Source of the DNA: Acrocarpospora catenulata
GTDB taxonomy: Bacteria; Actinomycetota; Actinomycetes; Streptosporangiales; Streptosporangiaceae
DNA length: 64,000 nucleotides
Assembly (NCBI RefSeq): GCF_018476525.1
Contig: NZ_JAHCST010000001.1
Coordinates: 62,001 to 126,000, forward strand
Direction of reading: 5' to 3'
Numbering within the stretch: position 1 is the stretch's first letter; every line of letters begins with the position of its first letter. Of the stretch, positions 1 through 64,000 are shown piece by piece. Both the position numbers and the translations under genes were made by a program. Below the pieces are notes generated by a model. That model did not search any database, was not told the origin of the DNA, and worked only from the letters and a program-made list of their open reading frames with translations.

Positions 1-558
1 GCGGGTGACCGTGCCGTTGAAGGCGGAGGTCACCGTCATCGTGGTGGGCAGGGTGAACTGCGCGGTCCAGCCGCTGACCGGCGCGGTGGTGGTGTTGATC
101 AGTGTGATCGTGGCCATGAGCCCCGGGCTGAAGGTGATGATCTGCACCCGGCAGGTCGGCGTGGTGGTGATGGCCAGCGTGCTGAAGGTGCCGGGATCCG
201 ACCGCGCCGACTGGTTCCCCGCCGCGTCGAACGCGATCACCGCGAACGTGTGCGCGGTGCCAGGGGCCAGCCCGCTGACCGCCTGGAACCGCTCGGCGGC
301 GCCGACCGTGCGGACGGTGGTCCAGCTGCCGCTCACCAGCTGTTGCAGGTGGTAGCCGGTGACCTGGACGTTGTCGGTGGCCTCGCCCCAGCTCACGTTG
401 GCGGCCGTGGTGGTGACGCTGCTGAACGTCGGAGCCGGCGGCTTGGACGGGGGTACGGTGTCCACCCCGGCGGACGCGGGTGCGGCGGTGATCGCCGCCA
501 TCGCCACCGCGACCACGGCGACTGCCAGCCGCCTGAGCACGGCCATACGAGTGTGCAT
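1..558 (-). CDS. Secreted FnIII + CBM2-like protein, partial (3' end outside window)
   Basis: The visible 186 codons start at an ATG preceded by GGGAG. They encode a Sec-type signal peptide (basic MHTRMAVLRRL followed by an Ala/Val-rich core ending near APASA). A fibronectin type III domain follows at about residues 35-120 (VSWGEATDNVQVTGYHLQ, then FAVIAFDAAGNQS). The start of a family 2 carbohydrate-binding module follows (CRVQIITF, then INTTTAPVSGWTAQFTLP). The gene runs off the left edge, so any catalytic domain is unseen. In actinobacteria this layout belongs to secreted polysaccharide-active or polysaccharide-binding proteins; the substrate is unknown. An in-frame alternative ATG lies four codons downstream. 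It is divergent from the P450 gene. Confidence 0.75.
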   Translation of the reverse strand, partial: MHTRMAVLRRLAVAVVAVAMAAITAAPASAGVDTVPPSKPPAPTFSSVTTTAANVSWGEATDNVQVTGYHLQQLVSGSWTTVRTVGAAERFQAVSGLAPGTAHTFAVIAFDAAGNQSARSDPGTFSTLAITTTPTCRVQIITFSPGLMATITLINTTTAPVSGWTAQFTLPTTMTVTSAFNGTVTR

Positions 559-679
559 ACGAGTGAGCTCCCATGACTCGACCGGCGAACCCGCCGGAAG
601 ACGACAGAACCACCCGCAATGATCGGAACCACGGCCCCGAAACCATCCGAATCCTGGACACGGTTGGACAGCGCCCGGG

Positions 680-709
680 TTGACCTCACAGCGCGCCTCT
701 CTCTACTGT
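680..709 (+). promoter_or_regulatory. Probable promoter of the first P450 gene
   Basis: TTGACC at 680-685 and TACTGT at 704-709 are separated by 18 bp. The predicted transcription start falls at about 716, at the edge of the operator pair 715-750. This geometry suits repression or tight control by a DNA-bound regulator. The assignment is by pattern only. Confidence 0.5.
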
Positions 710-714
710 GGTTT

Positions 715-750
715 CGTTCACCTATCGCCCGAATGTGCGTTGAGCGAACA
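715..750 (+). promoter_or_regulatory. Tandem IclR-type operator upstream of the first P450 gene
   Basis: The downstream site 734-750 reads TGTGCG-TTGAG-CGAACA. A degenerate site reads CGTTCA-CCTAT-CGCCCG at 715-731, exactly 19 bp upstream. The downstream site ends 30 bp before the ATG. The same 17-bp palindrome and 19-bp pitch recur at 3182-3217, 16646-16681 and 25192-25227. I infer binding by the IclR-family regulator encoded at 2108-2926. Confidence 0.6.
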
Positions 751-780
751 ATTGGCGCGGTCCCTAAGGCAGGCGATGAA

Positions 781-2061
781 ATGGTTGACCAGAACACACA
801 GGAAGCGCCGGCGGCTCGGTGCCCGGTCACGGGGCTGGGCTCGGAGTCGATGGCGACCCGGCTGAACCCGTTCGGGCCGGAGTACCTGGACGATCCCTAC
901 CGGGTGTTCAAAGACGCCCGAGCCGATGCGCGGGCCTATTACAGCGAAGACCTGGGGTACTGGATCCTGACCAGGTACGAGGACATCAGGCAGGTCATCC
1001 GCGACACCGTCAACTTCTCGGCCGACGCCGCCAACACCCCGCTCCAGCCGTTCGGGAAGCCGGTGCTTGAGGAACTGGCCAAGGCCGACTTCCGCCCGGT
1101 GCGCGTGCTCGTGGACAACGACCCACCTGGGCACGTACGCGTGCGGCGCCAGGTCAACAAGGCGTTCAACGCGCAACGGGTGAAGCTGATGGAGGAGCCG
1201 GTCCGCGAGCTGACGCGCCGGCACATCGACCGGTTCGCCGGCCAGCAGGAGGTCGAGTTCGTCTCGGCGCTGGCCTGGCCGCTGCCGGCGCTGGTGCTCT
1301 TCCACCTGTTCGGCATGCCGGACTCCTACCTGGAGGTCGTCAAGAACGGCTCGGCCGACCGGGTCATCCTCACCACCGGCAGGCCGGACGAGCAGGAGGC
1401 GCTGCGGGCGGCCAAGGGCCTCGCCGACTTCTACGCGCTCTGCCGCCAGTTGATCGACGACCGGCTCGAGAACCCCAGGGACGACTTCCCCAGCGACCTC
1501 ATCCGGGCCGGGGAGGGCCAGGAAGAGCCGTTGACCACCCGTGAGCTGGTCCAGGTCATGTACTCGATGCTCTTCGCGGGTCACGAGACCACGACCGGGC
1601 ATCTCACCCACCTGGTCCGGCGCGTGCTGCTGGAGCCGGGCCTGTGGCAGCGGCTGCGCGAGGACCGGAGCCTGATCCCGAACGTGGTGGAGGAGGTCCT
1701 GCGCCTGGAGGCGCCGGTCATCAACTGGCGGCGCCGGGCCAAACACGACGTCGAGGTGGGCGGCGTGACCATCCCCGCCGACGCGAAGATCCTGCTCCTG
1801 CTCGGCTCGGCCAACCACGACGAGGAGTTCTTCGAGGACGCCGACGCGCTTCAGCCCGAGCGCCGCAACGCGCGTCACCACCTGACGTTCGGCTTTGGCG
1901 AGCACCTGTGCCTGGGCGCTCCGCTGGCCCGGCTGGAGGGCCGGGTGGTGCTGGAGGAACTGGTCGACCGCTTCGCGTCGCCGAGCCTGCCGGAACAGGA
2001 GCTGGAGTTCACGCCCAGCATCCTGTTCCGCTCGCCGAAGGCTCTGACGATCACGCTGTAG
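781..2061 (+). CDS. Cytochrome P450
   Basis: A 426-residue class I bacterial P450, a soluble heme monooxygenase that takes electrons from a ferredoxin. Visible motifs are the I-helix oxygen-binding AGHETT (about 266-271), the ExxR pair E305/R308 and the heme loop FGFGEHLCLG (370-379) with proximal Cys377. The ATG at 781 was chosen because AAGGCAGG lies 7 bp upstream and the protein then begins as P450s of this size do; an upstream in-frame extension would cross the operators. It is monocistronic, ends in a strong hairpin shared with the convergent IclR gene, and carries the regulon operator. Ferredoxins at 4605 and 12300 and the reductase at 9872 are likely partners. Substrate unknown. Confidence 0.9.
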   Translation: MVDQNTQEAPAARCPVTGLGSESMATRLNPFGPEYLDDPYRVFKDARADARAYYSEDLGYWILTRYEDIRQVIRDTVNFSADAANTPLQPFGKPVLEELAKADFRPVRVLVDNDPPGHVRVRRQVNKAFNAQRVKLMEEPVRELTRRHIDRFAGQQEVEFVSALAWPLPALVLFHLFGMPDSYLEVVKNGSADRVILTTGRPDEQEALRAAKGLADFYALCRQLIDDRLENPRDDFPSDLIRAGEGQEEPLTTRELVQVMYSMLFAGHETTTGHLTHLVRRVLLEPGLWQRLREDRSLIPNVVEEVLRLEAPVINWRRRAKHDVEVGGVTIPADAKILLLLGSANHDEEFFEDADALQPERRNARHHLTFGFGEHLCLGAPLARLEGRVVLEELVDRFASPSLPEQELEFTPSILFRSPKALTITL

Positions 2062-2070
2062 AAACCCGGC

Positions 2071-2101
2071 ATCGGTCGGCCGCGTCAGGCGGCCGGCCGA
2101 T
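2071..2101. terminator. Hairpin between convergent P450 and IclR genes
   Basis: A 13-bp stem (left arm 2071-2083, right arm 2089-2101, one G-U pair) encloses a 5-nt loop. It lies exactly between two convergent stop codons. There is no U-tract, as is common for high-GC bidirectional terminators. Confidence 0.6.
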
Positions 2102-2107
2102 CGCGCG

Positions 2108-2926
2108 TCAGTTGCGCAGGCGCAGGATGCGCTCGATCTCGGCGCCCGTCGCGCGCAGGGCGGGCAGGTACTCCCGCTCGATCGTCTCGATGGAGGTGCG
2201 GCTCGCGTGCGCCGCCACGCTGATGCCCATGGTCGGGCGATTGGCCTGGCGTACGGGCACGGAGACGGCGCAGATCCCCGCCTCGATCTCCTGGTCCATG
2301 ATGCAGTGGCCCTGGTTCCGCACGGTCTGGATGACCTCGCGCAGGCGGCCGGGGTCGGTAATCGTCCGGTCCGTCTCGCGGCGTAGCGTGGTGGTTCGCA
2401 GGTATTCGTCGAGCTCATTGTCGGTGAGCTCGGCCAGGAGCACGCGGCCGATGGCGGTGAGGTAGGCGGGGATGCGGGTGCCGACCGACAGGGCGAGCGT
2501 CATGATGCGCGGGAACGACGTCTGGGCGCGCGCCACGAAGACGACATCGTGGCCGTCGAGCACCCCTGCCGAGCACGACTCGTGAAGTTTCTCGGCGAGA
2601 TCGTGCAACTGGAACTGGAAGACGCTGTCGACCGACATCGTGGACAGGTAGGAGTAGCCGAGCTCCAGGATGGTCGGCCGCAGCCGGTAGCGCCCGTTCT
2701 CGCAACTGGCGTAGCCGTCGGTCTCCAGCGTGTGGAGGAAGCGGCGGGCCGTCGCGCGGTTCAGCCCGGCCGCGCGGGCGACCTCGGCGATCGTCAGAGT
2801 GGGCTGGCTCTGGGAGAAGCAGCGGATGACCGCGAGACCCCGGCCGAAGGCGCTCACATAGGCCGAGCGAGCCTGGTCGTCGCCCCATTCTGGGCCGTTG
2901 TCGGTCTCCTGCGTGTTCTGGCTCAT
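2108..2926 (-). CDS. IclR-family regulator, PcaR/PcaU/PobR subgroup
   Basis: A 272-residue regulator with an N-terminal winged helix-turn-helix (about 28-85: FGRGLAVIRCF, LTIAEVARAAGLNRATARRF, then LETDGYA) and a C-terminal effector domain. The phrases RGLAVIRCF and LELGYSYLS are typical of the PcaR/PcaU/PobR subgroup, which responds to aromatic acids or beta-ketoadipate intermediates. The ATG at 2926 is preferred over an in-frame ATG at 2998 because AGGA precedes it and the shorter protein matches family length. A regulon-type operator lies upstream at 3027-3043, suggesting autoregulation. I infer it controls the five operator-bearing promoters across 0.7-29.5 kb; whether it activates or represses cannot be read. 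Confidence 0.88.
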   Translation of the reverse strand: MSQNTQETDNGPEWGDDQARSAYVSAFGRGLAVIRCFSQSQPTLTIAEVARAAGLNRATARRFLHTLETDGYASCENGRYRLRPTILELGYSYLSTMSVDSVFQFQLHDLAEKLHESCSAGVLDGHDVVFVARAQTSFPRIMTLALSVGTRIPAYLTAIGRVLLAELTDNELDEYLRTTTLRRETDRTITDPGRLREVIQTVRNQGHCIMDQEIEAGICAVSVPVRQANRPTMGISVAAHASRTSIETIEREYLPALRATGAEIERILRLRN

Positions 2927-3026
2927 GGCATCCTGTGTTCGGTCTCGGGAGGCGGGTTTCGATCGCGATTCAGCGGACTGCGCCCTCTGCGGTGCCATCG
3001 AGATCCTACCCCAGTTATCGATCAGG

Positions 3027-3043
3027 TGGGCGTCAGGCGAACA
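3027..3043 (-). promoter_or_regulatory. Regulon operator upstream of the IclR gene
   Basis: TGGGCG-TCAGG-CGAACA on the plus strand matches the 17-bp consensus with one strong half (CGAACA). It lies about 100 bp upstream of the IclR start and 139 bp before the Rieske promoter hairpin-free segment begins, so autoregulation of the regulator is its likeliest role. Confidence 0.5.
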
Positions 3044-3149
3044 CTTCCGCCCGGCGCCAGTGCCCGAAATCTCCCGATCTCACGACCTGTCCGGCCTCGC
3101 CACCTGGGTTTTTGCCGCGACTGACCGGTTTGGGGCGCCTGGCTGCGCC

Positions 3150-3178
3150 TTGACAGGACATGACGGGCTCTCATAGCT
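3150..3178 (+). promoter_or_regulatory. Probable promoter of the Rieske operon
   Basis: A perfect TTGACA (3150-3155) is followed after 16-17 bp by CATAGC/ATAGCT. The TTGACA ends exactly 26 bases before the first operator base at 3182, the same distance as in front of 16646. Confidence 0.55.
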
Positions 3179-3181
3179 TGG

Positions 3182-3217
3182 TGGAGCCACAGCGACCATG
3201 TGGGCGCTATGCGAACG
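3182..3217 (+). promoter_or_regulatory. Tandem IclR-type operators of the Rieske operon
   Basis: Two 17-bp sites at a 19-bp pitch: TGGAGC-CACAG-CGACCA (3182-3198) and TGGGCG-CTATG-CGAACG (3201-3217). They lie just downstream of the predicted -10 box, over the expected transcription start. The pattern repeats that of 16646-16681. Confidence 0.6.
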
Positions 3218-3258
3218 GCGAACGGTGCGGAGAACACCACTCACTGGGAGGCGCTGCT

Positions 3259-4581
3259 TTGATTTCCGTCCAAGAGACCGACAACCTGACTCGCGTCGGA
3301 CCGGGCACGCCCACTGGTGAGTACCTCCGTCAGTTCTGGCTGCCCTTCCTGGGGTCGGACGCGGTGGAGCCCGGCGGCGAGCCGTTCCCCGTCCGCCTGC
3401 TCGGCGAGGACCTGATCGCCTTCCGGCGGGAGGACGGCCTGGTCGGCCTGGTCGACGTCGCGTGCGCGCACCGCCGCGCGCCCCTGCTCTACGCCCGCAA
3501 CGAAGGCTGCGGCCTGCGCTGCGTCTACCACGGCTGGCAGTACGACATCGACGGCCAGTGCACCGACATGCCGGCCGAGCCGGCCAACAGCCGGTTCAAG
3601 AAGCACATCAAGATCAAGGCGTACCCGTGCCGGGAGCGTAACGGGGTCGTCTGGACCTACATGGGTAAGGGCGAGCCGCCGGAGCTGCCCGAGCTGGAGT
3701 GGAACCTGCTGCCGCCCGAGCGGGTGCACATCTCGTTCCGGGTGCAGGAGACCGACTGGCTCAGCTCGTACGAGGGCGAGATCGACTCGGCGCACGCCCC
3801 CATCCTGCACGGCCGGCTCGACAAGACCAGCAAGCGCTCCCGCACGACGATGGCCAGGTCCGGCCGCCCGATCTTCGACGTCATGCAGCAGCCCTTCGGG
3901 GTCAGCGTCGGCGCCCGCCGCGAGGTGCCGGAGCGCGACGAGCTGTACTGGCGGGTCAACCAGTTCGTGATGCCCTTCTACACGCTGGTGCCCCCCAAGA
4001 GCGAGGAGTGGGCCGAGCTCACCGGCCACGCCTGGATCCCCATCGACGACACGCACACCCTCGCCGTCGGCTTCACCTACCTGCCGGACCGGCCGCTGAA
4101 GGAGCGGATGGTCGACGTCTTCACCCACGGATACCAGGGGCGCGAGACCGGCCACCCCAGCGACCAGGCGCAGGATCTCAACGTGCCGCACAACGTGCCG
4201 TACTGGAAGTACGTCACCAAGTTCATGCGCGCCAGCAACTACCTGTTCGACCACAGTCTCCAGCAGACCACCTACTTCTCCGGCCTGCCCGGCCTGTGGG
4301 TGCAGGACGTCGCCGCGCAGAGCGGCGCGCTGGCCGTCCCGCGGACCTTCGAGAACCTGACATCGAGCGACGCCGGCATCGTGGTGGTGCGTCAGGTCCT
4401 GCGCGACTGCGTCGAGGCCTACGCCGCGTCCGGGGAACTCCCCGCCTCCGCCGTCGATCCGTCCCTCTCGCGGGTACGCGCGGTCGCGGCCCTGCTCAAG
4501 CGCGACGAGACGTGGGTGGAGGCGCTCGGCGAGTTCATGTTCAAGCCGGTCGGCGACCCGCTTGGATACACCGTCCCGTGA
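3259..4581 (+). CDS. Rieske non-heme iron oxygenase, alpha subunit
   Basis: A 440-residue oxygenase of the single-component-alpha (phthalate 4,5-dioxygenase / O-demethylase) type. The Rieske 2Fe-2S ligands are C69-x-H71 and C88-x2-H91. The catalytic iron motif is D176-x2-H179-x4-H184 in GEIDSAHAPILH. Such enzymes hydroxylate or demethylate aromatic rings using electrons from a reductase/ferredoxin. The TTG at 3259 was chosen because GGGAGG lies 7 bp upstream and the protein then starts MISVQETDNLTRVGPGTP, as relatives do; longer readings would cross the operators. It heads a 14-gene operon in which genes mostly overlap or lie within 25 bp. No dedicated Rieske reductase is present, so the reductase at 9872 may serve it. 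Confidence 0.9.
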   Translation: MISVQETDNLTRVGPGTPTGEYLRQFWLPFLGSDAVEPGGEPFPVRLLGEDLIAFRREDGLVGLVDVACAHRRAPLLYARNEGCGLRCVYHGWQYDIDGQCTDMPAEPANSRFKKHIKIKAYPCRERNGVVWTYMGKGEPPELPELEWNLLPPERVHISFRVQETDWLSSYEGEIDSAHAPILHGRLDKTSKRSRTTMARSGRPIFDVMQQPFGVSVGARREVPERDELYWRVNQFVMPFYTLVPPKSEEWAELTGHAWIPIDDTHTLAVGFTYLPDRPLKERMVDVFTHGYQGRETGHPSDQAQDLNVPHNVPYWKYVTKFMRASNYLFDHSLQQTTYFSGLPGLWVQDVAAQSGALAVPRTFENLTSSDAGIVVVRQVLRDCVEAYAASGELPASAVDPSLSRVRAVAALLKRDETWVEALGEFMFKPVGDPLGYTVP

Positions 4582-4604
4582 GCGTCAGTGGAGAGGAAAC
4601 ACCG

Positions 4605-4817
4605 TTGAAGATCGTCGCCAGCCGCGAGCTCTGCCGGGGCCACGGGCAGTGCGAGTTGTTCGCCCCCGACTACTTCCAGATCGACGACGACGCCCTCGTC
4701 GTGGTCGTCAAGGACGAGGTGGCGCCCGAGGACGTGATCGCCGTCCAGGACGCGGTCACCCACTGCCCGGAGGCCGCTCTCCGCCTGGAGCAGGCCCGAG
4801 ACGGCGCACGGCAATGA
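4605..4817 (+). CDS. 3Fe-4S ferredoxin
   Basis: A 70-residue ferredoxin with three cluster cysteines, C10, C16 (CRGHGQC) and C54 (HCPE), the pattern of the [3Fe-4S] ferredoxins that feed actinobacterial P450s. The TTG start at 4605 is supported by GAGAGGAAAC with 7 bp spacing; a GTG at 4578 overlapping the Rieske stop is the alternative. It sits directly after the Rieske gene and overlaps the next ORF by 4 bp (ATGA). It probably delivers electrons from the FAD reductase at 9872 to a P450 or the Rieske oxygenase. Confidence 0.85.
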   Translation: MKIVASRELCRGHGQCELFAPDYFQIDDDALVVVVKDEVAPEDVIAVQDAVTHCPEAALRLEQARDGARQ

Positions 4818-5140
4818 AGGTCGGTGACTACCTGCGGGTGCCGTACCTGGTGACCGCGCAGTCGGTGCCGCGCGAGGACGGGACCTGGGTACGCCACGTG
4901 GAGCACCCCGAGCTGCCTGACTGCGTGGCCGAGGCGGAGTCGATCTTCGACGCGCTCCGGCTGCTGGAGGCCAAGCGGATCGAGACGGTGCTCGACATGC
5001 TCGCCGCCGGGCGGACCCCGCCCACCAAAGGTTTCCTGCTCGGCGCGACGCAGGCCTGGCAGCGGGTCCAGCGGGCCGGGCTCGCGGACCGGATCGAGCC
5101 GGTCTGGGAGCACGACGCCGAGTCGCTGCGGGCGCCATGA
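4814..5140 (+). CDS. Small HicB-like protein of unknown function
   Basis: A 108-residue protein, overlapping both neighbours by 4 bp, so surely translated with the operon. The N-terminal half (LVTAQSVPREDGTWVRHVEH, then PELPDCVAEAESIFDALRLL) has the sequence rhythm of the HicB antitoxin-like fold: a short beta hairpin, a PELP-C turn, then a helix beginning after the A/S-rich stretch. The C-terminal half has no recognisable family. There is no HicA toxin and no DNA-binding tail, so a toxin-antitoxin role is unlikely. A structural or enzyme-accessory role in the catabolic complex is possible. Not recognised with certainty. Confidence 0.6.
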   Translation: MKVGDYLRVPYLVTAQSVPREDGTWVRHVEHPELPDCVAEAESIFDALRLLEAKRIETVLDMLAAGRTPPTKGFLLGATQAWQRVQRAGLADRIEPVWEHDAESLRAP

Positions 5141-6237
5141 ACACCGGAGCCGCATTCACAGGTGTCGGTTACTCCGCGATCGATCGGCAGACGGATCGCG
5201 GCATCGTGTCCTACGCCCGCGAGGCCGCGCTCGACGCGCTGCGGATGGCGGGCGTCGAGCGGGACCTGATCGACGGATACGTCGGCATCGGCCAGAACCC
5301 GAACCCGTCGGCGATCGCCGGTGACGGGGCCGACCACGTGTCCGCCTACCTGATGGTCGACACCCTCGGCCTGACCGGGCTCTCTTGGGTCAGCGACGTC
5401 TCCGGCTTCGCCGTCAACATGGCGGCGACGGCGGCGGCGGCGATCGCTTCCGGCCAGTGCACGGCGGTGCTCGGGGTGCGCGCCGTCCACCACGGCGGGG
5501 GAGGGGCACCCAGTCCGGAGGCGGCGGGGACGGCCCAGTGGACCCTGCCGTTCGGCGCCGGACCCGGCGGCACGCGCTTCGCCCTCAGGATGCGGCAGTA
5601 CCTGGAGCGTTCCGGCGCGCGGCGTGAGCAGGTGTGGCAGATCGTGGACGCCGCGCGGGCGCACGCCCGCAACAACCCGGTGGCCTACTTCCGCGACCGT
5701 GAGCTCTCGCTGGAGGAGTACCTGGCGGCGCCGATGATCAGCGACCCGGTCTCGCTCTACGACTGCGACCTGCCGGTCACGGGAGCCGGGGCCTTCGTGA
5801 TGATCTCGGCAGAAGCGGCCCAGCGCGAGGGCCGTCCGGCCGCGTACCTGCGCGCCCACGCGAACTGGACCAACGCCGACGGCATCCTCGACCGGGCAGG
5901 ACTGACCCCGGGCGACATCGACGTCTGCCAGCTCTACGACGGCTACTCCTTCATGGTCTACGAGTGGCTCGAACGGCTCGGCTGGTGTGCGGAGTACACG
6001 GCCTGGAAGTTCGTGGCGGACGGACACACCCGCCCAGGTGGCGACCTCCCGGTGAACACCTTCGGGGGAGCGCTGGGCGAGGGCCGGCTGCACGGCATGG
6101 GTCACCTGCGCGAAGGCATCGCCCAGGTTCTCGGCGCGGCCGGACCGCGCCAGGTGCGCGACGTGGAGCACTGCCTGGTCCAGATCGGTCCCTACGACCG
6201 GTCGGCGCTGGCGGTACTGAGCCGGGAAGCGGCATGA
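5137..6237 (+). CDS. Thiolase-fold lipid-transfer/aldolase protein lacking the nucleophilic Cys
   Basis: A 366-residue thiolase-superfamily protein of the SCP-x/Ltp kind. The segment where thiolases carry CxSG reads SDVSGFAVNMAATAAAAIASG, without cysteine. The C-terminal part shows DVCQLYDGYSF, PGGDLPVNTFGGAL and RQVRDVEH, typical of Ltp proteins. Ltp2-type members, with a DUF35 partner, cleave beta-hydroxyacyl-CoAs by retro-aldol reaction; BbsB of the benzylsuccinate pathway, also with a DUF35 partner (BbsA), is a true thiolase. The DUF35 protein at 16220-16645 is the obvious partner. The missing Cys argues for aldolase rather than thiolase. It is translationally coupled at its 5' end (ATGA overlap) and ends at the following CoA-transferase region. 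Confidence 0.82.
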   Translation: MNTGAAFTGVGYSAIDRQTDRGIVSYAREAALDALRMAGVERDLIDGYVGIGQNPNPSAIAGDGADHVSAYLMVDTLGLTGLSWVSDVSGFAVNMAATAAAAIASGQCTAVLGVRAVHHGGGGAPSPEAAGTAQWTLPFGAGPGGTRFALRMRQYLERSGARREQVWQIVDAARAHARNNPVAYFRDRELSLEEYLAAPMISDPVSLYDCDLPVTGAGAFVMISAEAAQREGRPAAYLRAHANWTNADGILDRAGLTPGDIDVCQLYDGYSFMVYEWLERLGWCAEYTAWKFVADGHTRPGGDLPVNTFGGALGEGRLHGMGHLREGIAQVLGAAGPRQVRDVEHCLVQIGPYDRSALAVLSREAA

Positions 6238-6248
6238 GGAGGACGGAC

Positions 6249-7517
6249 GTGCCGACGGCACAGGCGGAAGAGGGCGCCCTGGCGGGCTGCCGGGTACTGG
6301 AGATCAGCCATCTGGCGGCCGCCGTGGCGGGCAAGGTCCTGGCCGATCTCGGCGCCGACGTGGTGAAGATCGAGCCCCGGGGCGGCGAGCCGGCCCGCAC
6401 CGCGGAACCGGCCCACGTGGACGGCGGCGGCCAGCGGCACGGCCTGAACTTCCTGGCGTTCAACCTGGGCAAGCGGAGCGTGACGCTGGATCTGGACAGC
6501 GAGGCCGGCCGGGAGATCCTCGCCAGGCTCGCCCGGACCGCCGACATCGTGCTGGTGGACTGGGAGCGGATCGGCGACCCCGCCGAGGCCGACCGGCTCC
6601 GCGAGATCTGCACCCGGGACAACCCCGCGCTGGTCTGGTGCGAGATCTGGCCCTACGGCCGGGGAGAGCACGAGTCGACCCTCGCCACCGAGCTCACCCT
6701 CCAGGCACAGGGCGGGCACCTCAACCTCAACGGCGAGATCGACCGGCCGCCGGTACGGATCAGCGCGCCGGTGGCCACCGCGCAGAGCGGGGCGGAGGCG
6801 GCCAGCGCCGCCCTGATGGCCTACTACCACGCGGTCCGTACGGGCGAAGGCCAGCGGGTGGACGTCTCGGTCCAGGCGTGCGTCGTCTGGACCCTGCTGA
6901 ACACGACCATGACCTGGCAGTGCCTGGCCGTGGACGAGGTACGCGGCGGCTCGGTCAAGAAGGAGCGCGGCAACACCTTCTTCACCCGCCTGGTCTGGCC
7001 GTGCCGCGACGGCTTCATCCAGTTCGGCCCGGTCGGCGGCGGTGGCGGGGCCGTACGCGAGCAGTCCTACGCGACGCTGGTGGACTGGATGCGGCAGGAG
7101 GGCCACTACCGGCCCATCCTGGAGGCCCACGACTGGAACGGGCAGGGCCGCTTCGACATCCCGCAGCAGGCCTACGACGAGGTGACCGAGGCGATCGGCG
7201 ACTTCATCCGCACCCGCACCCTCGCCGAGCTCATCGAGCACGGCATGAAACGCCGGATCCTGCTGGCGCCCGTCTACTCGATCCCCCAGTTGCTGGCGGC
7301 CGAGCAGCTGGTCGCCAGGAACTTCTTCCGCAGGGTCGAGGACGACCGGCGGGACGCGACCGCGCTCCACCCCGGTCCGTTCGCCGTACTCTCCCGGACC
7401 CCGCTGGCGGCCCCGCGCCCCGCACCCGTCACGGGCGCCGACACGGTACGGGTGCTCGCCGAGCTCGGGTTCACCGGCGACGACATCGACAGGCTCGCGG
7501 CGGCGGAGGCGGTATGA
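6249..7517 (+). CDS. Class III CoA-transferase (CaiB/BaiF), possibly non-catalytic subunit
   Basis: A 422-residue family III CoA-transferase: CRVLEISHLAAAVAGKVLADLGADVVKIEP at the N-terminus and a TGEGQRVDVSVQ segment mid-protein. The region that normally holds the catalytic Asp (iaDxxxG) reads VATAQSG, so that Asp appears to be replaced. With the adjacent paralogue at 7514 it may form a hetero-oligomer like BbsE/BbsF (succinyl-CoA:benzylsuccinate CoA-transferase). GTG 6249 was chosen for its AGGAGG at 6 bp; ATG 6234, overlapping the upstream stop, is a real alternative. Role: activating a carboxylic acid to its CoA ester. Confidence 0.85.
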   Translation: MPTAQAEEGALAGCRVLEISHLAAAVAGKVLADLGADVVKIEPRGGEPARTAEPAHVDGGGQRHGLNFLAFNLGKRSVTLDLDSEAGREILARLARTADIVLVDWERIGDPAEADRLREICTRDNPALVWCEIWPYGRGEHESTLATELTLQAQGGHLNLNGEIDRPPVRISAPVATAQSGAEAASAALMAYYHAVRTGEGQRVDVSVQACVVWTLLNTTMTWQCLAVDEVRGGSVKKERGNTFFTRLVWPCRDGFIQFGPVGGGGGAVREQSYATLVDWMRQEGHYRPILEAHDWNGQGRFDIPQQAYDEVTEAIGDFIRTRTLAELIEHGMKRRILLAPVYSIPQLLAAEQLVARNFFRRVEDDRRDATALHPGPFAVLSRTPLAAPRPAPVTGADTVRVLAELGFTGDDIDRLAAAEAV

Positions 7518-8740
7518 CCGAGCGGATCGACCAGGGCATCTTCGCCGGCCTGAAGGTGCTGGACTTCACCTGGGCCGCGGCCGGACCCATCGTCACCAAG
7601 CAGTTCTCCGACAACGGCGCCGAAGTCATCAAAATCGAGTCCAAGACGCACCCGGACAGCGTCCGGCTGGGCGGCCCGTTCTTCGAGGCCAAGCCGGGCA
7701 TCAACCGGAGCGGCTTCTTCGCGGACTTCAACAGCTCCAAGAAGAGCGTCGCCGTCGACATGCGCAGCGACGAGGGCCGCGACCTGGTCCGGCGACTGGT
7801 GAGCTGGGCCGACATCGTGGCCGACAACTTCCGGCCCGGCGTCCTCACCCGGTGGGGTCTCGGCCACGACGTCCTGCAGGAGATCAACCCGCGCGCGATC
7901 CTGCTCAGCTCCTCGCTCTACGGCGAGGACGGCCCCTGGGCCACCCTGGCCGGGTTCGGCGCGCAGGGGGCCGCCGTGGCGGGCATCCACGGCCTGACCG
8001 GCTGGCCGGACCTGCCGCCCGCGCTGCCGAAGGGCGCCTACACCGACTCGGTGTCGCCGCGGTACGCCATGGCGGCGGTCACCGCCGCGCTGATCCACCG
8101 CGAGCGCACCGGCCACGGCCAGCGCATCGAGCTCTCCCAGGTGGAGACCACCGTGGGCATCCTCGCCGCGCAGTTGCTCCAGTGGCAGCTCACCGGACGC
8201 GAGCCGGTCCGCTCGGCGAACCGCGAGCCGGGACGCCGGCTGCACGCCGTCCTGCCCTGCGCGGGCGAGGACAACTGGATCGCGGTCGACGTGCGCACCG
8301 ACGCCGAATGGCGGGGACTGTGCGACGTCCTGGCGCGGCTCGGCGGTGTCGACCTCGCCGCCAAGCTGTCCGCGGTCGAGGCGATCGCGCGGGCCGAGGA
8401 GGTCGAGGAGCTGGTCGCGGGCGTGACGGCCGGCGCCGACAGGTTCGAGCTGATGGACCGGCTCCAGGAGGCCGGCGTGCCGGCGGGCGTCGTGCTCAAG
8501 GGCTCCGACCTGCTCGCCGACCCGCGGCTGCGCTCGCGCGGGCACTTCTGGGCGCTCGACCACGCCGAGATGGGGACGCTCGACTACAACGGCCCGGCGT
8601 ACCGGTTCGAGAAGACCCCGTCCCGGCTGACCTCGGCGGCGCCGCTGATCGGGGAGCACACCGACGAGGTCATGCGCGAGGTGCTCGGCCTGGACGACGA
8701 CACCATCGCCCGGCTGCGAGCCGACGGCGTCCTGCAGTGA
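7514..8740 (+). CDS. Class III CoA-transferase (CaiB/BaiF), catalytic subunit
   Basis: A 408-residue CoA-transferase whose ATG overlaps the stop of the previous gene. It has the family N-terminus (LKVLDFTWAAAGPIVTKQFS, GAEVIKIES) and keeps an acidic residue where the catalytic Asp is expected (GAYTDSVSPRYAM). The TGHGQRIELSQ segment follows. Paired with the preceding paralogue, it likely transfers CoA from a donor such as succinyl-CoA to the pathway acid, preparing the substrate for the aldolase pair. Confidence 0.88.
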   Translation: MTERIDQGIFAGLKVLDFTWAAAGPIVTKQFSDNGAEVIKIESKTHPDSVRLGGPFFEAKPGINRSGFFADFNSSKKSVAVDMRSDEGRDLVRRLVSWADIVADNFRPGVLTRWGLGHDVLQEINPRAILLSSSLYGEDGPWATLAGFGAQGAAVAGIHGLTGWPDLPPALPKGAYTDSVSPRYAMAAVTAALIHRERTGHGQRIELSQVETTVGILAAQLLQWQLTGREPVRSANREPGRRLHAVLPCAGEDNWIAVDVRTDAEWRGLCDVLARLGGVDLAAKLSAVEAIARAEEVEELVAGVTAGADRFELMDRLQEAGVPAGVVLKGSDLLADPRLRSRGHFWALDHAEMGTLDYNGPAYRFEKTPSRLTSAAPLIGEHTDEVMREVLGLDDDTIARLRADGVLQ

Positions 8741-8762
8741 GCACGGCGACCAGGAGGAAACC

Positions 8763-9872
8763 ATGAGTACCGTCAAGGCACGCGCGCTCGTGCTGGAGGA
8801 GCCGGGCAGCAAACCGGTCCTGGCCGAGATCGACGTCCTGGACCCCGGCCCGGGCGAGGTCCGGATCAAGATCGCCGCCTCCGGCGTGTGCGGCACGGAC
8901 GGCCACGCGATCGAGGGCACCCATCCGCTGGCCCGGTGGCCGGTGGTGCTGGGCCACGAGGGTGCCGGCGTCGTGGAGAGCGTCGGCGAGGGTGTCACCG
9001 ACATCGGCGTCGGCGACCATGTGGTCTGCGCCCTCGCCGTCCCGTGCGGGACCTGCCGGCAGTGCCGTCGCGGCCTGGCCGAGCACTGCAACAGTCCGGC
9101 GCGCCGCCAGGCGATGTCCGGGGTGATGGCCGACGGGGGGAGCCGCCTGCGCCATGGCGGCGAGCCGGCGTATCCGTTCTTCGGCGTCGGGACGCTCGCG
9201 GAGTACACCACGGTCCGCCGGCAGCAGGCGATCCCGATCGACCCCGCCCTGCCGCTCGACGAGTTCTGCCTCGCCGGCTGCGGTGTGATCACCGGTTACG
9301 GCGCCGTACTGAACGTCGCGCAGGTACGCCCGGGCGACACGGTGGTGGTCGTCGGTGCCGGCGGGGTGGGGGCCAACGTCATCCAGGCGGCACGCGCGGC
9401 CGGGGCCTCGACGATCGTGGCCGTCGACGGCATCCCAGAGAAGCTCGACCTGGCCCGTACGTTCGGGGCGACCCACACCATCGAGGCGTCCCGCGACGTC
9501 GCGGCGGAACTGCGCGCGATCGAGCCGGACGGCGCCGACGCCGTCTTCGAGGTGGTGGGCAAACCCGAGCTGCTGAGCATGTGCCTGAGCCTCACCAGGG
9601 TCGGCGGCGCGTGTGTCATGGTCGGCATCCCGCCGATGGGCGCGCAGGTCACCTTCGACGCGTTCACCCTGAACGCCAACCGGCGCCTGCTCGGCTGCCG
9701 CGGCGGCGCCGTCGTGCCGACGCGTGACATCGACCGTCTGGTGTCCCTGTACCGGGGCGGGGCGTTGAACCTCGCGGGCCTGATCGGCCGGCGCCTCGGC
9801 CTCGACGACGTGTTCGAGGCGCTGGACCAGCTCGGCAGGAGCGCCTTCGCCCGAAGCGTGGTGGTGTTCTGA
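8763..9872 (+). CDS. Zinc-dependent alcohol dehydrogenase
   Basis: A 369-residue medium-chain dehydrogenase. The catalytic zinc region is CGTDGHAIEGTHP and GHEGAGVVESVG. The structural zinc lobe is CGTCRQCRRGLAEHC. The Rossmann glycines are VVVVGAGGVGANV. A GGAGG Shine-Dalgarno precedes the ATG by about 5 bp. It probably oxidises an alcohol formed by the P450 or Rieske step to an aldehyde, which one of the three aldehyde dehydrogenases would then oxidise. It overlaps the ferredoxin reductase gene by one base (TGATG). Confidence 0.9.
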   Translation: MSTVKARALVLEEPGSKPVLAEIDVLDPGPGEVRIKIAASGVCGTDGHAIEGTHPLARWPVVLGHEGAGVVESVGEGVTDIGVGDHVVCALAVPCGTCRQCRRGLAEHCNSPARRQAMSGVMADGGSRLRHGGEPAYPFFGVGTLAEYTTVRRQQAIPIDPALPLDEFCLAGCGVITGYGAVLNVAQVRPGDTVVVVGAGGVGANVIQAARAAGASTIVAVDGIPEKLDLARTFGATHTIEASRDVAAELRAIEPDGADAVFEVVGKPELLSMCLSLTRVGGACVMVGIPPMGAQVTFDAFTLNANRRLLGCRGGAVVPTRDIDRLVSLYRGGALNLAGLIGRRLGLDDVFEALDQLGRSAFARSVVVF

Positions 9873-11053
9873 TGAGCCATGACGCTGTGGTGATCGTCGG
9901 AGGTTCGCTCGCGGGCCTCCACACGGCCGAGGCCCTGCGTGGCGAGAACTGGACCGGCCCGATCGTGGTGGTGGACGCCGACGACGAGCCGCGCTTCGAC
10001 CGCCCGCCGATGTCCAAGGAGTACCTCGCCGGCACGGTTCCCGACCAGAAGCTGCTGCTCCGCGACCGTGCGCGGCTCGACGGCCTGGGCGCCACCTGGC
10101 TGCTGGGGCAGGCCGTCACCGCGGTCGAACCGGCGCGGCGCGTGGTCCGGCTCGCGGACGGCCGCGAGCTGGCCTACGCCGACCTGGTGATCGCGACCGG
10201 GGTCTCGCCGATCCTGCCGCGCGCCCTCGCCGTGCCCTCGGCGCACCTCCTGCGCAGGAAGGCCGACGCCGACCGGCTCCGTCAGCACCTTCGCCCGGAC
10301 AGGTCGCTGATCGTGATCGGCGCCGGCTTCATCGGCCTTGAGGTGGCCGCCACCTTCCGCGCGGCGGGCGCCCGCGTCGACGTCGTCGAGGCGCTCGCGA
10401 CCCCGCTCCTGCGCCAGGTCGGCCCGCAGGTCGGCGGCGCGCTGCGGCGGATCCACGAGCGCGCGGGGGTCGTCTTCCACCTGGGCCGCCAGGCGACGTC
10501 GGTGACCGAGCAGGGCGACGGTGTCGCCGTGACGCTCGACGACGGTGCGCGGCTGACGGCGGACGCCCTGCTGGTGGCGGTCGGTTCGGTCCCGGGCACC
10601 GCCTTCCTGGAAGGCTCGGGCCTGGAGGTGGCCGACGGCGTGGTCGCCGACGGCCACCTCCAGGTCGCGCCGTACGTGCACGCCGCCGGCGACGTCGTGC
10701 GCTGGCCGCACCCGCTCGCGGGCAGGTCCGTACGGATCGAGCACTGGATGACCGCGATCGAGCAGGCGAAGTACGTCGCCAAGCGGATCGCGGGCACCGG
10801 CGGGGACGAGCCGTTCGCCGCGCTGCCCTACTTCTGGTCCGACCAGTACGACCGGAAGCTCCAGGTGCACGGTTTCCCCAGCGCGGACGCGCACCTGGAA
10901 CTGCTCGACGGCGACCTCGACGCCGACCGGTTCGCCGCGGTGTACCTCGTCGACGGCCGGGCGACCGCGGTCGTCGCCGTCAACCATCCCCGCCAGGTGC
11001 TCGCCGGCCGGCGCCGGGTACTCGCCGAACTCGCACTACAGGAGGCACCGTGA
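9872..11053 (+). CDS. FAD-dependent NAD(P)H:ferredoxin reductase
   Basis: A 393-residue pyridine nucleotide-disulfide-fold reductase of the ferredoxin/rubredoxin reductase type. The N-terminal FAD motif is VVIVGGSLAGLHTAEAL, the FAD-contacting segment FDRPPMSKEYLAG, the NAD motif VIGAGFIGLEVAATF, and the C-terminal AAGDV(V)R and EHWMTAIEQAKYVAK segments are present. It is the only such reductase in the region and so likely reduces both 3Fe-4S ferredoxins, serving both P450s and possibly the Rieske oxygenase. Confidence 0.9.
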   Translation: MSHDAVVIVGGSLAGLHTAEALRGENWTGPIVVVDADDEPRFDRPPMSKEYLAGTVPDQKLLLRDRARLDGLGATWLLGQAVTAVEPARRVVRLADGRELAYADLVIATGVSPILPRALAVPSAHLLRRKADADRLRQHLRPDRSLIVIGAGFIGLEVAATFRAAGARVDVVEALATPLLRQVGPQVGGALRRIHERAGVVFHLGRQATSVTEQGDGVAVTLDDGARLTADALLVAVGSVPGTAFLEGSGLEVADGVVADGHLQVAPYVHAAGDVVRWPHPLAGRSVRIEHWMTAIEQAKYVAKRIAGTGGDEPFAALPYFWSDQYDRKLQVHGFPSADAHLELLDGDLDADRFAAVYLVDGRATAVVAVNHPRQVLAGRRRVLAELALQEAP

Positions 11054-12303
11054 TGACCGACGCGAACATTCAGGCGTACCCGATGTCACGGGACGCGGGC
11101 TGCCCGTTCGCGCCGCCGCCGCAGTACAAGGAGCTGCGCGAGACCAGCCCGGTCACCCGGGTCCGGCTGTACGACGGCCGCGAGGCCTGGATGTTCACCC
11201 GATACGAGGACATCCGCGCGGTGCTGTCCCATCCTGCCGTGAGCGCGGAAACCCTCAACCCGGACTTCCCCTTCCTGACGCCGGGCGACAAGGTCTCCAA
11301 GCGGGCGCAGTCCTTCCAGCGCTGGGACGACCCCCGGCACGCCACCCGCCGGCGCATGCTCATGCCGCACTTCACCATCAAGCGGGTCGAGGCGATGCGG
11401 CCGCGGATCCGCCGGATGATCGACGACATCTACGCCCGGATGATCGAGATCGGCCCGCCCCTGGACCTCGTCGAGCACCTCGCGCTGGCGCTGCCGTCCT
11501 CGGTGGCCTGCGAGCTGCTCGGGGTGGACTACGACAACCACGAGTTCTTCGAGTCCCGCTTCGCCGTACGCCTGGACCGCCGGGCCTCGGCGGAGCAGGT
11601 GGCGCAGGCGAACGCCGAGGTGATGGCCTTCGTCGAGGACGTCGTCCGGTCCAAGTACGGCACCAACCGCCCCGACCTCATCGGCCAGTTCGTCACCCAG
11701 CGCGTCGAGACCGGCGAGGTCACCCACGAGGACGCGGTCACCGACGCGACCCTGCTGCTCCTGGCCGGCCACGAGACCACGGCGAACATGATCGCGCTTG
11801 GCACGCTGGCGCTGCTGCGCCACCCCGAACAGCGGGACCGGATCGTCGCCGACCCCGGCCTGGTGCCGAACGCGGTGGAGGAGCTGCTGCGCTTCCTCAC
11901 CATCTCGCAGTCGATGGGCGTCCGGGTGGCCAAGGAGGACTTCGAGGTCGCGGGCCGGCGGGTCGCCGCCGGGGACGGCCTCATCGTCCCGGTGGCGGCC
12001 GGCAACTGGGACGACTCGGCCTTCGAGTGCCCGGAGAAGCTCGACGTGACCCGCGAGGCGCGCGGCCACCTCACCTTCGGGTTCGGCCCGCACGTGTGCC
12101 TGGGCCAGCCGCTGGCCCGGATGGAACTGCAAGAGGTGTTCTCCACCCTGTTCCAGCGATTCCCCGGCCTGCGGACCGACATCCCGTTCGAGGAGATTGG
12201 CTTCAAGTTCGACGCCGTCTTCTACGGACTCTACGACCTGCCCGTGACCTGGGACGCCGAGGCGGCCCGCGCGGTCGCGGCCGAACAGGAGGCAATGGCA
12301 TGA
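11053..12303 (+). CDS. Cytochrome P450 (second)
   Basis: A 416-residue soluble P450 with LAGHETT (I-helix, about 237-243), E277xxR280 (EELLR) and the heme loop [10 protein letters not shown] (342-351, Cys349). AGGAGG lies 7 bp upstream of ATG 11053; a GTG at 11050 overlaps the upstream stop. It lies between the ferredoxin reductase and a ferredoxin gene, forming a complete three-component class I P450 system. It differs clearly from the P450 at 781, so the two likely act on different intermediates. Confidence 0.92.
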
Positions 12304-12503
12304 AGATCACTGTCGATGAGTCGAGGTGCGTCGCGGCCGGACTGTGCGTGACGACCGAGGAGACCGTCTTCGACCAGGACGAGGCGACCGGGATCGTGTC
12401 CCTGCTGACCGACACCCCCGAGCCGCAGGCGCGGGAGGCGGTCCGCGAGGCCGCGCGGATCTGCCCCGCCCTCGCCATCGCCGTCCACGAGGACCCCGCA
12501 TGA
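12300..12503 (+). CDS. 3Fe-4S ferredoxin (second)
   Basis: A 67-residue ferredoxin with cysteines C10, C16 (CVAAGLC) and C55 (ICPA). Its start overlaps the P450 stop (ATGA) and its stop overlaps the next start, so it is the dedicated partner of the P450 at 11053. It lacks the CxxHGxC histidine seen in the ferredoxin at 4605, which may separate their redox partners. Confidence 0.88.
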   Translation: MKITVDESRCVAAGLCVTTEETVFDQDEATGIVSLLTDTPEPQAREAVREAARICPALAIAVHEDPA

Positions 12504-13975
12504 CCACCGCAGTAGAGATCGACTTCGACATCCGCGTCGGCATCGCGTTGCCGCCGACGGACCTGCTCGTCGGCGGCGAGTGGCAGCCGGCCGCGGTGGG
12601 CGAGCGCTTCGAGGTCATCGACCCGGTGACCGAGCGGGTGATCGCGCACGTGGCCCGCGGCCGGGAGGCCGACGTGCAGCGTGCCGTGGCCGCGGCGCGC
12701 GCGGCCGTCGACGGGGGCGCGTGGTCCCGGCTCTCCGGGGTTGAGCGGGGGAGGCTGCTGTTCCGGCTGGCCGACCTCATGGAGCGCGACTTCGCCCAGC
12801 TGACCCAGGTCGAGACGCTGGACATCGGGCAGCCCCTGAAGAACCCTTCGGCCGCCATCGCCACGCTCCGCTACTTCGCGGGCTGGGCCGACAAGATCGA
12901 CGGCCGCCACGTCGTGCTGCCGGACAGCAACGGCAGGCCCACCCACACCTACGTCCGGCGCGAGCCGATCGGCGTGGTCGCCGCGATCACCCCGTGGAAC
13001 TCGCCGCTGATGACCGGCGCCTGGAAGATCGCGCCCGCGCTGGCCGCCGGCTGCTCGGTCGTCATCAAGCCCCCGGAGGACGCGCCGCTCAGCACGCTGT
13101 ACCTCGGCGCGCTCGCGCTCGAGGCCGGCTTCCCGCCGGGAGCGATCAACATCGTCCCCGGCCTCGGGACCGAGGCGGGCGCCCCGCTGGTGACCGCGCC
13201 CGGGGTCGACAAGGTGACCTTCACCGGCAGCACCGCCGTCGGCCGGCAGATCGGCGCGCAGGCGTCGGGCCTGCTCAAGGCGGTCACCCTCGAACTGGGG
13301 GGCAAGTCGCCCCAGGTGGTGTTCGCCGACGCCGACCTCGAGCGGCACATCCCGATGATGGCGCGCCAGTTCTATCTCAACAGCGGTCAGGTCTGCGCCG
13401 CCGGGACCCGCCTGCTGGTCGAGCGGCCGGTGCTGGACCAGGTGATCGAGGGCGTCGCCCGGCAGCTGGAACAGGTCAGGGTCGGCGACCCGTTCAAGCC
13501 GGACACCCAGATCGGCTCGCTGATCAGCCGCAGGCAGTTCGAGCGGGTCTCCGGCTACATCGACCGGGGCCGCGCCGAGGCCACGCTGGTGACCGGCGGC
13601 AACCGGCTCGGCGACACCGGCTTCTTCCTGCAGCCCACGCTCTTCACCGGCACCAACGACATCACCATCGGCCAGGAGGAGATCTTCGGCCCGGTCGGCC
13701 TGGTGGTGCCCTTCGACAGCTACGAGGAAGCGATCAGGCTCGCCAACGACACGCCGTACGGCCTGGCGTCGGTCGTCTACACCGCGAACCTCGGTACGGC
13801 GCACCGCGCCGCCGCCGACATCAGGGCCGGCCTGGTCCGCGTCAACGGCGGGGCCGGCGTGCCCGCGCCCCAGGTCCCGTTCGGCGGCATGAAGAGCAGC
13901 GGCCTCGGCCGCGAGCTCAGCTACGCGGGCATCGAGGCCTGCACGGTCGAGAAGACCGTGAGCCTGGAGCTCTGA
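12500..13975 (+). CDS. Aldehyde dehydrogenase
   Basis: A 491-residue NAD(P)-dependent aldehyde dehydrogenase. It shows PWNSPL (cofactor site), FTGSTAVG, the general base E265 in LELGGKS and the nucleophile C299 in NSGQVCAAG. Length and motifs are complete. It starts inside the stop of the ferredoxin gene. One of three such enzymes in the regulon; it probably oxidises an aldehyde made by the upstream P450/alcohol dehydrogenase or by an aldolase step. Confidence 0.92.
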   Translation: MTTAVEIDFDIRVGIALPPTDLLVGGEWQPAAVGERFEVIDPVTERVIAHVARGREADVQRAVAAARAAVDGGAWSRLSGVERGRLLFRLADLMERDFAQLTQVETLDIGQPLKNPSAAIATLRYFAGWADKIDGRHVVLPDSNGRPTHTYVRREPIGVVAAITPWNSPLMTGAWKIAPALAAGCSVVIKPPEDAPLSTLYLGALALEAGFPPGAINIVPGLGTEAGAPLVTAPGVDKVTFTGSTAVGRQIGAQASGLLKAVTLELGGKSPQVVFADADLERHIPMMARQFYLNSGQVCAAGTRLLVERPVLDQVIEGVARQLEQVRVGDPFKPDTQIGSLISRRQFERVSGYIDRGRAEATLVTGGNRLGDTGFFLQPTLFTGTNDITIGQEEIFGPVGLVVPFDSYEEAIRLANDTPYGLASVVYTANLGTAHRAAADIRAGLVRVNGGAGVPAPQVPFGGMKSSGLGRELSYAGIEACTVEKTVSLEL

Positions 13976-13999
13976 CAGTACTTACGTCCAAGGAGAAAG

Positions 14000-14764
14000 A
14001 TGTTCGACGATCTCACGGGCAAAGTCGCCATCGTGACCGGAGCCGGCCGCGGCATCGGCCTCGCCTACGCCACCGCGCTCGCGGAGTCGGGGATGAAGGT
14101 CGTGCTGTCCGACATCCTCGACGAGGAGGGGGAGAAGGCCGCCGCCGAGCTGCGCGGCAAGGGCCACGACGCGATCTACATCCACGCCGACGTCAGCGAC
14201 CAGGAGTCCGTCCAGGCCCTGGCCAGGCAGACCGCCGAGGCGTTCGACGGGATCGACACGCTGGTCAACAACGCCGGCATCTGGGGCGACCTGGAGTTCG
14301 CCTCGGTGTTCGACATCTCCGCCGAGCGCTGGGACCGCTCGTTCGCGGTCAACGTCAAGGGCGTCTTCCAGATGTCGGTCGCCGTCGCGCCGTACATGAA
14401 GGGACGGCCGGGCGCCGCGATCATCAACCAGGCCTCGACGGCCCCCTACATCGCGACCCCGCGCACCGCCGACTACAGCGCGGGCAAGGCCGCGGTCATC
14501 ACGCTCACCAAGACCCTCGCCAAGAGCTTCGGCGACCTGGGCATCCGGGTCAACGCGATCGCGCCCGGCGGGATCGCCACCGAGGCGTCCCTGAACAAGT
14601 CGGTCAACCTGTTCGCCGACGAGCAGATCGCTCAGCAGTGCGTCAAGCGCCCCGGCCAGCCGTCCGACCTGATCGGACCCCTGCTGTTCCTGGCGAGCCA
14701 GGCGTCCGGCTACATGTCGGGCCAGACCCTCGTAGTCGACGGCGGAAAGACGATGACCGCCTGA
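14000..14764 (+). CDS. Short-chain dehydrogenase/reductase
   Basis: A 254-residue classical SDR: cofactor motif TGAGRGIG (13-20), NNAG at 90-93, catalytic S146, Y159 and K163 (YSAGK). AGGAG precedes the ATG. D38 after the second strand (SDILDEE) suggests NAD rather than NADP. Candidate roles are dehydrogenation of a cis-dihydrodiol from the Rieske enzyme or of a beta-hydroxyacyl-CoA, as BbsCD does in the benzylsuccinate pathway. The sequence does not decide between them. Confidence 0.9.
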   Translation: MFDDLTGKVAIVTGAGRGIGLAYATALAESGMKVVLSDILDEEGEKAAAELRGKGHDAIYIHADVSDQESVQALARQTAEAFDGIDTLVNNAGIWGDLEFASVFDISAERWDRSFAVNVKGVFQMSVAVAPYMKGRPGAAIINQASTAPYIATPRTADYSAGKAAVITLTKTLAKSFGDLGIRVNAIAPGGIATEASLNKSVNLFADEQIAQQCVKRPGQPSDLIGPLLFLASQASGYMSGQTLVVDGGKTMTA

Positions 14765-14780
14765 CCAGGAAGGATCGACG

Positions 14781-16223
14781 ATGACGATCAGTCACGACCG
14801 CCTCTACCTCGGAGGCAGGTGGGTCGAGGCTTCTGCCGCGGACCGGATCCCGGTGATCTCGCCGGCCACGGAGCAGGTCATCGCCACGGTGGCGGCGCCG
14901 ACGCCCGACGAGGCGGACGCCGCCGTCGCCGCGGCCCGGGCGAGCTTCGAGTCCGGTGCCTGGCGACGGACGCCGGTGGCCGAGCGCATCGCCACGATGC
15001 GCCGGCTGGCCGACGCGTACGCGGCCCGGGTGCCCGAGCTCGGCCGGACGCTGACCTCGGAGATGGGCGCGGTCATCGGCTGGACCCAGCGCGTCCACGC
15101 GGGCGGCTCGGTGCTCCTCATCCAGGCCATGTGCGACGAGGCCGAGCGTTACCCGTGGGAGGAGGAGCGCCTGGGCGGGGCGGCCAGGGTCATCCGTGAG
15201 CCCGGCGGCGTGGTCGTGGCCATCCCCCCGTGGAACGTTCCCCAGTCCACCCTGCTCTCCAAGCTGGTCCCCGCGCTCCTCGCGGGCTGCTCGGTCGTCG
15301 TCAAACCGTCCCCCGAGACCCCGCTCGACGCGCTGATCCTCGCCGAGCTGATCGACGGCCTCGGGCTGCCCGAGGGAACCGTGAGCATCCTGCCCGCCGG
15401 GCGGGAGATCGGGGAGCGGCTGGTCGCCCACCCGCAGGTCGACCACGTCGCCTTCACCGGTTCCACCGCGGCCGGTCGCAGCATCGCCGCCGTCTGCGGG
15501 CGCGACCTGAAGCGGGTCACCCTGGAACTCGGCGGCAAGTCGGCGGCGATCGTCCTGGACGACGCGGACCTGGACGCCGTGGCCGCCGGGTTGCGGGCCA
15601 CCGCGTTCAACATCAGCGGTCAGGCCTGCATCGCCCAGACCCGGGTGCTCGCGCCGCGCAGCCGGTACGGCGAGGTCGTGGACGCGTTGGCGGCGATGGC
15701 CGGCAAGCTCACGCTGGGCGACCCGTTCGATCCGGCCACGGATCTCGGGCCGCTGGTGACCTCCGCCCACCGGGACCGGGTGCGCTCCTACGTCCGGCTC
15801 GGGGTCGCCGAGGGCGCGCGGGCGGTGGCCGGCGGCCCCGACGCCCCGACCGGCCTGGACCGCGGCTGGTACCTGCGGCCGACGGTCTTCGCCGACGTGG
15901 ACAACCGGATGCGGATCGCCCGGGAGGAGATCTTCGGACCGGTGCTGTGCGTGATCCCCTACGCCGACGACGCCGACGCGGTCCGCCTGGCCAACGACTC
16001 CGAGTACGGCCTGGCCGGCACCGTCTGGACCACCGACGCGGCCCGCGCCGACGCCGTCGCGCGGCAGGTGCGGACCGGCATGATCGGCGTCAACGGGTTC
16101 CGGCCGCACTTCTCGCTGCCGTTCGGCGGGGTCAAGGCCTCGGGCATCGGGCGTGAGTTCGGCCGTGAGGGCCTGGACGCGTTCGTCGAGCCCAAGGCGT
16201 ACTACCACCCGGCCCCGGCATGA
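14781..16223 (+). CDS. Aldehyde dehydrogenase (second)
   Basis: A 480-residue aldehyde dehydrogenase with PPWNVPQ, FTGSTAAG, general base E249 (LELGGKS) and nucleophile C283 (NISGQACIAQ). AGGA precedes the ATG. It lies between the SDR gene (16 bp away) and the DUF35 gene, overlapping the latter by 4 bp. Substrate not predictable. Confidence 0.9.
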   Translation: MTISHDRLYLGGRWVEASAADRIPVISPATEQVIATVAAPTPDEADAAVAAARASFESGAWRRTPVAERIATMRRLADAYAARVPELGRTLTSEMGAVIGWTQRVHAGGSVLLIQAMCDEAERYPWEEERLGGAARVIREPGGVVVAIPPWNVPQSTLLSKLVPALLAGCSVVVKPSPETPLDALILAELIDGLGLPEGTVSILPAGREIGERLVAHPQVDHVAFTGSTAAGRSIAAVCGRDLKRVTLELGGKSAAIVLDDADLDAVAAGLRATAFNISGQACIAQTRVLAPRSRYGEVVDALAAMAGKLTLGDPFDPATDLGPLVTSAHRDRVRSYVRLGVAEGARAVAGGPDAPTGLDRGWYLRPTVFADVDNRMRIAREEIFGPVLCVIPYADDADAVRLANDSEYGLAGTVWTTDAARADAVARQVRTGMIGVNGFRPHFSLPFGGVKASGIGREFGREGLDAFVEPKAYYHPAPA

Positions 16224-16645
16224 CGGCGGACCGTCCGCGGCCGGTGCCCACCAGGGAGACCCGCCCCTTCTGGGACGGGCTCGCCGCGTACGAGCTGCGG
16301 ATCCCGTGGTGCGCCACGTGCGGGCGATACGAGCACCCCGGCGCCGTGGGCTGTCCCCGGTGCCTGGGCGACCTGGAGTGGCGGGCGGTCTCGGGCCGCG
16401 CGGCGGTCGTGTCGTGGACGGTGGTCCGGCGGGCGTTCACGCCGGGGTTCACCCCGCCGTACGTCGTGGCGCAGGTGAGCCTGGCGGAGCAGCCCGACCT
16501 TTGGTTGGACACCGCCATTGACGCCGATCCGGCGAGCCTGCGGACGGGCCTGCCGGTGGCGGTCGTCTTCCACGATGACCTGCGGGGTTTCTCGGTCTAC
16601 GGGTTCCGGCCCGTTGACAGGGAGCCGGGGGAATTGGAATCCTGA
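16220..16645 (+). CDS. DUF35 OB-fold/zinc-ribbon acyl-CoA-binding protein
   Basis: A 141-residue DUF35 protein. The rubredoxin-like zinc ribbon is formed by CATCGRYEHP and GCPRCLGDLEW. The OB-fold follows (VVSWTVVRRAFTPGF, then PYVVAQVSLAE). DUF35 proteins such as ChsH2 or BbsA form obligate complexes with thiolase-fold partners (Ltp2, BbsB) and bind the acyl-CoA. The partner here is almost certainly the protein at 5137, in the same operon but 10 kb upstream. The promoter of the next transcription unit lies in the last codons of this gene. Confidence 0.88.
   Translation: MTADRPRPVPTRETRPFWDGLAAYELRIPWCATCGRYEHPGAVGCPRCLGDLEWRAVSGRAAVVSWTVVRRAFTPGFTPPYVVAQVSLAEQPDLWLDTAIDADPASLRTGLPVAVVFHDDLRGFSVYGFRPVDREPGELES
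16614..16640 (+). promoter_or_regulatory. Internal promoter of the second catabolic operon
   Basis: TTGACA at 16614-16619 lies inside the DUF35 coding end, followed by TGGAAT at 16635-16640 (15 bp) or weaker hexamers at 17 bp. It stands at the same distance from the operators as the TTGACA of the Rieske promoter. Confidence 0.45.
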
Positions 16646-16681
16646 TGTGCGTAAAGCGACCGGATGTTCGTACAGCGAACA
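16646..16681 (+). promoter_or_regulatory. Tandem IclR-type operators of the second catabolic operon
   Basis: TGTGCG-TAAAG-CGACCG (16646-16662) and the best site of the window, TGTTCG-TACAG-CGAACA (16665-16681), a perfect 6-5-6 inverted repeat. Pitch is 19 bp. They fill almost the whole 51-bp gap between the DUF35 stop and the next start. Confidence 0.7.
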
Positions 16682-16696
16682 CATGAGGAGGGGGAC

Positions 16697-18142
16697 ATGA
16701 AGCTCCAGGCGACCCATGGCGACCTGTTCATCGACGGGCGTCCGGTGGCGACCGACCGGCGGATCGAGGTCCGTGACCCGGGGCGTACCGCCGATGTGGT
16801 CGCGACGATCGCCGAAGCCGGTGCCGAGCACGTCGCCGCCGCGGTCGCGGCGGCCACCCTCGCCGGCCCCGGCTGGGCGGCCACACCGCTCCAGGAGCGC
16901 CTGAACCTGCTGGCGGACGCCCTCGCCGCGGTACGGGCGAGGATCGACGACCTGGCGCCGATCCTGGCCAGGGAGAACGGCGGCACCCTGTTCGAGTCGA
17001 CGATGGACCTCTCCCGGGGCGCGGACCTCTTCGACGACTTCCTCGGCCGCGCGCCCGGCGTGCTCGGGGAGCGCACCACCGACAACGGCCAGCACTGGTT
17101 GTCCGTGGCACGCCGGCCCGTCGGCGTGTGCGCCCTGATCGTCCCGTGGAACTCGCCGGTCGTCCTCACCGTCTCCAAGCTGGCCCCCGCGCTGATCGCC
17201 GGCAACACCGCCGTGGTCAAGCCGTCGATCCTGGCCCCCGTCGTCGTCGCGGAGGTGCTCCGCACCGTCGCCGCGCTGCTCCCGCCGGGGGTCGTCAACG
17301 TCGTGCACGGCGACGCCGAGGTCGGCCACGCCCTCGTCGCCCACTCCGGCGTGCGCAAGGTCTCCTTCACCGGCAGCGTGGCGGTCGGCCGCCAGATTAT
17401 GGCCACGGCGGCCGACGGCGTGAAGCGCGTCAGCCTGGAGCTGGGGGGCAACGACCCCGCCATCCTCCTCGACGACGTGGACTTGGACGCCGCGACCCAC
17501 CTGCTCGCCCGGGGGATCTACACCCGCGCCGGCCAGATCTGCTTCGCGGTCAAGCGGCTTTACGTCCCCCGCGCACGCCACGACGAGGTGGTCGAGGCGA
17601 TCGCCTCGGTGGTGGACGGATACCGCGTGGGCCACGGCCTGGACGAGCAGGCCACCTTCGGTCCCCTGATCACCGCCGCCGCCCGCGCACGCGTCGAAGG
17701 GCTGCTGGCCCGCGCCCGCGCCGCCGGCGGCGCCGTCCGCGAACTCGGTCGGCCGACGGACTCCGTCGACTGGGACGGCGGCCACTACCTGCTCCCGCAC
17801 CTGGTGACCGGACTCGACCAGAGCGCCGAGCTGGTCGAGGTCGAGCAGTTCGGCCCGGTCGTCCCGGTGATCGCCTACGACGACGTCGACCAGGCCGTCG
17901 CGATGGCCAACGACTCCGACTTCGGACTCTGCTCGTCGGTCTGGAGCGCGGACGTCGACCGGGCCGTCGCGGTGGCCCGCGGGATCGAGGCCGGCGCGAC
18001 GTTCATCAACAGCCACAACGTCTCGTCGCTCTCCTTCGACATGCCGTTCGGCGGCGTCAAGCACAGCGGCATCGGCAGGGAGCGGACCGAACTCGGCCTG
18101 CTCGAGTACGTCGAGGAGCACGCGATCCGGCTGGCCCACTGA
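16697..18142 (+). CDS. Aldehyde dehydrogenase (third)
   Basis: A 481-residue aldehyde dehydrogenase: VPWNSPV, FTGSVAVG, E248 in LELGGND, C282 in RAGQICFAVKR. The ATG at 16697 follows GAGGAGGGGG; an upstream in-frame start would overlap the operator. It heads the second operon, with the NahE-type aldolase three genes on. An aldehyde released by that aldolase (as salicylaldehyde is in naphthalene breakdown) is a natural candidate substrate. Confidence 0.92.
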   Translation: MKLQATHGDLFIDGRPVATDRRIEVRDPGRTADVVATIAEAGAEHVAAAVAAATLAGPGWAATPLQERLNLLADALAAVRARIDDLAPILARENGGTLFESTMDLSRGADLFDDFLGRAPGVLGERTTDNGQHWLSVARRPVGVCALIVPWNSPVVLTVSKLAPALIAGNTAVVKPSILAPVVVAEVLRTVAALLPPGVVNVVHGDAEVGHALVAHSGVRKVSFTGSVAVGRQIMATAADGVKRVSLELGGNDPAILLDDVDLDAATHLLARGIYTRAGQICFAVKRLYVPRARHDEVVEAIASVVDGYRVGHGLDEQATFGPLITAAARARVEGLLARARAAGGAVRELGRPTDSVDWDGGHYLLPHLVTGLDQSAELVEVEQFGPVVPVIAYDDVDQAVAMANDSDFGLCSSVWSADVDRAVAVARGIEAGATFINSHNVSSLSFDMPFGGVKHSGIGRERTELGLLEYVEEHAIRLAH

Positions 18143-18171
18143 GCCGGCAAACCATCGCTGAGAGGACGCCC

Positions 18172-18672
18172 ATGCAGAACTTCGAGCAGGAGCTCGCCAC
18201 CCTGCGAGCCCAGATCAAGGCGCAGCGTACGCCGCTGCCGCGCCCGGTGGACAACCCCGACCTGGTGGTGCGCGAGAAGGACCTCATCTGGTACGAACCG
18301 GCCGACAACCCGGCCCGCCTGGCCCCCGTGCTCGGCACCCCCATCAAGGCGTTCGAGCTCTTCCTCCAGGAGTTCGTCCCGGGCGGTTCGTCCGACATGC
18401 AGCGGCACCACCACGAGGCCGTGCACTACGTGCTGGCGGGGCAGGGCTACAGCGAGATCGGAGACCGCCGTTACGACTGGGCTCAGGGCGACTTCGTCTG
18501 CGTGCCGCCGATGATGTGGCACCGCCACTACAACGGTAGCGAGACCGCGCCCGTCCGCATGCTCATCATCGAGAACTCCAAGATTCTGGAGGCGCTCGGC
18601 ATGAACTTCCGCGACTCGGCCGGCCTGCTGAGCTGGGACGAGTTGCAGAAGAAGCGGCAGGGCGAGGCCTGA
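18172..18672 (+). CDS. Cupin-domain protein
   Basis: A 166-residue single-domain cupin. Metal-binding motif 1 is RHHHEAVHYVLAGQG (H79-H81, E82, H85); motif 2 is GDFVCVPPMMWHRHY (H117). GAGAGGA precedes the ATG. Cupins of this kind in aromatic pathways include gentisate-type dioxygenase relatives and small ring- or side-chain-acting enzymes, but at this length catalysis is not assured. It overlaps the next gene (TGATG). Confidence 0.82.
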   Translation: MQNFEQELATLRAQIKAQRTPLPRPVDNPDLVVREKDLIWYEPADNPARLAPVLGTPIKAFELFLQEFVPGGSSDMQRHHHEAVHYVLAGQGYSEIGDRRYDWAQGDFVCVPPMMWHRHYNGSETAPVRMLIIENSKILEALGMNFRDSAGLLSWDELQKKRQGEA

Positions 18673-19676
18673 TGGGCGCCCTGCGGCTGACCGCCGACGC
18701 CGTGCGCGGCGTCTTCGCCATCATGCCCACGCCGGCCCTCGACGGCGCCGACGACCCGGCCATGGCCGACACCCTGGACCGCGCCGAGACCGAGCGGGCC
18801 GTCAACGCCCTGATCGCCGACGGCGTGCACGCGATCATGAGCACCGGCACGTTCGGGGAGTGCGCCACCCTCACCTGGGCGGAACTCCGCGACTTCGCCG
18901 AGATCCTCGTCTCCACCGCCGCCGGCCGCGTCCCCGTCCTGGTGGGCGCGACCACCCTCAACACGCGCGACACGATCGCCAGGGCCAGGGCGCTGCGCGA
19001 CCTCGGCGTCGACGGCCTGCTGCTCGGCCGCCCGATGTGGGCCCAGTGCGACGAGGAGAACCTCGTCGCCTACTACCGCGCCGTCGCCGAGGCCGTCCCC
19101 GAGCTCGGCATCATGGTCTACGACAACCCCGAGGCGTTCAAGGGCAAGATCAGCACCGAGGCGTACGCCGCGCTCGCCGGGATCCCCCAGGTCGTGGCCG
19201 CGAAGTACCCCGTCTTCGGCCCCCAGTTCGAGGCCGACCTCAACGCGGTGGCCGGACGCGTCCGCCTGCTCCCGGTGGACCGCGACTGGTGCACGGCTTA
19301 CGAGCTCGGCCCCACGGACGTGGTGGCGTGCTGGAGCGGATCTGCCTCGTGCGGGCCGCTCCCGCACGTCGAGCTCAGCCGGCGGTTGCTCGGCGGTGAC
19401 GTCGCCGGGGCCCGCGCCATCGCCGGGGAACTCGGCGCCGCCTCGGCCGGGTTCTTCCCCGAGGGCTCCTTCGCGCTGTTCTCCCGCTACAACATCCAGC
19501 TGGAGAAGATTCGCATCAACGCCGCCGGTTACATCAAGGCCGGGCCGTGCCGTCCCCCGTACGTGCACTGCCCGGAGGAGTACGCCGCGGGAGCGCGTGC
19601 GTCGGCGCGGCGCTTCGCCGAACTCGACGCTGCCTACCGGGCCAGGGTGCCCGCCGCGGCGAGGGGACAGCGGTGA
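18672..19676 (+). CDS. Hydratase-aldolase of the NahE/PhdG type (DapA superfamily)
   Basis: A 334-residue class I aldolase. The DapA-family features are GTFGE (59-63), Tyr150 in MVYDNPEAF and the Schiff-base Lys178 in VVAAKYP. The phrases ATLTWAELRDF, GRVPVLVGATTLNTRDTI and the FKGKI after YDNPEA match trans-o-hydroxybenzylidenepyruvate hydratase-aldolases of naphthalene and phenanthrene degradation rather than true dihydrodipicolinate synthases. It would split an ortho-hydroxybenzylidenepyruvate-like ring-cleavage product into an aromatic aldehyde and pyruvate. This links it to the extradiol-type dioxygenase at 22854 and an aldehyde dehydrogenase. Confidence 0.87.
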   Translation: MGALRLTADAVRGVFAIMPTPALDGADDPAMADTLDRAETERAVNALIADGVHAIMSTGTFGECATLTWAELRDFAEILVSTAAGRVPVLVGATTLNTRDTIARARALRDLGVDGLLLGRPMWAQCDEENLVAYYRAVAEAVPELGIMVYDNPEAFKGKISTEAYAALAGIPQVVAAKYPVFGPQFEADLNAVAGRVRLLPVDRDWCTAYELGPTDVVACWSGSASCGPLPHVELSRRLLGGDVAGARAIAGELGAASAGFFPEGSFALFSRYNIQLEKIRINAAGYIKAGPCRPPYVHCPEEYAAGARASARRFAELDAAYRARVPAAARGQR

Positions 19677-20305
19677 ACGCCGCGTCCGAGTGGCTGGACA
19701 AGCTCGTCATCGCCGAACTCGCCCAGACCGAGCGCGTCGCCAGGGACACCCGGCGGTGGGACCTCATGGCCGACTGCTATCACCCCGATTCGCGGGTCTT
19801 CCTGTCCTGGTTCGACGGCACCGCCGCCGAGTTCATCGCCGCGTCCAAGGCGATGGGCGAGGAGCCGGGGGGCCACGCGATCCACTCCCTCGGTCCCACG
19901 CTCGTCCGGGTCGCGGGGGACAGGGCGCTGGCCGACACCCCGTGCGCCATCCTGTTCCGCCGCGTCTTCGCCGGTGTCGAGTGCGACATGACGTCCTACT
20001 GCCGCCACTACTCACGGGTGGAACGGGTCGAAGGCCGCTGGCGGCTGCGCTCGTTCGTCGGCGTCTACGAAAAGAACACCCTGGCCCCCGTCGTGCCAGG
20101 GCAGGTGCCCGCCATCGACACCGCCAAACTCGCCACCTTCCGCGCCAGCTACGCGTTCCAGGCGTACTTCCGTGCCCAGCAGGGCAAGCCCGTCAACGAC
20201 GACCGGCCCGGCCTCGACCGGCCTGACCTCGTCGAGCGCTTCCACGACGCCGAGGACCGGTGGCTCGCCGGCGCCGACGTCCCGCTGGGAGTCGGGGAAC
20301 CATGA
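19673..20305 (+). CDS. SnoaL/NTF2-like protein
   Basis: A 210-residue protein whose first 140 residues read as an NTF2-like cone (ELAQTERVARDTRRWDLMAD, CYHPDSRVFLSWFDGTAAEF, then the RHYSRVERVEGRWRLRSF strand). Members of this family are small subunits, isomerases or hydratases. The GTG at 19673 overlaps the previous stop and follows GAGGGGA. The C-terminal extension of about 70 residues has no known signature. Its role in the pathway is unknown. Confidence 0.75.
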   Translation: MNAASEWLDKLVIAELAQTERVARDTRRWDLMADCYHPDSRVFLSWFDGTAAEFIAASKAMGEEPGGHAIHSLGPTLVRVAGDRALADTPCAILFRRVFAGVECDMTSYCRHYSRVERVEGRWRLRSFVGVYEKNTLAPVVPGQVPAIDTAKLATFRASYAFQAYFRAQQGKPVNDDRPGLDRPDLVERFHDAEDRWLAGADVPLGVGEP

Positions 20306-21585
20306 CCGACCTGGTGGTCGCCGGTGGCGGGCTGGCCGGTCACGCAGCGGCGCTGGCGGCGGCGGAACTGGGCGCGGACGTCGTCCTGCTGGAGAAGACG
20401 GAGCACTTCGGCGGCTCATCGGCCATGGCCGGGGGCGGTCTCGTCTTCGCCGGAACCGAACTGCAGCGACGCGAGGGGGTGGACGACTCTCCCGAGCGGC
20501 TCCGGGCGGCGCTCGCCGAGGCAGGCAGGGGCAGGAGCGATCCGGCGCTGCTGGACGCCTACGTGGACACCCAGCTCGCGGTCCACGACTGGCTCCGCGC
20601 ACTGGGCGCGGAGTTCTCGCTCACCGGGCAGCCGGTACGGCGGCTGCACACGATGCCCTCGGGCGCGCTCGTCGGCCTCCTGAACAGCAGGGCGCTCGAC
20701 CACCCCTCGGTCGACTACCGCACACGTTCGCGGGTGGTGTCGCTGCTCCACACGTCCGACGGCGTGACCGGCGTCGTCGTGGACGGCGGCAGGCGGATCA
20801 CGGCGCGGTACGGGGTGGTGCTGGCCTCGGGCGGGTTCTCCCGCAACCCGGAGCTGGTGGCGCGGTTCGCCCCGCAGTGCGCCCAGGCCGTCGCGATGGG
20901 CGGCGCCGGCAACGACGGGGACGGCCTGCTGCTGGCCCTGGCCGCGGGTGGCGCCCTGGCCGGGATGGAGTTCGTCGAGGCGTCGTTCGGCGCGTCGGCG
21001 GCCGAGGGCGTCGAGCCCCGGCTCCTGTACGCGCAGTCCGACGGCGCGGTGGTCGTCAACACGCTCGGGCGGCGGTTCGCCGACGAGGGCGCCGATATCA
21101 AGACTCTCGGCAGGGCGGTGGCCGAGCAGCCGGGGGCACTCGCCTTCCAGGTCTTCGACCAGGCGGTGATGGCGAAGTCCCGGCCGACGCCCAAACCCCG
21201 CGACTTCGCCGCGGCGGCCCGCGACGGCCTCCTCGTCCAGGCGCCCACTCTCCCGGAACTCGCGGCCCGGATGGGGGTGCCCGCCGACGCGCTCGCCGAG
21301 TCCGCGCGCGAGCTCTCCCGGCCGCCCTATTACAGCTACGCCTGCAAAGCAGGCCTGACCTCGACCTACGGCGGCCTCCGAGTGGACGGCACCATGCGCG
21401 TGCTGGACGCCGAGGGCGCGCCGATCCACGGGCTGCGTGCCGCGGGCGAGCTCGTCGGCGGATTCCACGGAGCGGGCTACCTGATCGGCAGCGCGCTCGG
21501 GAAGGCCGCCGTCTTCGGCTACCTCGCCGGCCGCGGCGCCGTGCCGGCCGCCGGTGAGGCGGCGCGGAACGTACCGGTGTCCTGA
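20302..21585 (+). CDS. FAD-dependent oxidoreductase, fumarate reductase / ketosteroid dehydrogenase type
   Basis: A 427-residue flavoprotein with the N-terminal FAD dinucleotide-binding motif VVAGGGLAGHAAALAAAELG, the GGSSAMAGGG loop, ASGGFSRNPELV and the C-terminal GELVGGFHGAGYLIGSALGKA. This is the fumarate reductase/flavocytochrome c flavoprotein superfamily, which includes 3-ketosteroid delta1-dehydrogenases. It likely introduces or removes a C=C bond in a ring or side-chain. Start overlaps the previous stop by 4 bp. Confidence 0.87.
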   Translation: MTDLVVAGGGLAGHAAALAAAELGADVVLLEKTEHFGGSSAMAGGGLVFAGTELQRREGVDDSPERLRAALAEAGRGRSDPALLDAYVDTQLAVHDWLRALGAEFSLTGQPVRRLHTMPSGALVGLLNSRALDHPSVDYRTRSRVVSLLHTSDGVTGVVVDGGRRITARYGVVLASGGFSRNPELVARFAPQCAQAVAMGGAGNDGDGLLLALAAGGALAGMEFVEASFGASAAEGVEPRLLYAQSDGAVVVNTLGRRFADEGADIKTLGRAVAEQPGALAFQVFDQAVMAKSRPTPKPRDFAAAARDGLLVQAPTLPELAARMGVPADALAESARELSRPPYYSYACKAGLTSTYGGLRVDGTMRVLDAEGAPIHGLRAAGELVGGFHGAGYLIGSALGKAAVFGYLAGRGAVPAAGEAARNVPVS

Positions 21586-21643
21586 TGCCCGGCCGCTCCG
21601 TCAACCGCACCCCATCCTTTGTCCGCTTAATGAGAACCAGGTG

Positions 21644-22831
21644 ATGACAGTGGCAGGAGACCCCATTCAGATAGTCGTGGTCGGCGGCGGCATCGGCGGG
21701 CTGGCAGCCGCCAACGCGCTCCTGCATCGCGGCATGGACGTCCACGTTTACGAACAGGCACCCGAACTGGGGGAGATCGGCGCCGGTGTGTTGATCACCC
21801 CCAACAGCCTGCGCCTGCTTGACCGCTTCGGGATCGGTGACGCGATCGCCGCGGTGGGCGCGACCGTCGGCGAGGGCTCGCGGTACTACCGGGAGGACGG
21901 CGCGACCGTGGCCCCGATCCTGACCGTGGACTCCAGCGGGTGGAACGGCATGTTCGGCGTGCACCGCGCCGACCTGGTCGGCGTGCTGGCCGACGCGCTC
22001 CCCGCCGACCGCGTGCACACCGGCCACCGGGCGGTCTCCTTCGCCCAGGACGAGCGGACGGCCGTCGTCGGCTTCGACAACGGCGCCGAGGTGCGGGCCG
22101 ACGCGGTCATCGCGGCCGACGGCATCCACTCGGTCCTGCAGAGGTACGTGGTCGAGCCCTCCGCGCCGGTCGATTCCGGCTCGGTCGCCTACCGCGGTCT
22201 GGTGCCCGCCGAACGCGTGCCATGGTGGCCGAAGGGCGTCTCCCAGCTGTGGATGGGCGAGCAGCGGCACTTCCTGGTCTATCCGGTCCGCCGCGGCACC
22301 CTGATCAACTACGTCGGCTTCGTCCCTTCGCACCAGCAGACCGTCGAGTCGTGGACCGCCGAGGGCGACGTCCAGACGCTCCGCGCCGAGTTCGCGACCT
22401 GGGACAGCCCCGTCCCGCGCCTGCTGGCCGAGGTGGAGAAGACCCACTGGTGGGGCCTGTACGACCGGGACCCGCTCGCCACCTGGACGCGGGGCCGGCT
22501 CACCCTGCTCGGTGACGCCGCCCACCCGATGCTGCCCCACCTCGGGCAGGGCGCGAACCAGTCCATCGAGGACGCGGTCGCCCTCTCGGTCTTCCTGGCC
22601 GACGCCACCGCCGAGGACGTGCCCGAGGCCCTGCGCCACTACGAGGACCTGCGCCGTGGCCGTACCACCGAGGTCCAGCTCGGCGCGCGGGCGAACGGCC
22701 GCCGCTACGACTCGCACTTCCAGGACCTGGCCGAGCGCGACGCCGAGATCGCGGGCTCGGTGCGGTTCCGTTCCTGGCTTTACGACTACGACGCCGAGGC
22801 CGCCGCCCTGGAGGCGCTGGCGGTCCGCTGA
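21644..22831 (+). CDS. FAD-dependent aromatic monooxygenase (salicylate hydroxylase-like)
   Basis: A 395-residue group A flavin monooxygenase: GXGXXG motif VVVGGGIGGLAAANAL, the DG motif AADGIHSVLQ and the GD motif LLGDAAHPMLPHLGQGANQ. Relatives hydroxylate phenolic acids, e.g. salicylate or 6-hydroxynicotinate, with NAD(P)H. ATG 21644 is annotated; GTG 21650 with AGGTG at 6 bp is equally plausible. Located between the aldolase group and the ring-cleavage dioxygenase, it may make the catechol-like substrate. Confidence 0.9.
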   Translation: MTVAGDPIQIVVVGGGIGGLAAANALLHRGMDVHVYEQAPELGEIGAGVLITPNSLRLLDRFGIGDAIAAVGATVGEGSRYYREDGATVAPILTVDSSGWNGMFGVHRADLVGVLADALPADRVHTGHRAVSFAQDERTAVVGFDNGAEVRADAVIAADGIHSVLQRYVVEPSAPVDSGSVAYRGLVPAERVPWWPKGVSQLWMGEQRHFLVYPVRRGTLINYVGFVPSHQQTVESWTAEGDVQTLRAEFATWDSPVPRLLAEVEKTHWWGLYDRDPLATWTRGRLTLLGDAAHPMLPHLGQGANQSIEDAVALSVFLADATAEDVPEALRHYEDLRRGRTTEVQLGARANGRRYDSHFQDLAERDAEIAGSVRFRSWLYDYDAEAAALEALAVR

Positions 22832-22853
22832 CCCCCTAGACGAAGAGAGACCC

Positions 22854-23723
22854 ATGACATCCGAGACGCACCGGGCTTTCATCTGCCTGTCGCACAGCCC
22901 GTTCATGGCGCTGCCGGAACGGAGCGACGCCGGTTACGAGTACCGGGCCGCTGTGGAGGAGACCAAGAAGTTCATCCTCGACTTCGGGCCTGATCTGGTC
23001 GTGATGTTCGCCCCCGACCACATGAACCTGCTCAACCAGGTCCGGCCGCCGTTCACCGGGATCCTCTCGGGCGAGACCCTGCCGGAGTTCGGGATACCGA
23101 GGCTGGAGCTGAACATCCATCCGGTCGCGGAGACCCTGTTCCAGGACCTGGTGACGATGGACGTCGACCTGGCGGTCGGCGAGGAGGTCGCCATCGACCA
23201 CGGTCTCGGCCTGACCCTGCTGCAGCTCTTCGACGAGCCGGGGGAGGTGCCGCTCGTGCCGATCATCGTCAACGCGATCGGCTACCCGCTCTTCCCCGTC
23301 GCCCGGGCCCGCCGGGTGGGGGAGCAGGTCGGCCGCGCGCTCCAGTCGTACGAAGGAAAGGCGCTGTTCATCGGCACCGGCGGCTTGAGCCACAACCCGC
23401 CGTTCCCGGCACCCGCCCCCGGCGTCCGCCGGTTCACCCCGCAGGAGCGTGCCGAGTCGCTGACGACGGCGCTGGACTATCTCGATCCGGTGTGGGACCG
23501 GGAACTGCTCGCCAGGATGGCCGACGGTGACGCCGACTGCTTCAGCGGCCTGTCCCAGGCGGAGCTCGACGTCCGTGGCGGCGGCGCCAACGAGGTGCGC
23601 ACCTGGGCCGCCGCCTGGGCCGCCGGTGGCTCGCCGCCCGCGACGTTCACCAGCTACGAGCTCGTCGAACCGTGGATCACCGGCATGGGCGTCGCGTTCG
23701 GGACCACGCCGGTCCACCCGTGA
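22854..23723 (+). CDS. LigB-superfamily extradiol ring-cleavage dioxygenase (MhpB-like)
   Basis: A 289-residue type II extradiol dioxygenase. Likely Fe(II) and catalytic residues are in CLSHSPFMALP (His12), FAPDHMN and VAIDHGLGLTLLQLF; IGTGGLSHNPP near residue 180 is also characteristic. It most resembles 2,3-dihydroxyphenylpropionate 1,2-dioxygenase (MhpB). It is expected to open a catecholic ring meta to the hydroxyls, giving the product used by the hydratase-aldolase at 18672. GAAGAGAG precedes the ATG. Confidence 0.88.
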   Translation: MTSETHRAFICLSHSPFMALPERSDAGYEYRAAVEETKKFILDFGPDLVVMFAPDHMNLLNQVRPPFTGILSGETLPEFGIPRLELNIHPVAETLFQDLVTMDVDLAVGEEVAIDHGLGLTLLQLFDEPGEVPLVPIIVNAIGYPLFPVARARRVGEQVGRALQSYEGKALFIGTGGLSHNPPFPAPAPGVRRFTPQERAESLTTALDYLDPVWDRELLARMADGDADCFSGLSQAELDVRGGGANEVRTWAAAWAAGGSPPATFTSYELVEPWITGMGVAFGTTPVHP

Positions 23724-25168
23724 GCGACCCGCCTGACGGTGACGCTCATCCGCTGCGCTGGCGGGTCCTGCGGGTCAGCCTGGTCATCGCCTTCGTCTCG
23801 CTGCTCGACGTCACCTTGGTCAATGTGGCGGTCCCGTCGATGCGTTCCGCCCTGGCCACGGACGCCGCCGCGATCCAGTGGGTGGTGTCCGGGTACTCCC
23901 TGGCGTACGGGCTCCTGCTGGTCGCCGGTGGCGCCCTGGGTGACGCCTTCGGCCGGCGGCCGATCCTGCTGACCGGCCTGGCCGGGTACGTCGTGGCCAG
24001 TGCGGCCGTGGGCTTCGCGCCGACGATCGGCTGGCTGATCGTGGCCAGGCTGGTGCAGGGCGCCTGCGTCGGCGTCCTGACTCCCCAGGCCGCCGCGCTC
24101 ATCCAGCAGTTCTTCGCCGGGGAGGAGCGGGGGCGCGCGTTCGGTTTCTACGGGCTGACCGCGGCGGTGTCGTCCATCGTCGGGCCCCTCCTGTCCGGAT
24201 CGGTGATCGCGTTCGCGGGCGCCGAGCACGGCTGGCGATGGCTCTTTCTGATCAACGTGCCCATGGGGCTGGCGGCGCTCGTGGCGGTCCTGCGCCTGGT
24301 GCCGCGCAAACCGGCGGAACTGCGCCGGCGGGTGCGGATCGACCTGCCCGGCATGATCCTGCTGGGGCTGACCGTGCTGGCGTTGCTGTACCCGATCGTC
24401 ACGGTCGGGGACGGCCCGCGTGCCGGCCTGTTCCTGCTCGTCGTCGTGCCCTTGCTCGCTTTCGCCTTCGTCCGGTGGGAGCGCAGGACGTCGCGCCGTG
24501 GCAGGCTCCCGCTGCTCGACGTCGCGTTCCTGCGCACGCTGCCCGGCTACGCGAGCGGGCTGGGCGTGGGCACCCTCTACTTCGGCGGTTTCGCCGGCCT
24601 GCTCCTGGTCCTGTCGGTCTACCTGCAGGAGGGACGCGGCGTCACCGCCCTCGTCGCGGGGCTGCTGCTCACCTCCTTCGCCCTGGGCTCGGCGATCAGC
24701 GCCCCCTTGACCGGGCGTCTGGTCTCCCGGCTCCGACATCGGGTCGTGCTGATGGCACTGTCGGTGATGATGACGGGCGTCGCCCTCGTCGCGGTGCTGG
24801 TCCCCGGGCGACCGCCGGACGCCCTGTGGTGGCTGCTGCCGCCGGCCCTGCTCGTCAGCGGGCTGGGCAGCGGCGCCGTGACCTCGCCCAACTTCACCCT
24901 GTCGCTGGAGGGCGTGCCCCGGGGGATGAGCGGGGTGGCCGGTGGGGCGTTGCAGACCGGCAACAGGATCGGCGCCTCCGTCGGCGCCGCGCTGGTGATG
25001 ACCGTCTACGGCGTCGCGCTGCGGGAGGCCGGGAACTCCGCCGCCGCGCTGCGCGCGGCACTGGTGGCGTCCCTGGTCGTCGTGGGGCTGGCGCTGCTGA
25101 TCGCGGTCTGGGGAGCGAGGTCGGACCGGGTGCGCGCGCCGGGGGGACGAATTCGGTCCGACCGTTGA
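23720..25168 (+). CDS. MFS transporter, 14-helix DHA2/EmrB type
   Basis: A 482-residue membrane protein with about 14 hydrophobic segments. The motif A loop is GGALGDAFGRRPILL and the antiporter-type segment is VQGACVGVLTPQAAALIQ. The DHA2 family mostly exports drugs and organic compounds by proton antiport. As the last gene of the aromatic operon it may export a toxic intermediate. GTG 23720 overlaps the dioxygenase stop. Confidence 0.87.
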   Translation: MSDPPDGDAHPLRWRVLRVSLVIAFVSLLDVTLVNVAVPSMRSALATDAAAIQWVVSGYSLAYGLLLVAGGALGDAFGRRPILLTGLAGYVVASAAVGFAPTIGWLIVARLVQGACVGVLTPQAAALIQQFFAGEERGRAFGFYGLTAAVSSIVGPLLSGSVIAFAGAEHGWRWLFLINVPMGLAALVAVLRLVPRKPAELRRRVRIDLPGMILLGLTVLALLYPIVTVGDGPRAGLFLLVVVPLLAFAFVRWERRTSRRGRLPLLDVAFLRTLPGYASGLGVGTLYFGGFAGLLLVLSVYLQEGRGVTALVAGLLLTSFALGSAISAPLTGRLVSRLRHRVVLMALSVMMTGVALVAVLVPGRPPDALWWLLPPALLVSGLGSGAVTSPNFTLSLEGVPRGMSGVAGGALQTGNRIGASVGAALVMTVYGVALREAGNSAAALRAALVASLVVVGLALLIAVWGARSDRVRAPGGRIRSDR

Positions 25169-25193
25169 CTTGGCGCTAAATGCTCGTTAATTT
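25165..25193 (+). promoter_or_regulatory. Probable promoter of the ABC importer operon
   Basis: TTGACT (25165-25170), 17-bp spacer, TAATTT (25188-25193). The local AT-richness is unusual for this DNA. It lies just after the MFS stop and overlaps the operator pair. Confidence 0.6.
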
Positions 25194-25227
25194 CTCTTAA
25201 AACGAACTTGTGATCGCACAGCGAACA
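25192..25227 (+). promoter_or_regulatory. IclR-type operators of the ABC importer operon
   Basis: The clear site is TGATCG-CACAG-CGAACA (25211-25227). A weak site with the CGAACT half, TTCTCT-TAAAA-CGAACT, lies 19 bp upstream (25192-25208). The weak site overlaps the -10 box. Confidence 0.55.
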
Positions 25228-25279
25228 CATCAAGGGTGCCGGACCGACGTCGGCGAGGGGACGCGGTCCCTCGTCACAG

Positions 25280-25293
25280 CTGAGACGTCTCAG
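25280..25293. promoter_or_regulatory. 14-bp perfect palindrome in the ABC operon leader
   Basis: CTGAGACGTCTCAG is a perfect dyad in the roughly 150-nt untranslated leader, 67 bp before the TTG start. A second imperfect hairpin (CGAGGGGAC / GTCCCTCG) lies at 25254-25273. Either could be a protein site or an RNA element; neither occurs in the other operator-bearing promoters. Confidence 0.4.
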
Positions 25294-25359
25294 AGTGACT
25301 GGTCGCCGCTGGTTGTCGGTGAGAGCCGAGGGCGCGGTGAAGAAGATGGGACACACACG

Positions 25360-26175
25360 TTGAACGCGAAGATTGACGCGAAGGACGTCCGCCGGAACTT
25401 CACGACGAAGTCTGGTGAGGTCGAGGCCCTCGGCCCGTTCACCATGCAGATCGAGGAAGGCGAGTTCGTCTGCATCGTCGGCCCGTCCGGGTGCGGCAAG
25501 TCGACCATGCTGCGGGTCGTTGGAGGGTTGCTGAACCCCAGCTCGGGATCGGTACGCATCCGCCACGACGGCCCGGAGTCCCAGGCGGTCTCGATCGTCT
25601 TCCAGGACTACAGCATCTACGCCTGGAAGACGGTCGAGGCCAACATCCGCCTCGGCCTGGACATCGCGAAGGTGCCACGCGAGGAGGCCAACGAGCGGGT
25701 CGAACGCTGGCTCCGCCGGATGGGCCTGTGGGACTTCCGCAAGGCCTACCCCCAGACCCTCTCGGGCGGCATGCGCCAGCGGGTGTCGCTGGCCAGGGCG
25801 CTGGTGGTGGAGCCGGACATCCTGCTCATGGACGAGCCGTTCGCGGCGCTGGACGCCCAGATGAGGGCGGTCATGCAGGAGGAGTTGCTGGCGATCTGCC
25901 AGGCCGAGAAGCGGACCGTCCTGTTCGTGACCCACAGCCTCGACGAGGCCATCCTGCTCGCCGACCGGGTCTTCGTCATGAGCGCCCGCCCCGGCAGGCT
26001 GCTGGCCGGCTACGACGTGCCGTTCGAGCGTCCGCGCACCCCCGACCTGCGCGGCACCGAGCAGTTCGCGCACCTGGAGAACGAGATCTGGACCCTGCTG
26101 CGCAACGAGGTCAACCGGGATCTCACCAATGTCGCGGCCGACGGCCGGAGCAAGAAGTTGGAGGCGATTTCGTGA
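25360..26175 (+). CDS. ABC transporter ATPase, NitT/TauT type
   Basis: A 271-residue ATPase: Walker A GPSGCGKST (41-49), signature LSGGMRQR, Walker B ILLMDEPFAALD, then FVTHSLDEAILLADR. This is the nitrate/sulfonate/taurine importer class, members of which import aromatic acids in catabolic clusters. The TTG at 25360 is the only sensible start; a GTG at 25210 lies within the operator. Shine-Dalgarno is weak. It heads the importer operon and overlaps the permease gene by 4 bp. Confidence 0.87.
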   Translation: MNAKIDAKDVRRNFTTKSGEVEALGPFTMQIEEGEFVCIVGPSGCGKSTMLRVVGGLLNPSSGSVRIRHDGPESQAVSIVFQDYSIYAWKTVEANIRLGLDIAKVPREEANERVERWLRRMGLWDFRKAYPQTLSGGMRQRVSLARALVVEPDILLMDEPFAALDAQMRAVMQEELLAICQAEKRTVLFVTHSLDEAILLADRVFVMSARPGRLLAGYDVPFERPRTPDLRGTEQFAHLENEIWTLLRNEVNRDLTNVAADGRSKKLEAIS

Positions 26176-27065
26176 GCATCGAGACCAGCACTCCGGCCGC
26201 GAGCCGGGCGCGGACGGGAACCGGCCAGGCGTCCGCCGGAGTGATCGAACGGGTTCCCGGGCCCGCCGAACGCGACGCGAAGGCCTACCGCCGCCGGGGC
26301 CAGCTCAGCGACAACCTGCTGCGCTGGGGGACGCCGATCCTCGTCCTGGTGCTCTGGCAGCTCTTCGCGATGGCGAAGATCCTGGACCCGCAGTTCTGGC
26401 CCTCCCCTGGCGCGGTCGCCCAGAGCCTGGTGGAGAACGTGAGCTCGGGGTACCTGATCGACCAGTTGCAGGTCAGCATGCTCCGGTTCTTCGCGGGCTG
26501 GGGCGCGGGAGCGCTGTTCGGCCTGGTGCTCGGCGCCGTCCTCGGAACGTTCCGACCTGCCAGGATGGCGATCGAGCCGCTGGTGTCGGCGGTGTTCACC
26601 GTGCCGAAGCTCGCGCTCTTCCCGCTCATGCTGCTGCTGTTCGGCCTGGGCGAGATGCCGAAGATCATCCTCATCGCCCTCACGGTGTTCGTCGTCGTGA
26701 CGATCTCGACGGCGACCGCGATCGTGGCGATTCCCGAAGGCATGAAGGAGCCGCTGCGCTCGGCCCACGCCACGCGCTGGCAGACCTTCCGCCACCTCAC
26801 CTTCCCCATGGTGCTCCCGGAGATCTTCGTCTCGCTGCGCATCACCACCGGCATGGGCGTGCTGGTGCTCGTCGCGGTGGAGATGGTGCAGGGCGCCTCG
26901 GGCCTCGGCTACGTGATCTGGAGCTCGTGGCAGGTCTACGACGTCGAGCGGATGTACGTCGGCATCATCACGATGTCGCTCGCCGGCGTGGCCCTGCAGT
27001 ACCTCGTGATGTGGGTCGGGCGGCTCGTGATGCCCTGGCGTACGGCCGGCAAGCGAACCGCGTGA
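26172..27065 (+). CDS. ABC transporter permease, NitT/TauT type
   Basis: A 297-residue inner-membrane protein with about six transmembrane segments after an N-terminal cytoplasmic stretch of about 50 residues. The EAA-like loop is EGMKEPLRSAHATRWQTFRH and the end GVALQYLVMWVGRLVMPW is typical. GTG 26172 overlaps the ATPase stop. It forms the channel of the importer with the ATPase and the lipoprotein at 27124. Confidence 0.9.
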   Translation: MSIETSTPAASRARTGTGQASAGVIERVPGPAERDAKAYRRRGQLSDNLLRWGTPILVLVLWQLFAMAKILDPQFWPSPGAVAQSLVENVSSGYLIDQLQVSMLRFFAGWGAGALFGLVLGAVLGTFRPARMAIEPLVSAVFTVPKLALFPLMLLLFGLGEMPKIILIALTVFVVVTISTATAIVAIPEGMKEPLRSAHATRWQTFRHLTFPMVLPEIFVSLRITTGMGVLVLVAVEMVQGASGLGYVIWSSWQVYDVERMYVGIITMSLAGVALQYLVMWVGRLVMPWRTAGKRTA

Positions 27066-27123
27066 AGCCCACCCGATTTCTTACGCATGTGAAATACCCG
27101 AGTTCAATGGGAGAACGGTTTCG

Positions 27124-28233
27124 ATGAATGGGACTGCGCGGCCTCCGCACCTCAGCCGGTTCCGCACGCGAGCGATGGCCGCCACCCTGGTGGCGGCGGC
27201 GGCTCTGCTGAGCGCCTGCGGCGGCGACTCCTCCGCCGGCGGCGGGGACGTGACCGTCGTGCCGACGGCCGCGGCGGGCCAGGACCCCCTGGCGCCGCAG
27301 GCGCTCAAGGAGCGTACGACGATCAAGGTCGGCCTGAGCTCCAAGCTGGAGGTCTACCTGCCGATCCTCCTCGGCCAGGAGTTCGGCGAGTTCGAGAAGG
27401 AGAACCTCGAGGTCCAGGTGGAGTACATGCCGCCGACCGACAGCCCGCTCCTGCTCACCCAGGGCAAGCTCGACATCATCTACTCGGGTTTCACGGCCGG
27501 TGTCCTGAACCTCATCTCGGGCAACAAGTCGGTGCGCTTCGCCTACCCGGGCGGCACGGTGTCCTCGGACACCCAGGGCATCTACCTGACCAACGCGTTC
27601 CCGGAGATCTCCGCCCTCACCGCGGCGGACTTCAAGGGCAAGAAGATCATGACGTCCTCCGGCTCGGCGAGCAGCACGTCGTACTTCCTGTGGAAGAAGG
27701 CCACGGAGCTGACCGGCGGTGACAGCCTCCAGCCGACCGACATCAACTGGGAGGCCAGCCAGCTGCCGGAGATCCCGCTGATCCTCAAGCGGGGGGCCGC
27801 CGACGGTGGGCAGGTCATCAGCCCGTACCACAACCAGCTGCTCAGCGAGTCCTGCTGCAAGATCTTCCCGGGCGCCTACCCGAAGTCGCCCCAGACCGGT
27901 TACCTGGTCGGGCCGGCGCTGGCCGGCAAGAAGGACGTGGCGCTCGCCTTCTTCCGCACGCTGGCGCGCACGGAGCGGACCTACCTCCAGGGCAACTACC
28001 ACGACGACGCGAAGGTGCTGGAGGCCATGGCCAAGACCATGGAGCAGAAGAGCGACGTCCTGGCCAAGGGCGACCCGACGGTGTTCGGCCCCGCGCTCGA
28101 AACCAACGCCAACGTCTTCCCCGACCTGCAGAAGTTCTTCCGGGCCTTCGGCGACATCTCCTACCCGGAGGACCTGCCGATCGAGCAGATCTACGATCTG
28201 GACTACGTCAACACCCTGACCGGCAAGCGTTAA
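27124..28233 (+). CDS. Substrate-binding lipoprotein of the NitT/TauT-type importer
   Basis: A 369-residue lipoprotein: basic N-terminus, hydrophobic core and lipobox LLSAC (Cys about 34), then a low-complexity linker. The mature part has the SsuA/TauA-like pattern (KVGLSSKLEVYLPILLGQ, PPTDSPLLLTQGKLDIIYSG). It captures the imported compound outside the membrane. The operon ends in a strong hairpin. The substrate is inferred, from shared regulation, to be the aromatic growth substrate or a precursor. Confidence 0.88.
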   Translation: MNGTARPPHLSRFRTRAMAATLVAAAALLSACGGDSSAGGGDVTVVPTAAAGQDPLAPQALKERTTIKVGLSSKLEVYLPILLGQEFGEFEKENLEVQVEYMPPTDSPLLLTQGKLDIIYSGFTAGVLNLISGNKSVRFAYPGGTVSSDTQGIYLTNAFPEISALTAADFKGKKIMTSSGSASSTSYFLWKKATELTGGDSLQPTDINWEASQLPEIPLILKRGAADGGQVISPYHNQLLSESCCKIFPGAYPKSPQTGYLVGPALAGKKDVALAFFRTLARTERTYLQGNYHDDAKVLEAMAKTMEQKSDVLAKGDPTVFGPALETNANVFPDLQKFFRAFGDISYPEDLPIEQIYDLDYVNTLTGKR

Positions 28234-28237
28234 CCGA

Positions 28238-28275
28238 AAAGGGCGGCGCCTCTCCACCAAGAGGCGCCGCCCTTT
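28238..28275. terminator. Strong bidirectional hairpin terminator
   Basis: Perfect 15-bp stem, arms 28238-28252 and 28261-28275, with an 8-nt loop. The arms end in AAA and TTT, so it works as an intrinsic terminator in either direction between the lipoprotein gene and the convergent racemase gene. Confidence 0.85.
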
Positions 28276-28279
28276 CGAT

Positions 28280-29443
28280 TCACACCACCACCTTCTCCTC
28301 GCGGAGGGCGGCGATCTCGGCCGCGGACAGGCCCAGCTCGGACAGGACGTCGCCGGTGTGCGCGCCCGGCGCGGGCGCCGGCTGGGGAGCCCCGGCCGGA
28401 GTCGCGCTGAAACGTGGCGCAGGGGCGGGGTGGATCACGCCGTCCTCGTCCGTCAGGAAGGTCGCGCGTGCGGCCAGGTGCTCGTCGTACGGGGCCTCGG
28501 CGGGGGAGAGGACCGGGGTCACGCACGCGTCTACGTCGGCGAACCGCCGCGCCCACTCCTCCCGCGGCCGGGCGGCGAACGCGGCGGCGAAGTGCCGGTG
28601 TTGCTCGTCCCAGGTGGACCGGTCGGTCTGCCGGGCCACGTCGACGACCTCGGAAAGCCCGAGCCGCTCGACCAGGGCGGCGAAGAACTTCGGTTCGCTG
28701 GCGCCGACCGCGACGAAACCGCCGTCGGCGCACTCGTAGGTCGTGTAGTACGGACGCACCCCGCTGAACACGCTGGCGCCGCGTTCGGCCGGCCACTGCC
28801 CGCGCGCCAGGTTCCCGTAGACCATCGCCATCAGCAGCGCCGAGCCGTCGACCATGGCGGCGTCGACGACCTGGCCGGGCGCGCCGCCGCGGGCCCGGAG
28901 CACGCCCGCCAGCACGCCGACCGCCAGCAGCATGCCGCCGCCGCCGAAGTCGCCGAGCAGGTTCAGCGGGGGCAGCGGTGGACGGTCGGCGGTGCCCAGC
29001 GCGCCGAGCACGCCCGAGGCCGCCACGTAGTTGATGTCATGGCCGCCGCGCTGGGCCATCGGCCCGCTCTGGCCGTAGCCGGTCATGCGGCCGAACACCA
29101 GCCGGGGATTGGTCCTGAACAGGTCCTCGGGGTCGAAGCCGAGCCGCTCGGCGACCCCGGGCCGGAACCCTTCGATGACCGCGTCGGAACGGTCGATGAG
29201 GCGTCGTACCAGGGCCACACCCCGGGGCTGCTTCAGATCGACGGCCAGGGACCGGCGGCCTCGGGCGAGCACGGGGTTCGGACTGGTGCCGACCTCGGCG
29301 GGCCGGTGGATGCGTACCACGTCAGCGCCCAGGTCGGACAGCACCATGCCACAGAACGGCACCGGGCCCATCCCGCCCAGTTCGACGACGCGGAGCCCGG
29401 TCAAGGGACCCTGGGTGTTCTCAGAGCGAACATGTGAGCGCAT
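28280..29443 (-). CDS. mcr: Alpha-methylacyl-CoA racemase
   Basis: A 387-residue family III CoA-transferase-fold racemase. RMTGYGQSGPMA, RGGHDINYVA and NLLGDFGGGGMLL are diagnostic; catalytic H135/D136 and D165 correspond to H126/D156 of mycobacterial MCR. It epimerises 2-methyl-branched acyl-CoAs so that beta-oxidation can proceed, implying a methyl-branched or alicyclic side-chain in the substrate. The ATG at 29443 has no Shine-Dalgarno but lies about 7 nt after a -10 box, so the mRNA is probably leaderless. The regulon operator lies within its first codons. Confidence 0.87.
   Translation of the reverse strand: MRSHVRSENTQGPLTGLRVVELGGMGPVPFCGMVLSDLGADVVRIHRPAEVGTSPNPVLARGRRSLAVDLKQPRGVALVRRLIDRSDAVIEGFRPGVAERLGFDPEDLFRTNPRLVFGRMTGYGQSGPMAQRGGHDINYVAASGVLGALGTADRPPLPPLNLLGDFGGGGMLLAVGVLAGVLRARGGAPGQVVDAAMVDGSALLMAMVYGNLARGQWPAERGASVFSGVRPYYTTYECADGGFVAVGASEPKFFAALVERLGLSEVVDVARQTDRSTWDEQHRHFAAAFAARPREEWARRFADVDACVTPVLSPAEAPYDEHLAARATFLTDEDGVIHPAPAPRFSATPAGAPQPAPAPGAHTGDVLSELGLSAAEIAALREEKVVV
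29416..29432 (-). promoter_or_regulatory. IclR-type operator inside the racemase 5' end
   Basis: TGTTCT-CAGAG-CGAACA matches the regulon palindrome. It covers codons 4-10 of the racemase and lies 92 bp upstream of the divergent thiolase start. A weaker dyad-like segment lies 19 bp away (29435-29451, TGAGCG half). Confidence 0.6.
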
Positions 29444-29479
29444 GCGGGGAGTATGCTTTGGTCGCCAAGTCCCGGTCAA
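29443..29479 (-). promoter_or_regulatory. Promoter of a probable leaderless racemase mRNA
   Basis: On the minus strand TTGACC (29479-29474), 18-bp spacer, CATACT (29455-29450), then six bases and the ATG at 29443. No ribosome-binding site lies upstream of the ATG. Confidence 0.5.
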
Positions 29480-29523
29480 ACCGGGGTGGCTTCGGGCGCG
29501 TACGGACAGTGAAGAGGAAAAGC

Positions 29524-30711
29524 ATGGGATCGGCCTTCGTCTACGCAGCGGCACGCACACCGTTCGGCAAGTTCAACGGGGCGCTCGCCGGTGTCCGCCC
29601 GGACGACCTGGCGGCCACCGCGTTGCGCGGCGTGCTGGCCAAGGTCCCTGAGCTGGACCCGGCGGAGATCGGCGACGTGGTGTGGGGCAACGCCAACGGC
29701 GCGGGCGAGGACAACCGCAACGTGGGCCGGATGGCCGTGCTGCTGGCCGGGCTGCCGGTGACCGTACCGGCCACCACGGTGAACCGGCTGTGCGGGTCGA
29801 GCCTGGACGCGGCCATGATCGGCTCGCGGACCATCGAGAGCGGCGACGCCGACGTCGTCGTGACGGGCGGCGTGGAGTCGATGACCAGGGCCCCGTGGGT
29901 GCTGCCCAAGCCGTCGCGGGCCTTCCCCGCCGGTGACGTGACCGCCGTCTCGACCACGCTCGGCTGGCGGCTGGTGAATCCCCTGATGCCCAAGGAGTGG
30001 ACGGTCTCCCTCGGCGAGGCCAACGAGCTGCTGGCGGAGAAGTTCGGCATCTCCCGCGAGCGGCAGGACGAGTTCGCGGCGCGGTCCCACGCGCTGGCCG
30101 ACGCGGCGTGGAACGACGGGTTCTACGACGACCTGGTGGTCCAGGTCGAGGGCGCGGGCCTCGCGCGGGACGAGGGGATCCGGCCCGGCACCACGCCGGA
30201 AGTTCTCGCCGGGTTGAAACCGGCCTTCCGCCCGGACGGCACCATCACCGCCGGAAACGCCTCCCCGCTGAACGACGGCGCCTCCGCCGTCGTGTTCGGC
30301 TCCGAGGCCGCCGCGGGCCGCCTCGGCGCCGACCCGATCGCCCGGGTCGCGGGTCGCGGGGCCGCGGCGCTCGAACCCCAGATGTTCGGGTACGCGCCGG
30401 TCGAGGCCGCCAACCTGGCCCTGCGCCGGGCCGGCATCGGCTGGGGCGACGTCGGCGCGGTGGAGCTGAACGAGGCGTTCGCCGTCCAGTCGCTGGCCTG
30501 CCTGGACGCGTGGGAGGTCGACCCGGGCATCGTCAACACCAGGGGCGGCGCCATCGCCATCGGCCACCCGCTCGGCGCCTCCGGCGCGCGCATCCTGGGC
30601 ACCCTCGCCCACGTGCTGCGCGAACGGCGCGAACGGTGGGGGGTCGCCGCCATCTGCATCGGCGTCGGCCAGGGCCTGGCCGTCGTCCTGGAGAACGTCG
30701 CCGCGCGCTAA
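29524..30711 (+). CDS. Acetyl-CoA C-acyltransferase (thiolase; beta-ketoadipyl-CoA type possible)
   Basis: A 395-residue thiolase with nucleophile C90 (NRLCGSSLDA), GHPLGASGAR and the C-terminal CIGVGQG, where most relatives have CIGGGQG. It cleaves 3-ketoacyl-CoA with CoA. Together with a PcaR-type regulator, a beta-ketoadipyl-CoA thiolase role is attractive, but a general fatty-acid-type thiolase is not excluded. AGAGGA precedes the ATG by 6-7 bp. Divergent from the racemase, sharing the operator region; overlaps the convergent RecD2 gene by 4 bp. Confidence 0.88.
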   Translation: MGSAFVYAAARTPFGKFNGALAGVRPDDLAATALRGVLAKVPELDPAEIGDVVWGNANGAGEDNRNVGRMAVLLAGLPVTVPATTVNRLCGSSLDAAMIGSRTIESGDADVVVTGGVESMTRAPWVLPKPSRAFPAGDVTAVSTTLGWRLVNPLMPKEWTVSLGEANELLAEKFGISRERQDEFAARSHALADAAWNDGFYDDLVVQVEGAGLARDEGIRPGTTPEVLAGLKPAFRPDGTITAGNASPLNDGASAVVFGSEAAAGRLGADPIARVAGRGAAALEPQMFGYAPVEAANLALRRAGIGWGDVGAVELNEAFAVQSLACLDAWEVDPGIVNTRGGAIAIGHPLGASGARILGTLAHVLRERRERWGVAAICIGVGQGLAVVLENVAAR

Positions 30712-32855
30712 GAAAGGGCGACCGACAGCCGCCGGGCCAGCCCGGTGTTGCGGGGCGCGCCCAGGCGGTGGATGGCCAGTTCCAGCGACGACCGCTGGCC
30801 GACCAGCACCACCCAGGAGCGCGCCCGCGTGATCAGCGTGTACAGCAGCCGCCGCCGCAGCATGATCCCCCCGGATTCGGCCACGATGGGCGCCACCACG
30901 AAGGGGTACTCGCTGCCCTGGGCCCGGTGCACGCTGATCGCGTAACAGTGCGTGAGGTCGTCCAGTTCGTCGAAGCCGTACTCGGCGTGCGTGCCGTCGT
31001 CGGTGGTGAGCCGGAGCAGCCGTTCCTGCGGCAGCACGGCGGTCACCGTGCCGGTCTCCCCGTTGAAGATGCCCTTGTCGTAGTCGTTGCGGATGGGCAT
31101 CACCCGGTCCCCCGGCCGGAAGACCGCCGCACCCGACCAGTGCTCCGGCAGATCGTCCCTGGCGGGGTTGAGCCGGTCCTGGATGGTACGCCCGATCTCA
31201 GCGGTCCCGGTCGTCCCCCGGCGCATCGGGCAGAGCACCTGCACCTGGCCGGGGGAGATGTTCTGCTTGCGGGGAATGGCGACGGTGGCCAGGTGCACCA
31301 CCCGCTCGGCCACCTCCCGCGGATCGTCGATCTCCTCGAACCAGAACCCGGCCCGGCCGGGCAGCTCGGGCAACCAGCCGGTCCGGACGCGGTGCGCCGC
31401 CTGGATGATGCCGCTGTCCTCGGCCTGCCGGAACACGTGCGTGAGCCGCACCCTGGCGATCTCCTCCACCCGGAGCAGGTCGGCCAGCACGTTCCCGGCG
31501 CCGATGCTGGGCAGCTGGTCGGCGTCCCCGACCAGGAGCAGGTGGCTGCCGGAGGGGATGGCGGCGGTGAGCCGGGTGGCCAGGTGCAGGTCCAGCATGG
31601 ACGCCTCGTCCACCACGATCAGGTCGGCCTGGGCGGGGGAGTCGTCGAAGAGCGTGGTGCCGTCCCCGCCGGCGTCGGCGCGGGCCAGCAGCCGGTGCAC
31701 GGTCATGGCGGGCAGGCCGGTCAGCTCGCTGAGGCGTTTGGCCGCCTTGCCGGTGGGCGCGGCCAGCGTCACCGTGCCGCCCATCGCCCGCACGGTGGCC
31801 GCGATGGCCCGCACGGTGTGGCTCTTGCCGCAGCCGGGGCCGCCGGTGAGCACGGTGACCGTGCTGGTCAGGGCCAGGGTCAGTGCGGCGCGCTGGGCGT
31901 CGTGCAGGGACGGGTCCTCCAGGTAGGGCCGCATCGGCAGGGTCGAGGGGGCGTTGAGCAGCCGGGTCAGGTGGCCGGTGAGGGCGATCTCCCGGCTGTG
32001 CTGCTCCTTGGCGTACACGACGGTGTGGCCGGGCCCGGCCTCCAGCACCACCCGGCGTTCCGCGGTGAGCGCGTCTAGGGTCTGCCGGACCAGCGCCTGC
32101 TCCTGGCCGATCAGCTCGGCGGTCTCCGCGAGCAGCGCGGTGAGCGGCAGGTAGCAGTGCCCGGCGCGGGCCCCGGCCGACTCCAGGCGGTCCACGACGG
32201 CCGCCTTGACCCGCTGTGGACTGCGTTCCGGCACGCCGGAGCGGAGCGCGATGCGGTCGGCGATCCCGAACCCGACACCGCGCACCCGGCCGATCAGCTG
32301 GTACGGATCCGTGGCCAGCACCTCGGCCGAGGCGGCCCCGTACGCCTGGTGGATCTTGGCGGCCAGCAGCGGGGAGACGCCGAAGCCCTGGAGGGTGAGC
32401 ATCAGGGCCGCGATGCTCTTCTGGTCCTGCCAGGCCTGGCTGATCTGGGCCTGCCGGGCCGGGCCGATGTTGACCACCTCGCGGAGCCGGTCCGGCTCGG
32501 TGTCGATGACGGTGAGGGTGGCCTCGCCGAAGTGGCCGACGATGGCGTGCGCCAGCCGGGGGCCGATGCCGCGGATCAGGCCCGAGCCCAGGTAGGCGCG
32601 GATGGCGGGGAGGGTGGCCGGGGCGACGCGCTCGGAGGCGGTCACCGCGAAACGGCGGCCGTGCCGGGGGTGTTCGTTCCAGTCGCCGGTCAGCCGCAGG
32701 GTCTCCCCGGGCTGCACGCCGGCCAGCGCCCGCCCCGCCGCCACGAACGTGGTGCCGTCGGCGCCGTCGTTCACGCGGGCGACGGTGAACTCGTCGTCCC
32801 GCACGAACACCAGCCGTTCGACCGAAACCTCGGCAACCTCCACCCCGAGATCCAA
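30708..32855 (-). CDS. recD2: RecD2-type ATP-dependent DNA helicase
   Basis: A 715-residue SF1B helicase of the RecBC-independent RecD2 (YrrC) type. An N-terminal OB-like and helix-hairpin-helix region (LIRGIGPRLAHAIVGHFG, VRGVGFGIADRIAL) precedes Walker A GGPGCGKS (338-345), VVDEASMLD, GDADQLPSIGAGNVL and the C-terminal HRAQGSEYPFVVAP. Unwinds DNA 5'-3' in repair. A TTG at 32855 gives MDLGVEVAEV; the start is uncertain by a few codons. Not functionally related to the catabolic genes. Confidence 0.92.
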   Translation of the reverse strand: MDLGVEVAEVSVERLVFVRDDEFTVARVNDGADGTTFVAAGRALAGVQPGETLRLTGDWNEHPRHGRRFAVTASERVAPATLPAIRAYLGSGLIRGIGPRLAHAIVGHFGEATLTVIDTEPDRLREVVNIGPARQAQISQAWQDQKSIAALMLTLQGFGVSPLLAAKIHQAYGAASAEVLATDPYQLIGRVRGVGFGIADRIALRSGVPERSPQRVKAAVVDRLESAGARAGHCYLPLTALLAETAELIGQEQALVRQTLDALTAERRVVLEAGPGHTVVYAKEQHSREIALTGHLTRLLNAPSTLPMRPYLEDPSLHDAQRAALTLALTSTVTVLTGGPGCGKSHTVRAIAATVRAMGGTVTLAAPTGKAAKRLSELTGLPAMTVHRLLARADAGGDGTTLFDDSPAQADLIVVDEASMLDLHLATRLTAAIPSGSHLLLVGDADQLPSIGAGNVLADLLRVEEIARVRLTHVFRQAEDSGIIQAAHRVRTGWLPELPGRAGFWFEEIDDPREVAERVVHLATVAIPRKQNISPGQVQVLCPMRRGTTGTAEIGRTIQDRLNPARDDLPEHWSGAAVFRPGDRVMPIRNDYDKGIFNGETGTVTAVLPQERLLRLTTDDGTHAEYGFDELDDLTHCYAISVHRAQGSEYPFVVAPIVAESGGIMLRRRLLYTLITRARSWVVLVGQRSSLELAIHRLGAPRNTGLARRLSVALS

Positions 32856-32934
32856 TCACCTCGCCTGACCACCTGGGGCCACCGTACGCGGGCCCACCGA
32901 CGAAACGGCGGGCCCGCGCCGGGGCTCAGGGGGC

Positions 32935-34593
32935 TCAGGCGGTGACGAGGTCGAACTGCTCCCAGCCGCCGATGGCGCCCCGGTTGGCGATCAGCGGTTG
33001 CGCGCCGGCGGCCTCGGCGCAGACGTACTGGTTGTTGGCCTGGGCGCGCAGGGTGACCGAGCCGTTGGAGTTGGTGATCAGCGCGAAGGTCTCCCAGGGG
33101 CCGATGGCGGCCCGGTTGGCGATCAGCGGCTGGGCCCCTGCCGCCTCGGCGCAGACGTACTGGTTGTTGGAGCGGGCGCGCAGGGCGATGTTGCCGTTGC
33201 CCAGGTTGACGCGCTCGAACTGCTGGGCGGTCCCGATCGAGCCGCTGCCCGCGATGAGCGCGGCGCCGTTGTTGGCGGTCACGTACTGGTTGTTGGCCCG
33301 GCTGCGCAGCGCGACGTACGTGGTCGTCGGCGGGGTGGTGACCACGGGCGGGGTGGGCCGGTTCGGGGTGAGCGCGATCTGGCCCTTCAGCATGCGCCCG
33401 CCGTCCCGGGTGAGGCGCAGGTAGTAGTCGGAGGAGCAGAACGTGCCGTCCTCGTCCAGGGCCAGCAGCCCGGAGTTGGCCGGTACGCTCGCCAGCGTCT
33501 CCGCCGTCTTGGCGATCTGGTTGCCCTCGTTGAACTCGTCGAACATCGAGATGTAGATGCCCTGGCAGCCGGCCCGGATGACGTTGTAGAACTGGCGCCA
33601 CATGAAGTCGCCGTGCCGCCGGTGCCTTCTGGTCACCTCGCCTGGCATCACGCAGGGCTGGTAGTCGATCCCGCGCGCGTTGCATTCGGCCTGGTCGGGG
33701 ACGGTGAGGTTGGTGTAGAAGTTGTCGGCGTCGGCGATGGTGCTGATCCGGCCGACCATCCACGGCGAGATCATGTGGAAGGCCCGGTAGACGTCGCCGA
33801 AGCCGGCCCGGGAGTCGTTGATGCCCTGCCGCCAGTACGTCGGCACGCCGCCCATCACGTACACGCCCTGGCTCTTGAACCAGTTGATCACGTCCAGGCA
33901 GGGGCCGGGGGCGAACGGGCGGCCGGGGTCGTTGAAGCCGAAGCCCCAGATGCCGACCACGGGCTTGCCGTTCTGGCGGGCGTACATGGGGGAGGCCACG
34001 TGCGCGGACATCTTGTTCTGCCAGTCGGCCTTGATCTCCGACTGCATGTTGGTCCAGCTGGTGATGTCGTACATGACGTACCACTTGATGCCGTTGGCCT
34101 CGGCCGCGGTGCGCACCTTCTGCGTCATCGCGTCCCGGGTGGGGCCCTCCCCGCCGTTGGGGTTGAAGCGCTGGAGCGCGGCGGTGTCGATGCTGTTCTC
34201 CCGCATCCAGCGGAAGTGGGTGTCCACCACCTGCTGGTCCCAGCTGGAGAACAGGGTGGCGGGCTGGCCGTTGCCCAGGTTGGCGTAGGCCGTGACGTAG
34301 GTCTTGGTGAACTCCCGCATGTCCGGCCAGGCCACGATGGTGTTGTTGCTCGGCGACGGCGGCTGCTGGTTGTTGGCGCCGCTCCAGTGCCACCACGCGT
34401 TGATGGGGGCTCCGTCGCCCTTGCAGGCGAACCAGCCCTGATAGCCGACCGTGATCTTGCCCACCACGTCTCCGGGCGGCGACGCCGCCCGGGCCGCGCT
34501 GGTCATCGCCGACAGGACCTGCGACGACGACACCGCGGCCACGGCGGACCCGGTCACTGCGGAAGCCAGGAATCCCCGGCGCGAGACGGCCAC
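32935..34593 (-). CDS. Tat-exported glycoside hydrolase (GH71/GH99-like) with beta-trefoil repeats
   Basis: A 552-residue secreted protein. The Tat signal is SRRGFLASAVTGSAVAAVS. The catalytic part (about 45-410) has the VGYQGWFACKGDGAP and NAWWHWS opening, GIWGFGFNDPGRPF and YISMFDEFNEGNQI, as in xylosidase/arabinosidase-annotated GH71/GH99-like proteins. A Thr/Pro linker leads to three repeats of a fascin/ricin-like beta-trefoil (ALRARSNNQYVCAEAAGAQP). Two of them are nearly identical at DNA level (32981-33038 and 33113-33170). GTG 34593 was chosen because AAGGAG lies 5 bp upstream. Exact substrate unknown. Confidence 0.8.
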   Translation of the reverse strand: MAVSRRGFLASAVTGSAVAAVSSSQVLSAMTSAARAASPPGDVVGKITVGYQGWFACKGDGAPINAWWHWSGANNQQPPSPSNNTIVAWPDMREFTKTYVTAYANLGNGQPATLFSSWDQQVVDTHFRWMRENSIDTAALQRFNPNGGEGPTRDAMTQKVRTAAEANGIKWYVMYDITSWTNMQSEIKADWQNKMSAHVASPMYARQNGKPVVGIWGFGFNDPGRPFAPGPCLDVINWFKSQGVYVMGGVPTYWRQGINDSRAGFGDVYRAFHMISPWMVGRISTIADADNFYTNLTVPDQAECNARGIDYQPCVMPGEVTRRHRRHGDFMWRQFYNVIRAGCQGIYISMFDEFNEGNQIAKTAETLASVPANSGLLALDEDGTFCSSDYYLRLTRDGGRMLKGQIALTPNRPTPPVVTTPPTTTYVALRSRANNQYVTANNGAALIAGSGSIGTAQQFERVNLGNGNIALRARSNNQYVCAEAAGAQPLIANRAAIGPWETFALITNSNGSVTLRAQANNQYVCAEAAGAQPLIANRGAIGGWEQFDLVTA

Positions 34594-34913
34594 GTGCACT
34601 CCTTCTGTCGAGGGACGTTCTGGTACTCGCGCCCCTGGCGGAGGTCGCTGCCCTCGTCAACAGGAGAGATGCGGCGCGCCCGGTATCGCCGGACCGGGCG
34701 ACAGGCCTGCTGGATCGCCACCAGGAGACACGAAGCGGAGCCTGTTATCGCCGCGTAACATCGGACCGCTGGCGTCATCTTGACAGGATTTGATGCACAA
34801 ACGCAACAGCCAAAATGTGCGGAGGAAACTTCTGGACAGGCTGCCTGCAAGAAGCTGCGCGAGGCTGGATCGCTCCAGTCGGGGCGAGTAGGTCGCCCGG
34901 CTAGACATCGGAT
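34594..34913. other. Intergenic stretch between hydrolase and MarR gene
   Basis: About 320 bp without a credible coding sequence. It is moderately AT-richer than the genes and should hold the hydrolase promoter, but no hexamer pair or palindrome was convincing. Confidence 0.5.
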
Positions 34914-35381
34914 CTATCGCTCCGGATCGCCCAGTCGTTCCAGTGCCGGGACCGCTCTGAGCAGGGCGGTCAGCTCCTCCGGGGACAGGCGCTTGAGGTG
35001 CTCGGAGAGCCAGACCTCGCGGCTGCGCAGGATGCGGGCCCGCTCCAGCATGCCGGCGTGGGTGAGCCTGATCAGGGTGGTACGCCGGTCCACGCTGTCC
35101 TGTTCGCGGGAGATCAGGCCGAGGTCGTACAGGCGGTTGAGGGAGCGGGTCACCGAGGGCGGGCTGACACCCTCGCTGGTGGCCAGATCCCCGGCCGTGG
35201 TCGGCTGGTTGCGGGCCACGTTGAAGAGCACGGAGATCAGCGCGTACGAGAGCCCCTCGTCGTTCTGCTGGCGGAGCACCCGGCCCAACCGGCCGATGGC
35301 CATCCGCAGCCGGGTCAGCTCCTCATGGCTGATGGGCGCCGGGTCATTCCCGGCGGAAGCCTGTGCCGAACCGTAGCCCAA
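34914..35381 (-). CDS. MarR-family transcriptional regulator
   Basis: A 155-residue winged helix-turn-helix protein: dimerisation helices flank TTAGDLATSEGVSPPSVTRS (recognition region), then the wing SREQDSVDRRTTLIRLT. The TTG at 35381 follows GGGAG at 7 bp. MarR proteins usually repress their own or a nearby gene and are released by small phenolics or oxidants. Two inverted repeats upstream (35402-35417, 35484-35501) are candidate operators. Target gene unknown. Confidence 0.87.
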   Translation of the reverse strand: MGYGSAQASAGNDPAPISHEELTRLRMAIGRLGRVLRQQNDEGLSYALISVLFNVARNQPTTAGDLATSEGVSPPSVTRSLNRLYDLGLISREQDSVDRRTTLIRLTHAGMLERARILRSREVWLSEHLKRLSPEELTALLRAVPALERLGDPER

Positions 35382-35401
35382 TTCCTATCTCCCGCGTTAC
35401 T

Positions 35402-35417
35402 TTGCGAAAAAACGCAA
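35402..35417. promoter_or_regulatory. Inverted repeat just upstream of the MarR start
   Basis: TTGCG-AAAAAA-CGCAA, 20 bp upstream of the MarR start codon, in the position of an autoregulatory operator or the promoter itself. The A-tract is striking in this GC-rich DNA. Confidence 0.4.
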
Positions 35418-35483
35418 CCCGGAATGCGCGGCACCGGGTATCCCCACCAGCGAGAATAGTTTTAGTGGAACAAGCCTGACAGC

Positions 35484-35501
35484 TACTAGTTTCGACTAGT
35501 A
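35484..35501. promoter_or_regulatory. 18-bp perfect palindromic candidate operator
   Basis: TACTAGT-TTCG-ACTAGTA, perfect 7-bp arms around a TTCG centre, about 100 bp upstream of the MarR gene. A MarR-type dimer site is the simplest reading; as RNA it would also form a stable UUCG tetraloop hairpin. Confidence 0.5.
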
Positions 35502-35777
35502 AATGCGCTTCGCCAAGACCTGAAGTGAAATTTCCTGGATTGGCGTGGACCGGGCGTGCCGTGACCAGGATCCCGGCCGCGCCGAAATTCCGGTGGATTC
35601 CCGTTCTGAGCATTGTCAGGATTCCCGGCACGAGGACGTGGTGGCGTCCTCGGCGTTCCACCGCGCGAAGATCCCCCGATGGGGGTGCCGCCCGCGGCAA
35701 GGGGGCCTCCATGAGAATGATCGACGCGGGACTGCCCCTGGACGCCAAGATGAACCAGTACTGAGTACGATCGGTCA

Positions 35778-36314
35778 ATGACCGAAATGACCGAAACGGC
35801 GGCTGGCTGGCTGGCTCCGGAGGAGCTGGAGTCCATCCGGGGCCGCATGCCGATCCTGTACGTGGACGCGGTGCCCGTGAGGGTGGACGAGTCAGGCGTG
35901 GTAACCCATGTCGGCCTGCTGCTCCGGATAGGAGCGGACGGCACGGTCAGCCGGGCCCTGGTCTCCGGCCGGGTGCTCTACCAGGAACGGGTACGGGACG
36001 CGCTCCTGCGGCACCTGGAGAAGGACCTCGGACCGGTGGCCCTGCCCCGCATCCCGGCCTCGCCGCAGCCGTTCACCGTGGCCGAGTACTTCCCGGCCCC
36101 GGAGGTCACGCCGTACCACGACCCCCGGCAGCACGCGGTGTCGCTGGCCTACATCGTCCCGGTCGCCGGCGACTGCCGCCCGCGCCAGGACGCGCTGGAC
36201 CTGGTCTGGTTCACCCCGGAGGAGGCCGCCTCCCCGCTGGTCCAGCAGGAGATGACCGGCGGCCACGGCGTGCTGCTCCGGCAGGCCCTGGCGCACGTCG
36301 GGCGGTTGCCCTAA
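35778..36314 (+). CDS. NUDIX-like protein (DUF4916 type)
   Basis: A 178-residue protein resembling the DUF4916/NUDIX group: [71 protein letters not shown] canonical Nudix box (GX5EX7REUXEEXGU) is not visible; [20 protein letters not shown] occupies its place with partial matches. Catalysis is therefore doubtful. Its stop overlaps the convergent YnfA-type gene. Confidence 0.75.
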
Positions 36315-36640
36315 CGCGGCGCGTACATGATCACGGCCACGCCGATCAGGCAGATCACGGCCCCGGCGACATCCCAGCGGTCCGGCCGGAACCCGTCCAT
36401 CACCACGCCCCAGATCAGCGAGCCGGCCACGAACACCCCGCCGTACGCGGCCAGTACCCGCCCGAAGTTGGCGTCAGGCTGAAATGTCGCAACAAAGCCG
36501 TACGCGGCCAGCGCCACAATCCCCGCGATGATCCACAACAGCCCGCGTTCCTCCCGCCACCCCTGCCAGACCAGCCAGGCCCCACCGATCTCGGCGACAG
36601 CGGCGACAGCGAACAGGGCGAGAGACCGGAGGATCGTCAT
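36311..36640 (-). CDS. YnfA/UPF0060-family small membrane protein
   Basis: A 109-residue protein with four hydrophobic segments. [53 protein letters not shown] and [20 protein letters not shown] match the UPF0060 family (SMR-like multidrug transporters). The ATG overlaps the stop of the upstream nucleotidyltransferase (ATGA). Confidence 0.9.
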
Positions 36641-37407
36641 GACGGCATTCCAGCACGCCCACCGAGCCGCGCCCGCACCACGATCTCGTGCACCAGCTCC
36701 TGCCCGGCCGCCACCGCGGGCAGCCGGGAGTCCTCCCGGGCCCGCTCCAGCTCGGCCGTCAGCGCGGCCACGTCCGCCGCGAGCACCGCGTGCTCCGGCG
36801 CACCGTCCGGCAGCAGCCCGTGCTCGGCCGCCTGCTTGGCGGCCACCAGCTCCGGCAGGTACGACGGGCCACCCTCCTGCAGCCGGGTCAGATCGGCCAC
36901 AACTTCTCCGGTCCGCATCAGATGGATGCCGGTGAGCAGCACCCGGAACGTGTAAAGCAGCGGCTTCAGCTCCGAGGTGCCCTCGAAGAGCCGCCACTGG
37001 GTGCGGGCGAACCCCAGGTAGTGATGGGCGTGGTGGCTGGTCAGGCAGGCGGGCGCTGCCTCGGCCAGTTCCCGGTGCAGCGGCGAGGTGGCCACCACCA
37101 GCGGGGAGAGCAGCTGTTCCAGCACGTAGCCGTTCCGGCTGAGCAGCAACCGGCAGAACTTGGCCAGGTCGTGGGTGACCAGGTCGACCTCCACTCCGTG
37201 ACGCTCCCAGGAGTGGGTGATCGTCTCAGGGCCATGACGCAGGCCGACGATCTCCGGCAGCGGCAGCAGGTGGACCCCGCGCAGGTCCACGTCCGAGTCG
37301 GCGGACGGGAACCCGTACAGGTGGGCGCCGCTGACCGTCGCGAACACCAGCGGGTGGGGCTGTTCGGCGGGGATGTCGGCCAGCCAGGCGGGGAGCGTGG
37401 CGGTCAC
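36637..37407 (-). CDS. DNA polymerase beta-like nucleotidyltransferase (second of pair)
   Basis: A 256-residue protein with the Pol-beta-type nucleotidyltransferase motif [20 protein letters not shown] (GS-like turn plus DxD) and downstream [18 protein letters not shown]. The C-terminal helical part ([20 protein letters not shown]) fits HEPN-like or substrate-binding helices. The GTG at 37407 overlaps the stop of the paralogue. Target unknown; this class includes tRNA- or protein-nucleotidylating enzymes. Confidence 0.8.
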
Positions 37408-38069
37408 AGGCAGGATCTCCGTACGGTGGTGAGGAAGTCGTCCACGGCGGCGCGGTCGGGGTGTTCCGGAAGCGGGCAGGGGAGGTCGGTGAGGCCGGTG
37501 GTCAGGGTCTGCCGCCAGTGGTCCAGCTCCGGCCAGGGGAGTTCGCCGCGGCGTACGGCGAGCAGGCGGTCGCGGTAGGCGTCCACGCGGACCAGGGGTT
37601 CGCCGTGTTCGACCAGGTGGCGGCCGGAGATGAGCAGGCGGAGCATGTGCATGGCCTGCTTCCAGTTGGGGCGGGCCGGGTTGAGGCGTTTGAACTGGGC
37701 GTTGGCGTACCCGGTGAAGGTCTCCCTGGCGCGCTGGGAGAGGAAGGCGCGACGCAGGGCCAGGAGGTCGGCGCCGGTGGGGGTGACGCGCTCGACGATC
37801 GGGGACCAGAGGCATTCCAGGACGGTCGGGTTGGCCCCGAGGGCGAGCGTGACGAAGCGTTCGACCTCCCAGGAGAACTGTTCGGGGAGGGGGCCGTCCA
37901 GGTGGGTCGGGGGTTTGTCCAGGCGCCAGAAGAGCGGGGTGGGGGCGGCGTAGACGCCGCGGCGGTCGGTGTCGGACTCGCCGGTTTCCAGCCCGTACGC
38001 CCGGGAGCCGACCACGACGGAGAGGATCGTGTGCTCGGCAACCAGGTCCATAGCGGCTAATCGTGTCAT
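37404..38069 (-). CDS. DNA polymerase beta-like nucleotidyltransferase (first of pair)
   Basis: A 221-residue paralogue of the next gene with GSRAYGLETGESDTDRRGVY and similar downstream helices (ARPNWKQAMHMLRLLISGRH). The ATG at 38069 is preceded closely by AGGA; ATG 38051 is an alternative. The two genes are translationally coupled, so the proteins may act as a heterodimer. Their motifs keep both metal-binding aspartates. Confidence 0.8.
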   Translation of the reverse strand: MTRLAAMDLVAEHTILSVVVGSRAYGLETGESDTDRRGVYAAPTPLFWRLDKPPTHLDGPLPEQFSWEVERFVTLALGANPTVLECLWSPIVERVTPTGADLLALRRAFLSQRARETFTGYANAQFKRLNPARPNWKQAMHMLRLLISGRHLVEHGEPLVRVDAYRDRLLAVRRGELPWPELDHWRQTLTTGLTDLPCPLPEHPDRAAVDDFLTTVRRSCL

Positions 38070-38235
38070 TCCTGGGTAGATGACCGCACATCGCTGAGCA
38101 GGAAGTCCAGCACCTGCTCGGTCTGCCTGCCATCTCCGCCGCGTCCTCCAGGTCGCCGATGATGACGCGGGAAGGATGCAACGCAGAGAATCGGGCATCT
38201 GGCTCGCGCAGGGCGATGTTCGCTAGCGTTCAGCC

Positions 38236-40281
38236 GTGACGATGCAAGCAGACAAGGATCTGCACGAGGATGACGGCGCACCTCCCAGCCACTGGATCCC
38301 GGTGCGCCCCCGGCTGGTCGTGGCCAGCGCGTTCATGTTGTTCCTGGAGCTGGCGCTCATCAGATGGACGGGATCCAACATCGTCCACCTGAGCTACTTC
38401 ACGAACTTCGTGCTGCTCGGGTCATTCCTCGGCATCGGACTGGGCTTCCTGCGGGTCGGGCGGACCAAGCGGCAGCCGTACTACTCGCCGATCGTGCTCG
38501 CCGCGTTGGTGCTGGTCATCAGCTTCTTCCCGGTCGTGGTGAACCGGGAGGCCGACGGCATCCTGTACTTCACCAGCCTGGAGACCAGCGGCCCGCCGGC
38601 CTGGCTCATCCTGCCGGTGATCTTCGTGGCGGTGGCGCTGGTCCTGATGGGCCCCGCCGAGCTGGTCGGACGGTGCTTCCCCGAACTGGGCCGCCTGGAG
38701 GCCTACCGGTACGACCTGATCGGCAGCCTGATCGGCATCGGCCTGTTCACGCTGCTCTCCTTCCTCAGCGCGCCCCCCGTGGTCTGGGGCCTGATCGCCG
38801 CCGCCGCGTACATCGTCCTGCTGCGGCCCAAGTCCGCCGTGCTCCACTTCGGGCTCGTGATCGCGCCCGCCGTGCTCGTGGTCACCGCGCTCGCCCTTGA
38901 AACTTTCACCGCCGGAGCCCTCTGGTCGCCCTACTACAAGGTGACCACCGAGCATTTCGAGCGCGAGGGCGCGCCGATCATGAAGATCTCCGTGAACGGC
39001 ATTCCGCACCAGGAGGCCATCCCCGCCAATCGCCGCCTTGAGTGGGAGCCCCAGTACGGCATGCCGTACGAGCGGGCCGCCACCAAGACCCTGGACGACG
39101 TGCTCATCGTCGGCGCGGGCTCCGGCACCGACGTGGCCATCGCGCTGGCCAAGGGCGCCAAGCACGTGGACGCCGTGGAAATCGACCCCAAGCTCCGCCA
39201 GCTGGGCGGCGAGTTCCACCCCGACAAGCCGTACGACGACCCCCGGGTCACCACCCACATCAACGACGGCCGCGCCTTCCTGGAGCGCACCGACAAGCGG
39301 TACGACCTGATCCTGTTCGCGCTGCCCGACTCGCTCACCCTCGTCTCCGGGGCCAGCTCGCTCCGGCTGGAGAGCTACCTGTTCACCGAGCAGGCGATGC
39401 GCTCGGCCCAGGAGCACCTCAAACCCGGCGGCGCGTTCGCGATGTACAACTACTACCGCGAGATCTGGCTGATGGACCGGCTGGCCAGCACCGCGCAGGC
39501 CGCCTTCGGGCACAAGCCGTGCGTGGACGTGGTCGGCTGGGGCCAGCAGGCCGTGATCACCGCCGGGCTCACCCCGGCCGACCAGGTCTGCGCCGCCGAG
39601 TGGGGCGGCGCGCCCGCCGGCACCCCGCCGCCGACCAGTGACGACCGGCCCTTCCTCTACCTGCACGACACCTCGATCCCGGCCCTGTACCTGATCGCGC
39701 TCGGGCTGATCCTGCTGGTCAGCGTGCTGGCGGTGCGGGCGGTCGCGGGGCCGTACCGGACCATGCGGCCGTACGCGGACCTGTTCCTGCTGGGCGTCGG
39801 CTTCATGCTCCTGGAGACCAAGAACGTCACCGGCTTCGCGCTGCTGTTCGGCACCACCTGGCTGGTGAACGCCATCGTGTTCGCGGGCGTGCTGGTCGCG
39901 GTGCTCGCCGCCGTGGAGGTGACCCGGCGGTTCCGCACCCCGTCACTACCGGTCATGTACGGCGTGATCCTGGTCGGCCTGGTCATCGGCTGGCTGGTGC
40001 CCAACTCGTGGCTGCTCTCGTTGCCGCTGCCGCTCCGGCTGATCACGGCGGTGGTGATCGCCTTCCTCCCGATCTTCGCCGCCAACGTGGTGTTCGCCAA
40101 ACGGTTCGCCGAGACCGAGAACGCCACCATGTCCTTCGGCGCCAACCTCCTCGGCGCCATGGTCGGCGGCTGCCTGGAGTACTTCGCCCTGGTCAGCGGC
40201 TACAACGCGCTGCTGATCGTGGCCGGCGTGCTCTACCTGGGCGCCTTCGCGCTGCTGCCGCGAGCCGCCAGAGCGGCCTGA
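38236..40281 (+). CDS. Membrane-embedded spermidine synthase-like protein
   Basis: A 681-residue protein: about six to seven N-terminal membrane helices (residues 30-220), a soluble Rossmann methyltransferase-like domain of the spermidine synthase family (DVLIVGAGSGTDVAIAL, VEIDPKLRQLGG, INDGRAFLE, LILFALPDS), then about six C-terminal helices from residue 480. Such fusions are widespread but uncharacterised; aminopropyl transfer is not proven. GTG 38236 or ATG 38242 are both possible starts; neither has a clear Shine-Dalgarno. Ends against the convergent permease gene. Confidence 0.82.
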   Translation: MTMQADKDLHEDDGAPPSHWIPVRPRLVVASAFMLFLELALIRWTGSNIVHLSYFTNFVLLGSFLGIGLGFLRVGRTKRQPYYSPIVLAALVLVISFFPVVVNREADGILYFTSLETSGPPAWLILPVIFVAVALVLMGPAELVGRCFPELGRLEAYRYDLIGSLIGIGLFTLLSFLSAPPVVWGLIAAAAYIVLLRPKSAVLHFGLVIAPAVLVVTALALETFTAGALWSPYYKVTTEHFEREGAPIMKISVNGIPHQEAIPANRRLEWEPQYGMPYERAATKTLDDVLIVGAGSGTDVAIALAKGAKHVDAVEIDPKLRQLGGEFHPDKPYDDPRVTTHINDGRAFLERTDKRYDLILFALPDSLTLVSGASSLRLESYLFTEQAMRSAQEHLKPGGAFAMYNYYREIWLMDRLASTAQAAFGHKPCVDVVGWGQQAVITAGLTPADQVCAAEWGGAPAGTPPPTSDDRPFLYLHDTSIPALYLIALGLILLVSVLAVRAVAGPYRTMRPYADLFLLGVGFMLLETKNVTGFALLFGTTWLVNAIVFAGVLVAVLAAVEVTRRFRTPSLPVMYGVILVGLVIGWLVPNSWLLSLPLPLRLITAVVIAFLPIFAANVVFAKRFAETENATMSFGANLLGAMVGGCLEYFALVSGYNALLIVAGVLYLGAFALLPRAARAA

Positions 40282-42681
40282 TCACTCGGCCCGCAGGACG
40301 GCCGCGACGCGGGTGCGCGCGGCCGTCCTGGCCGGCGAGGCCGCCAGGGCCATGGCCGCGAGCAGCGCGGCCGGGGTGATCAGCAGCAGCGTGGTCACCG
40401 GTGTCGGCGCCGCATAGAGCAGCGGGGCGCTCTCCGCCACGACCCGCCAGAGCGTGCGGCCGAGCGCCAGCCCGAGCGGAACCCCGGCCACCAGACCTGC
40501 CAGGGCCAGCACTCCGGCCTGGGTGAGCACCACCCACCGGGCCTGGGCCGGCGTCATGCCGAGCGCGCGGAGCACGGCCACCTCGTGACGGCGGCGGCGG
40601 ACGGCCGCGCGGAGGGTGTGCCCGGTGGCGGCCAGGGCCAGGGCGGCCAGCAGCGCGCCCAGTGCGGCGGGGAGGGCGGACAGGCCGCGGATCTGGACGA
40701 GCTGACGGGGCTGGAAGAACGGGACGAAACCGAGACGGATGCCGCCGGTGGCCGTGGCCGCGGTGGTGCTCAGGCGGCCCATGGCCGCGGGCAGGTCCGC
40801 CCCCGGCCGCAGGGCCACCGCCAGGAAGTCGACCTCGTAGGCGGAGAACAGCGAGCGGAAGCCGTCGGCGGTGGTCAGCGCGCCCTCGGCGTAGTTGTTG
40901 GCCGGGCCCTCGGGGACGAAGCCGATCCCGGTGACGGTGAAGTCGCGGGTGCCGAGGGTTCCCGTGATCGGGACGCGGTCGCCGACCCCGGCGTGCAGGG
41001 CCCCCGCCGTACGGGCGGCGAGCAGGACCTCGTCCGGGCCGGAGGGCGGGCGGCCCTCGACGAGCCTCCCCGCTGGGATGGGCGTTTCGCCCGGTGAGCG
41101 GGCGTACAGCGAGATGGTGAGGTTGCCGGAGAGCGCGGTGGACATAGGGCGGTCCTCGGCGCCTGCGACGTCCGGGTCGGTGGCGATCGCGCGCAGCACG
41201 GCTTCCGGTGGCGCGCCCTGGCCGTTGAAGCCGAGGAAGACGATGAGCTGGTGGGTCTGGCCGTACCTGGCGGGGTTGGTGGCGGCGTCGTGCACCCCGG
41301 CGGCGAAGGTGAAGGCGGTCAGCACGCCGAGCACGCCCGCGACCGTGCCCACCAGCGCCGAGGTGACCGGCAGGCTGTTGCCGCCCCGGCCCCGTTCCAG
41401 CGCGAAGCGCAGGCCGGTCTGCACCGGGACCGGCCAGCCGCGCCGTCCGGCCGCGGTGGCGATCATAGAGGGGGCCGGGCGGGTGACGGTCCGCGTGGTG
41501 GCCAGCAGCGCCCAGGCGTACCCTGCCCCGCCTGCCGCCAGCAGCGCGGGCACCCCGAGCAGGCCGGGGAGCAGCACGGCCCAGTCCAGGTCCAGGCCCG
41601 GGGCCGGCTCGTACAGGGCGGCGGCGCCGATCGGCATCCACACCGAGGCCACGGCCGCCGCCAGCACGCCGAGCACGGCTCCGGCCGCCCCCGTCAGCGC
41701 CGGTCCGAGGGTCGCCGCGGCCACCGCCTGCCGGGGGGTCAGCCCGGCCGCGCGCAGGTTCCGCAGTTCGGCCAGGGACAGGCCGACGAGGCGGGCCAGC
41801 AACTGGGCGACCAGCAACGCGCCCGCCGCGAGAGCGGCCAGGCCCAGGGCCACCAGTACGGTGGCCTCATAGATGAGCAGCTGGTTCGCCTGGCGGCGGC
41901 GGTCCTCGAGATTGTCGATCTTGATGGCCGGGATTCCGGTCAGTTCGGCGTACGCGGCCCGGAACGCGGGGAGCCCCGCCTCGCCCTCGGTCAGCCGGAC
42001 CAGCGCGATCGTGAACCCGCCCCGCCCGTCCACGCCCAGAAAGTTCTCCTGATATTTCTGGAAAAGTCCGGGGGAGGGCAGGACGGTCCCGGCCCCGTCA
42101 CTCGGGTCGGTGAAGTACGGCGAGCGGATCACCCCCACGATCCGGGCGGTGATCTCCGGCCCGTGCGCCTCCGGCGTCCCCGCCGAGTCCGCCACCAGGT
42201 TGACCTCCTCCGGCGTGCTCAACTGGATCACCACGGAATCCCCGACGCCCTTGCCGTACTCCTCGACGAACCGCGGCAGCACCACCACCTCGTCGGCACG
42301 CGCCGGATCCGGCAACCGCCCCTCCAGCACCGCCGGCCGCTCCACCGACCGCCACAGCTCCGCATCCGTGGGCGGCGCGGAATCCCACCCCAACCGCACC
42401 CCCCGCACCCGAAGCGCCGACACCGCCGTCGGCGCCACCGCCGCCACCCCCGGCAGGGCCCGCACCCGATCCCAGTCGAAATCCGGAATCTGACTCTGCA
42501 CCAGCAGATCGGCCGCCAACGCCCCCTCCCGCAGCCGCTCCTGCGCCGACGCCCCCCGCCGCGCCCCCGCGAACGCGGCCAGCACCACCCCAAGCGCCAC
42601 AGCCACCAACACCGCGAACACCAAATGCGCCCGCCACCGCCGCACGGCGACCAGCCCCCACCAAACGGCAACAAACCTCAT
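40282..42681 (-). CDS. FtsX-type ABC transporter permease
   Basis: A 799-residue permease with an N-terminal anchor helix (MRFVAVWWGLVAVRRWRAHL), a large extracytoplasmic domain, a first block of helices about 270-420 and a second FtsX-like block at the C-terminus (VAVLRALGMTPAQARWVVLT). This is the two-repeat FtsX/MacB-like class, usually paired with an ATPase. None lies next to it. ATG 42681 follows GAGGG at 6-7 bp. Its first part, with upstream DNA, is duplicated at 46046-46260. Confidence 0.88.
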   Translation of the reverse strand: MRFVAVWWGLVAVRRWRAHLVFAVLVAVALGVVLAAFAGARRGASAQERLREGALAADLLVQSQIPDFDWDRVRALPGVAAVAPTAVSALRVRGVRLGWDSAPPTDAELWRSVERPAVLEGRLPDPARADEVVVLPRFVEEYGKGVGDSVVIQLSTPEEVNLVADSAGTPEAHGPEITARIVGVIRSPYFTDPSDGAGTVLPSPGLFQKYQENFLGVDGRGGFTIALVRLTEGEAGLPAFRAAYAELTGIPAIKIDNLEDRRRQANQLLIYEATVLVALGLAALAAGALLVAQLLARLVGLSLAELRNLRAAGLTPRQAVAAATLGPALTGAAGAVLGVLAAAVASVWMPIGAAALYEPAPGLDLDWAVLLPGLLGVPALLAAGGAGYAWALLATTRTVTRPAPSMIATAAGRRGWPVPVQTGLRFALERGRGGNSLPVTSALVGTVAGVLGVLTAFTFAAGVHDAATNPARYGQTHQLIVFLGFNGQGAPPEAVLRAIATDPDVAGAEDRPMSTALSGNLTISLYARSPGETPIPAGRLVEGRPPSGPDEVLLAARTAGALHAGVGDRVPITGTLGTRDFTVTGIGFVPEGPANNYAEGALTTADGFRSLFSAYEVDFLAVALRPGADLPAAMGRLSTTAATATGGIRLGFVPFFQPRQLVQIRGLSALPAALGALLAALALAATGHTLRAAVRRRRHEVAVLRALGMTPAQARWVVLTQAGVLALAGLVAGVPLGLALGRTLWRVVAESAPLLYAAPTPVTTLLLITPAALLAAMALAASPARTAARTRVAAVLRAE

Positions 42682-42764
42682 CAGCGACCCTCGGTTCGAC
42701 GAAGATGCCCCGACTATCCGCCCCAACCGAACGGAACCACCACCGGGCTAGCCCCAAATGCCTT
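42534..42764. repeat. Direct repeat copy A (permease 5' end and promoter region)
   Basis: This segment, covering the first 49 or so codons of the permease and about 80 bp upstream, recurs in the same orientation at 46046-46260. The copies agree almost throughout by eye, with scattered substitutions and a deletion of about 12 bp in copy B. Confidence 0.85.
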
Positions 42765-42775
42765 ACGACGGCCTC

Positions 42776-43195
42776 TCATTCGCCGGACAGGCTTACTCTC
42801 CAGTCCTCCTTGAAGTCCTCGTGGCCTTCGTATCGGAGCGCCAGCAGGAGCACAGTCGGGCACCACCCGTATCGGTAGCTGCCGACCCCTTCGTGGTAGC
42901 TGCATCTCCTGCAGAACTCCTCCGAAGTCAGACCGTGGAACTCCTGCTCCTCAGTCCAGGTCCCCCCTTCCCATATCTCCAGGCCGTGATCGTCGAGGAT
43001 GCGCCGCGTGACCGCGACGTCGGCGAGCACGGACGCGGGATCGTTCAGGTTGACATGCCGACGGACCGGTTCGGCAAGTTGGGAGAGGTCGAACCCTCGC
43101 TTGCCGTCCTGGGCCAGGTGCTCGATGACCTGCTGTGCGATCCGTTCCCGCTCCTCCAGCCGAGCGTGTAAGAACGCGATCGGACTGTTTTCCAT
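42776..43195 (-). CDS. DUF6221-like protein
   Basis: A 139-residue soluble protein: FLHARLEERERIAQQVIEHL, ASVLADVAVTRRILDDHG, a CRRCSYHE metal-like CxxC and the C-terminal WCPTVLLLALRYEGHEDFKE, matching the DUF6221 family of actinobacterial hypothetical proteins. Function unknown. It is the last gene of the minus-strand block lying between the direct repeats. Confidence 0.75.
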   Translation of the reverse strand: MENSPIAFLHARLEERERIAQQVIEHLAQDGKRGFDLSQLAEPVRRHVNLNDPASVLADVAVTRRILDDHGLEIWEGGTWTEEQEFHGLTSEEFCRRCSYHEGVGSYRYGWCPTVLLLALRYEGHEDFKEDWRVSLSGE

Positions 43196-43213
43196 TTGCG
43201 CACCTCTTTACCG

Positions 43214-44392
43214 TCAGGATCGCTCACTCGTGCGGATGCCCGCACGGGCGGCGAGCAACTCGGCGCGCACGAGTTCGAGCAGGCGGCCCGCCCAGTTCCT
43301 CCCCCGCGACGAGTCGGCGTGCCAGTAATCCGAGCCGAACTGGCCGTGGTGAATCCGCGCGTCCCCGGTGGCGATCAGCAGGTCGGCGAGATCGGGATAC
43401 TGGGTGAACTTCGCCCGGACCAGGTCGGCCATGACCGCGAGACGCACCTGCGGCCAGTCGGCGCGGCGCGGCGCCTGGGCCGCGATCTCCTCGGCCTTCT
43501 CGGGCCTTTCCGTGGCCCGGATACGGTCACGGGCTGCCTCGTCGGTGGTGGACAGCGCCCAGTAGGCGTGGGCGACACTCGGGTACTCGACGGAGCCGAC
43601 CGTGATCGGGGCGGGATAATCGTGGCGGAACACAGCGTTGCCGCGGGGGAGCCGGGGGGTGGAGAGGCGCAGCGTGCGTGGCTCGATGTCCGGGTCGTCC
43701 GCGTGCGGCTCCCGCAGAGGGCCGTCCTCGTCGTCGTACGTTTGCTGACGGGTCAGAAGGTCGTCGAGGTGTTCGATGAAGTAGTCGACGGCCCACTGCC
43801 GTGCGTCCTCCGTCACCACCGTCGGCTGGCCTTCGGGGGGCTCGGCCTCCAGTTCCGCGATCGTGTTGCCCCCTGTCGCGGGGGAGCCCATATCCGAGCA
43901 CAGGATGCGTAGCGGGGCATCCCGGTAGAGCGGGTCACGCAGCGCGTTCGATCGCAGGTGCCGGGGAATGGCCTGGTAGATCGCAGACAGGGCCAGCCGG
44001 TCGGCCTCGGAGCGGGTCTGCAGGAACCTCCGGACCGCGAGCAGGCAACGGCCGATGGAATCGGGGCGGCCGTTGAGCTGCTCGATATAGTCGGCCACCT
44101 CGGCGACCAGGTCCCACGGATAGATGGACATGTCAGGATTGCCGAGATGCCAGCTGCCCAGCCCGGCCGCTGACGCCCGCGCCCCGTGCCTGAGCGTGGT
44201 CGCGATGTGTCCCGACATCACCTTGTCGCGCAGGCCGTCCAGGTCCATCCACTCCAGACAGCGGATGGCGCCATCGGCGTAGATCTCCAGATCCCACAGA
44301 AAGTAGCCGGGTCCCATCTGAACGAAGACCAGCCGCCAGGTTCCATCGATGCGTTCGCCGTCGACATAGCGATAGGTTCTCTTCGGTAACAC
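43214..44392 (-). CDS. NADAR-domain fusion protein
   Basis: A 392-residue protein. N-terminal domain (1-60, MLPKRTYRYVDGERIDGTWR) is a small beta-rich module of unknown role; a helical middle (90-220) follows. The C-terminal third (about 250-385) is a NADAR domain: VEYPSVAHAYWAL, WPQVRLAVMADLVRAKF, GSDYWHADSSRGRNWAG. NADAR enzymes cut N-glycosidic bonds, e.g. in riboflavin intermediates or ADP-ribosyl groups. The usual SxEH glutamate is alanine here (SVAH), so activity may be lost or altered. GTG 44392 follows GGGGGTGA. Confidence 0.8.
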   Translation of the reverse strand: MLPKRTYRYVDGERIDGTWRLVFVQMGPGYFLWDLEIYADGAIRCLEWMDLDGLRDKVMSGHIATTLRHGARASAAGLGSWHLGNPDMSIYPWDLVAEVADYIEQLNGRPDSIGRCLLAVRRFLQTRSEADRLALSAIYQAIPRHLRSNALRDPLYRDAPLRILCSDMGSPATGGNTIAELEAEPPEGQPTVVTEDARQWAVDYFIEHLDDLLTRQQTYDDEDGPLREPHADDPDIEPRTLRLSTPRLPRGNAVFRHDYPAPITVGSVEYPSVAHAYWALSTTDEAARDRIRATERPEKAEEIAAQAPRRADWPQVRLAVMADLVRAKFTQYPDLADLLIATGDARIHHGQFGSDYWHADSSRGRNWAGRLLELVRAELLAARAGIRTSERS

Positions 44393-44417
44393 GCCGTCAC
44401 CCCCTGATGCCGGCTGA

Positions 44418-44747
44418 TCAGCGCGTCGGCGGGCGCCTGCGAGCCCTGATCGCGAGTACGGCGTCCTGGGCGCCGCTGACCACGGCGAAGGCGGCCAGTC
44501 CGTTCAGGTACGTCAGCGCACCGAGCACTACCCATTTGATGTCAAACACATCCGCTTCCTCCGTCGGCGCGCCGTAAAGGGCCACCAGGATGATCGGCAG
44601 GAGAGGCAGCGCCGTCAGCGCCACCAAGACGCGATGACGGCCGAGGAAGTCCCGGACCTGGGGGTTGGCCAGCGCGACCCCGCCCATGATCGCCGAGATA
44701 ACGACAGAGATGAGAATGACCAGGTAAACGGCCAGGTTTGTGTTCAC
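44418..44747 (-). CDS. Small integral membrane protein
   Basis: A 109-residue protein with three hydrophobic segments: AVYLVILISVVISAIMGGVA, VLVALTALPLLPIILVALYG and WVVLGALTYLNGLAAFAVVS. The tail is basic (IRARRRPPTR). GTG 44747 overlaps the kinase stop, so it is translated with the kinase. No family recognised; a membrane partner of the kinase is plausible. Confidence 0.75.
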   Translation of the reverse strand: MNTNLAVYLVILISVVISAIMGGVALANPQVRDFLGRHRVLVALTALPLLPIILVALYGAPTEEADVFDIKWVVLGALTYLNGLAAFAVVSGAQDAVLAIRARRRPPTR

Positions 44748-45907
44748 GACGAGACCTGTTCCTCCTTGGGTGCCTTGCGCCGGGCTCGCCACGCCGCGAC
44801 TCTCAGCACGATCGCGACAACGGTGGTCAGGCCGAGGCAACCGAACATGTACGGCCAGAAATCCGGGCGTACCCAAGGGAGAAAATTGTCCCCGTACGTG
44901 TCCTGGCCGTAGCCGACCCTGTAGGCCAGCAGGTACGTTCCGGCACCGGCGGCAAGCTGCAGGAAAAACGCCAGCAGGAAGGGCCGGCGGTGGGTGGGCG
45001 CTGCCGGGCGGACGTCGTCGGCAGGCGTGTCACGGCGGCGAACCGCGACCGTGATCTGCCGCCTGACATCGTCTCCGGTTCCCTCCTGGCCGGCTTGCCT
45101 CGCGTCACTCTGGCGCAGGATGCGCTGAAGCAGCTCATCCGCACTCGGCCGATCTCTGGGATCCTTGGCCAGACACTCCGTGATGAGCCCGCGCATATCG
45201 TCGGGCAGCCCGTCCAGGTCGGGGTCATGGCTGAGGATGCGGTTGAGCACGGCAGGGATGCTGTCCTGGCCGAAGGCGGGGCGCCCGGTGGCGGCATACA
45301 CCATCGTGATGCCCCAGGAGAACACATCCGAAGCCGGTCCGACCACTGCCCCGGACACCTGCTCCGGGGACATGTACATCGGTGTGCCGAGCACGCCGCT
45401 GGACGACACGCTCGTGCCCTCAAGAGCACGGGCGATGCCGAAATCGACCACTCTGGGCCCGTCCGACCCCAGCAGGATGTTGCTCGGCTTGAAATCCCGG
45501 TGCACGATCCCCGCCTGGTGGATGGCCTGCAACGCCGCGGCGGTGGCCAGGGCCAGACGGCGCAGGCCACCGGCATCGCGCGGCCCGTCCCGGCGGATCA
45601 GCTCCTGCAGCGACTCCCCATCGACGTACTCGCTGACGATGTAGGGCTGATGCCCGGTGATGTCCGCGTCCAGGACCCGAGCCGTGCTGAACGGCCCCAC
45701 CTTGCGGGCCGCCTCGACCTCGCGGAGAAACCGCCGACGGGACTCCTCGTCCGTGGCCATACGCGCATGAAGGATCTTGATGGCGACCCGGGCGCCAGAT
45801 TCGTCCTGACCGAGATAAACGGCCCCTTGCCCACCCTCGCCCAGCAAGCTCAGCAGCGAATAGGGCCCCACCTGCCGAATATCTCCCGGCCTAAGTTCCT
45901 GAGGCAT
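44744..45907 (-). CDS. Ser/Thr protein kinase with C-terminal membrane segments
   Basis: A 387-residue Hanks-type kinase with GEGGQGAVYLG, ATP-binding K44 (VAIK), HRDFKPSN catalytic loop, DFGIA and the GTPMYMSPEQ activation segment; all key residues are present. After a linker come hydrophobic segments PFLLAFFLQLAAGAGTYLLA and YMFGCLGLTTVVAIVLRV. There is no extracellular sensor domain. It heads the block kinase - membrane protein - NADAR - DUF6221. Confidence 0.92.
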   Translation of the reverse strand: MPQELRPGDIRQVGPYSLLSLLGEGGQGAVYLGQDESGARVAIKILHARMATDEESRRRFLREVEAARKVGPFSTARVLDADITGHQPYIVSEYVDGESLQELIRRDGPRDAGGLRRLALATAAALQAIHQAGIVHRDFKPSNILLGSDGPRVVDFGIARALEGTSVSSSGVLGTPMYMSPEQVSGAVVGPASDVFSWGITMVYAATGRPAFGQDSIPAVLNRILSHDPDLDGLPDDMRGLITECLAKDPRDRPSADELLQRILRQSDARQAGQEGTGDDVRRQITVAVRRRDTPADDVRPAAPTHRRPFLLAFFLQLAAGAGTYLLAYRVGYGQDTYGDNFLPWVRPDFWPYMFGCLGLTTVVAIVLRVAAWRARRKAPKEEQVSS

Positions 45908-46045
45908 CGACGGCCTCCACGTCCCAGTTCGACAGCATCAGGGATGAAATCGGGGGACAGGTGCCCGCCGTTACCGCTGACGAGCGCTCGTACCCAGCGC
46001 TCACGGCGTTTTTGTGTGAGGCGGTGGCAGTGAACCGCGGCTTCT

Positions 46046-46182
46046 CTCCGCTCCTGCACCGACGCCCCTCGCCGCGCCCCCAGCACCACCCCAAGCGCCA
46101 CAGCCACCACCACCGCGGACATCAAATGCGCCCGCCACCGCCGCACGGCGACCAGCCCCCACCAGACGGCAACAAACCTCAT
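46046..46182 (-). pseudogene. Truncated FtsX permease remnant
   Basis: From an ATG at 46182 it reads MRFVAVWWGLVAVRRWRAHL and then VAVALGVVLGARRGASVQER, matching the permease at 40282-42681 for about 45 codons with a four-residue gap. Downstream the reading continues into unrelated sequence. It cannot encode a functional permease. Confidence 0.8.
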
Positions 46183-46260
46183 CAGCAACCTCGCGACACG
46201 AAGATGCCCCGACTATCCGCCCAACCGAACGCGCCCACCATCGGGCTAGCCCCAAAGGCT
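46046..46260. repeat. Direct repeat copy B of the permease 5' region
   Basis: Copy of 42534-42764 in the same orientation, 3.5 kb away, bracketing the four-gene NADAR/kinase block. Confidence 0.85.
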
Positions 46261-46474
46261 CTTCCACGACCTGACGGAACCCGCTCATCGTTGACTCGGC
46301 GAAATTTCGCCCAGTGTCGGTATTTGTCATCTTGCGTGTGGATCATGCCCAGGTTACTTTCTGAATGTTTCCTGTGAGATCACGCTCGGGATCGCGCCCT
46401 GCTCTTGAGGATGCGGCTCAGGCGTTTTGGCCGCTTTGTGTCTGATCTGAGTGTGGTCGGAGGGTGACTCCCGT

Positions 46475-46570
46475 ATGCGCACATCTCTGTTTGGGCTGCG
46501 CGGAAAGAGCCGTCGCCGTTTGTCGATGGTGCTGGTGCTCGTGCTCGCTCCCGGTCTGGCGCAGTTTTAG
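46475..46570 (+). pseudogene. Signal-peptide-like ORF ended by an early stop
   Basis: 31 codons, MRTSLFGLRGKSRRRLSMVL followed by VLVLAPGLAQF and TAG. If the TAG is skipped, the frame continues AKPAQAREPE, completing a signal peptide with an AQA cleavage site. This looks like a secreted-protein gene broken by a nonsense or indel change. A short real peptide cannot be excluded. Confidence 0.4.
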
Positions 46571-46585
46571 GCAAAACCGGCCCAG

Positions 46586-46818
46586 GCGCGTGAGCCGGAG
46601 ATGCCGTTGAGCTGGAGTCTCCGTCCCGGCGGTACGCGTCGAAGGTCTCCGATCTCACGGATGCTCCGCGCCAGCTCGTTGAAGCCGCTCTGTCGGTGTT
46701 GCGCGGAGAATTACCGGTCCGGTTCTCCTTCAACCTCGAACCGGCAGAAATGCGATGGGTGCTGGAGCGGGATGAAACTGACGTGCTCAACGCCCTGCGT
46801 GTGGCCTTGGCTCTTTGA
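46586..46818 (+). pseudogene. Coding-like fragment without a start
   Basis: An open frame with protein-like composition (SDLTDAPRQLVEAALSVLRG, ELPVRFSFNLEPAEMRWVLE, DETDVLNALRVALAL) ends at TGA 46816-46818 but has no start codon or Shine-Dalgarno at its beginning. Likely the 3' end of a decayed gene. No family recognised. Confidence 0.35.
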
Positions 46819-47074
46819 TTGAAGTGAACGTGTTGGCGTGGGTACGACATAGACTTCTCCAGCGGGCTTAAAACCATATCGATCTGACCCGGGGCTCCTG
46901 ACTGATCGGGCTCACGGCGGATGCGAATGTACGTTTCGTGTGTGGCTTCAACGGTCCGAACGCCTGAAGACTTACATCACAGTTGCAGGAGGCGGCTGAG
47001 CTTGGGCGATGCCGGTCGCATTTGAGGCGACCGTGTGGGCCTGCCCGCATCGGGCCGGGAGGCCGGGCTTCTGG

Positions 47075-47104
47075 TTGACCGTGTTCGGTGGTGCTGGCTA
47101 GCAT
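47075..47104 (+). promoter_or_regulatory. Probable promoter of the condensation-domain gene
   Basis: TTGACC (47075-47080), 18-bp spacer, TAGCAT (47099-47104). Downstream, the dyad CGAAA-G-TTTCG (47120-47130) and a related half (AAAAGTTTCG, 47141-47150) repeat at about one turn times two, as a possible operator in the leader. Confidence 0.5.
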
Positions 47105-47163
47105 CCGGGTGCGCTCCGTCGAAAGTTTCGTGCTTCATGGAAAAGTTTCGGGGAGGAAGCCGG

Positions 47164-48483
47164 GTGTATGCGGAGTTCGGTGGCGGGAGGGCCGGGCAGG
47201 GGCCGTTGACCTGGGGGCAGCAGGGGATCTGGGAGGCGATGGGCCGCAATCCGCCGGGGCATTTCAATATCGGGCGGGTGTTAATGGTGCCTCGGCGGGG
47301 TGGAGTGGAGGCCGTTGAAGCCGCTCGGGCGGTGGGGCGGCTGGTTGAGCGGCATGAGGCGTTGCGGACTCGGGTGGTGGTGACGGGGGAGCCGCGACAG
47401 GTGGTCAGTGCGGCTGGGCGGATTCCGTTGCGGGTGGTGGAGGCCGAGCCAGGTGGGGACACCGCGGCGGAGATGCTGGCGGAGATCGCTGCCGAGGAGT
47501 TCGACCATGCGGTGGAGTGGCCGATCCGGGTTGGACTGGTCACGTCAGGTGGGCGGGTGCGGTGGGTGGTGTTGGTGCTGTCGCATCTGGCGGCGGACGG
47601 CCATGCCACCGAGATCGTGGTGCGTGATATGCGTCGGTTGTTGCGTCAGGGCAGTATCGGCGGGCCGTCTCCAGCGCAGCCGCTTGACCTGGCTTACGAC
47701 CAGAGGGCGCGGGGCGCACGCAGGACCAGCGGCGCTGTCGCGTTCTGGACCGGTCAGTACGAGCGCCTGCCTCCGGCCACGTTCACACCTGACTACCCGG
47801 GCCGCGGACATCGGCGGCTGCGACTGACCTCCGAGACGTTGGCCGTCGCCGTCGATCGGTTGGCGGCTCGGCACCAGGTCAGCTCGTCCACCGTGCTGCT
47901 GGCCGCCACCGCCGCGCTGGTCGGCGCCCGTACGGGCAATGCGGCCGTTGCCCTTTCCACGGTGGTCGGCAACCGCTTCTCCAATGGGTTGCGGGAGATG
48001 GTGACCACGCTCGACCAACTCGGGTTGTTCGTGCTCGATCTGGACGGAGGGCCGAGCTTGGACGAACTGGTGCCCCGGGCCTGGCGGGCCGCGCTCACGG
48101 CGTATCGGCATGCCTATTACGAGCAGCCGGAGCTGGATCGGGCGCTTGCCCGGCTGGGGGAGGATCGGGGGGCGGAACTGAACCCCTATGGGTGCTTCAA
48201 CGATGTGCGCCGTGCCGCCTCTGCGCCCAAGCCCTCGCCGAATGTTCCGAAGGCAACCGACACCCAGAATGTCCACAACGGCTCGGCTGACAAGAATTCG
48301 CGGCTGGATCGCTTGCCTGCCCCCGAGGGGTTGCGTTGCCGGTTCTGTCTGCTGGTGCTGGATCACGAGGAGGACACCGGAGCGGTGGTCCTCCAGCTCA
48401 CCGCGGACACCCGTTGCCTGCCACCGGAACAGGTGGAGGGGTTCTTGCCGGAGTTGGAGAACCTGGTGCTGGCCGCAGCCTGA
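47164..48483 (+). CDS. Stand-alone NRPS condensation-like protein
   Basis: A 439-residue protein of the condensation-domain superfamily: PLTWGQQGIWEAMGR at the start, VERHEALRTRVV, and the active-site motif reads SHLAADG (140-146) instead of HHxxxDG, so the first His is lost but the second-position His (catalytic HH's second) is retained. It lacks adenylation or carrier domains. GTG 47164 was chosen for GGGAGG at 7 bp. It faces the NRPS gene tail to tail with 32 bp between stops and probably serves the same product, though acyl-transferase or epimerase-like roles also exist in this fold. Confidence 0.78.
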   Translation: MYAEFGGGRAGQGPLTWGQQGIWEAMGRNPPGHFNIGRVLMVPRRGGVEAVEAARAVGRLVERHEALRTRVVVTGEPRQVVSAAGRIPLRVVEAEPGGDTAAEMLAEIAAEEFDHAVEWPIRVGLVTSGGRVRWVVLVLSHLAADGHATEIVVRDMRRLLRQGSIGGPSPAQPLDLAYDQRARGARRTSGAVAFWTGQYERLPPATFTPDYPGRGHRRLRLTSETLAVAVDRLAARHQVSSSTVLLAATAALVGARTGNAAVALSTVVGNRFSNGLREMVTTLDQLGLFVLDLDGGPSLDELVPRAWRAALTAYRHAYYEQPELDRALARLGEDRGAELNPYGCFNDVRRAASAPKPSPNVPKATDTQNVHNGSADKNSRLDRLPAPEGLRCRFCLLVLDHEEDTGAVVLQLTADTRCLPPEQVEGFLPELENLVLAAA

Positions 48484-48515
48484 GCGCTTGTCCCCGGGCC
48501 GAACCGCAGGGCCGA

Positions 48516-51500
48516 TCACTCTCCGCCGAGCAGGCGTTCGGCCTCCTCGTCGGTCATGCCGGCCAGTTCGGCGGCCAGGCCCTCCTCCACCGCGATCGCC
48601 AGGTCGGCCACCGTACGCCGGGTGAACATGGTCAGGATGGGCAGTTCGACGCCGGTGATGGCGAGCAGCCGGGCCGCCACCCGGACCGCCAGCAGGGACT
48701 GCCCGCCGAGGCGGAAGAAGTCGTCGTGCGCACCCACCCGGGGCACAGCGAGCACCTCGCTCCACACGTCGGCGACCAGGGCCTCGGCGTCGGTGCGGGG
48801 TGGGACGAACTCGGCGCGCAGGGCGGCAGGGCTGGGTAGCGCCTTTCGGTCCACCTTGCCGTTGGGGGTCAGGGGCAACTTCGGAAGGCGGATGAAACGG
48901 GCGGGCACCAGGTGGGCGGGGAGGATTCCCGCGAGTGCGCGGGAGAGGGCGCCCAGGCTGACCTCGCCGACGATGTAGGCGATCAGGTTCTCCTCGTGTA
49001 CGGCGGCCACCGCCTGGACCACGCCGGGCTGGGCCTCGCAGGCCGCCTCCACCTCGCCCAGTTCGATCCGGTGGCCGCGCACCTTGACCTGGTTGTCGTT
49101 GCGCCCGAGGAATTCCAGTTCGCCGCCGGGGCGCCAGCGGACCAGGTCGCCGGTGCGGTAGAGCCGGCCGCCGGGAGCGCCGTACGGGTCGGGGACGAAG
49201 CGTTCCGCGGTCAGCGCCGGACGGCCGTGGTAGCCGTGGGCGACCCCCGCGCCGCCGATCAGCAGCTCCCCGGGAACCCCCTGGCGGACCGGGTTGAGCC
49301 GCTCGTCGAGGACGTACACCTGGGTGGCCCGGATCGGCCCGCCGATGCGGACCGCGGCGGGCTGTTCGGGGACCTCCCAGCTGGTGGACCAGATCGTGGT
49401 CTCGGTCGGCCCGTACACGTTGACCAGCCGCCCGACCGACGCGCGCAGCCGCCGGGCCAGTTCCGCGCCGAGCGCCTCGCCGCCCACCAGCGCGGTCAGG
49501 GCGGTGTCGCGGAAGCCGGAGTCCAGCAGCATGCGCCAGCCGGACGGGGTGGCCTGCACGTGGGTGACCCCGGCCTCCTTGATCAGCCGCGCCTGGGCGA
49601 AGCCGTCGAGCGAGGTGGCCGCGTCGGCGATCTCCAGTCGGCCGCCGGTCACCAGCGGCAGGTACAGCTCCAGCGCCGAGATGTCGAAGGAGAGCGAGGT
49701 CAGCCCCAGCCACACGTGCTCCGGCGCGGAACCGACCCGCTCCGCCATGTCCGCCAGCAGGTTGGCCAGCGCCGCGTGCGGCACCCGCACCCCCTTCGGC
49801 CGCCCGGTCGAGCCGGAGGTGTAGAGCACGTACGCGGTGTCGGCCCCGCGCGCGGCCACCGGTGTGAAGGAGAAAGCGGCGGGCGGCGGGTCGTCGGCCA
49901 GCACCGTGGGCAGCCCGTGGCCGGGGAGCGCGCCCGCGGTCTCCGTGGTCGCCAGGACCAGGGACGCGCCGCAGTCCTCAAGCACGAAGGAGATCCGGGA
50001 GGCGGGATAGGCCGGGTCGATCGGCACGTACCTGGCCCCCGTACGCTGCACCGCCAGCAGCGCCACCAGCGATTCCGCGGTGCGCGGCAGGCAGACGGCC
50101 ACCGCGTCCCCGGGCCGGACCGGAAGCCGGGCCGCCAGGTCGGTGGCCCGCCGGTCCAGCTCGGCGTAGCTCAGCCGGGTGTCGCCCGAGCTGACCGCGA
50201 TGGCGGCGGGGCGGAGGCGTACCTGGCGGTCGAACAGTGAGAGGACCGGTTCGGTGGCGGCCGGGGCGGTCCGGTTCCAGCCGTGGAGCAGCCGCTCGCG
50301 CTCGGCGCCCGTGGGCGCGGTCAGCTCGGACAGGCGCAGGTCCGGATCCGCGCCGACCCGGGCCAGCAGCTCCTGGAACTCCTGGGCGTAGCCGACCGCG
50401 GTGGCCTCGTCGAACAGGCCCTTGTTGTAGACCAGCAGCAGTTGCCAGATCCCGCTCAGCCCGAAGATGTCGACCTTCAGCTCGTACGGCGTCTGCCCGA
50501 ATCCCGCGTCGGCGCGCTCGCACACCACCCCGCTCAGCTGGAGCCCCGGCCCCCCGGTCTGGTGGTGCATGCCGAACATGGTCTGGAACAGCGGCGCCCG
50601 GCTGAGATCACGCTCGATGTCCAGCGCGGCGAGCAGCCGCTCGAACGGCACCCGCTGGTGCCGGTACCCCGCCAGCAGCCGTTTCCGCGTCCGCCGCAGG
50701 ATCTCCCGGAAGGTCGGATCCCCGCCCAGCTCGGCCCGGATCACCACCGTGTTGGAGAAGTACCCGACCAGCTGTTCAAGTTCCTCCTTGTCCCGCCCGG
50801 CCGTCGGAAAGCCCACGCAGAAGTCCAGCTGCCCGCTCCGCCCGGCCAGCAGCACCTGGTAGACCGCCATCAACCCCATGAACACGGTGCACCGCTCCCG
50901 GGCGATCAGCGCCGCGAACGGCCCGGTCACCTCGTCGGGCAGCGCGTGCAGCAGGTGCGCGCTGGTGCTGGTGGCCACGGCGGGGCGCGGCCGGTCGGTG
51001 GCCAGTTCGAGCGGCGGCGCCCCGGTCAGTTCCCCCGTCCAGTACGCCAGGGACTCCTCGCTCTCCGGCTCCACGGTCAGCACGTCGGCGTACTCGACCG
51101 GCAGGGGAGGCAGGTCGGGCTCGGCCCCGGTGCGGTACGCCTCGTACAGGGTGGTCAGTTCGTCGGCGATGATGCCGATCGACCGGCCGTCGGCCACGAT
51201 GTGGTGGGTCACCAGCGACAGGACGTGCTCATCCGGCCCGCACTCCACCAGCCAGGCCCGCAGCAGCCGCCCCTCGGCCAGGTCGAACGGCCGCTCGACC
51301 AGCTCGCTCACCAGCCGCTCCGCCGGGCCGTCCAGCGTCACCCTGGTCAGCTCCACCCGCCAGGGCGGGTCGATGACCTGCACGGGGCCGCCGTCCCCGG
51401 CCGGGAACCTGGCCCGCAGCGCCTGGTGCCTGGCCACGATCGCGGTCAGCCCGCGCGCCAGCAGATCGGGATCGATCGGGCCGGTCAGCCGGGTGGTGTG

Positions 51501-51587
51501 CGACAGATGGTAGGACGCGTCCCGCGGGTCCACCTGCTGGAGGAACCAGACACGCTCCTGGGCGGCCGTCAGCGGCAGCTCGATCAT
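48516..51587 (-). CDS. Non-ribosomal peptide synthetase, C-A-T module
   Basis: A 1023-residue single module. Condensation domain 1-440 with intact HHIVADG (128-134); adenylation domain about 450-930 (YVLYTSGSTGRPKGV, YGPTETT, YRTGDLVRW, NGKVDRKALP); carrier domain with DDFFRLGGQSLLAV near 975. By hand alignment to GrsA the specificity residues read D-I-L-Q-L-G-V-I-W-K, close to the glycine code. No thioesterase, so release must be by another protein. ATG 51587 follows AGGAG at 8 bp. The Sfp-type transferase at 54314 would activate the carrier. Confidence 0.92.
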   Translation of the reverse strand: MIELPLTAAQERVWFLQQVDPRDASYHLSHTTRLTGPIDPDLLARGLTAIVARHQALRARFPAGDGGPVQVIDPPWRVELTRVTLDGPAERLVSELVERPFDLAEGRLLRAWLVECGPDEHVLSLVTHHIVADGRSIGIIADELTTLYEAYRTGAEPDLPPLPVEYADVLTVEPESEESLAYWTGELTGAPPLELATDRPRPAVATSTSAHLLHALPDEVTGPFAALIARERCTVFMGLMAVYQVLLAGRSGQLDFCVGFPTAGRDKEELEQLVGYFSNTVVIRAELGGDPTFREILRRTRKRLLAGYRHQRVPFERLLAALDIERDLSRAPLFQTMFGMHHQTGGPGLQLSGVVCERADAGFGQTPYELKVDIFGLSGIWQLLLVYNKGLFDEATAVGYAQEFQELLARVGADPDLRLSELTAPTGAERERLLHGWNRTAPAATEPVLSLFDRQVRLRPAAIAVSSGDTRLSYAELDRRATDLAARLPVRPGDAVAVCLPRTAESLVALLAVQRTGARYVPIDPAYPASRISFVLEDCGASLVLATTETAGALPGHGLPTVLADDPPPAAFSFTPVAARGADTAYVLYTSGSTGRPKGVRVPHAALANLLADMAERVGSAPEHVWLGLTSLSFDISALELYLPLVTGGRLEIADAATSLDGFAQARLIKEAGVTHVQATPSGWRMLLDSGFRDTALTALVGGEALGAELARRLRASVGRLVNVYGPTETTIWSTSWEVPEQPAAVRIGGPIRATQVYVLDERLNPVRQGVPGELLIGGAGVAHGYHGRPALTAERFVPDPYGAPGGRLYRTGDLVRWRPGGELEFLGRNDNQVKVRGHRIELGEVEAACEAQPGVVQAVAAVHEENLIAYIVGEVSLGALSRALAGILPAHLVPARFIRLPKLPLTPNGKVDRKALPSPAALRAEFVPPRTDAEALVADVWSEVLAVPRVGAHDDFFRLGGQSLLAVRVAARLLAITGVELPILTMFTRRTVADLAIAVEEGLAAELAGMTDEEAERLLGGE

Positions 51588-51683
51588 GGGGGTGCGCTCC
51601 TGCGAAAAGAGGCTGTACGGGGTGATCGGTACCTGGGAGCGCTCGCGCCCGACCATATGAGCGCCGCCCGCGCCGCGTCAAGA

Positions 51684-52904
51684 TCAGCCCAGCGCCGAGG
51701 TGTTGAGCAGCCAGTACTTCTCCGGCACCGCGAACAGCGCGTCCACGCCCTGGTGGGTCATCGCGAAGGCGGCCGCCGAGCGGACCAGATTCCGCTTGAT
51801 CTCGCTCTTCGGCGGCGCGGTGGCCCGGTCGGCGCTGGCCCAGTAGACCAGGGGCCCGGCCACGCCGGGGTTGACGCCGCCGGCGCCGAGCACGGGCTCG
51901 GTGCCGTACAGGGTCATCAGGGTGGCGGTCAGGCCGGTGTCCAGGTCGTACAGGACGGAGCTCGGGGCCTTGTCACCGGCGGTGGAGCCCGCCGGCGGCA
52001 CGGTCTGGAGCAGCAGGTAGCGCTGGTCGAGCAGGCCGAACGGGAAGACCACCCAGCCGGGCAGCATGGTCCTACGGGATCCGCCGGGGCGCTGCACGAA
52101 GACCCGCACGCTGGTGCTGGAGACGATCTGGGTGCCCACGCACCATTCGGGGCCGCAGTTGATGTCGCTGTCCTTCGGCGCCTTGACGGTGATGCGCTCG
52201 CCGGTGACCAGGTTGATCAGCCGCTGGTCGTTCCCGATCCACGGCCAGTCCTTCAGCCGCAGGCCCGCCGTGCCGTCAATCCGCTCGACCGCGCCGCCCT
52301 TGAGCGGCACCCGGTCCACCCCACCCTGTGGGAAGGACCAGAACAGGTCCTCGCCGGCGATGGCCAGCCGCGGGTCCCGCCCCGCGGTGACCCCTTCCAC
52401 GGTGGCCAGCAGCACGGCCGTGCCGCCGGCCAGGGGCATCGTCCAGAACTCGCCCGTCAGGGACCCGCCGACCTCGGCGGTCCGGTACCAGGCGATGGCC
52501 ACCTCGCCCGCCACGGCGGCGGTGATCTCGTGCTCCTGCCGCCCGCGCCGGTGCGGAATGGCGCCCAGCCGCGTGGTCACGCCCATCTCCGTCTGGTACG
52601 CCACGAGCGTGGACGCCTCCCCGGGATTCCCCACCTCCTCCATCAGCACCTGGCCCTGACCCAGGGTGGCCAGCGGGCGGAGCGGCCAGTCCCGGTCCGA
52701 CCAGGCGGGCACCTTGGCCACCGCCTTCGGCCAGACCTCCGTCGCGGCGGGGAAGGCGGCCAGTTCGGCGGGGAAGCTCGGAGTGGCCGGCGGGCGCGGG
52801 GCGGGCGGCGGCGGCGCCGGGTGCAGCACCAGGGCGGCGACCCCGCCGAGCACCACGACGAGGAAACCCGCGAATGCGACGTCTCCCCATGATCTGCGCG
52901 CCAC
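51684..52904 (-). CDS. Membrane-anchored protein of unknown function, beta-propeller-like
   Basis: A 406-residue protein: one N-terminal membrane segment (FAGFLVVVLGGVAALVL), a Pro-rich linker, then an extracytoplasmic domain with repeating strand patterns (AIAGEDLFWSFPQGGVDRVP, YLLLQTVPPAG) like TolB/WD-type propellers. A CGPEWC pair could form a disulfide. GTG 52904 follows GAGGAGG. It lies upstream of, and in line with, the NRPS gene (96 bp). Not recognised; could sense or bind an envelope ligand. Confidence 0.65.
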   Translation of the reverse strand: MARRSWGDVAFAGFLVVVLGGVAALVLHPAPPPPAPRPPATPSFPAELAAFPAATEVWPKAVAKVPAWSDRDWPLRPLATLGQGQVLMEEVGNPGEASTLVAYQTEMGVTTRLGAIPHRRGRQEHEITAAVAGEVAIAWYRTAEVGGSLTGEFWTMPLAGGTAVLLATVEGVTAGRDPRLAIAGEDLFWSFPQGGVDRVPLKGGAVERIDGTAGLRLKDWPWIGNDQRLINLVTGERITVKAPKDSDINCGPEWCVGTQIVSSTSVRVFVQRPGGSRRTMLPGWVVFPFGLLDQRYLLLQTVPPAGSTAGDKAPSSVLYDLDTGLTATLMTLYGTEPVLGAGGVNPGVAGPLVYWASADRATAPPKSEIKRNLVRSAAAFAMTHQGVDALFAVPEKYWLLNTSALG

Positions 52905-53067
52905 GGGTCCTCCTCGGCGAAAGTGTGCGTACTCATCGTGAGACGACTGGCGCGCGATGTCGAGTGCGCCGGGAAATGCGGGGGTTTCGGCGGTCTCGAC
53001 AGGGTAGAGGATCGATGGTTAACGTCAAAGGCGAGGTGGTCTGGCCCCATTCATAGGGGAGGCCGTG

Positions 53068-54309
53068 ATGGCGGGCCCGCATGATGTCCGGCAGGTTTCC
53101 GGTGGCGGAGTTCGCGTCGTGCGGGAGTTTGTCGAGGGAGAGGGCGGCAGCGCGATCGTGGTGGAGACGGTGCACGGGGCGGGGCTGCGCCGGTTGATCA
53201 GGGAAGAGGGCGCGACCGGTCCGGCCGCCGCGCTGCTGGTGCTCAAGGGCACCCTGCACGGCCTGGCCGCCGTGCACCAGACCGGGGCCGCGTACGGCGA
53301 CCTCACTCCGGACAATGTCGTGGTCACCCCGGCGGGGAAGGCGAAGCTGACCGCGGTCCGCGCCGCCGACCCCACGGCCAACGCCCCCTACCTGGCACCG
53401 GAACGCTGGCGCGGCGTCCCCGGCGGCCCGGCCGCCGACCTGTACGCGGCGACCGCCGTCTTCTACGAATGCCTGACCGGCGCCCCGCCCTTCCAGGCCG
53501 CCACCACCCCACGGCTGGGCTGGGCCCACCGGACCCTGCCGCCCGTGCTCGACCGGGTGCCCGCGGACCTGCGGCGCCTGGTGGAACGCGGCCTGGCCAA
53601 GGCGCCCCAGCACCGGCCCGCCTCGGCCGCCGTCTTCGCCGCCGAGCTGGAGACCGCGGCCGTGGCCTCCTTCGGCCCCGACTGGGAGCGCTCCGGCCGC
53701 GCCGCGCTGGCCGCCCTCGCCGCCAGCTACGCCGGCCTGCCGGAACCCGAGCCGGTACGGCAGGCGGCCAGGACCGGCAGCATCCGCATCGCCAGCATGG
53801 CCGCGCTGGCCGCCGCCGCCCTGGCGGTGGCAGTGATCAGTGCCGGCGACCGCCCGGCCCCGGAGTCCACCCGCGCCGCGCCCTCCCGGCCCGGCGTCAC
53901 GCTGCTGCCGACCCCGCAGGAGATGATCGGCCAGCCAGGGGCCACGGTCCGGCCGCTCCCGACGTACGAGCCGGTGGCGGGGGCGGAGAAGACGCCGCCG
54001 CCAGGCCGGAAGACCCAGGGCGAGGTGTCCGACAAATCCGTCGCGTCCGAGGAAACCAGGAAGCTCAAGCCCTCCGCCCAGGCCTCCGCCTCCACCGCGC
54101 ACACGTCAGGCCCCACGTCGGGCCCCAGCTCGGCCCCCGCCACCCAGCCGCCCGCTTCCGAGCCACCCGCCCTGGTCCCCGACACGAGCGGCCCGCCACC
54201 CTCCCGGCAACCCGTCGTGGACGTTCAGGTCTCGGCAGGCCTGCCCGTGCTGGACGTCTCGGTGGGCGTCCGGAGTGGGCTGCTCGGCGTCTCCTTGTCG
54301 CTATCGTGA
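53068..54309 (+). CDS. Ser/Thr pseudokinase with membrane segment and Pro-rich tail
   Basis: A 413-residue protein whose first 220 residues follow a kinase fold, but the key residues are missing. No VAIK lysine is seen, the HRD loop reads YGDLTPDNVVV, and DFG is replaced (LTAVRAAD). The APE-like YLAPERWRG and AADLYAATAVFYECLTG remain. A membrane segment (IASMAALAAAALAVAVISAG) and a long Thr/Ser/Pro-rich outer region follow. It probably signals by binding, not phosphorylation. ATG 53068 follows GGGGAGG. Divergent from the membrane protein at 52904. Confidence 0.82.
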   Translation: MAGPHDVRQVSGGGVRVVREFVEGEGGSAIVVETVHGAGLRRLIREEGATGPAAALLVLKGTLHGLAAVHQTGAAYGDLTPDNVVVTPAGKAKLTAVRAADPTANAPYLAPERWRGVPGGPAADLYAATAVFYECLTGAPPFQAATTPRLGWAHRTLPPVLDRVPADLRRLVERGLAKAPQHRPASAAVFAAELETAAVASFGPDWERSGRAALAALAASYAGLPEPEPVRQAARTGSIRIASMAALAAAALAVAVISAGDRPAPESTRAAPSRPGVTLLPTPQEMIGQPGATVRPLPTYEPVAGAEKTPPPGRKTQGEVSDKSVASEETRKLKPSAQASASTAHTSGPTSGPSSAPATQPPASEPPALVPDTSGPPPSRQPVVDVQVSAGLPVLDVSVGVRSGLLGVSLSLS

Positions 54310-54313
54310 CGGT

Positions 54314-54928
54314 GTGATCGAGAAGATCCTCCCCGCCTGGGTGGCGAGCGCCGAGACCTTCCACGACCCGCCGGAGGCCGTGCTCTTCCCCGAGGAGGAG
54401 GCCTACATCGCGCGTGCCGTGGACAAGCGCAGACGCGAGTTCACCTCCGCCCGCCACTGTGCCCGCCGCGCCCTGGCCGAGCTGGGCCTGCCTCCCGCCC
54501 CCATCGTCCCCGGCGAACGCGGCGCCCCCGCCTGGCCAACCGGCGTCGTCGGCGCGATGACCCACTGCGACGGCTACCGCGCCGCCGCCGTCTCGCTGAC
54601 CGCCGCCGGGGTCGGCATCGACGCCGAACCCAACGCCCCCCTCCCGGAGGGCGTGCTGGACGCCATCGCCCTGGACCGGGAACGGGTGCCGCTGGCCGGT
54701 CCCGTGCACTGGGACCGGCTGCTGTTCAGCGCCAAGGAGTCCGTCTACAAGGTGTGGTTCCCGCGGGCGCGGCGCTGGCTCGGCTTCGAGGAGGCCGAGA
54801 TCACCCTCGACCCGGGCGGCACCTTCACCGCCCGCATCCTGGTCCCGGGTCCCTTCGCCGAGCTCAACGGCCGCTGGCTCTGCGAATCCGGCCTGGTGGT
54901 CACCGCGATCACCCTCCCTCCAGGGTGA
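54314..54928 (+). CDS. 4'-phosphopantetheinyl transferase (Sfp/EntD type)
   Basis: A 204-residue PPTase: RREFTSARHCARRALAELG, the magnesium motif GIDAEPN and the FSAKESVYKVW motif. It transfers phosphopantetheine from CoA to carrier-domain serines, including that of the NRPS at 48516. The GTG start lies 4 bp after the pseudokinase stop, so the two are likely co-transcribed. Its last 20 bp overlap the convergent hydrolase gene. Confidence 0.92.
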   Translation: MIEKILPAWVASAETFHDPPEAVLFPEEEAYIARAVDKRRREFTSARHCARRALAELGLPPAPIVPGERGAPAWPTGVVGAMTHCDGYRAAAVSLTAAGVGIDAEPNAPLPEGVLDAIALDRERVPLAGPVHWDRLLFSAKESVYKVWFPRARRWLGFEEAEITLDPGGTFTARILVPGPFAELNGRWLCESGLVVTAITLPPG

Positions 54929-55901
54929 GACGCAGGGCCCCGGGGTCCCAGTGCGCCATCCGCAGCCAGTCGATCGCCGCGTCCTGCCAGTCCCGGGCCG
55001 GGGCCCAGGTCCGGGTGAGGAGCAGGCTGGTGCCGTGCAGCGCCCCGGGGTAGCGCACCGCCGTGGCCAGGCCGCCGTCGGCGGTGACCCGTTCGGCGTA
55101 CCGCTCGCCCTCGGCGTGCAGGGGGTCGTGCTCGGCGGTGAGCACCACCGTCGGCGGCAGCCCGGCCAGGGAAGGCGCGAGGGCGGGCGAGACGTACGGA
55201 TCCCGGGCCAGGCCGGGATCGCGCAGGTAGAACTCGACGGCCGAGACCAGATCGGGCAGCAGGCTCGGCGCCTCCTGGGCCGTCGCGGCGGCCCTGGCGC
55301 TCTCCAGGGTCAGGTCGAGGAACGGCACCTCCAGCAGCTGCATCGCCGGCGCGGGCTCGCCGCAGTCCCTGACCTGCAGGGCGAGCGCGGCGGCCACATT
55401 GGCCCCGGCGGACGAACCGCCGACCGAGATACCGGCGGGATCGATACCCAAGCCGTCCGCCTCGGCGCGCAGCCACCGCAGCGCGGCGTGCGCGTCCTCC
55501 AGGGCCGCGGGGAAAGGGTGTTCCGGTGCCAGCCGGTACTCCAGCGAGACCACCACCACACCGGCCTCCGCGCAGCGCCGCCGGCACAGGGCGTCGTTGA
55601 CCAGGTCGTCGATCGAGCCCTGCCACCAGCCGCCGCCGTGCAGGTAGAGGTGCGCGGGCAGCCGCCCGCCCGCCCGGGGACGGTAGAGCCTGGCGGTGCG
55701 GTGGCCCCCCGGCGCCGGTACGGCGTGGTCGGCGATCTCGTGCACCTCCGGGCCGGGCAGCCCGAAGCGCAGGAAGTTGAGGTCGATCATCAACTGCTTG
55801 TAGCGGCGCTGCCGTACCGTGTCGAGATGGCCGATGTCGCCGGCCGGGTTGCTGAGCAGGAAGTCCAGGACCTCTGGATCGAGGGACATGAAGGCTCTCA
55901 T
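54909..55901 (-). CDS. Alpha/beta hydrolase, hormone-sensitive lipase family
   Basis: A 330-residue esterase-like hydrolase: oxyanion HGGGWW, nucleophile GGSSAGAN, acid in TAEHDPLHAEG and catalytic His in GALHGTS. ATG 55901 overlaps the stop of the permease upstream (ATGA); ATG 55889 is an alternative. Co-transcription with a sugar ABC importer suggests it deacylates an imported acylated sugar or glycoside. Substrate not predictable. Confidence 0.9.
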   Translation of the reverse strand: MRAFMSLDPEVLDFLLSNPAGDIGHLDTVRQRRYKQLMIDLNFLRFGLPGPEVHEIADHAVPAPGGHRTARLYRPRAGGRLPAHLYLHGGGWWQGSIDDLVNDALCRRRCAEAGVVVVSLEYRLAPEHPFPAALEDAHAALRWLRAEADGLGIDPAGISVGGSSAGANVAAALALQVRDCGEPAPAMQLLEVPFLDLTLESARAAATAQEAPSLLPDLVSAVEFYLRDPGLARDPYVSPALAPSLAGLPPTVVLTAEHDPLHAEGERYAERVTADGGLATAVRYPGALHGTSLLLTRTWAPARDWQDAAIDWLRMAHWDPGALRLTLEGG

Positions 55902-56773
55902 TTCAGGGCGCCGGCGAGGAGTCCCCGCACGAAGAACCGGTGGAGGAAGACGAAGATGAGCATCGGCAGGGACATGGCGACGAACGCCGCCGCCGTGAGC
56001 AGCTCCGCGCCCTGGCCGGTGGAGGTGTTGACCAGGTTGGCGATGGCCACGGTCAGCGGCGCGACGGTGGGATCGCCGCCCAGGAAGATCAGGGCGATCA
56101 GCAGGTCGTTCCAGATCCAGATGATCTGGAAGATGGCGACCGAGGCCAGGGCCGGCCGGGCCAGCGGGAGCGCGATCCGCACAAACATCTCCAGCGTCGT
56201 GGCCCCGTCCAGCTCGCCCGCCTCGAACAGGTCGCGCGGCAGCGCCGCGAAGAAGCTGCGCAGCAGGTAAATCGCGAACGGCAGCGCCAGGCCGGTGTGC
56301 ACCAGCCAGACCCCGGCGAACGTCCCGGCCAGGCCGGCGCCGTTGTACAGCCGCAGCACCGGGGCCAGCGTCACCTGCACGGGCACCACGGCCAGCGCCA
56401 GAATCCCGGCGGCGACCGCGGCCCGGCCCGGGAACTCCATCCTGGCCAGCGCGAACGCCGCCGTGGCCGCCACGCACATGAGCACCGAGACGGCGGGGAA
56501 GGTGACCAGCAGGCTGTTGACGAACGCCTCCCCGAGATGGTTGGCGGTCAGGACCTGCCGGTAGTTCTCCAGCGAGAGCGCGCCCCCGTCGGTGAACGCG
56601 TGCCACCAGCCGGTGGCGGTCACGTCGTAGGCCGTACGGAAGGAGTTCACGAACAGCCCGAGCACGGGCACCGCCCACAGCCCGCAGATGAGCACGAGCG
56701 TCACGTGCACCGGAATCCGCCGCGGGAAGGCCGACCCGACGCGCGGCCGGACGTGCCGGGTAACGGCCGTCAC
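55898..56773 (-). CDS. Sugar ABC transporter permease, MalG-like
   Basis: A 291-residue permease with six membrane segments and the EAA loop FFAALPRDLFEAGELDGATT, the binding-protein-dependent carbohydrate class. The GTG at 56773 overlaps the stop of the MalF-like gene. No ATPase gene is nearby; such importers often use a shared MsiK-type ATPase. Confidence 0.92.
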   Translation of the reverse strand: MTAVTRHVRPRVGSAFPRRIPVHVTLVLICGLWAVPVLGLFVNSFRTAYDVTATGWWHAFTDGGALSLENYRQVLTANHLGEAFVNSLLVTFPAVSVLMCVAATAAFALARMEFPGRAAVAAGILALAVVPVQVTLAPVLRLYNGAGLAGTFAGVWLVHTGLALPFAIYLLRSFFAALPRDLFEAGELDGATTLEMFVRIALPLARPALASVAIFQIIWIWNDLLIALIFLGGDPTVAPLTVAIANLVNTSTGQGAELLTAAAFVAMSLPMLIFVFLHRFFVRGLLAGALK

Positions 56774-57735
56774 CTCGCCTCCCCGGCGCGCTGCACCCGC
56801 TGGTTGAGGGCGATCACCGGGGCCGCCAGCACGACCAGGAGCAGCGCGATGGCGCTCGCCTTCCCGTAGTCCTGGTTCACGAACAGCTGCCGGTACAGCA
56901 CGTTGGCGATGACATTGGTCTGGTAACTCCCGTTGGTCATGACGTAGACGATGTCGAAGGCCTTCAGCGCGGCGATGGCCACCATGACCGACACCACCAG
57001 CAGGGCGGGGCGCAGCTGCGGCAGCGTGATGTGCCGCAGTTCCTGCCACCAGCTCGCCCCGTCCACCCGCGCCGCCTCGTGCAGCTCGGCGGGGATGCCC
57101 TTCACCGCCGCCGACAGCACGACCGTGGCGAACCCGGCGGTCATCCACACCCCGACGGTGATCAGCGCGGGGTTGCCGGTCCGCTCGTCGGCCAGCCAGG
57201 CGATCGGCTCGGCCGAGGTGAGCGCGGTCAGAACGGCGTTGAGGGTGCCGGTCTGCGGCAGCCCCGGTGGGGCGTAGTCGTACATGGACCGCCAGATGAC
57301 GGCGCCGGACACGAACGAGATGCTCAGCGGCGCGATCACCGCCGCCTTCGCCGCCGCCTCGTACCTGACCCGGTCGCCGAGCAGCGCCACCACCAGCCCG
57401 ACGGCCGTGCAGGCGGTGACCAGCACGACCAGCCAGAGGGCGTTGTTGGCCAGCGCGTCGTGGACCTCGGGGTCGCCCGCCAGGTAGCGGAAGTTGTCCA
57501 GCCCGGCCCACCGGTCCCCGGCCGCGTCCCGGAAGCTGAGGAACACCGTGGAGAGCAGCGGCCAGAGCAGGTACACCCCGAGCAGGGCCACCGCCGGGCC
57601 GAGCCAGACCGCCGGCCGGGCCGCGCGCCCGGCCCGGCGGGGGAGGGCCCTGCTCAGCCGCTCGCCGCACCACAGCCAGGCGTACAGCAGAACCGGCGCC
57701 CCCAGCGCGCAGCCGAAGGCCAGCAGCAGTGTCAC
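56770..57735 (-). CDS. Sugar ABC transporter permease, MalF-like
   Basis: A 321-residue permease with six or seven hydrophobic segments and the EAA loop GIPAELHEAARVDGASWWQE. Pairs with the MalG-like protein. GTG start at 57735, 24 bp after the binding-protein gene. Confidence 0.9.
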   Translation of the reverse strand: MTLLLAFGCALGAPVLLYAWLWCGERLSRALPRRAGRAARPAVWLGPAVALLGVYLLWPLLSTVFLSFRDAAGDRWAGLDNFRYLAGDPEVHDALANNALWLVVLVTACTAVGLVVALLGDRVRYEAAAKAAVIAPLSISFVSGAVIWRSMYDYAPPGLPQTGTLNAVLTALTSAEPIAWLADERTGNPALITVGVWMTAGFATVVLSAAVKGIPAELHEAARVDGASWWQELRHITLPQLRPALLVVSVMVAIAALKAFDIVYVMTNGSYQTNVIANVLYRQLFVNQDYGKASAIALLLVVLAAPVIALNQRVQRAGEAR

Positions 57736-57759
57736 GTGCGTCTCACTTCTTCCAGAGGG

Positions 57760-59106
57760 TCAGTACGCGGTCTTCTGGACCTGGTCGAGCTCGGCCAGCA
57801 GCCGGTCCAGGCTCCCCGGATCGCGGACGTAGGCCACGACGCTCTTGTGGAAGGCGGCCGACATCGGGGCCGGCATGCCGTCCTGCGCGCCGTAGACCAC
57901 GGTTTCGGCGGAGGTGTACAGCTCCGCGGCCTTGCGGGACAGCACCGAGGTGTAGTCGGCCAGGGCGGTGCGCCTGCTGGGGCCGATCCACTGCCCGGTG
58001 CCCGCGATCAGCGAGCTGAACGCGGGGGAGGCGACGTACCGCATCAGCGCCCGGGTCTGCGGGGTGTCGCGCAGCGCGCCGAACATCTCGCCGGAGGTCA
58101 CCAGCGCCGGAGCCCGCCCGGCGGCCGTGGCGGGGAACGGGAAGAAGTCGATGTCCCTGACCGGCTGGACGTCCGGCACGGTCTGCGCCATCGAGTTGCC
58201 CAGCCAGTCGTTCTGCACGTGCAGGTAGCAGGCGGGGGGTTTGCTGAACAGGCCGACCGGGCTCTTGGCGAAGTTGGCGGTCAGCACGGCCTTGGACCCG
58301 CCGCTGACCAGCTTGGCGTCGGTCGCGTACGCGCCGAACGCGGCGAAGGCGGCCCGGACCTGGGGCGAGGTCCACGGGAGCCGCCCCTGCCACCACTGGT
58401 TGTAGGCGTCGGCGCCGGCCTGTTGCACCATGAACTGCTGGATCCAGACCGCGCCTGGCCAGCCGCTGGTGGGCCCGGACTCCAGGCCGATGCACCAGGG
58501 CGTCTTCCCGGCGTCGGCGGACTTCCTGACCCAGGCGTCCAGGTCGGACAGGGTGCCGGTGGTGGGGCCCTGGTACGACTTGGGGTCGTACCAGACCAGT
58601 CCGGCGACGGCGGAGGTGCCGGGCAGGGCGTACAGCTTGCCGTCGGCCGAGCCGAGCTCGACCAGCCCGGCCGGGAAGTCCTTCCGTACCGCGGCCACGT
58701 CCACGATCCCGTCCAGGGCGATGAGCTTGCCCTGGACCGCGAGGCTGTGGATCTGGCCCGCGCTGGGGTTGGAGACCACGTCGGGCGGGTTGCCGCCGGC
58801 GATCCTGGTCTGCAGGACGGCGGTGAGGTCCTGGGTGCCCTCGTACTTGATGGTGATGCCGGTGGCCTCCTCGAACGGCTTGAAAGTGCTCAGGTACGCC
58901 GTCAGGTAGGGCCCGCTCAGCACGCCGAGGATGCTGACCGTTCCCCCGATCCGCTTCCCGTCCGCGGCCTGCGCGGCGGCGGCGTGCGCCGCGTCGACGG
59001 CTTTGGGAGCCGCGGAAGGGGGCGCCTGCCGGGGCACGGCGGCGCCGCCCCCGCAGGCGGTGACGAGGAGGGCGAGGAGAGGCAGGAAGGTTCGTTGGAC
59101 GGCCAT
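57760..59106 (-). CDS. Sugar-binding lipoprotein of the ABC importer
   Basis: A 448-residue extracellular solute-binding protein (family 1). Signal with lipobox LVTAC (Cys 18), Pro/Ala linker, mature domain with ITIKYEGTQDLTAVLQTRIA and the CIGLESGPTSGWPG loop. AAGGAG precedes the ATG by 6 bp. The promoter lies in the divergent region shared with the LacI gene; a TTGACA on the minus strand at 59189-59184 is a likely -35. Confidence 0.9.
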   Translation of the reverse strand: MAVQRTFLPLLALLVTACGGGAAVPRQAPPSAAPKAVDAAHAAAAQAADGKRIGGTVSILGVLSGPYLTAYLSTFKPFEEATGITIKYEGTQDLTAVLQTRIAGGNPPDVVSNPSAGQIHSLAVQGKLIALDGIVDVAAVRKDFPAGLVELGSADGKLYALPGTSAVAGLVWYDPKSYQGPTTGTLSDLDAWVRKSADAGKTPWCIGLESGPTSGWPGAVWIQQFMVQQAGADAYNQWWQGRLPWTSPQVRAAFAAFGAYATDAKLVSGGSKAVLTANFAKSPVGLFSKPPACYLHVQNDWLGNSMAQTVPDVQPVRDIDFFPFPATAAGRAPALVTSGEMFGALRDTPQTRALMRYVASPAFSSLIAGTGQWIGPSRRTALADYTSVLSRKAAELYTSAETVVYGAQDGMPAPMSAAFHKSVVAYVRDPGSLDRLLAELDQVQKTAY

Positions 59107-59198
59107 GGTGGCTCCTTATTGCCGAGCCGGTGAAATCCGAGCCGGGGGGTGGAGACCTCAGTGAAATGCCGCCGAAACGAAACTGTCAACTGCTTCTG

Positions 59199-59212
59199 TC
59201 GAAGCACTTCGA
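59199..59212. promoter_or_regulatory. LacI-type operator candidate
   Basis: TCGAAG-CA-CTTCGA, a perfect 14-bp palindrome between the divergent importer and LacI genes, with a second overlapping dyad AAGCA/TGCTT. It lies 10 bp upstream of the importer's TTGACA and 54 bp before the LacI start, suiting joint control. Confidence 0.6.
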
Positions 59213-59266
59213 TGCTTATCTTGGAGCCGTTGACCTGGCCGGTGAGACTGCCTGGAGGCTCCGGAC

Positions 59267-60268
59267 GTGCCGGAAAGAGTGACGATCTACGATGTGGCCG
59301 CGCGGGCGGGGGTCAGCATTTCCACCGTCTCGCTGGCGATGAACTCGCCGACCCGGGTCAGCCCGGCCATGCGCGCCCGGGTGTACGAGGCGGCCGACGC
59401 GCTCGGCTTCGAGCCCAAGACCGAGGCGGTCGCCCGGGCCCGGCGCGGCGTCGGCCGGATCGGGGTGCTGGCCCCGTTCAGCTCCTACCCGTCGTTCTAC
59501 GCCAGGCTCAACGGGGTCTTCGCGGCCGCGCGCGACCATCCCACCGAGATCGTGCTGTTCGACCACCCGTGGGCCGGCGCCGCGTCACCGCTGCTCAGCA
59601 GCCTGCCCAGGTCGGGCGGGCGGCTGGACGGCCTGATCGTCATGGGCGTGCCGATGGAACAGGCGGTCGCCGACCGGCTGCGCGAGTCGTCCATGGCGAT
59701 CGTGCTGGTCGAGGGGCGGCACGACCACTTCGACTCGGTGCGCGTCGACAACGTCGCCGGGGGCCGCCTGGCCGCCGACCACCTGGTGGAGCGCGGGTAC
59801 GAGACCTTCGGCTTCGTCGGCGAGGCCCAGCGCTCGCACCGCTACCGCTCGCCGTCGGAGAACCGGCTCCAGGGGTTCCGGGAACGGCTGGACGAGCTCG
59901 GCAAACTCCTGCACCCGCAGAACATCACCCTGATCAACCTGCACGGCGAGGACCCGCCCCAACTGCCCAGACTGCTCCGCCCGCCCGCGGCCCTGTTCGC
60001 GCACAGCGACACCGTCGCCGCCCGGGTGCTGCGCGAGATCCGCTCCCGGGGGATCAGGGTGCCGCAGGACCTGGGCCTGATGGGCTTCGACGACAGCGAG
60101 CTGGCCACCGGCCTCGATCTCACCTCGATCCGCCAGCCCCTGCACGAGTCGGGCAAGCTGGCGGTCGAACTCCTCCTGGACCGCCTCCGCGACCGCGACG
60201 CCCCCGCCCGGGAGATCTCCCTCAGCCTCCGGCTGACCCCCCGCCTCACCACGGCGACCCCCGGCTAG
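59267..60268 (+). CDS. LacI-family transcriptional regulator
   Basis: A 333-residue regulator. The N-terminal helix-turn-helix is TIYDVAARAGVSISTVSLAM; the hinge and periplasmic-binding-protein-like effector domain follow (GRIGVLAPFSSYPSFYARLN, GLMGFDDSELATGLDLTSIR). GTG 59267 follows GGAGG at 8 bp. It likely represses the divergent importer-hydrolase operon until a sugar binds. Its stop overlaps the convergent metallophosphoesterase gene by 4 bp. Confidence 0.93.
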   Translation: MPERVTIYDVAARAGVSISTVSLAMNSPTRVSPAMRARVYEAADALGFEPKTEAVARARRGVGRIGVLAPFSSYPSFYARLNGVFAAARDHPTEIVLFDHPWAGAASPLLSSLPRSGGRLDGLIVMGVPMEQAVADRLRESSMAIVLVEGRHDHFDSVRVDNVAGGRLAADHLVERGYETFGFVGEAQRSHRYRSPSENRLQGFRERLDELGKLLHPQNITLINLHGEDPPQLPRLLRPPAALFAHSDTVAARVLREIRSRGIRVPQDLGLMGFDDSELATGLDLTSIRQPLHESGKLAVELLLDRLRDRDAPAREISLSLRLTPRLTTATPG

Positions 60269-61083
60269 GCCGCCGGAAGGATCTGGCGGAGCACTCCCGG
60301 CGGGTTGGCGCGGCGGCTCCACTCGCGGGGGTAGCCCAGCGAGACCTCCTCGAACCGTACGCCGTCGTACCAGGTGGTGCGGGGGATGTGCAGGTGGCCG
60401 TAGACGACGGTGACCGCGTTGAAGCGGATGTGCCAGTCGGCCGTGCGCTCGGTGCCGCACCAGATGGCGAACTCGGGGTAGCGCAGCACGAACGTCGGGT
60501 CGCGGACCAGCGGGTAGTGGTTGACCAGCACGGTGGGCAGCGCGGGGTCGCGTTCGGCCAGGCGGCGTTCGGTCTCGTCGACGCGGGCCTCGCACCAGGC
60601 ATCGATGCTCGGGTACGGATCCGGCCGCAACATCATCTCGTCGGTGCAGACCACCCCCGCCTGCTGCGCCACGGCCAGCGCCTCGGCCTTGGTGGTCACC
60701 CCCGGTGTGCGGAAGGTGTAGTCGTACAGCAGGAGCAGCGGCGCCACGGTGGCCTGGCCCTGCCAGACCGGGTACGGATCCTCCGGCGTCACCACCCCCA
60801 GTTCCCGGCACGCCTTCACCAGCCGCTCGTACCGCTCCACGCCGCGGGAGCCGTCCGTGTCGGCCGGATGGGTCCACAGGTCGTGGTTGCCCGGCGCCCA
60901 GACCACCTTGGCGAACCGGTCGGCCAGCAGGCCCATCACCCACTCGAAGTCCGCGATCTTCTCCGAGACGTCCCCGGGCACCAGCAGCCAGTCCCGCGGC
61001 GTGCGCGGCCGGAGCCCTTCGACGATCTCGCGGTTCTCCGGATAGCCGATGTGCAGGTCGCTGATGGCCAGCAGAAAGCTCAT
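60265..61083 (-). CDS. Metallophosphoesterase
   Basis: A 272-residue calcineurin-like phosphoesterase with all metal motifs: SDLHIG, GDVSE, GNHD, NHYPLV and GHLH. It acts as a dinuclear-metal phosphoesterase; the substrate is unknown. Proteins of this exact type are often found near phosphopantetheinyl transferase genes in actinomycetes, here 5 kb away. Confidence 0.9.
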   Translation of the reverse strand: MSFLLAISDLHIGYPENREIVEGLRPRTPRDWLLVPGDVSEKIADFEWVMGLLADRFAKVVWAPGNHDLWTHPADTDGSRGVERYERLVKACRELGVVTPEDPYPVWQGQATVAPLLLLYDYTFRTPGVTTKAEALAVAQQAGVVCTDEMMLRPDPYPSIDAWCEARVDETERRLAERDPALPTVLVNHYPLVRDPTFVLRYPEFAIWCGTERTADWHIRFNAVTVVYGHLHIPRTTWYDGVRFEEVSLGYPREWSRRANPPGVLRQILPAA

Positions 61084-61237
61084 GAACGGCAGTCTCTCAA
61101 CTCAACCGCGCCGATGGCACCTGAGCCCCCGCCACCGGGAGTGAGACCGGCTCTCCGCGTGATCACCTCAAGCCGCACGGCCGCCGGTGCGGCAGGTGTA
61201 ACTTTCAGCTATTCGGCGTCAGCCACGGGGGGACTGG

Positions 61238-61816
61238 ATGACCAGCGGCACGGCCACCGAGATCGTCTTTCCGCCTCGGGCGCTGGTCCTGCTCACCGGC
61301 CTGCCCGGCGCCGGCAAGAGCCACCTGCTCACCCAGCTGTACGGCCTGAGCGGCGCCGAGCCCCGGCCGCTCCGCGTCGGCCAGACCCTGGTGATCGACT
61401 CCCGGCAGGCCCGGGTGCGCTGGGCCCGCCTGCTGCCCCGGTTACCCCGCCGGGCCCAGACCCTGGTGGTCCACCTCAGCCACGTCTCCCGGATCGCCCG
61501 CGCCCTCCCCTTGGGAGACGCCGTGGTGGCCCACTCCCGGGCCGCCTGGCCGCACCTGCTGTACGGCTTCGCGCTGCTGGCCCGGCTGACCGGCCGCCCG
61601 TTCCACGTGCTCATGCTGGACGTGCCGCCGGAGACCGCCTGGGCGGGACAGCTGGCCCGCGGCCGGGCGGCCTCCCCGGCCTCCTTCGCGCGGCACCGGC
61701 GCCGCTGGGAGGTGCTGCTGTCCCAGGCCAGGAGCGGTTCGCTGCCGCCCGCGCACGGGGTGCACGTGATGGACCGCCCGGCCGCCGACGTGCTGCGCCG
61801 CATCGAGTTCCGCTGA
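61238..61816 (+). CDS. P-loop ATP-binding protein (kinase-like)
   Basis: A 192-residue P-loop NTPase: Walker A TGLPGAGKS at residues 20-28, ending with QARSGSLPPAHGVHVMDRP. The pattern (LVHLSHVSRIARALPLGDAV, VLMLDVPPETAWAGQLARGR with arginine-rich lid) suits a small-molecule or nucleic-acid kinase of the zeta-toxin/shikimate-like fold. No partner gene. GGGGGGA precedes the ATG. Confidence 0.78.
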   Translation: MTSGTATEIVFPPRALVLLTGLPGAGKSHLLTQLYGLSGAEPRPLRVGQTLVIDSRQARVRWARLLPRLPRRAQTLVVHLSHVSRIARALPLGDAVVAHSRAAWPHLLYGFALLARLTGRPFHVLMLDVPPETAWAGQLARGRAASPASFARHRRRWEVLLSQARSGSLPPAHGVHVMDRPAADVLRRIEFR

Positions 61817-61854
61817 AACGTTCACGCTTCGAGCAGGCGGACGCCCGCTCGTTG

Positions 61855-61883
61855 TTGACCTTCCGGAGCGCCCGGTCTACGAT
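61855..61883 (+). promoter_or_regulatory. Probable promoter of the DNA ligase gene
   Basis: TTGACC (61855-61860), 17-bp spacer, TACGAT (61878-61883). The dyads CGAAA-GAT-TTTCG (61899-61911) and GAAA-AC-TTTC (61922-61931) follow within the predicted leader. Confidence 0.55.
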
Positions 61884-62088
61884 CCACCTGGCCCGGACCG
61901 AAAGATTTTCGCCTGTTCATTGAAAACTTTCGTGACCGGCGGACGTGACAAGGCCAACCTCCCAGGGGGCGCGCGGGTCCGTAAGGTCGGGACGGATCCG
62001 CGCGCCCCGACCCCCGCTCGTTTTCTGCCGGTCTGGGGTGGTTTCGGCGGTGGGCGATTCTGTCGGTGGCAGGGTGCACGATGGCTTC

Positions 62089-63987
62089 ATGAGTGACGCC
62101 CCGCACGCCACGCCCCTCGCTGACCAGGCCGCCTACGCCGAGGCGGTCGCCGCGGCCGTCGCCGCCGCGGCGGCCTACTACACCGACGGTTCCTCGCCGC
62201 TCGACGACGACGCCTACGACCGGCTGGTGCGCGGCATCGAGGCCTACGAGGCGGCCCACCCGCAGCAGGTGCTGCCCGGCACCCCGACCGGCAAGGTCGC
62301 CGGGGGAGCGGTGGTGGGCGACGTGCCGCACACGGTGCCCATGCTCAGCCTGGACAACGTGTTCTCCGCCGCCGACCTGGTCTCCTGGGCGGCGGGGCTG
62401 GAACGGCGGCTGGGCCACCCGGTGGCGCGGTGGAGCGTGGAACCCAAGCTGGACGGGCTGGCGGTGTCGGCACGCTACCGGGCCGGGCGGCTGACCCAGC
62501 TGGTCACCCGGGGCGACGGCGTCGCCGGGGAGGACGTCTCGCACGCCATCGGCACCGTGCTCGGCCTGCCCGCCACGCTGACCGAGCCGGTCACCGTGGA
62601 GATCCGCGGCGAGGTGCTGATGACCGCCACCCAGTTCGAGGCCGCCAACGCGGCCAGGACGGCGCACGACGGCGTCCCGTTCGCCAACGCCCGCAGCGCC
62701 GCCGCCGGCACCCTGCGGGCCAGGGAACGCGCCTACAAGTGCGAGATGACCTTCTTCGGGTACGGTGCGCTCCCTTTCCCGCCCGACGACGACTCCGAGC
62801 TCGCCGGGCGGCTGCGCGTGCTGGCCCACAGCGAGCTGATGGACCTGGTGGCCGCCCTCGGCGTGGCGACCACGGCCGCCACGCCGGTGGCCGGAACCAC
62901 CGCCACCACGCTCGACGAGATCCAGGCCAGGATCGGGGAGATCGCGGCACTCCGCGCCGAGCTGCCGTTCGGCATCGACGGCATCGTCGTCAAGGCCGAC
63001 CTCGCCGCCGACCAGGAACGGGCGGGCTTCAGCTCGCGCGCCCCCCGCTGGGCCACCGCCTACAAGCTGCCCGCCACCGAGAAGATCACCAAACTGCTCG
63101 CCGTCGAGTGGAACGTCGGCCGCACCGGCGTCATCGCCCCCCGCGCCGTCCTGGAGCCGGTCCGGCTGGACGGCAGCCTCGTCACCTACGCCACCCTGCA
63201 CAACCCCGCCGACATCACCCGCCGGGGCCTGATGCTCGGTGACTCCGTGACCGTCTACAAGGCCGGCGACGTCATCCCCCGCATCGAGGCTCCCGTGGTG
63301 CACCTGCGCACCGGGGACGAGCAGCCGATCGCCTTCCCCGAGCTGTGCCCGCGCTGCAACGGCGAGATCGACACCTCCCAGGAGCGCTGGCGCTGCGTCC
63401 GCGGGCGCGCCTGCCACGCGGTCGCCTCCATCAGCTACGCGGTCGGCCGCGACCAGCTCGACATCGAGGGGCTGGGCGGGACCCGGATCGTGCAGCTGGT
63501 CGAGGCCGGGCTCATCGCCGACTTCGCCGACCTGTTCACCCTCACCCGCGACCAGATCCTCGGCCTCGACCGGATGGCCGACATCAGCACCGACAACCTG
63601 CTCGCGGCCATCGCCAAGGCCAAGGAGAAGCCCCTCAACAAGGTCTTCTGCGCCCTGGGCGTGCGCGGCACCGGGCGGTCCATGTCCCGGCGCATCGCCC
63701 GGCACTTCGGCACGATGGAGGCGATCCGCGCCGCCGACGTGGCGGGTGTCCAGGCGGTGGAGGGCATCGGCCCAGAGAAGGCCGCCGTCATGGTCGAGGA
63801 ACTGGCCGAGCTGGCCCCGCTGGTCGAGAAGCTCGTCGTCGCCGGGGTGAACATGACCGAACCCGGCGTGACCCCACCCGACGAGACCTCCCCCGCCGAA
63901 ACCTCCGCCCTGCCGCTCTTGGGAATGTCCGTGGTGGTCACCGGCTCGATGGCGGCCCGCTGGCCGAGCTGTCCAGAAATCAGATGA
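62089..63987 (+). CDS. ligA: NAD-dependent DNA ligase, frame broken in BRCT domain
   Basis: 632 codons from ATG 62089: domain Ia [17 protein letters not shown], adenylated lysine K120 in EPKLDG, OB-fold, tetracysteine zinc finger (CPRCNG, CVRGRAC) and helix-hairpin-helix region. The BRCT domain begins at [12 protein letters not shown], then the frame shifts: [10 protein letters not shown] and TGA at 63985-63987. A one-base shift after GSM restores [15 protein letters not shown], the expected BRCT sequence, running off the window. This is a frameshift or a sequence error. Ligase activity itself does not need BRCT in vitro in several species, so function may persist. Confidence 0.9.
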
Positions 63988-64000
63988 ACGAACTGATCGA

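Follow-up and report, generated by a model that had tools for sequence, protein, structure and literature searches.

Genes of the locus

Which genes of a 30-kb region act together, and what switches them, is the question raised by this locus. A first-pass annotation of the window (the whole 64-kb stretch of DNA that was analysed) had named a palindrome, TGTTCG-N5-CGAACA or a close variant, at six positions and had read the region as one regulon. The genes and predicted operons concerned are the following.

781-2061, + strand: cytochrome P450 (Pfam p450; start codon by eye)
2108-2926, - strand: PcaR-like IclR-family regulator (Pfam HTH_IclR and IclR_C), putative binder of all six operators
3259-16645, + strand: long operon, judged from spacing (ORFs overlapping or closely spaced; Pfam). 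Rieske oxygenase, ferredoxin, small protein, SCP-x-type thiolase, two CaiB CoA-transferases and Zn-ADH, then ferredoxin reductase, P450, ALDH, SDR, ALDH and a ChsH2-like OB-fold protein
16697-25168, + strand: second putative operon (Pfam; NCBIfam for ALDH and LigB). ALDH, cupin, DHDPS-family aldolase, SnoaL-like protein and FAD_binding_2 protein, then aromatic hydroxylase (FAD_binding_3), LigB-type extradiol dioxygenase and MFS transporter
25333-28233, + strand: ABC importer. ATPase (Pfam ABC_tran; start codon uncertain), permease (26172-27065, +; Pfam BPD_transp_1) and lipoprotein-like substrate-binding protein (27124-28233, +; named from sequence and position, with no Pfam match)
28280-29443, - strand: CaiB/racemase-type CoA-transferase (Pfam CoA_transf_3)
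29524-30711, + strand: thiolase related to 3-oxoadipyl-CoA thiolase (PcaF); no promoter of its own identified. Its best NCBIfam matches, PRK09050 and TIGR02430, are below their cut-offs; TIGR01930 is above

Six sites with three boxes

Every one of the six sites is present where it had been placed. They differ from TGTTCG-N5-CGAACA by 1 (734), 2 (3027), 3 (3201), 0 (16665), 1 (25211) and 1 (29416) mismatches. A third box, CGNNC, begins 8 bp before the core in all six. We therefore gave up the plain two-box palindrome: the predicted operator is a 25-bp three-box site, CGNNC-N3-TGTTCG-N5-CGAACA. The palindrome of the first-pass annotation was correct but incomplete, the third box having been missed. 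The -10 boxes and start points given here were read by eye, except at 29416.

Operator A, 726-750, +: core 734-750, third box 726-730; upstream of the P450 gene. TTGACC at 680-685, -10 box TACTGT; core centre at about +25
Operator B, 3019-3043, +: core 3027-3043; between the iclR and Rieske genes. Overlaps the -35 region of the likely leftward iclR promoter, -10 box TAGGAT at 3009-3004
Operator C, 3193-3217, +: core 3201-3217; upstream of the Rieske operon. TTGACA at 3150-3155; core centre at about +24
Operator D, 16657-16681, +: perfect core 16665-16681; degenerate palindrome upstream at 16646. TTGACA at 16614-16619; core centre at about +24
Operator E, 25203-25227, +: core 25211-25227; degenerate palindrome at 25192. 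TTGACT at 25165-25170; core centre at about +19
Operator F, 29416-29440, -: core 29416-29432; within the first CaiB codons, between the CaiB and thiolase genes. TTGACC-18-CATACT at 29479-29450, minus strand; core centre at about +20

The core at 16665, TGTTCGTACAGCGAACA, fits TGTYCRYW3RYGRACA save one central base, and four of the six sites are TGT-11-ACA palindromes within 1 mismatch of TGTTCGN5CGAACA. In addition to the CGNNC box that is common to all six, degenerate second palindromes lie 19 bp from two cores (16646, 3 mismatches; 25192, 4 mismatches and weak). The boxes of operator B occur in the + orientation only, which relative to its likely promoter is opposite to the other five.

Rarity of the motif in the genome

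In the 64-kb window there are four sites with at most 1 mismatch, and every one falls within the cluster. Dinucleotide shuffles of the window gave a mean of 0.07 such sites, and none of 100 reached 4. Counted by mismatches over the whole genome, the motif is not equally common elsewhere: the genome (10.29 Mb) holds 11 sites with at most 1 mismatch against 1 for a reversed-pattern control, and 172 against 77 with at most 2. Four of the 11 belong to this cluster, where the outside density predicts 0.02. Given that density, the Poisson probability of at least 4 such sites in the 30-kb cluster is 7e-9, and that of at least 5 with at most 2 mismatches is 1.6e-4. The motif is thus specific to the cluster genome-wide. 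A crude ORF caller places five of the seven outside sites in coding frames and one (C119:24801) close to where a short ORF with weak support ends.

The 25-bp consensus was built from the six sites and matches them by construction, so that only the scarcity of other matches counts as evidence. In the 10.29 Mb there is no further exact match, and two further matches with 1 mismatch both lie in predicted coding sequence. Allowing up to 2 mismatches brings the total over both strands to 19, of which the six are part, compared with 7 for the control.

Leave-one-out scoring of 31-bp sites (A to E as +, F as -) put each of the six among the top 6 positions of the window. In 377 kb of background on both strands (contig C1 minus the window and minus positions 60001-62000) no position scored better, save 1 for site 3201. 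In reverse orientation, B scored -0.8 and F 9.5. This outcome depends on the site length chosen: when only the 17-bp core is scored, 3027 and 3201 are each matched or exceeded by 11 window and 2 background positions, and with 39-bp sites 3201 is matched or exceeded by 10 and 3. By core mismatches alone 3201 is unremarkable, the window having 16 positions with 3 mismatches.

The putative binder

The protein encoded at 2108-2926 belongs to the IclR family (PF09339, 52.8 bits; PF01614, 132.3 bits; both above cut-off). Its best NCBIfam match is TIGR02431 (PcaR/PcaU/PobR), over residues 22-268 of 272. Its assignment to the PcaR/PobR subgroup is upheld by this nearly full-length best match, but the score of 278.9 bits is below the cut-off of 284.75, and we therefore call the protein PcaR-like and not PcaR. 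Its sequence match in the PDB, 8eju, is named 'Pca regulon'.

Homologues in other genera (43-52% identity) often carry the same motif, 19-bp tandems and a third box near their genes, and their recognition helix is matched by that of the local protein. The RxxxRR helix typical of them occurs in only 3 of the 13 IclR sequences compared from this genome. A site with at most 2 mismatches is found in 23 of 29 homologue loci (the best-scoring ones, each of about 3-4 kb, with several belonging to the same genus). We then took the best 80 of 567 relatives (43-52% identity) from an alignment-based scan. In these best 80 loci, the regulator genes and the sequence up to 600 bp from them (154.7 kb in all) contain 18 sites with at most 1 mismatch, and the remaining 1,283 kb contain 26, the reversed pattern giving 0. 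When 2 mismatches are allowed, the numbers rise to 58 and 80, compared with 2 and 7 for the reversed pattern. Forty of the 80 loci lack a site of this looser kind within the 600-bp limit, and in 4 of the remaining 40 the sole one sits inside the gene. At offset -8, a CGAAC-like box (at most 1 mismatch, either orientation) accompanies 24 of 43 distinct sites from other genomes, compared with 0-4 of 43 at each of 20 other offsets tested. Exact CGNNC at this offset is found at only 10 of 43 sites, fewer than at offset -19, the tandem spacing (17 of 43).

We consider it likely that the six sites are operators of this PcaR-like protein and form one repressed regulon. Genome-wide specificity, the homologues' motif and the helix support the earlier proposal of one regulon under the local IclR protein as the best reading.

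A different IclR protein could read the sites, either by itself or while competing with the local protein. The likeliest candidate is a double PcaR (C1:243144-244733), which would tie the cluster to the beta-ketoadipate pathway. One of its halves has the RxxxRR helix, and the PcaF-like thiolase of the cluster fits such a tie, yet ring cleavage here looks to be of the extradiol LigB type. A three-box site of the genome's pca operon adjoins the double PcaR. This site, C1:244765, is among those outside the cluster with at most 1 mismatch; it lies in a long open frame of the crude ORF caller, but the IclR homology beside it stops at 244733, and start codons judged by eye put it between the double PcaR and the CoA-transferase gene of the operon. 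The leave-one-out matrices give it 16.5-24.3: held-out C falls short of this, F reaches the same level, and A, B, D and E exceed it. Its score is 22.7 against 30.6-40.0 for the cluster sites, but these are training sites, and it is about level with the held-out scores. Score alone thus does not identify the binder. Against the double PcaR, its site is not within 2 mismatches of the 25-bp consensus, and a regulator gene inside the cluster, itself preceded by a site, is the simpler source. We regard this alternative as improbable, though it is the one that survives best.

Position at the promoters and mode of control

TTGAC stands 54-62 bp ahead of the core centre at five of the six sites, against a frequency in the window of 0.00056 of strand positions. 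The statement that all sites lie beside TTGAC was wrong, since none is found within 90 bp upstream of 3027 in either orientation. A further correction concerns site 29416, which goes with the leftward CaiB/racemase promoter; its core lies inside the first codons of that gene, whose mRNA is predicted to be leaderless, beginning at its ATG.

We infer binding, the identity of the binder, the start points, repression over activation, and the inducer. A dimer, or a pair of dimers, would grip the 25-bp three-box site. At five promoters with TTGAC boxes the core centre falls at about +19 to +26 relative to the predicted start, a repressor position from which the protein, once bound, should obstruct RNA polymerase. 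At the remaining site, 3027, it would sit on the -35 region of the promoter that probably drives the regulator gene, and should thereby keep production of the regulator in check by autoregulation. An aromatic substrate, its CoA ester or an early intermediate may act as the inducer and release the protein. The P450, the Rieske/CoA/P450 operon, the ring-cleavage operon, the ABC importer and the racemase would then be induced together.

The local regulator might bind the same sites as an activator or dual regulator. PcaU and PobR are called activators in titles cited by PMC8222616, and in the available text of PMC9582017, HbaR1 and VanR1 of R. opacus are IclR activators of aromatic pathways. At five of the six sites, the core lies downstream of the predicted start (about +19 to +26; -10 boxes by eye), from where an activator cannot easily recruit polymerase. 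We think activation unlikely, and a little more so than reading by another IclR protein. It is scarcely credible that the palindrome is simply common in a 71% GC genome and its matches here without meaning: the looser pattern does have 172 genome matches against 77, and 3201 taken alone is a weak match, but the shuffles, the Poisson probability of 7e-9, the third box common to the sites and the near-constant distance to TTGAC reject a chance origin for the set of six, with doubt left for single weak sites on their own.

A rare pathway

The pathway is, judged from the scarcity of LigB matches among relatives, rarer than its regulatory motif. Among 344 other genomes of the order, none matches the LigB dioxygenase at E <= 1e-50, and 395 others sampled from the phylum yield a single match at E <= 1e-40 (35% identity, another family). 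Plasmid records gave 119 matches, all below 60% identity, the ten listed being at about 34%. No orthologous cluster for promoter footprinting came out of these searches, and genome contigs searched with the single IclR protein as query gave no relative. None of the best 80 of 567 IclR loci has more than 5 of 23 cluster proteins (E <= 1e-25, flanks up to 10 kb); the 23 come from 26 query frames, of which those for the two CaiB proteins (as one frame), the permease and the SnoaL-like protein were lost to internal stops caused by wrong frames. By sequence, the best solved relatives are a putative phthalate 4,5-dioxygenase subunit (Rieske protein), tropone 2-monooxygenase (flavin hydroxylase) and 2,3-dihydroxyphenylpropionate 1,2-dioxygenase (LigB), and these indicate no single compound.

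Comparison with known systems

The available text of Suvorova and Gelfand (2021; PMC8222616) describes IclR operators with a TGT-11-ACA subgroup, three boxes, 18-22-nt tandems and aromatic regulons. As judged from sequence, the motif, third box and aromatic role found here fit this class. The likeness extends to the 17-bp core, the extra third box, tandem palindromes 18-22 nt apart and regulons rich in aromatic catabolism and transport. In contrast to the operators described there, the centre of the present sites is not A/T-only, and this pathway and gene set do not appear in the available text. The same source gives the PcaR site of Corynebacterium glutamicum as GTTCGC-N3-GCGAAC, with the same half-sites and spacing as here. 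In the available text of PMC9582017, Rhodococcus opacus has IclR repressors for both beta-ketoadipate branches, with a putative IclR binding site over the catR promoter; its PcaR is likewise an IclR regulator of aromatic catabolism. Unlike for these two PcaR proteins, the target here is an extradiol/P450/CoA cluster and not the protocatechuate branch, and a separate double PcaR adjoins the pca genes of this genome. PcaU and PobR of Acinetobacter baylyi are also IclR proteins with a palindrome and an external direct half-site (PMC8222616), but they are described as activators, whereas the operator position here suggests repression.

Meaning for the pathway

One local regulator probably switches the whole aromatic degradation gene set together. 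The regulatory design is an ordinary one, established for IclR proteins in the available text of PMC8222616. We suggest tentatively, at somewhat less than an even chance, that a PcaR-type regulator was recruited from the beta-ketoadipate pathway to govern, by itself, an undescribed pathway of about 28 genes for the degradation of an aromatic compound. If so, import, activation, ring opening and a CoA racemase would be joined in one switch, with one operator just past the start of five promoters, at nearly one place. The substrate would then be a compound so far linked to no known cluster. Taken as a set, the operators suggest which genes within the 30 kb work jointly, so that the importer, the stand-alone P450 and the racemase become assignable to one pathway before the substrate is known. 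Any of the five promoters, together with the iclR gene, would be a ready reporter for finding the inducing compound.

A proposed shared operator in front of the catabolic units

The cluster on which the regulon reading turns comprises the following features (A-F denote the six palindromic sites at 734, 3027, 3201, 16665, 25211 and 29416):

781-30711, whole cluster, about 28 genes
Units preceding the long operon: P450 and regulator gene (2108-2926, minus strand)
Long operon: Rieske oxygenase, ferredoxin, small protein, SCP-x-type thiolase, two CaiB, ADH, ferredoxin reductase, P450, two ALDH, SDR, ChsH2-like
Second operon: ALDH, cupin, DHDPS-family, SnoaL-like, two flavoproteins, LigB dioxygenase, MFS
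22854-23720, LigB-type extradiol dioxygenase
Unit of its own: ABC importer
Unit of its own: CaiB/thiolase pair
29443-29479, minus strand, CaiB/racemase promoter-to-start region

All six palindromes claimed by the first-pass annotation were found, with 1, 2, 3, 0, 1 and 1 mismatches to TGTTCG-N5-CGAACA for A to F, respectively; apart from minor corrections, the observation stands confirmed. Four sites in the window have at most one mismatch, every one inside the cluster. Shuffled windows average 0.07 such sites, and none of 100 contains as many as four. Across the genome (10.29 Mb) there are 11 such sites, against 1 for the reversed control pattern, and 172 against 77 with at most two mismatches. 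The density outside the cluster gives a chance of 7e-9 for at least four sites (at most one mismatch) within its 30 kb, and of 1.6e-4 for at least five (at most two mismatches). The annotation had named equal frequency of the motif genome-wide as a result that would refute its proposal; these counts therefore do not refute it. Seven of the sites with at most one mismatch lie outside the cluster. A crude ORF caller assigns five of these to coding frames, including two identical copies within a single giant ORF, and places another (C119:24801) close to where a short ORF with weak support ends.

Alignment of the six sites with their flanks shows CGNNC beginning 8 bp ahead of the core in all six, and the unit therefore looks like a 25-bp operator of three boxes. 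In leave-one-out scoring of 31-bp sites, each of the six ranks within the top six positions of the window. No better position occurs in 377 kb of other sequence from contig C1 (both strands), save one for 3201. This supports both weak sites, 3027 and 3201, but the outcome varies with the site length chosen. If only the 17-bp core is scored, each is matched or beaten by 11 window and 2 background positions, and with 39-bp sites 3201 is matched or beaten by 10 and 3. The six-site consensus has no additional exact match in the genome, two matches with a single mismatch that both fall within predicted coding sequence, and 19 with at most two mismatches (both strands; control, 7). Degenerate second palindromes lie 19 bp upstream of 16665 (at 16646, 3 mismatches) and of 25211 (at 25192, 4 mismatches, a weak match with 101 such positions in the window).

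Promoter geometry

A TTGAC -35 box had been ascribed to all sites. This holds for five of the six, where TTGAC lies 54-62 bp ahead of the core centre (background, 0.00056 of strand positions in the window); 3027 has none upstream within 90 bp in either orientation. With -10 boxes assigned by eye (for 29416 by promoter scan), the five cores are centred around +19 to +26 of the predicted starts, where a bound protein should block transcription. From operator position alone, repression is preferred over activation. At 29416, the promoter TTGACC-18-CATACT of the leftward CaiB/racemase gene has its predicted start at the A of the ATG, so this message is probably leaderless, with the operator core within its first codons. 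A promoter was not found for the thiolase gene, whose regulon membership rests on the shared 29416 region. At 3027 the site lies over the -35 region of iclR's likely promoter, an arrangement suggestive of self-regulation. Its three boxes fit the plus orientation only, against the direction of the iclR gene; those of the other five sites run in the same direction as their genes.

The regulator and its paralogues

The product of 2108-2926 contains both IclR domains. Its top NCBIfam match, TIGR02431, scores 278.9 bits against a cut-off of 284.75; it is therefore PcaR-like but not a formal member of that subfamily. Its solved relatives include 8eju, a 'Pca regulon' regulator. Twenty-two IclR matches are listed for this genome. 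Among 13 of its IclR sequences compared (12 listed loci and neighbours within them), an RxxxRR recognition helix is present in three: the window's IclR, one half of a double PcaR, and C122:68924. This helix is common to nearly all homologues in other genomes. About 93 bp past the last of these genes (C122:68924-69664) lies TGTCCG-N5-CGGACG (C122:69757-69773; L152 9757-9773). It resembles the PobR motif listed in PMC8222616 and may be that paralogue's own operator.

The seventh outside site, C1:244765, falls inside a long open frame of the crude ORF caller. IclR homology stops at 244733, short of the site, which by start codons chosen by eye lies between the gene of the double IclR protein, which scores 416 bits against TIGR02431 (PcaR/PcaU/PobR), and one for a CoA-transferase. 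Past the latter are genes for a protocatechuate 3,4-dioxygenase beta subunit and a PcaB-like protein. The site carries a GAAC box at the third-box position. The genome's PcaR consists of two IclR units in one open frame, and a three-box site precedes the pca operon (C1:243120-244765; L036 3120-4765). This second PcaR-type regulator beside the same site type is an internal positive control.

The main rival reading is that the double PcaR also reads the cluster sites. Under the leave-one-out matrices C1:244765 reaches 16.5-24.3 and the cluster sites, when held out, reach 21.3-33.5; C1:244765 is higher than C, level with F, and lower than A, B, D and E. These scores overlap, so score alone cannot discriminate between the two proteins as readers of the cluster. 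The local iclR gene, however, sits in the cluster and has its own site, and for this reason we prefer the local regulator. A single regulon under the local IclR protein is, in our judgment, likely.

Among the 29 best-scoring IclR-homologue loci from further genomes in the family, several of which belong to a single genus, 23 have at least one site with at most two mismatches, many as 19-bp tandems. A wider set, the best 80 of 567 relatives from named genomes, was divided into sequence near the regulator (within 600 bp of its gene, gene included; 154.7 kb) and the remainder (1,283 kb). Sites with at most one mismatch number 18 near and 26 elsewhere (reversed pattern, none); with at most two, there are 58 near and 80 elsewhere, for which the reversed pattern gives 2 and 7. 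Near sites occur in 14 of the 80 loci at the stricter threshold and in 40 at the looser, 4 of these 40 having only intragenic sites; the other 40 have none with at most two mismatches within 600 bp. Of 43 distinct sites, 24 have a CGAAC-like box (at most one mismatch, either orientation) at offset -8; each of the 20 further offsets tested has one in 0-4 sites. The window's looser CGNNC occurs in 10 of 43 at -8, 17 at -19 (tandem spacing) and 9 at -15. The motif and third box thus belong to this regulator group, though some members are without them.

Relation to known systems and the pathway

A survey of IclR operators (PMC8222616) describes a TGT-11-ACA subgroup (consensus TGTYCRYW3RYGRACA) whose regulons are enriched in aromatic genes. 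It also describes sites of three boxes, present in 32 orthologous groups, tandem sites spaced 18-22 nt, and the C. glutamicum PcaR motif GTTCGC-N3-GCGAAC. In R. opacus, IclR repressors control the two branches of the beta-ketoadipate pathway, the catR promoter and its putative binding site overlap, and other IclR proteins are activators (PMC9582017). The proposed cluster operators are a new example of this published class, and the regulatory design is already known. PMC8222616 gives 'one or two adjacent operons' as the usual extent, which the predicted regulon would exceed in transcription units, but it also reports regulogs that range from 1 to 55 COGs.

The cluster looks like a route that breaks down an aromatic compound via CoA intermediates, with both peripheral steps and ring cleavage. 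The small protein 4814-5137, between the ferredoxin and thiolase genes, has no Pfam match; by eye it looks similar to HicB-like proteins. Between the convergent importer and CaiB genes lies a long G+C-rich inverted repeat noted by eye (28234-28275), probably a two-way terminator, of which a scan scored just a short part. Tropone 2-monooxygenase (8rqh) is the solved relative closest in sequence to the flavin hydroxylase 21644-22828, ranking above salicylate hydroxylases. For the LigB enzyme, a search of 344 other genomes of the order gave no match at E <= 1e-50, and 395 others sampled from the phylum gave one (35% identity) at E <= 1e-40. The pathway therefore seems rare, and no relative was found for footprinting its promoters. 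The cluster may be a recent acquisition. It is this pathway, rather than the regulatory design, that is worth pursuing.
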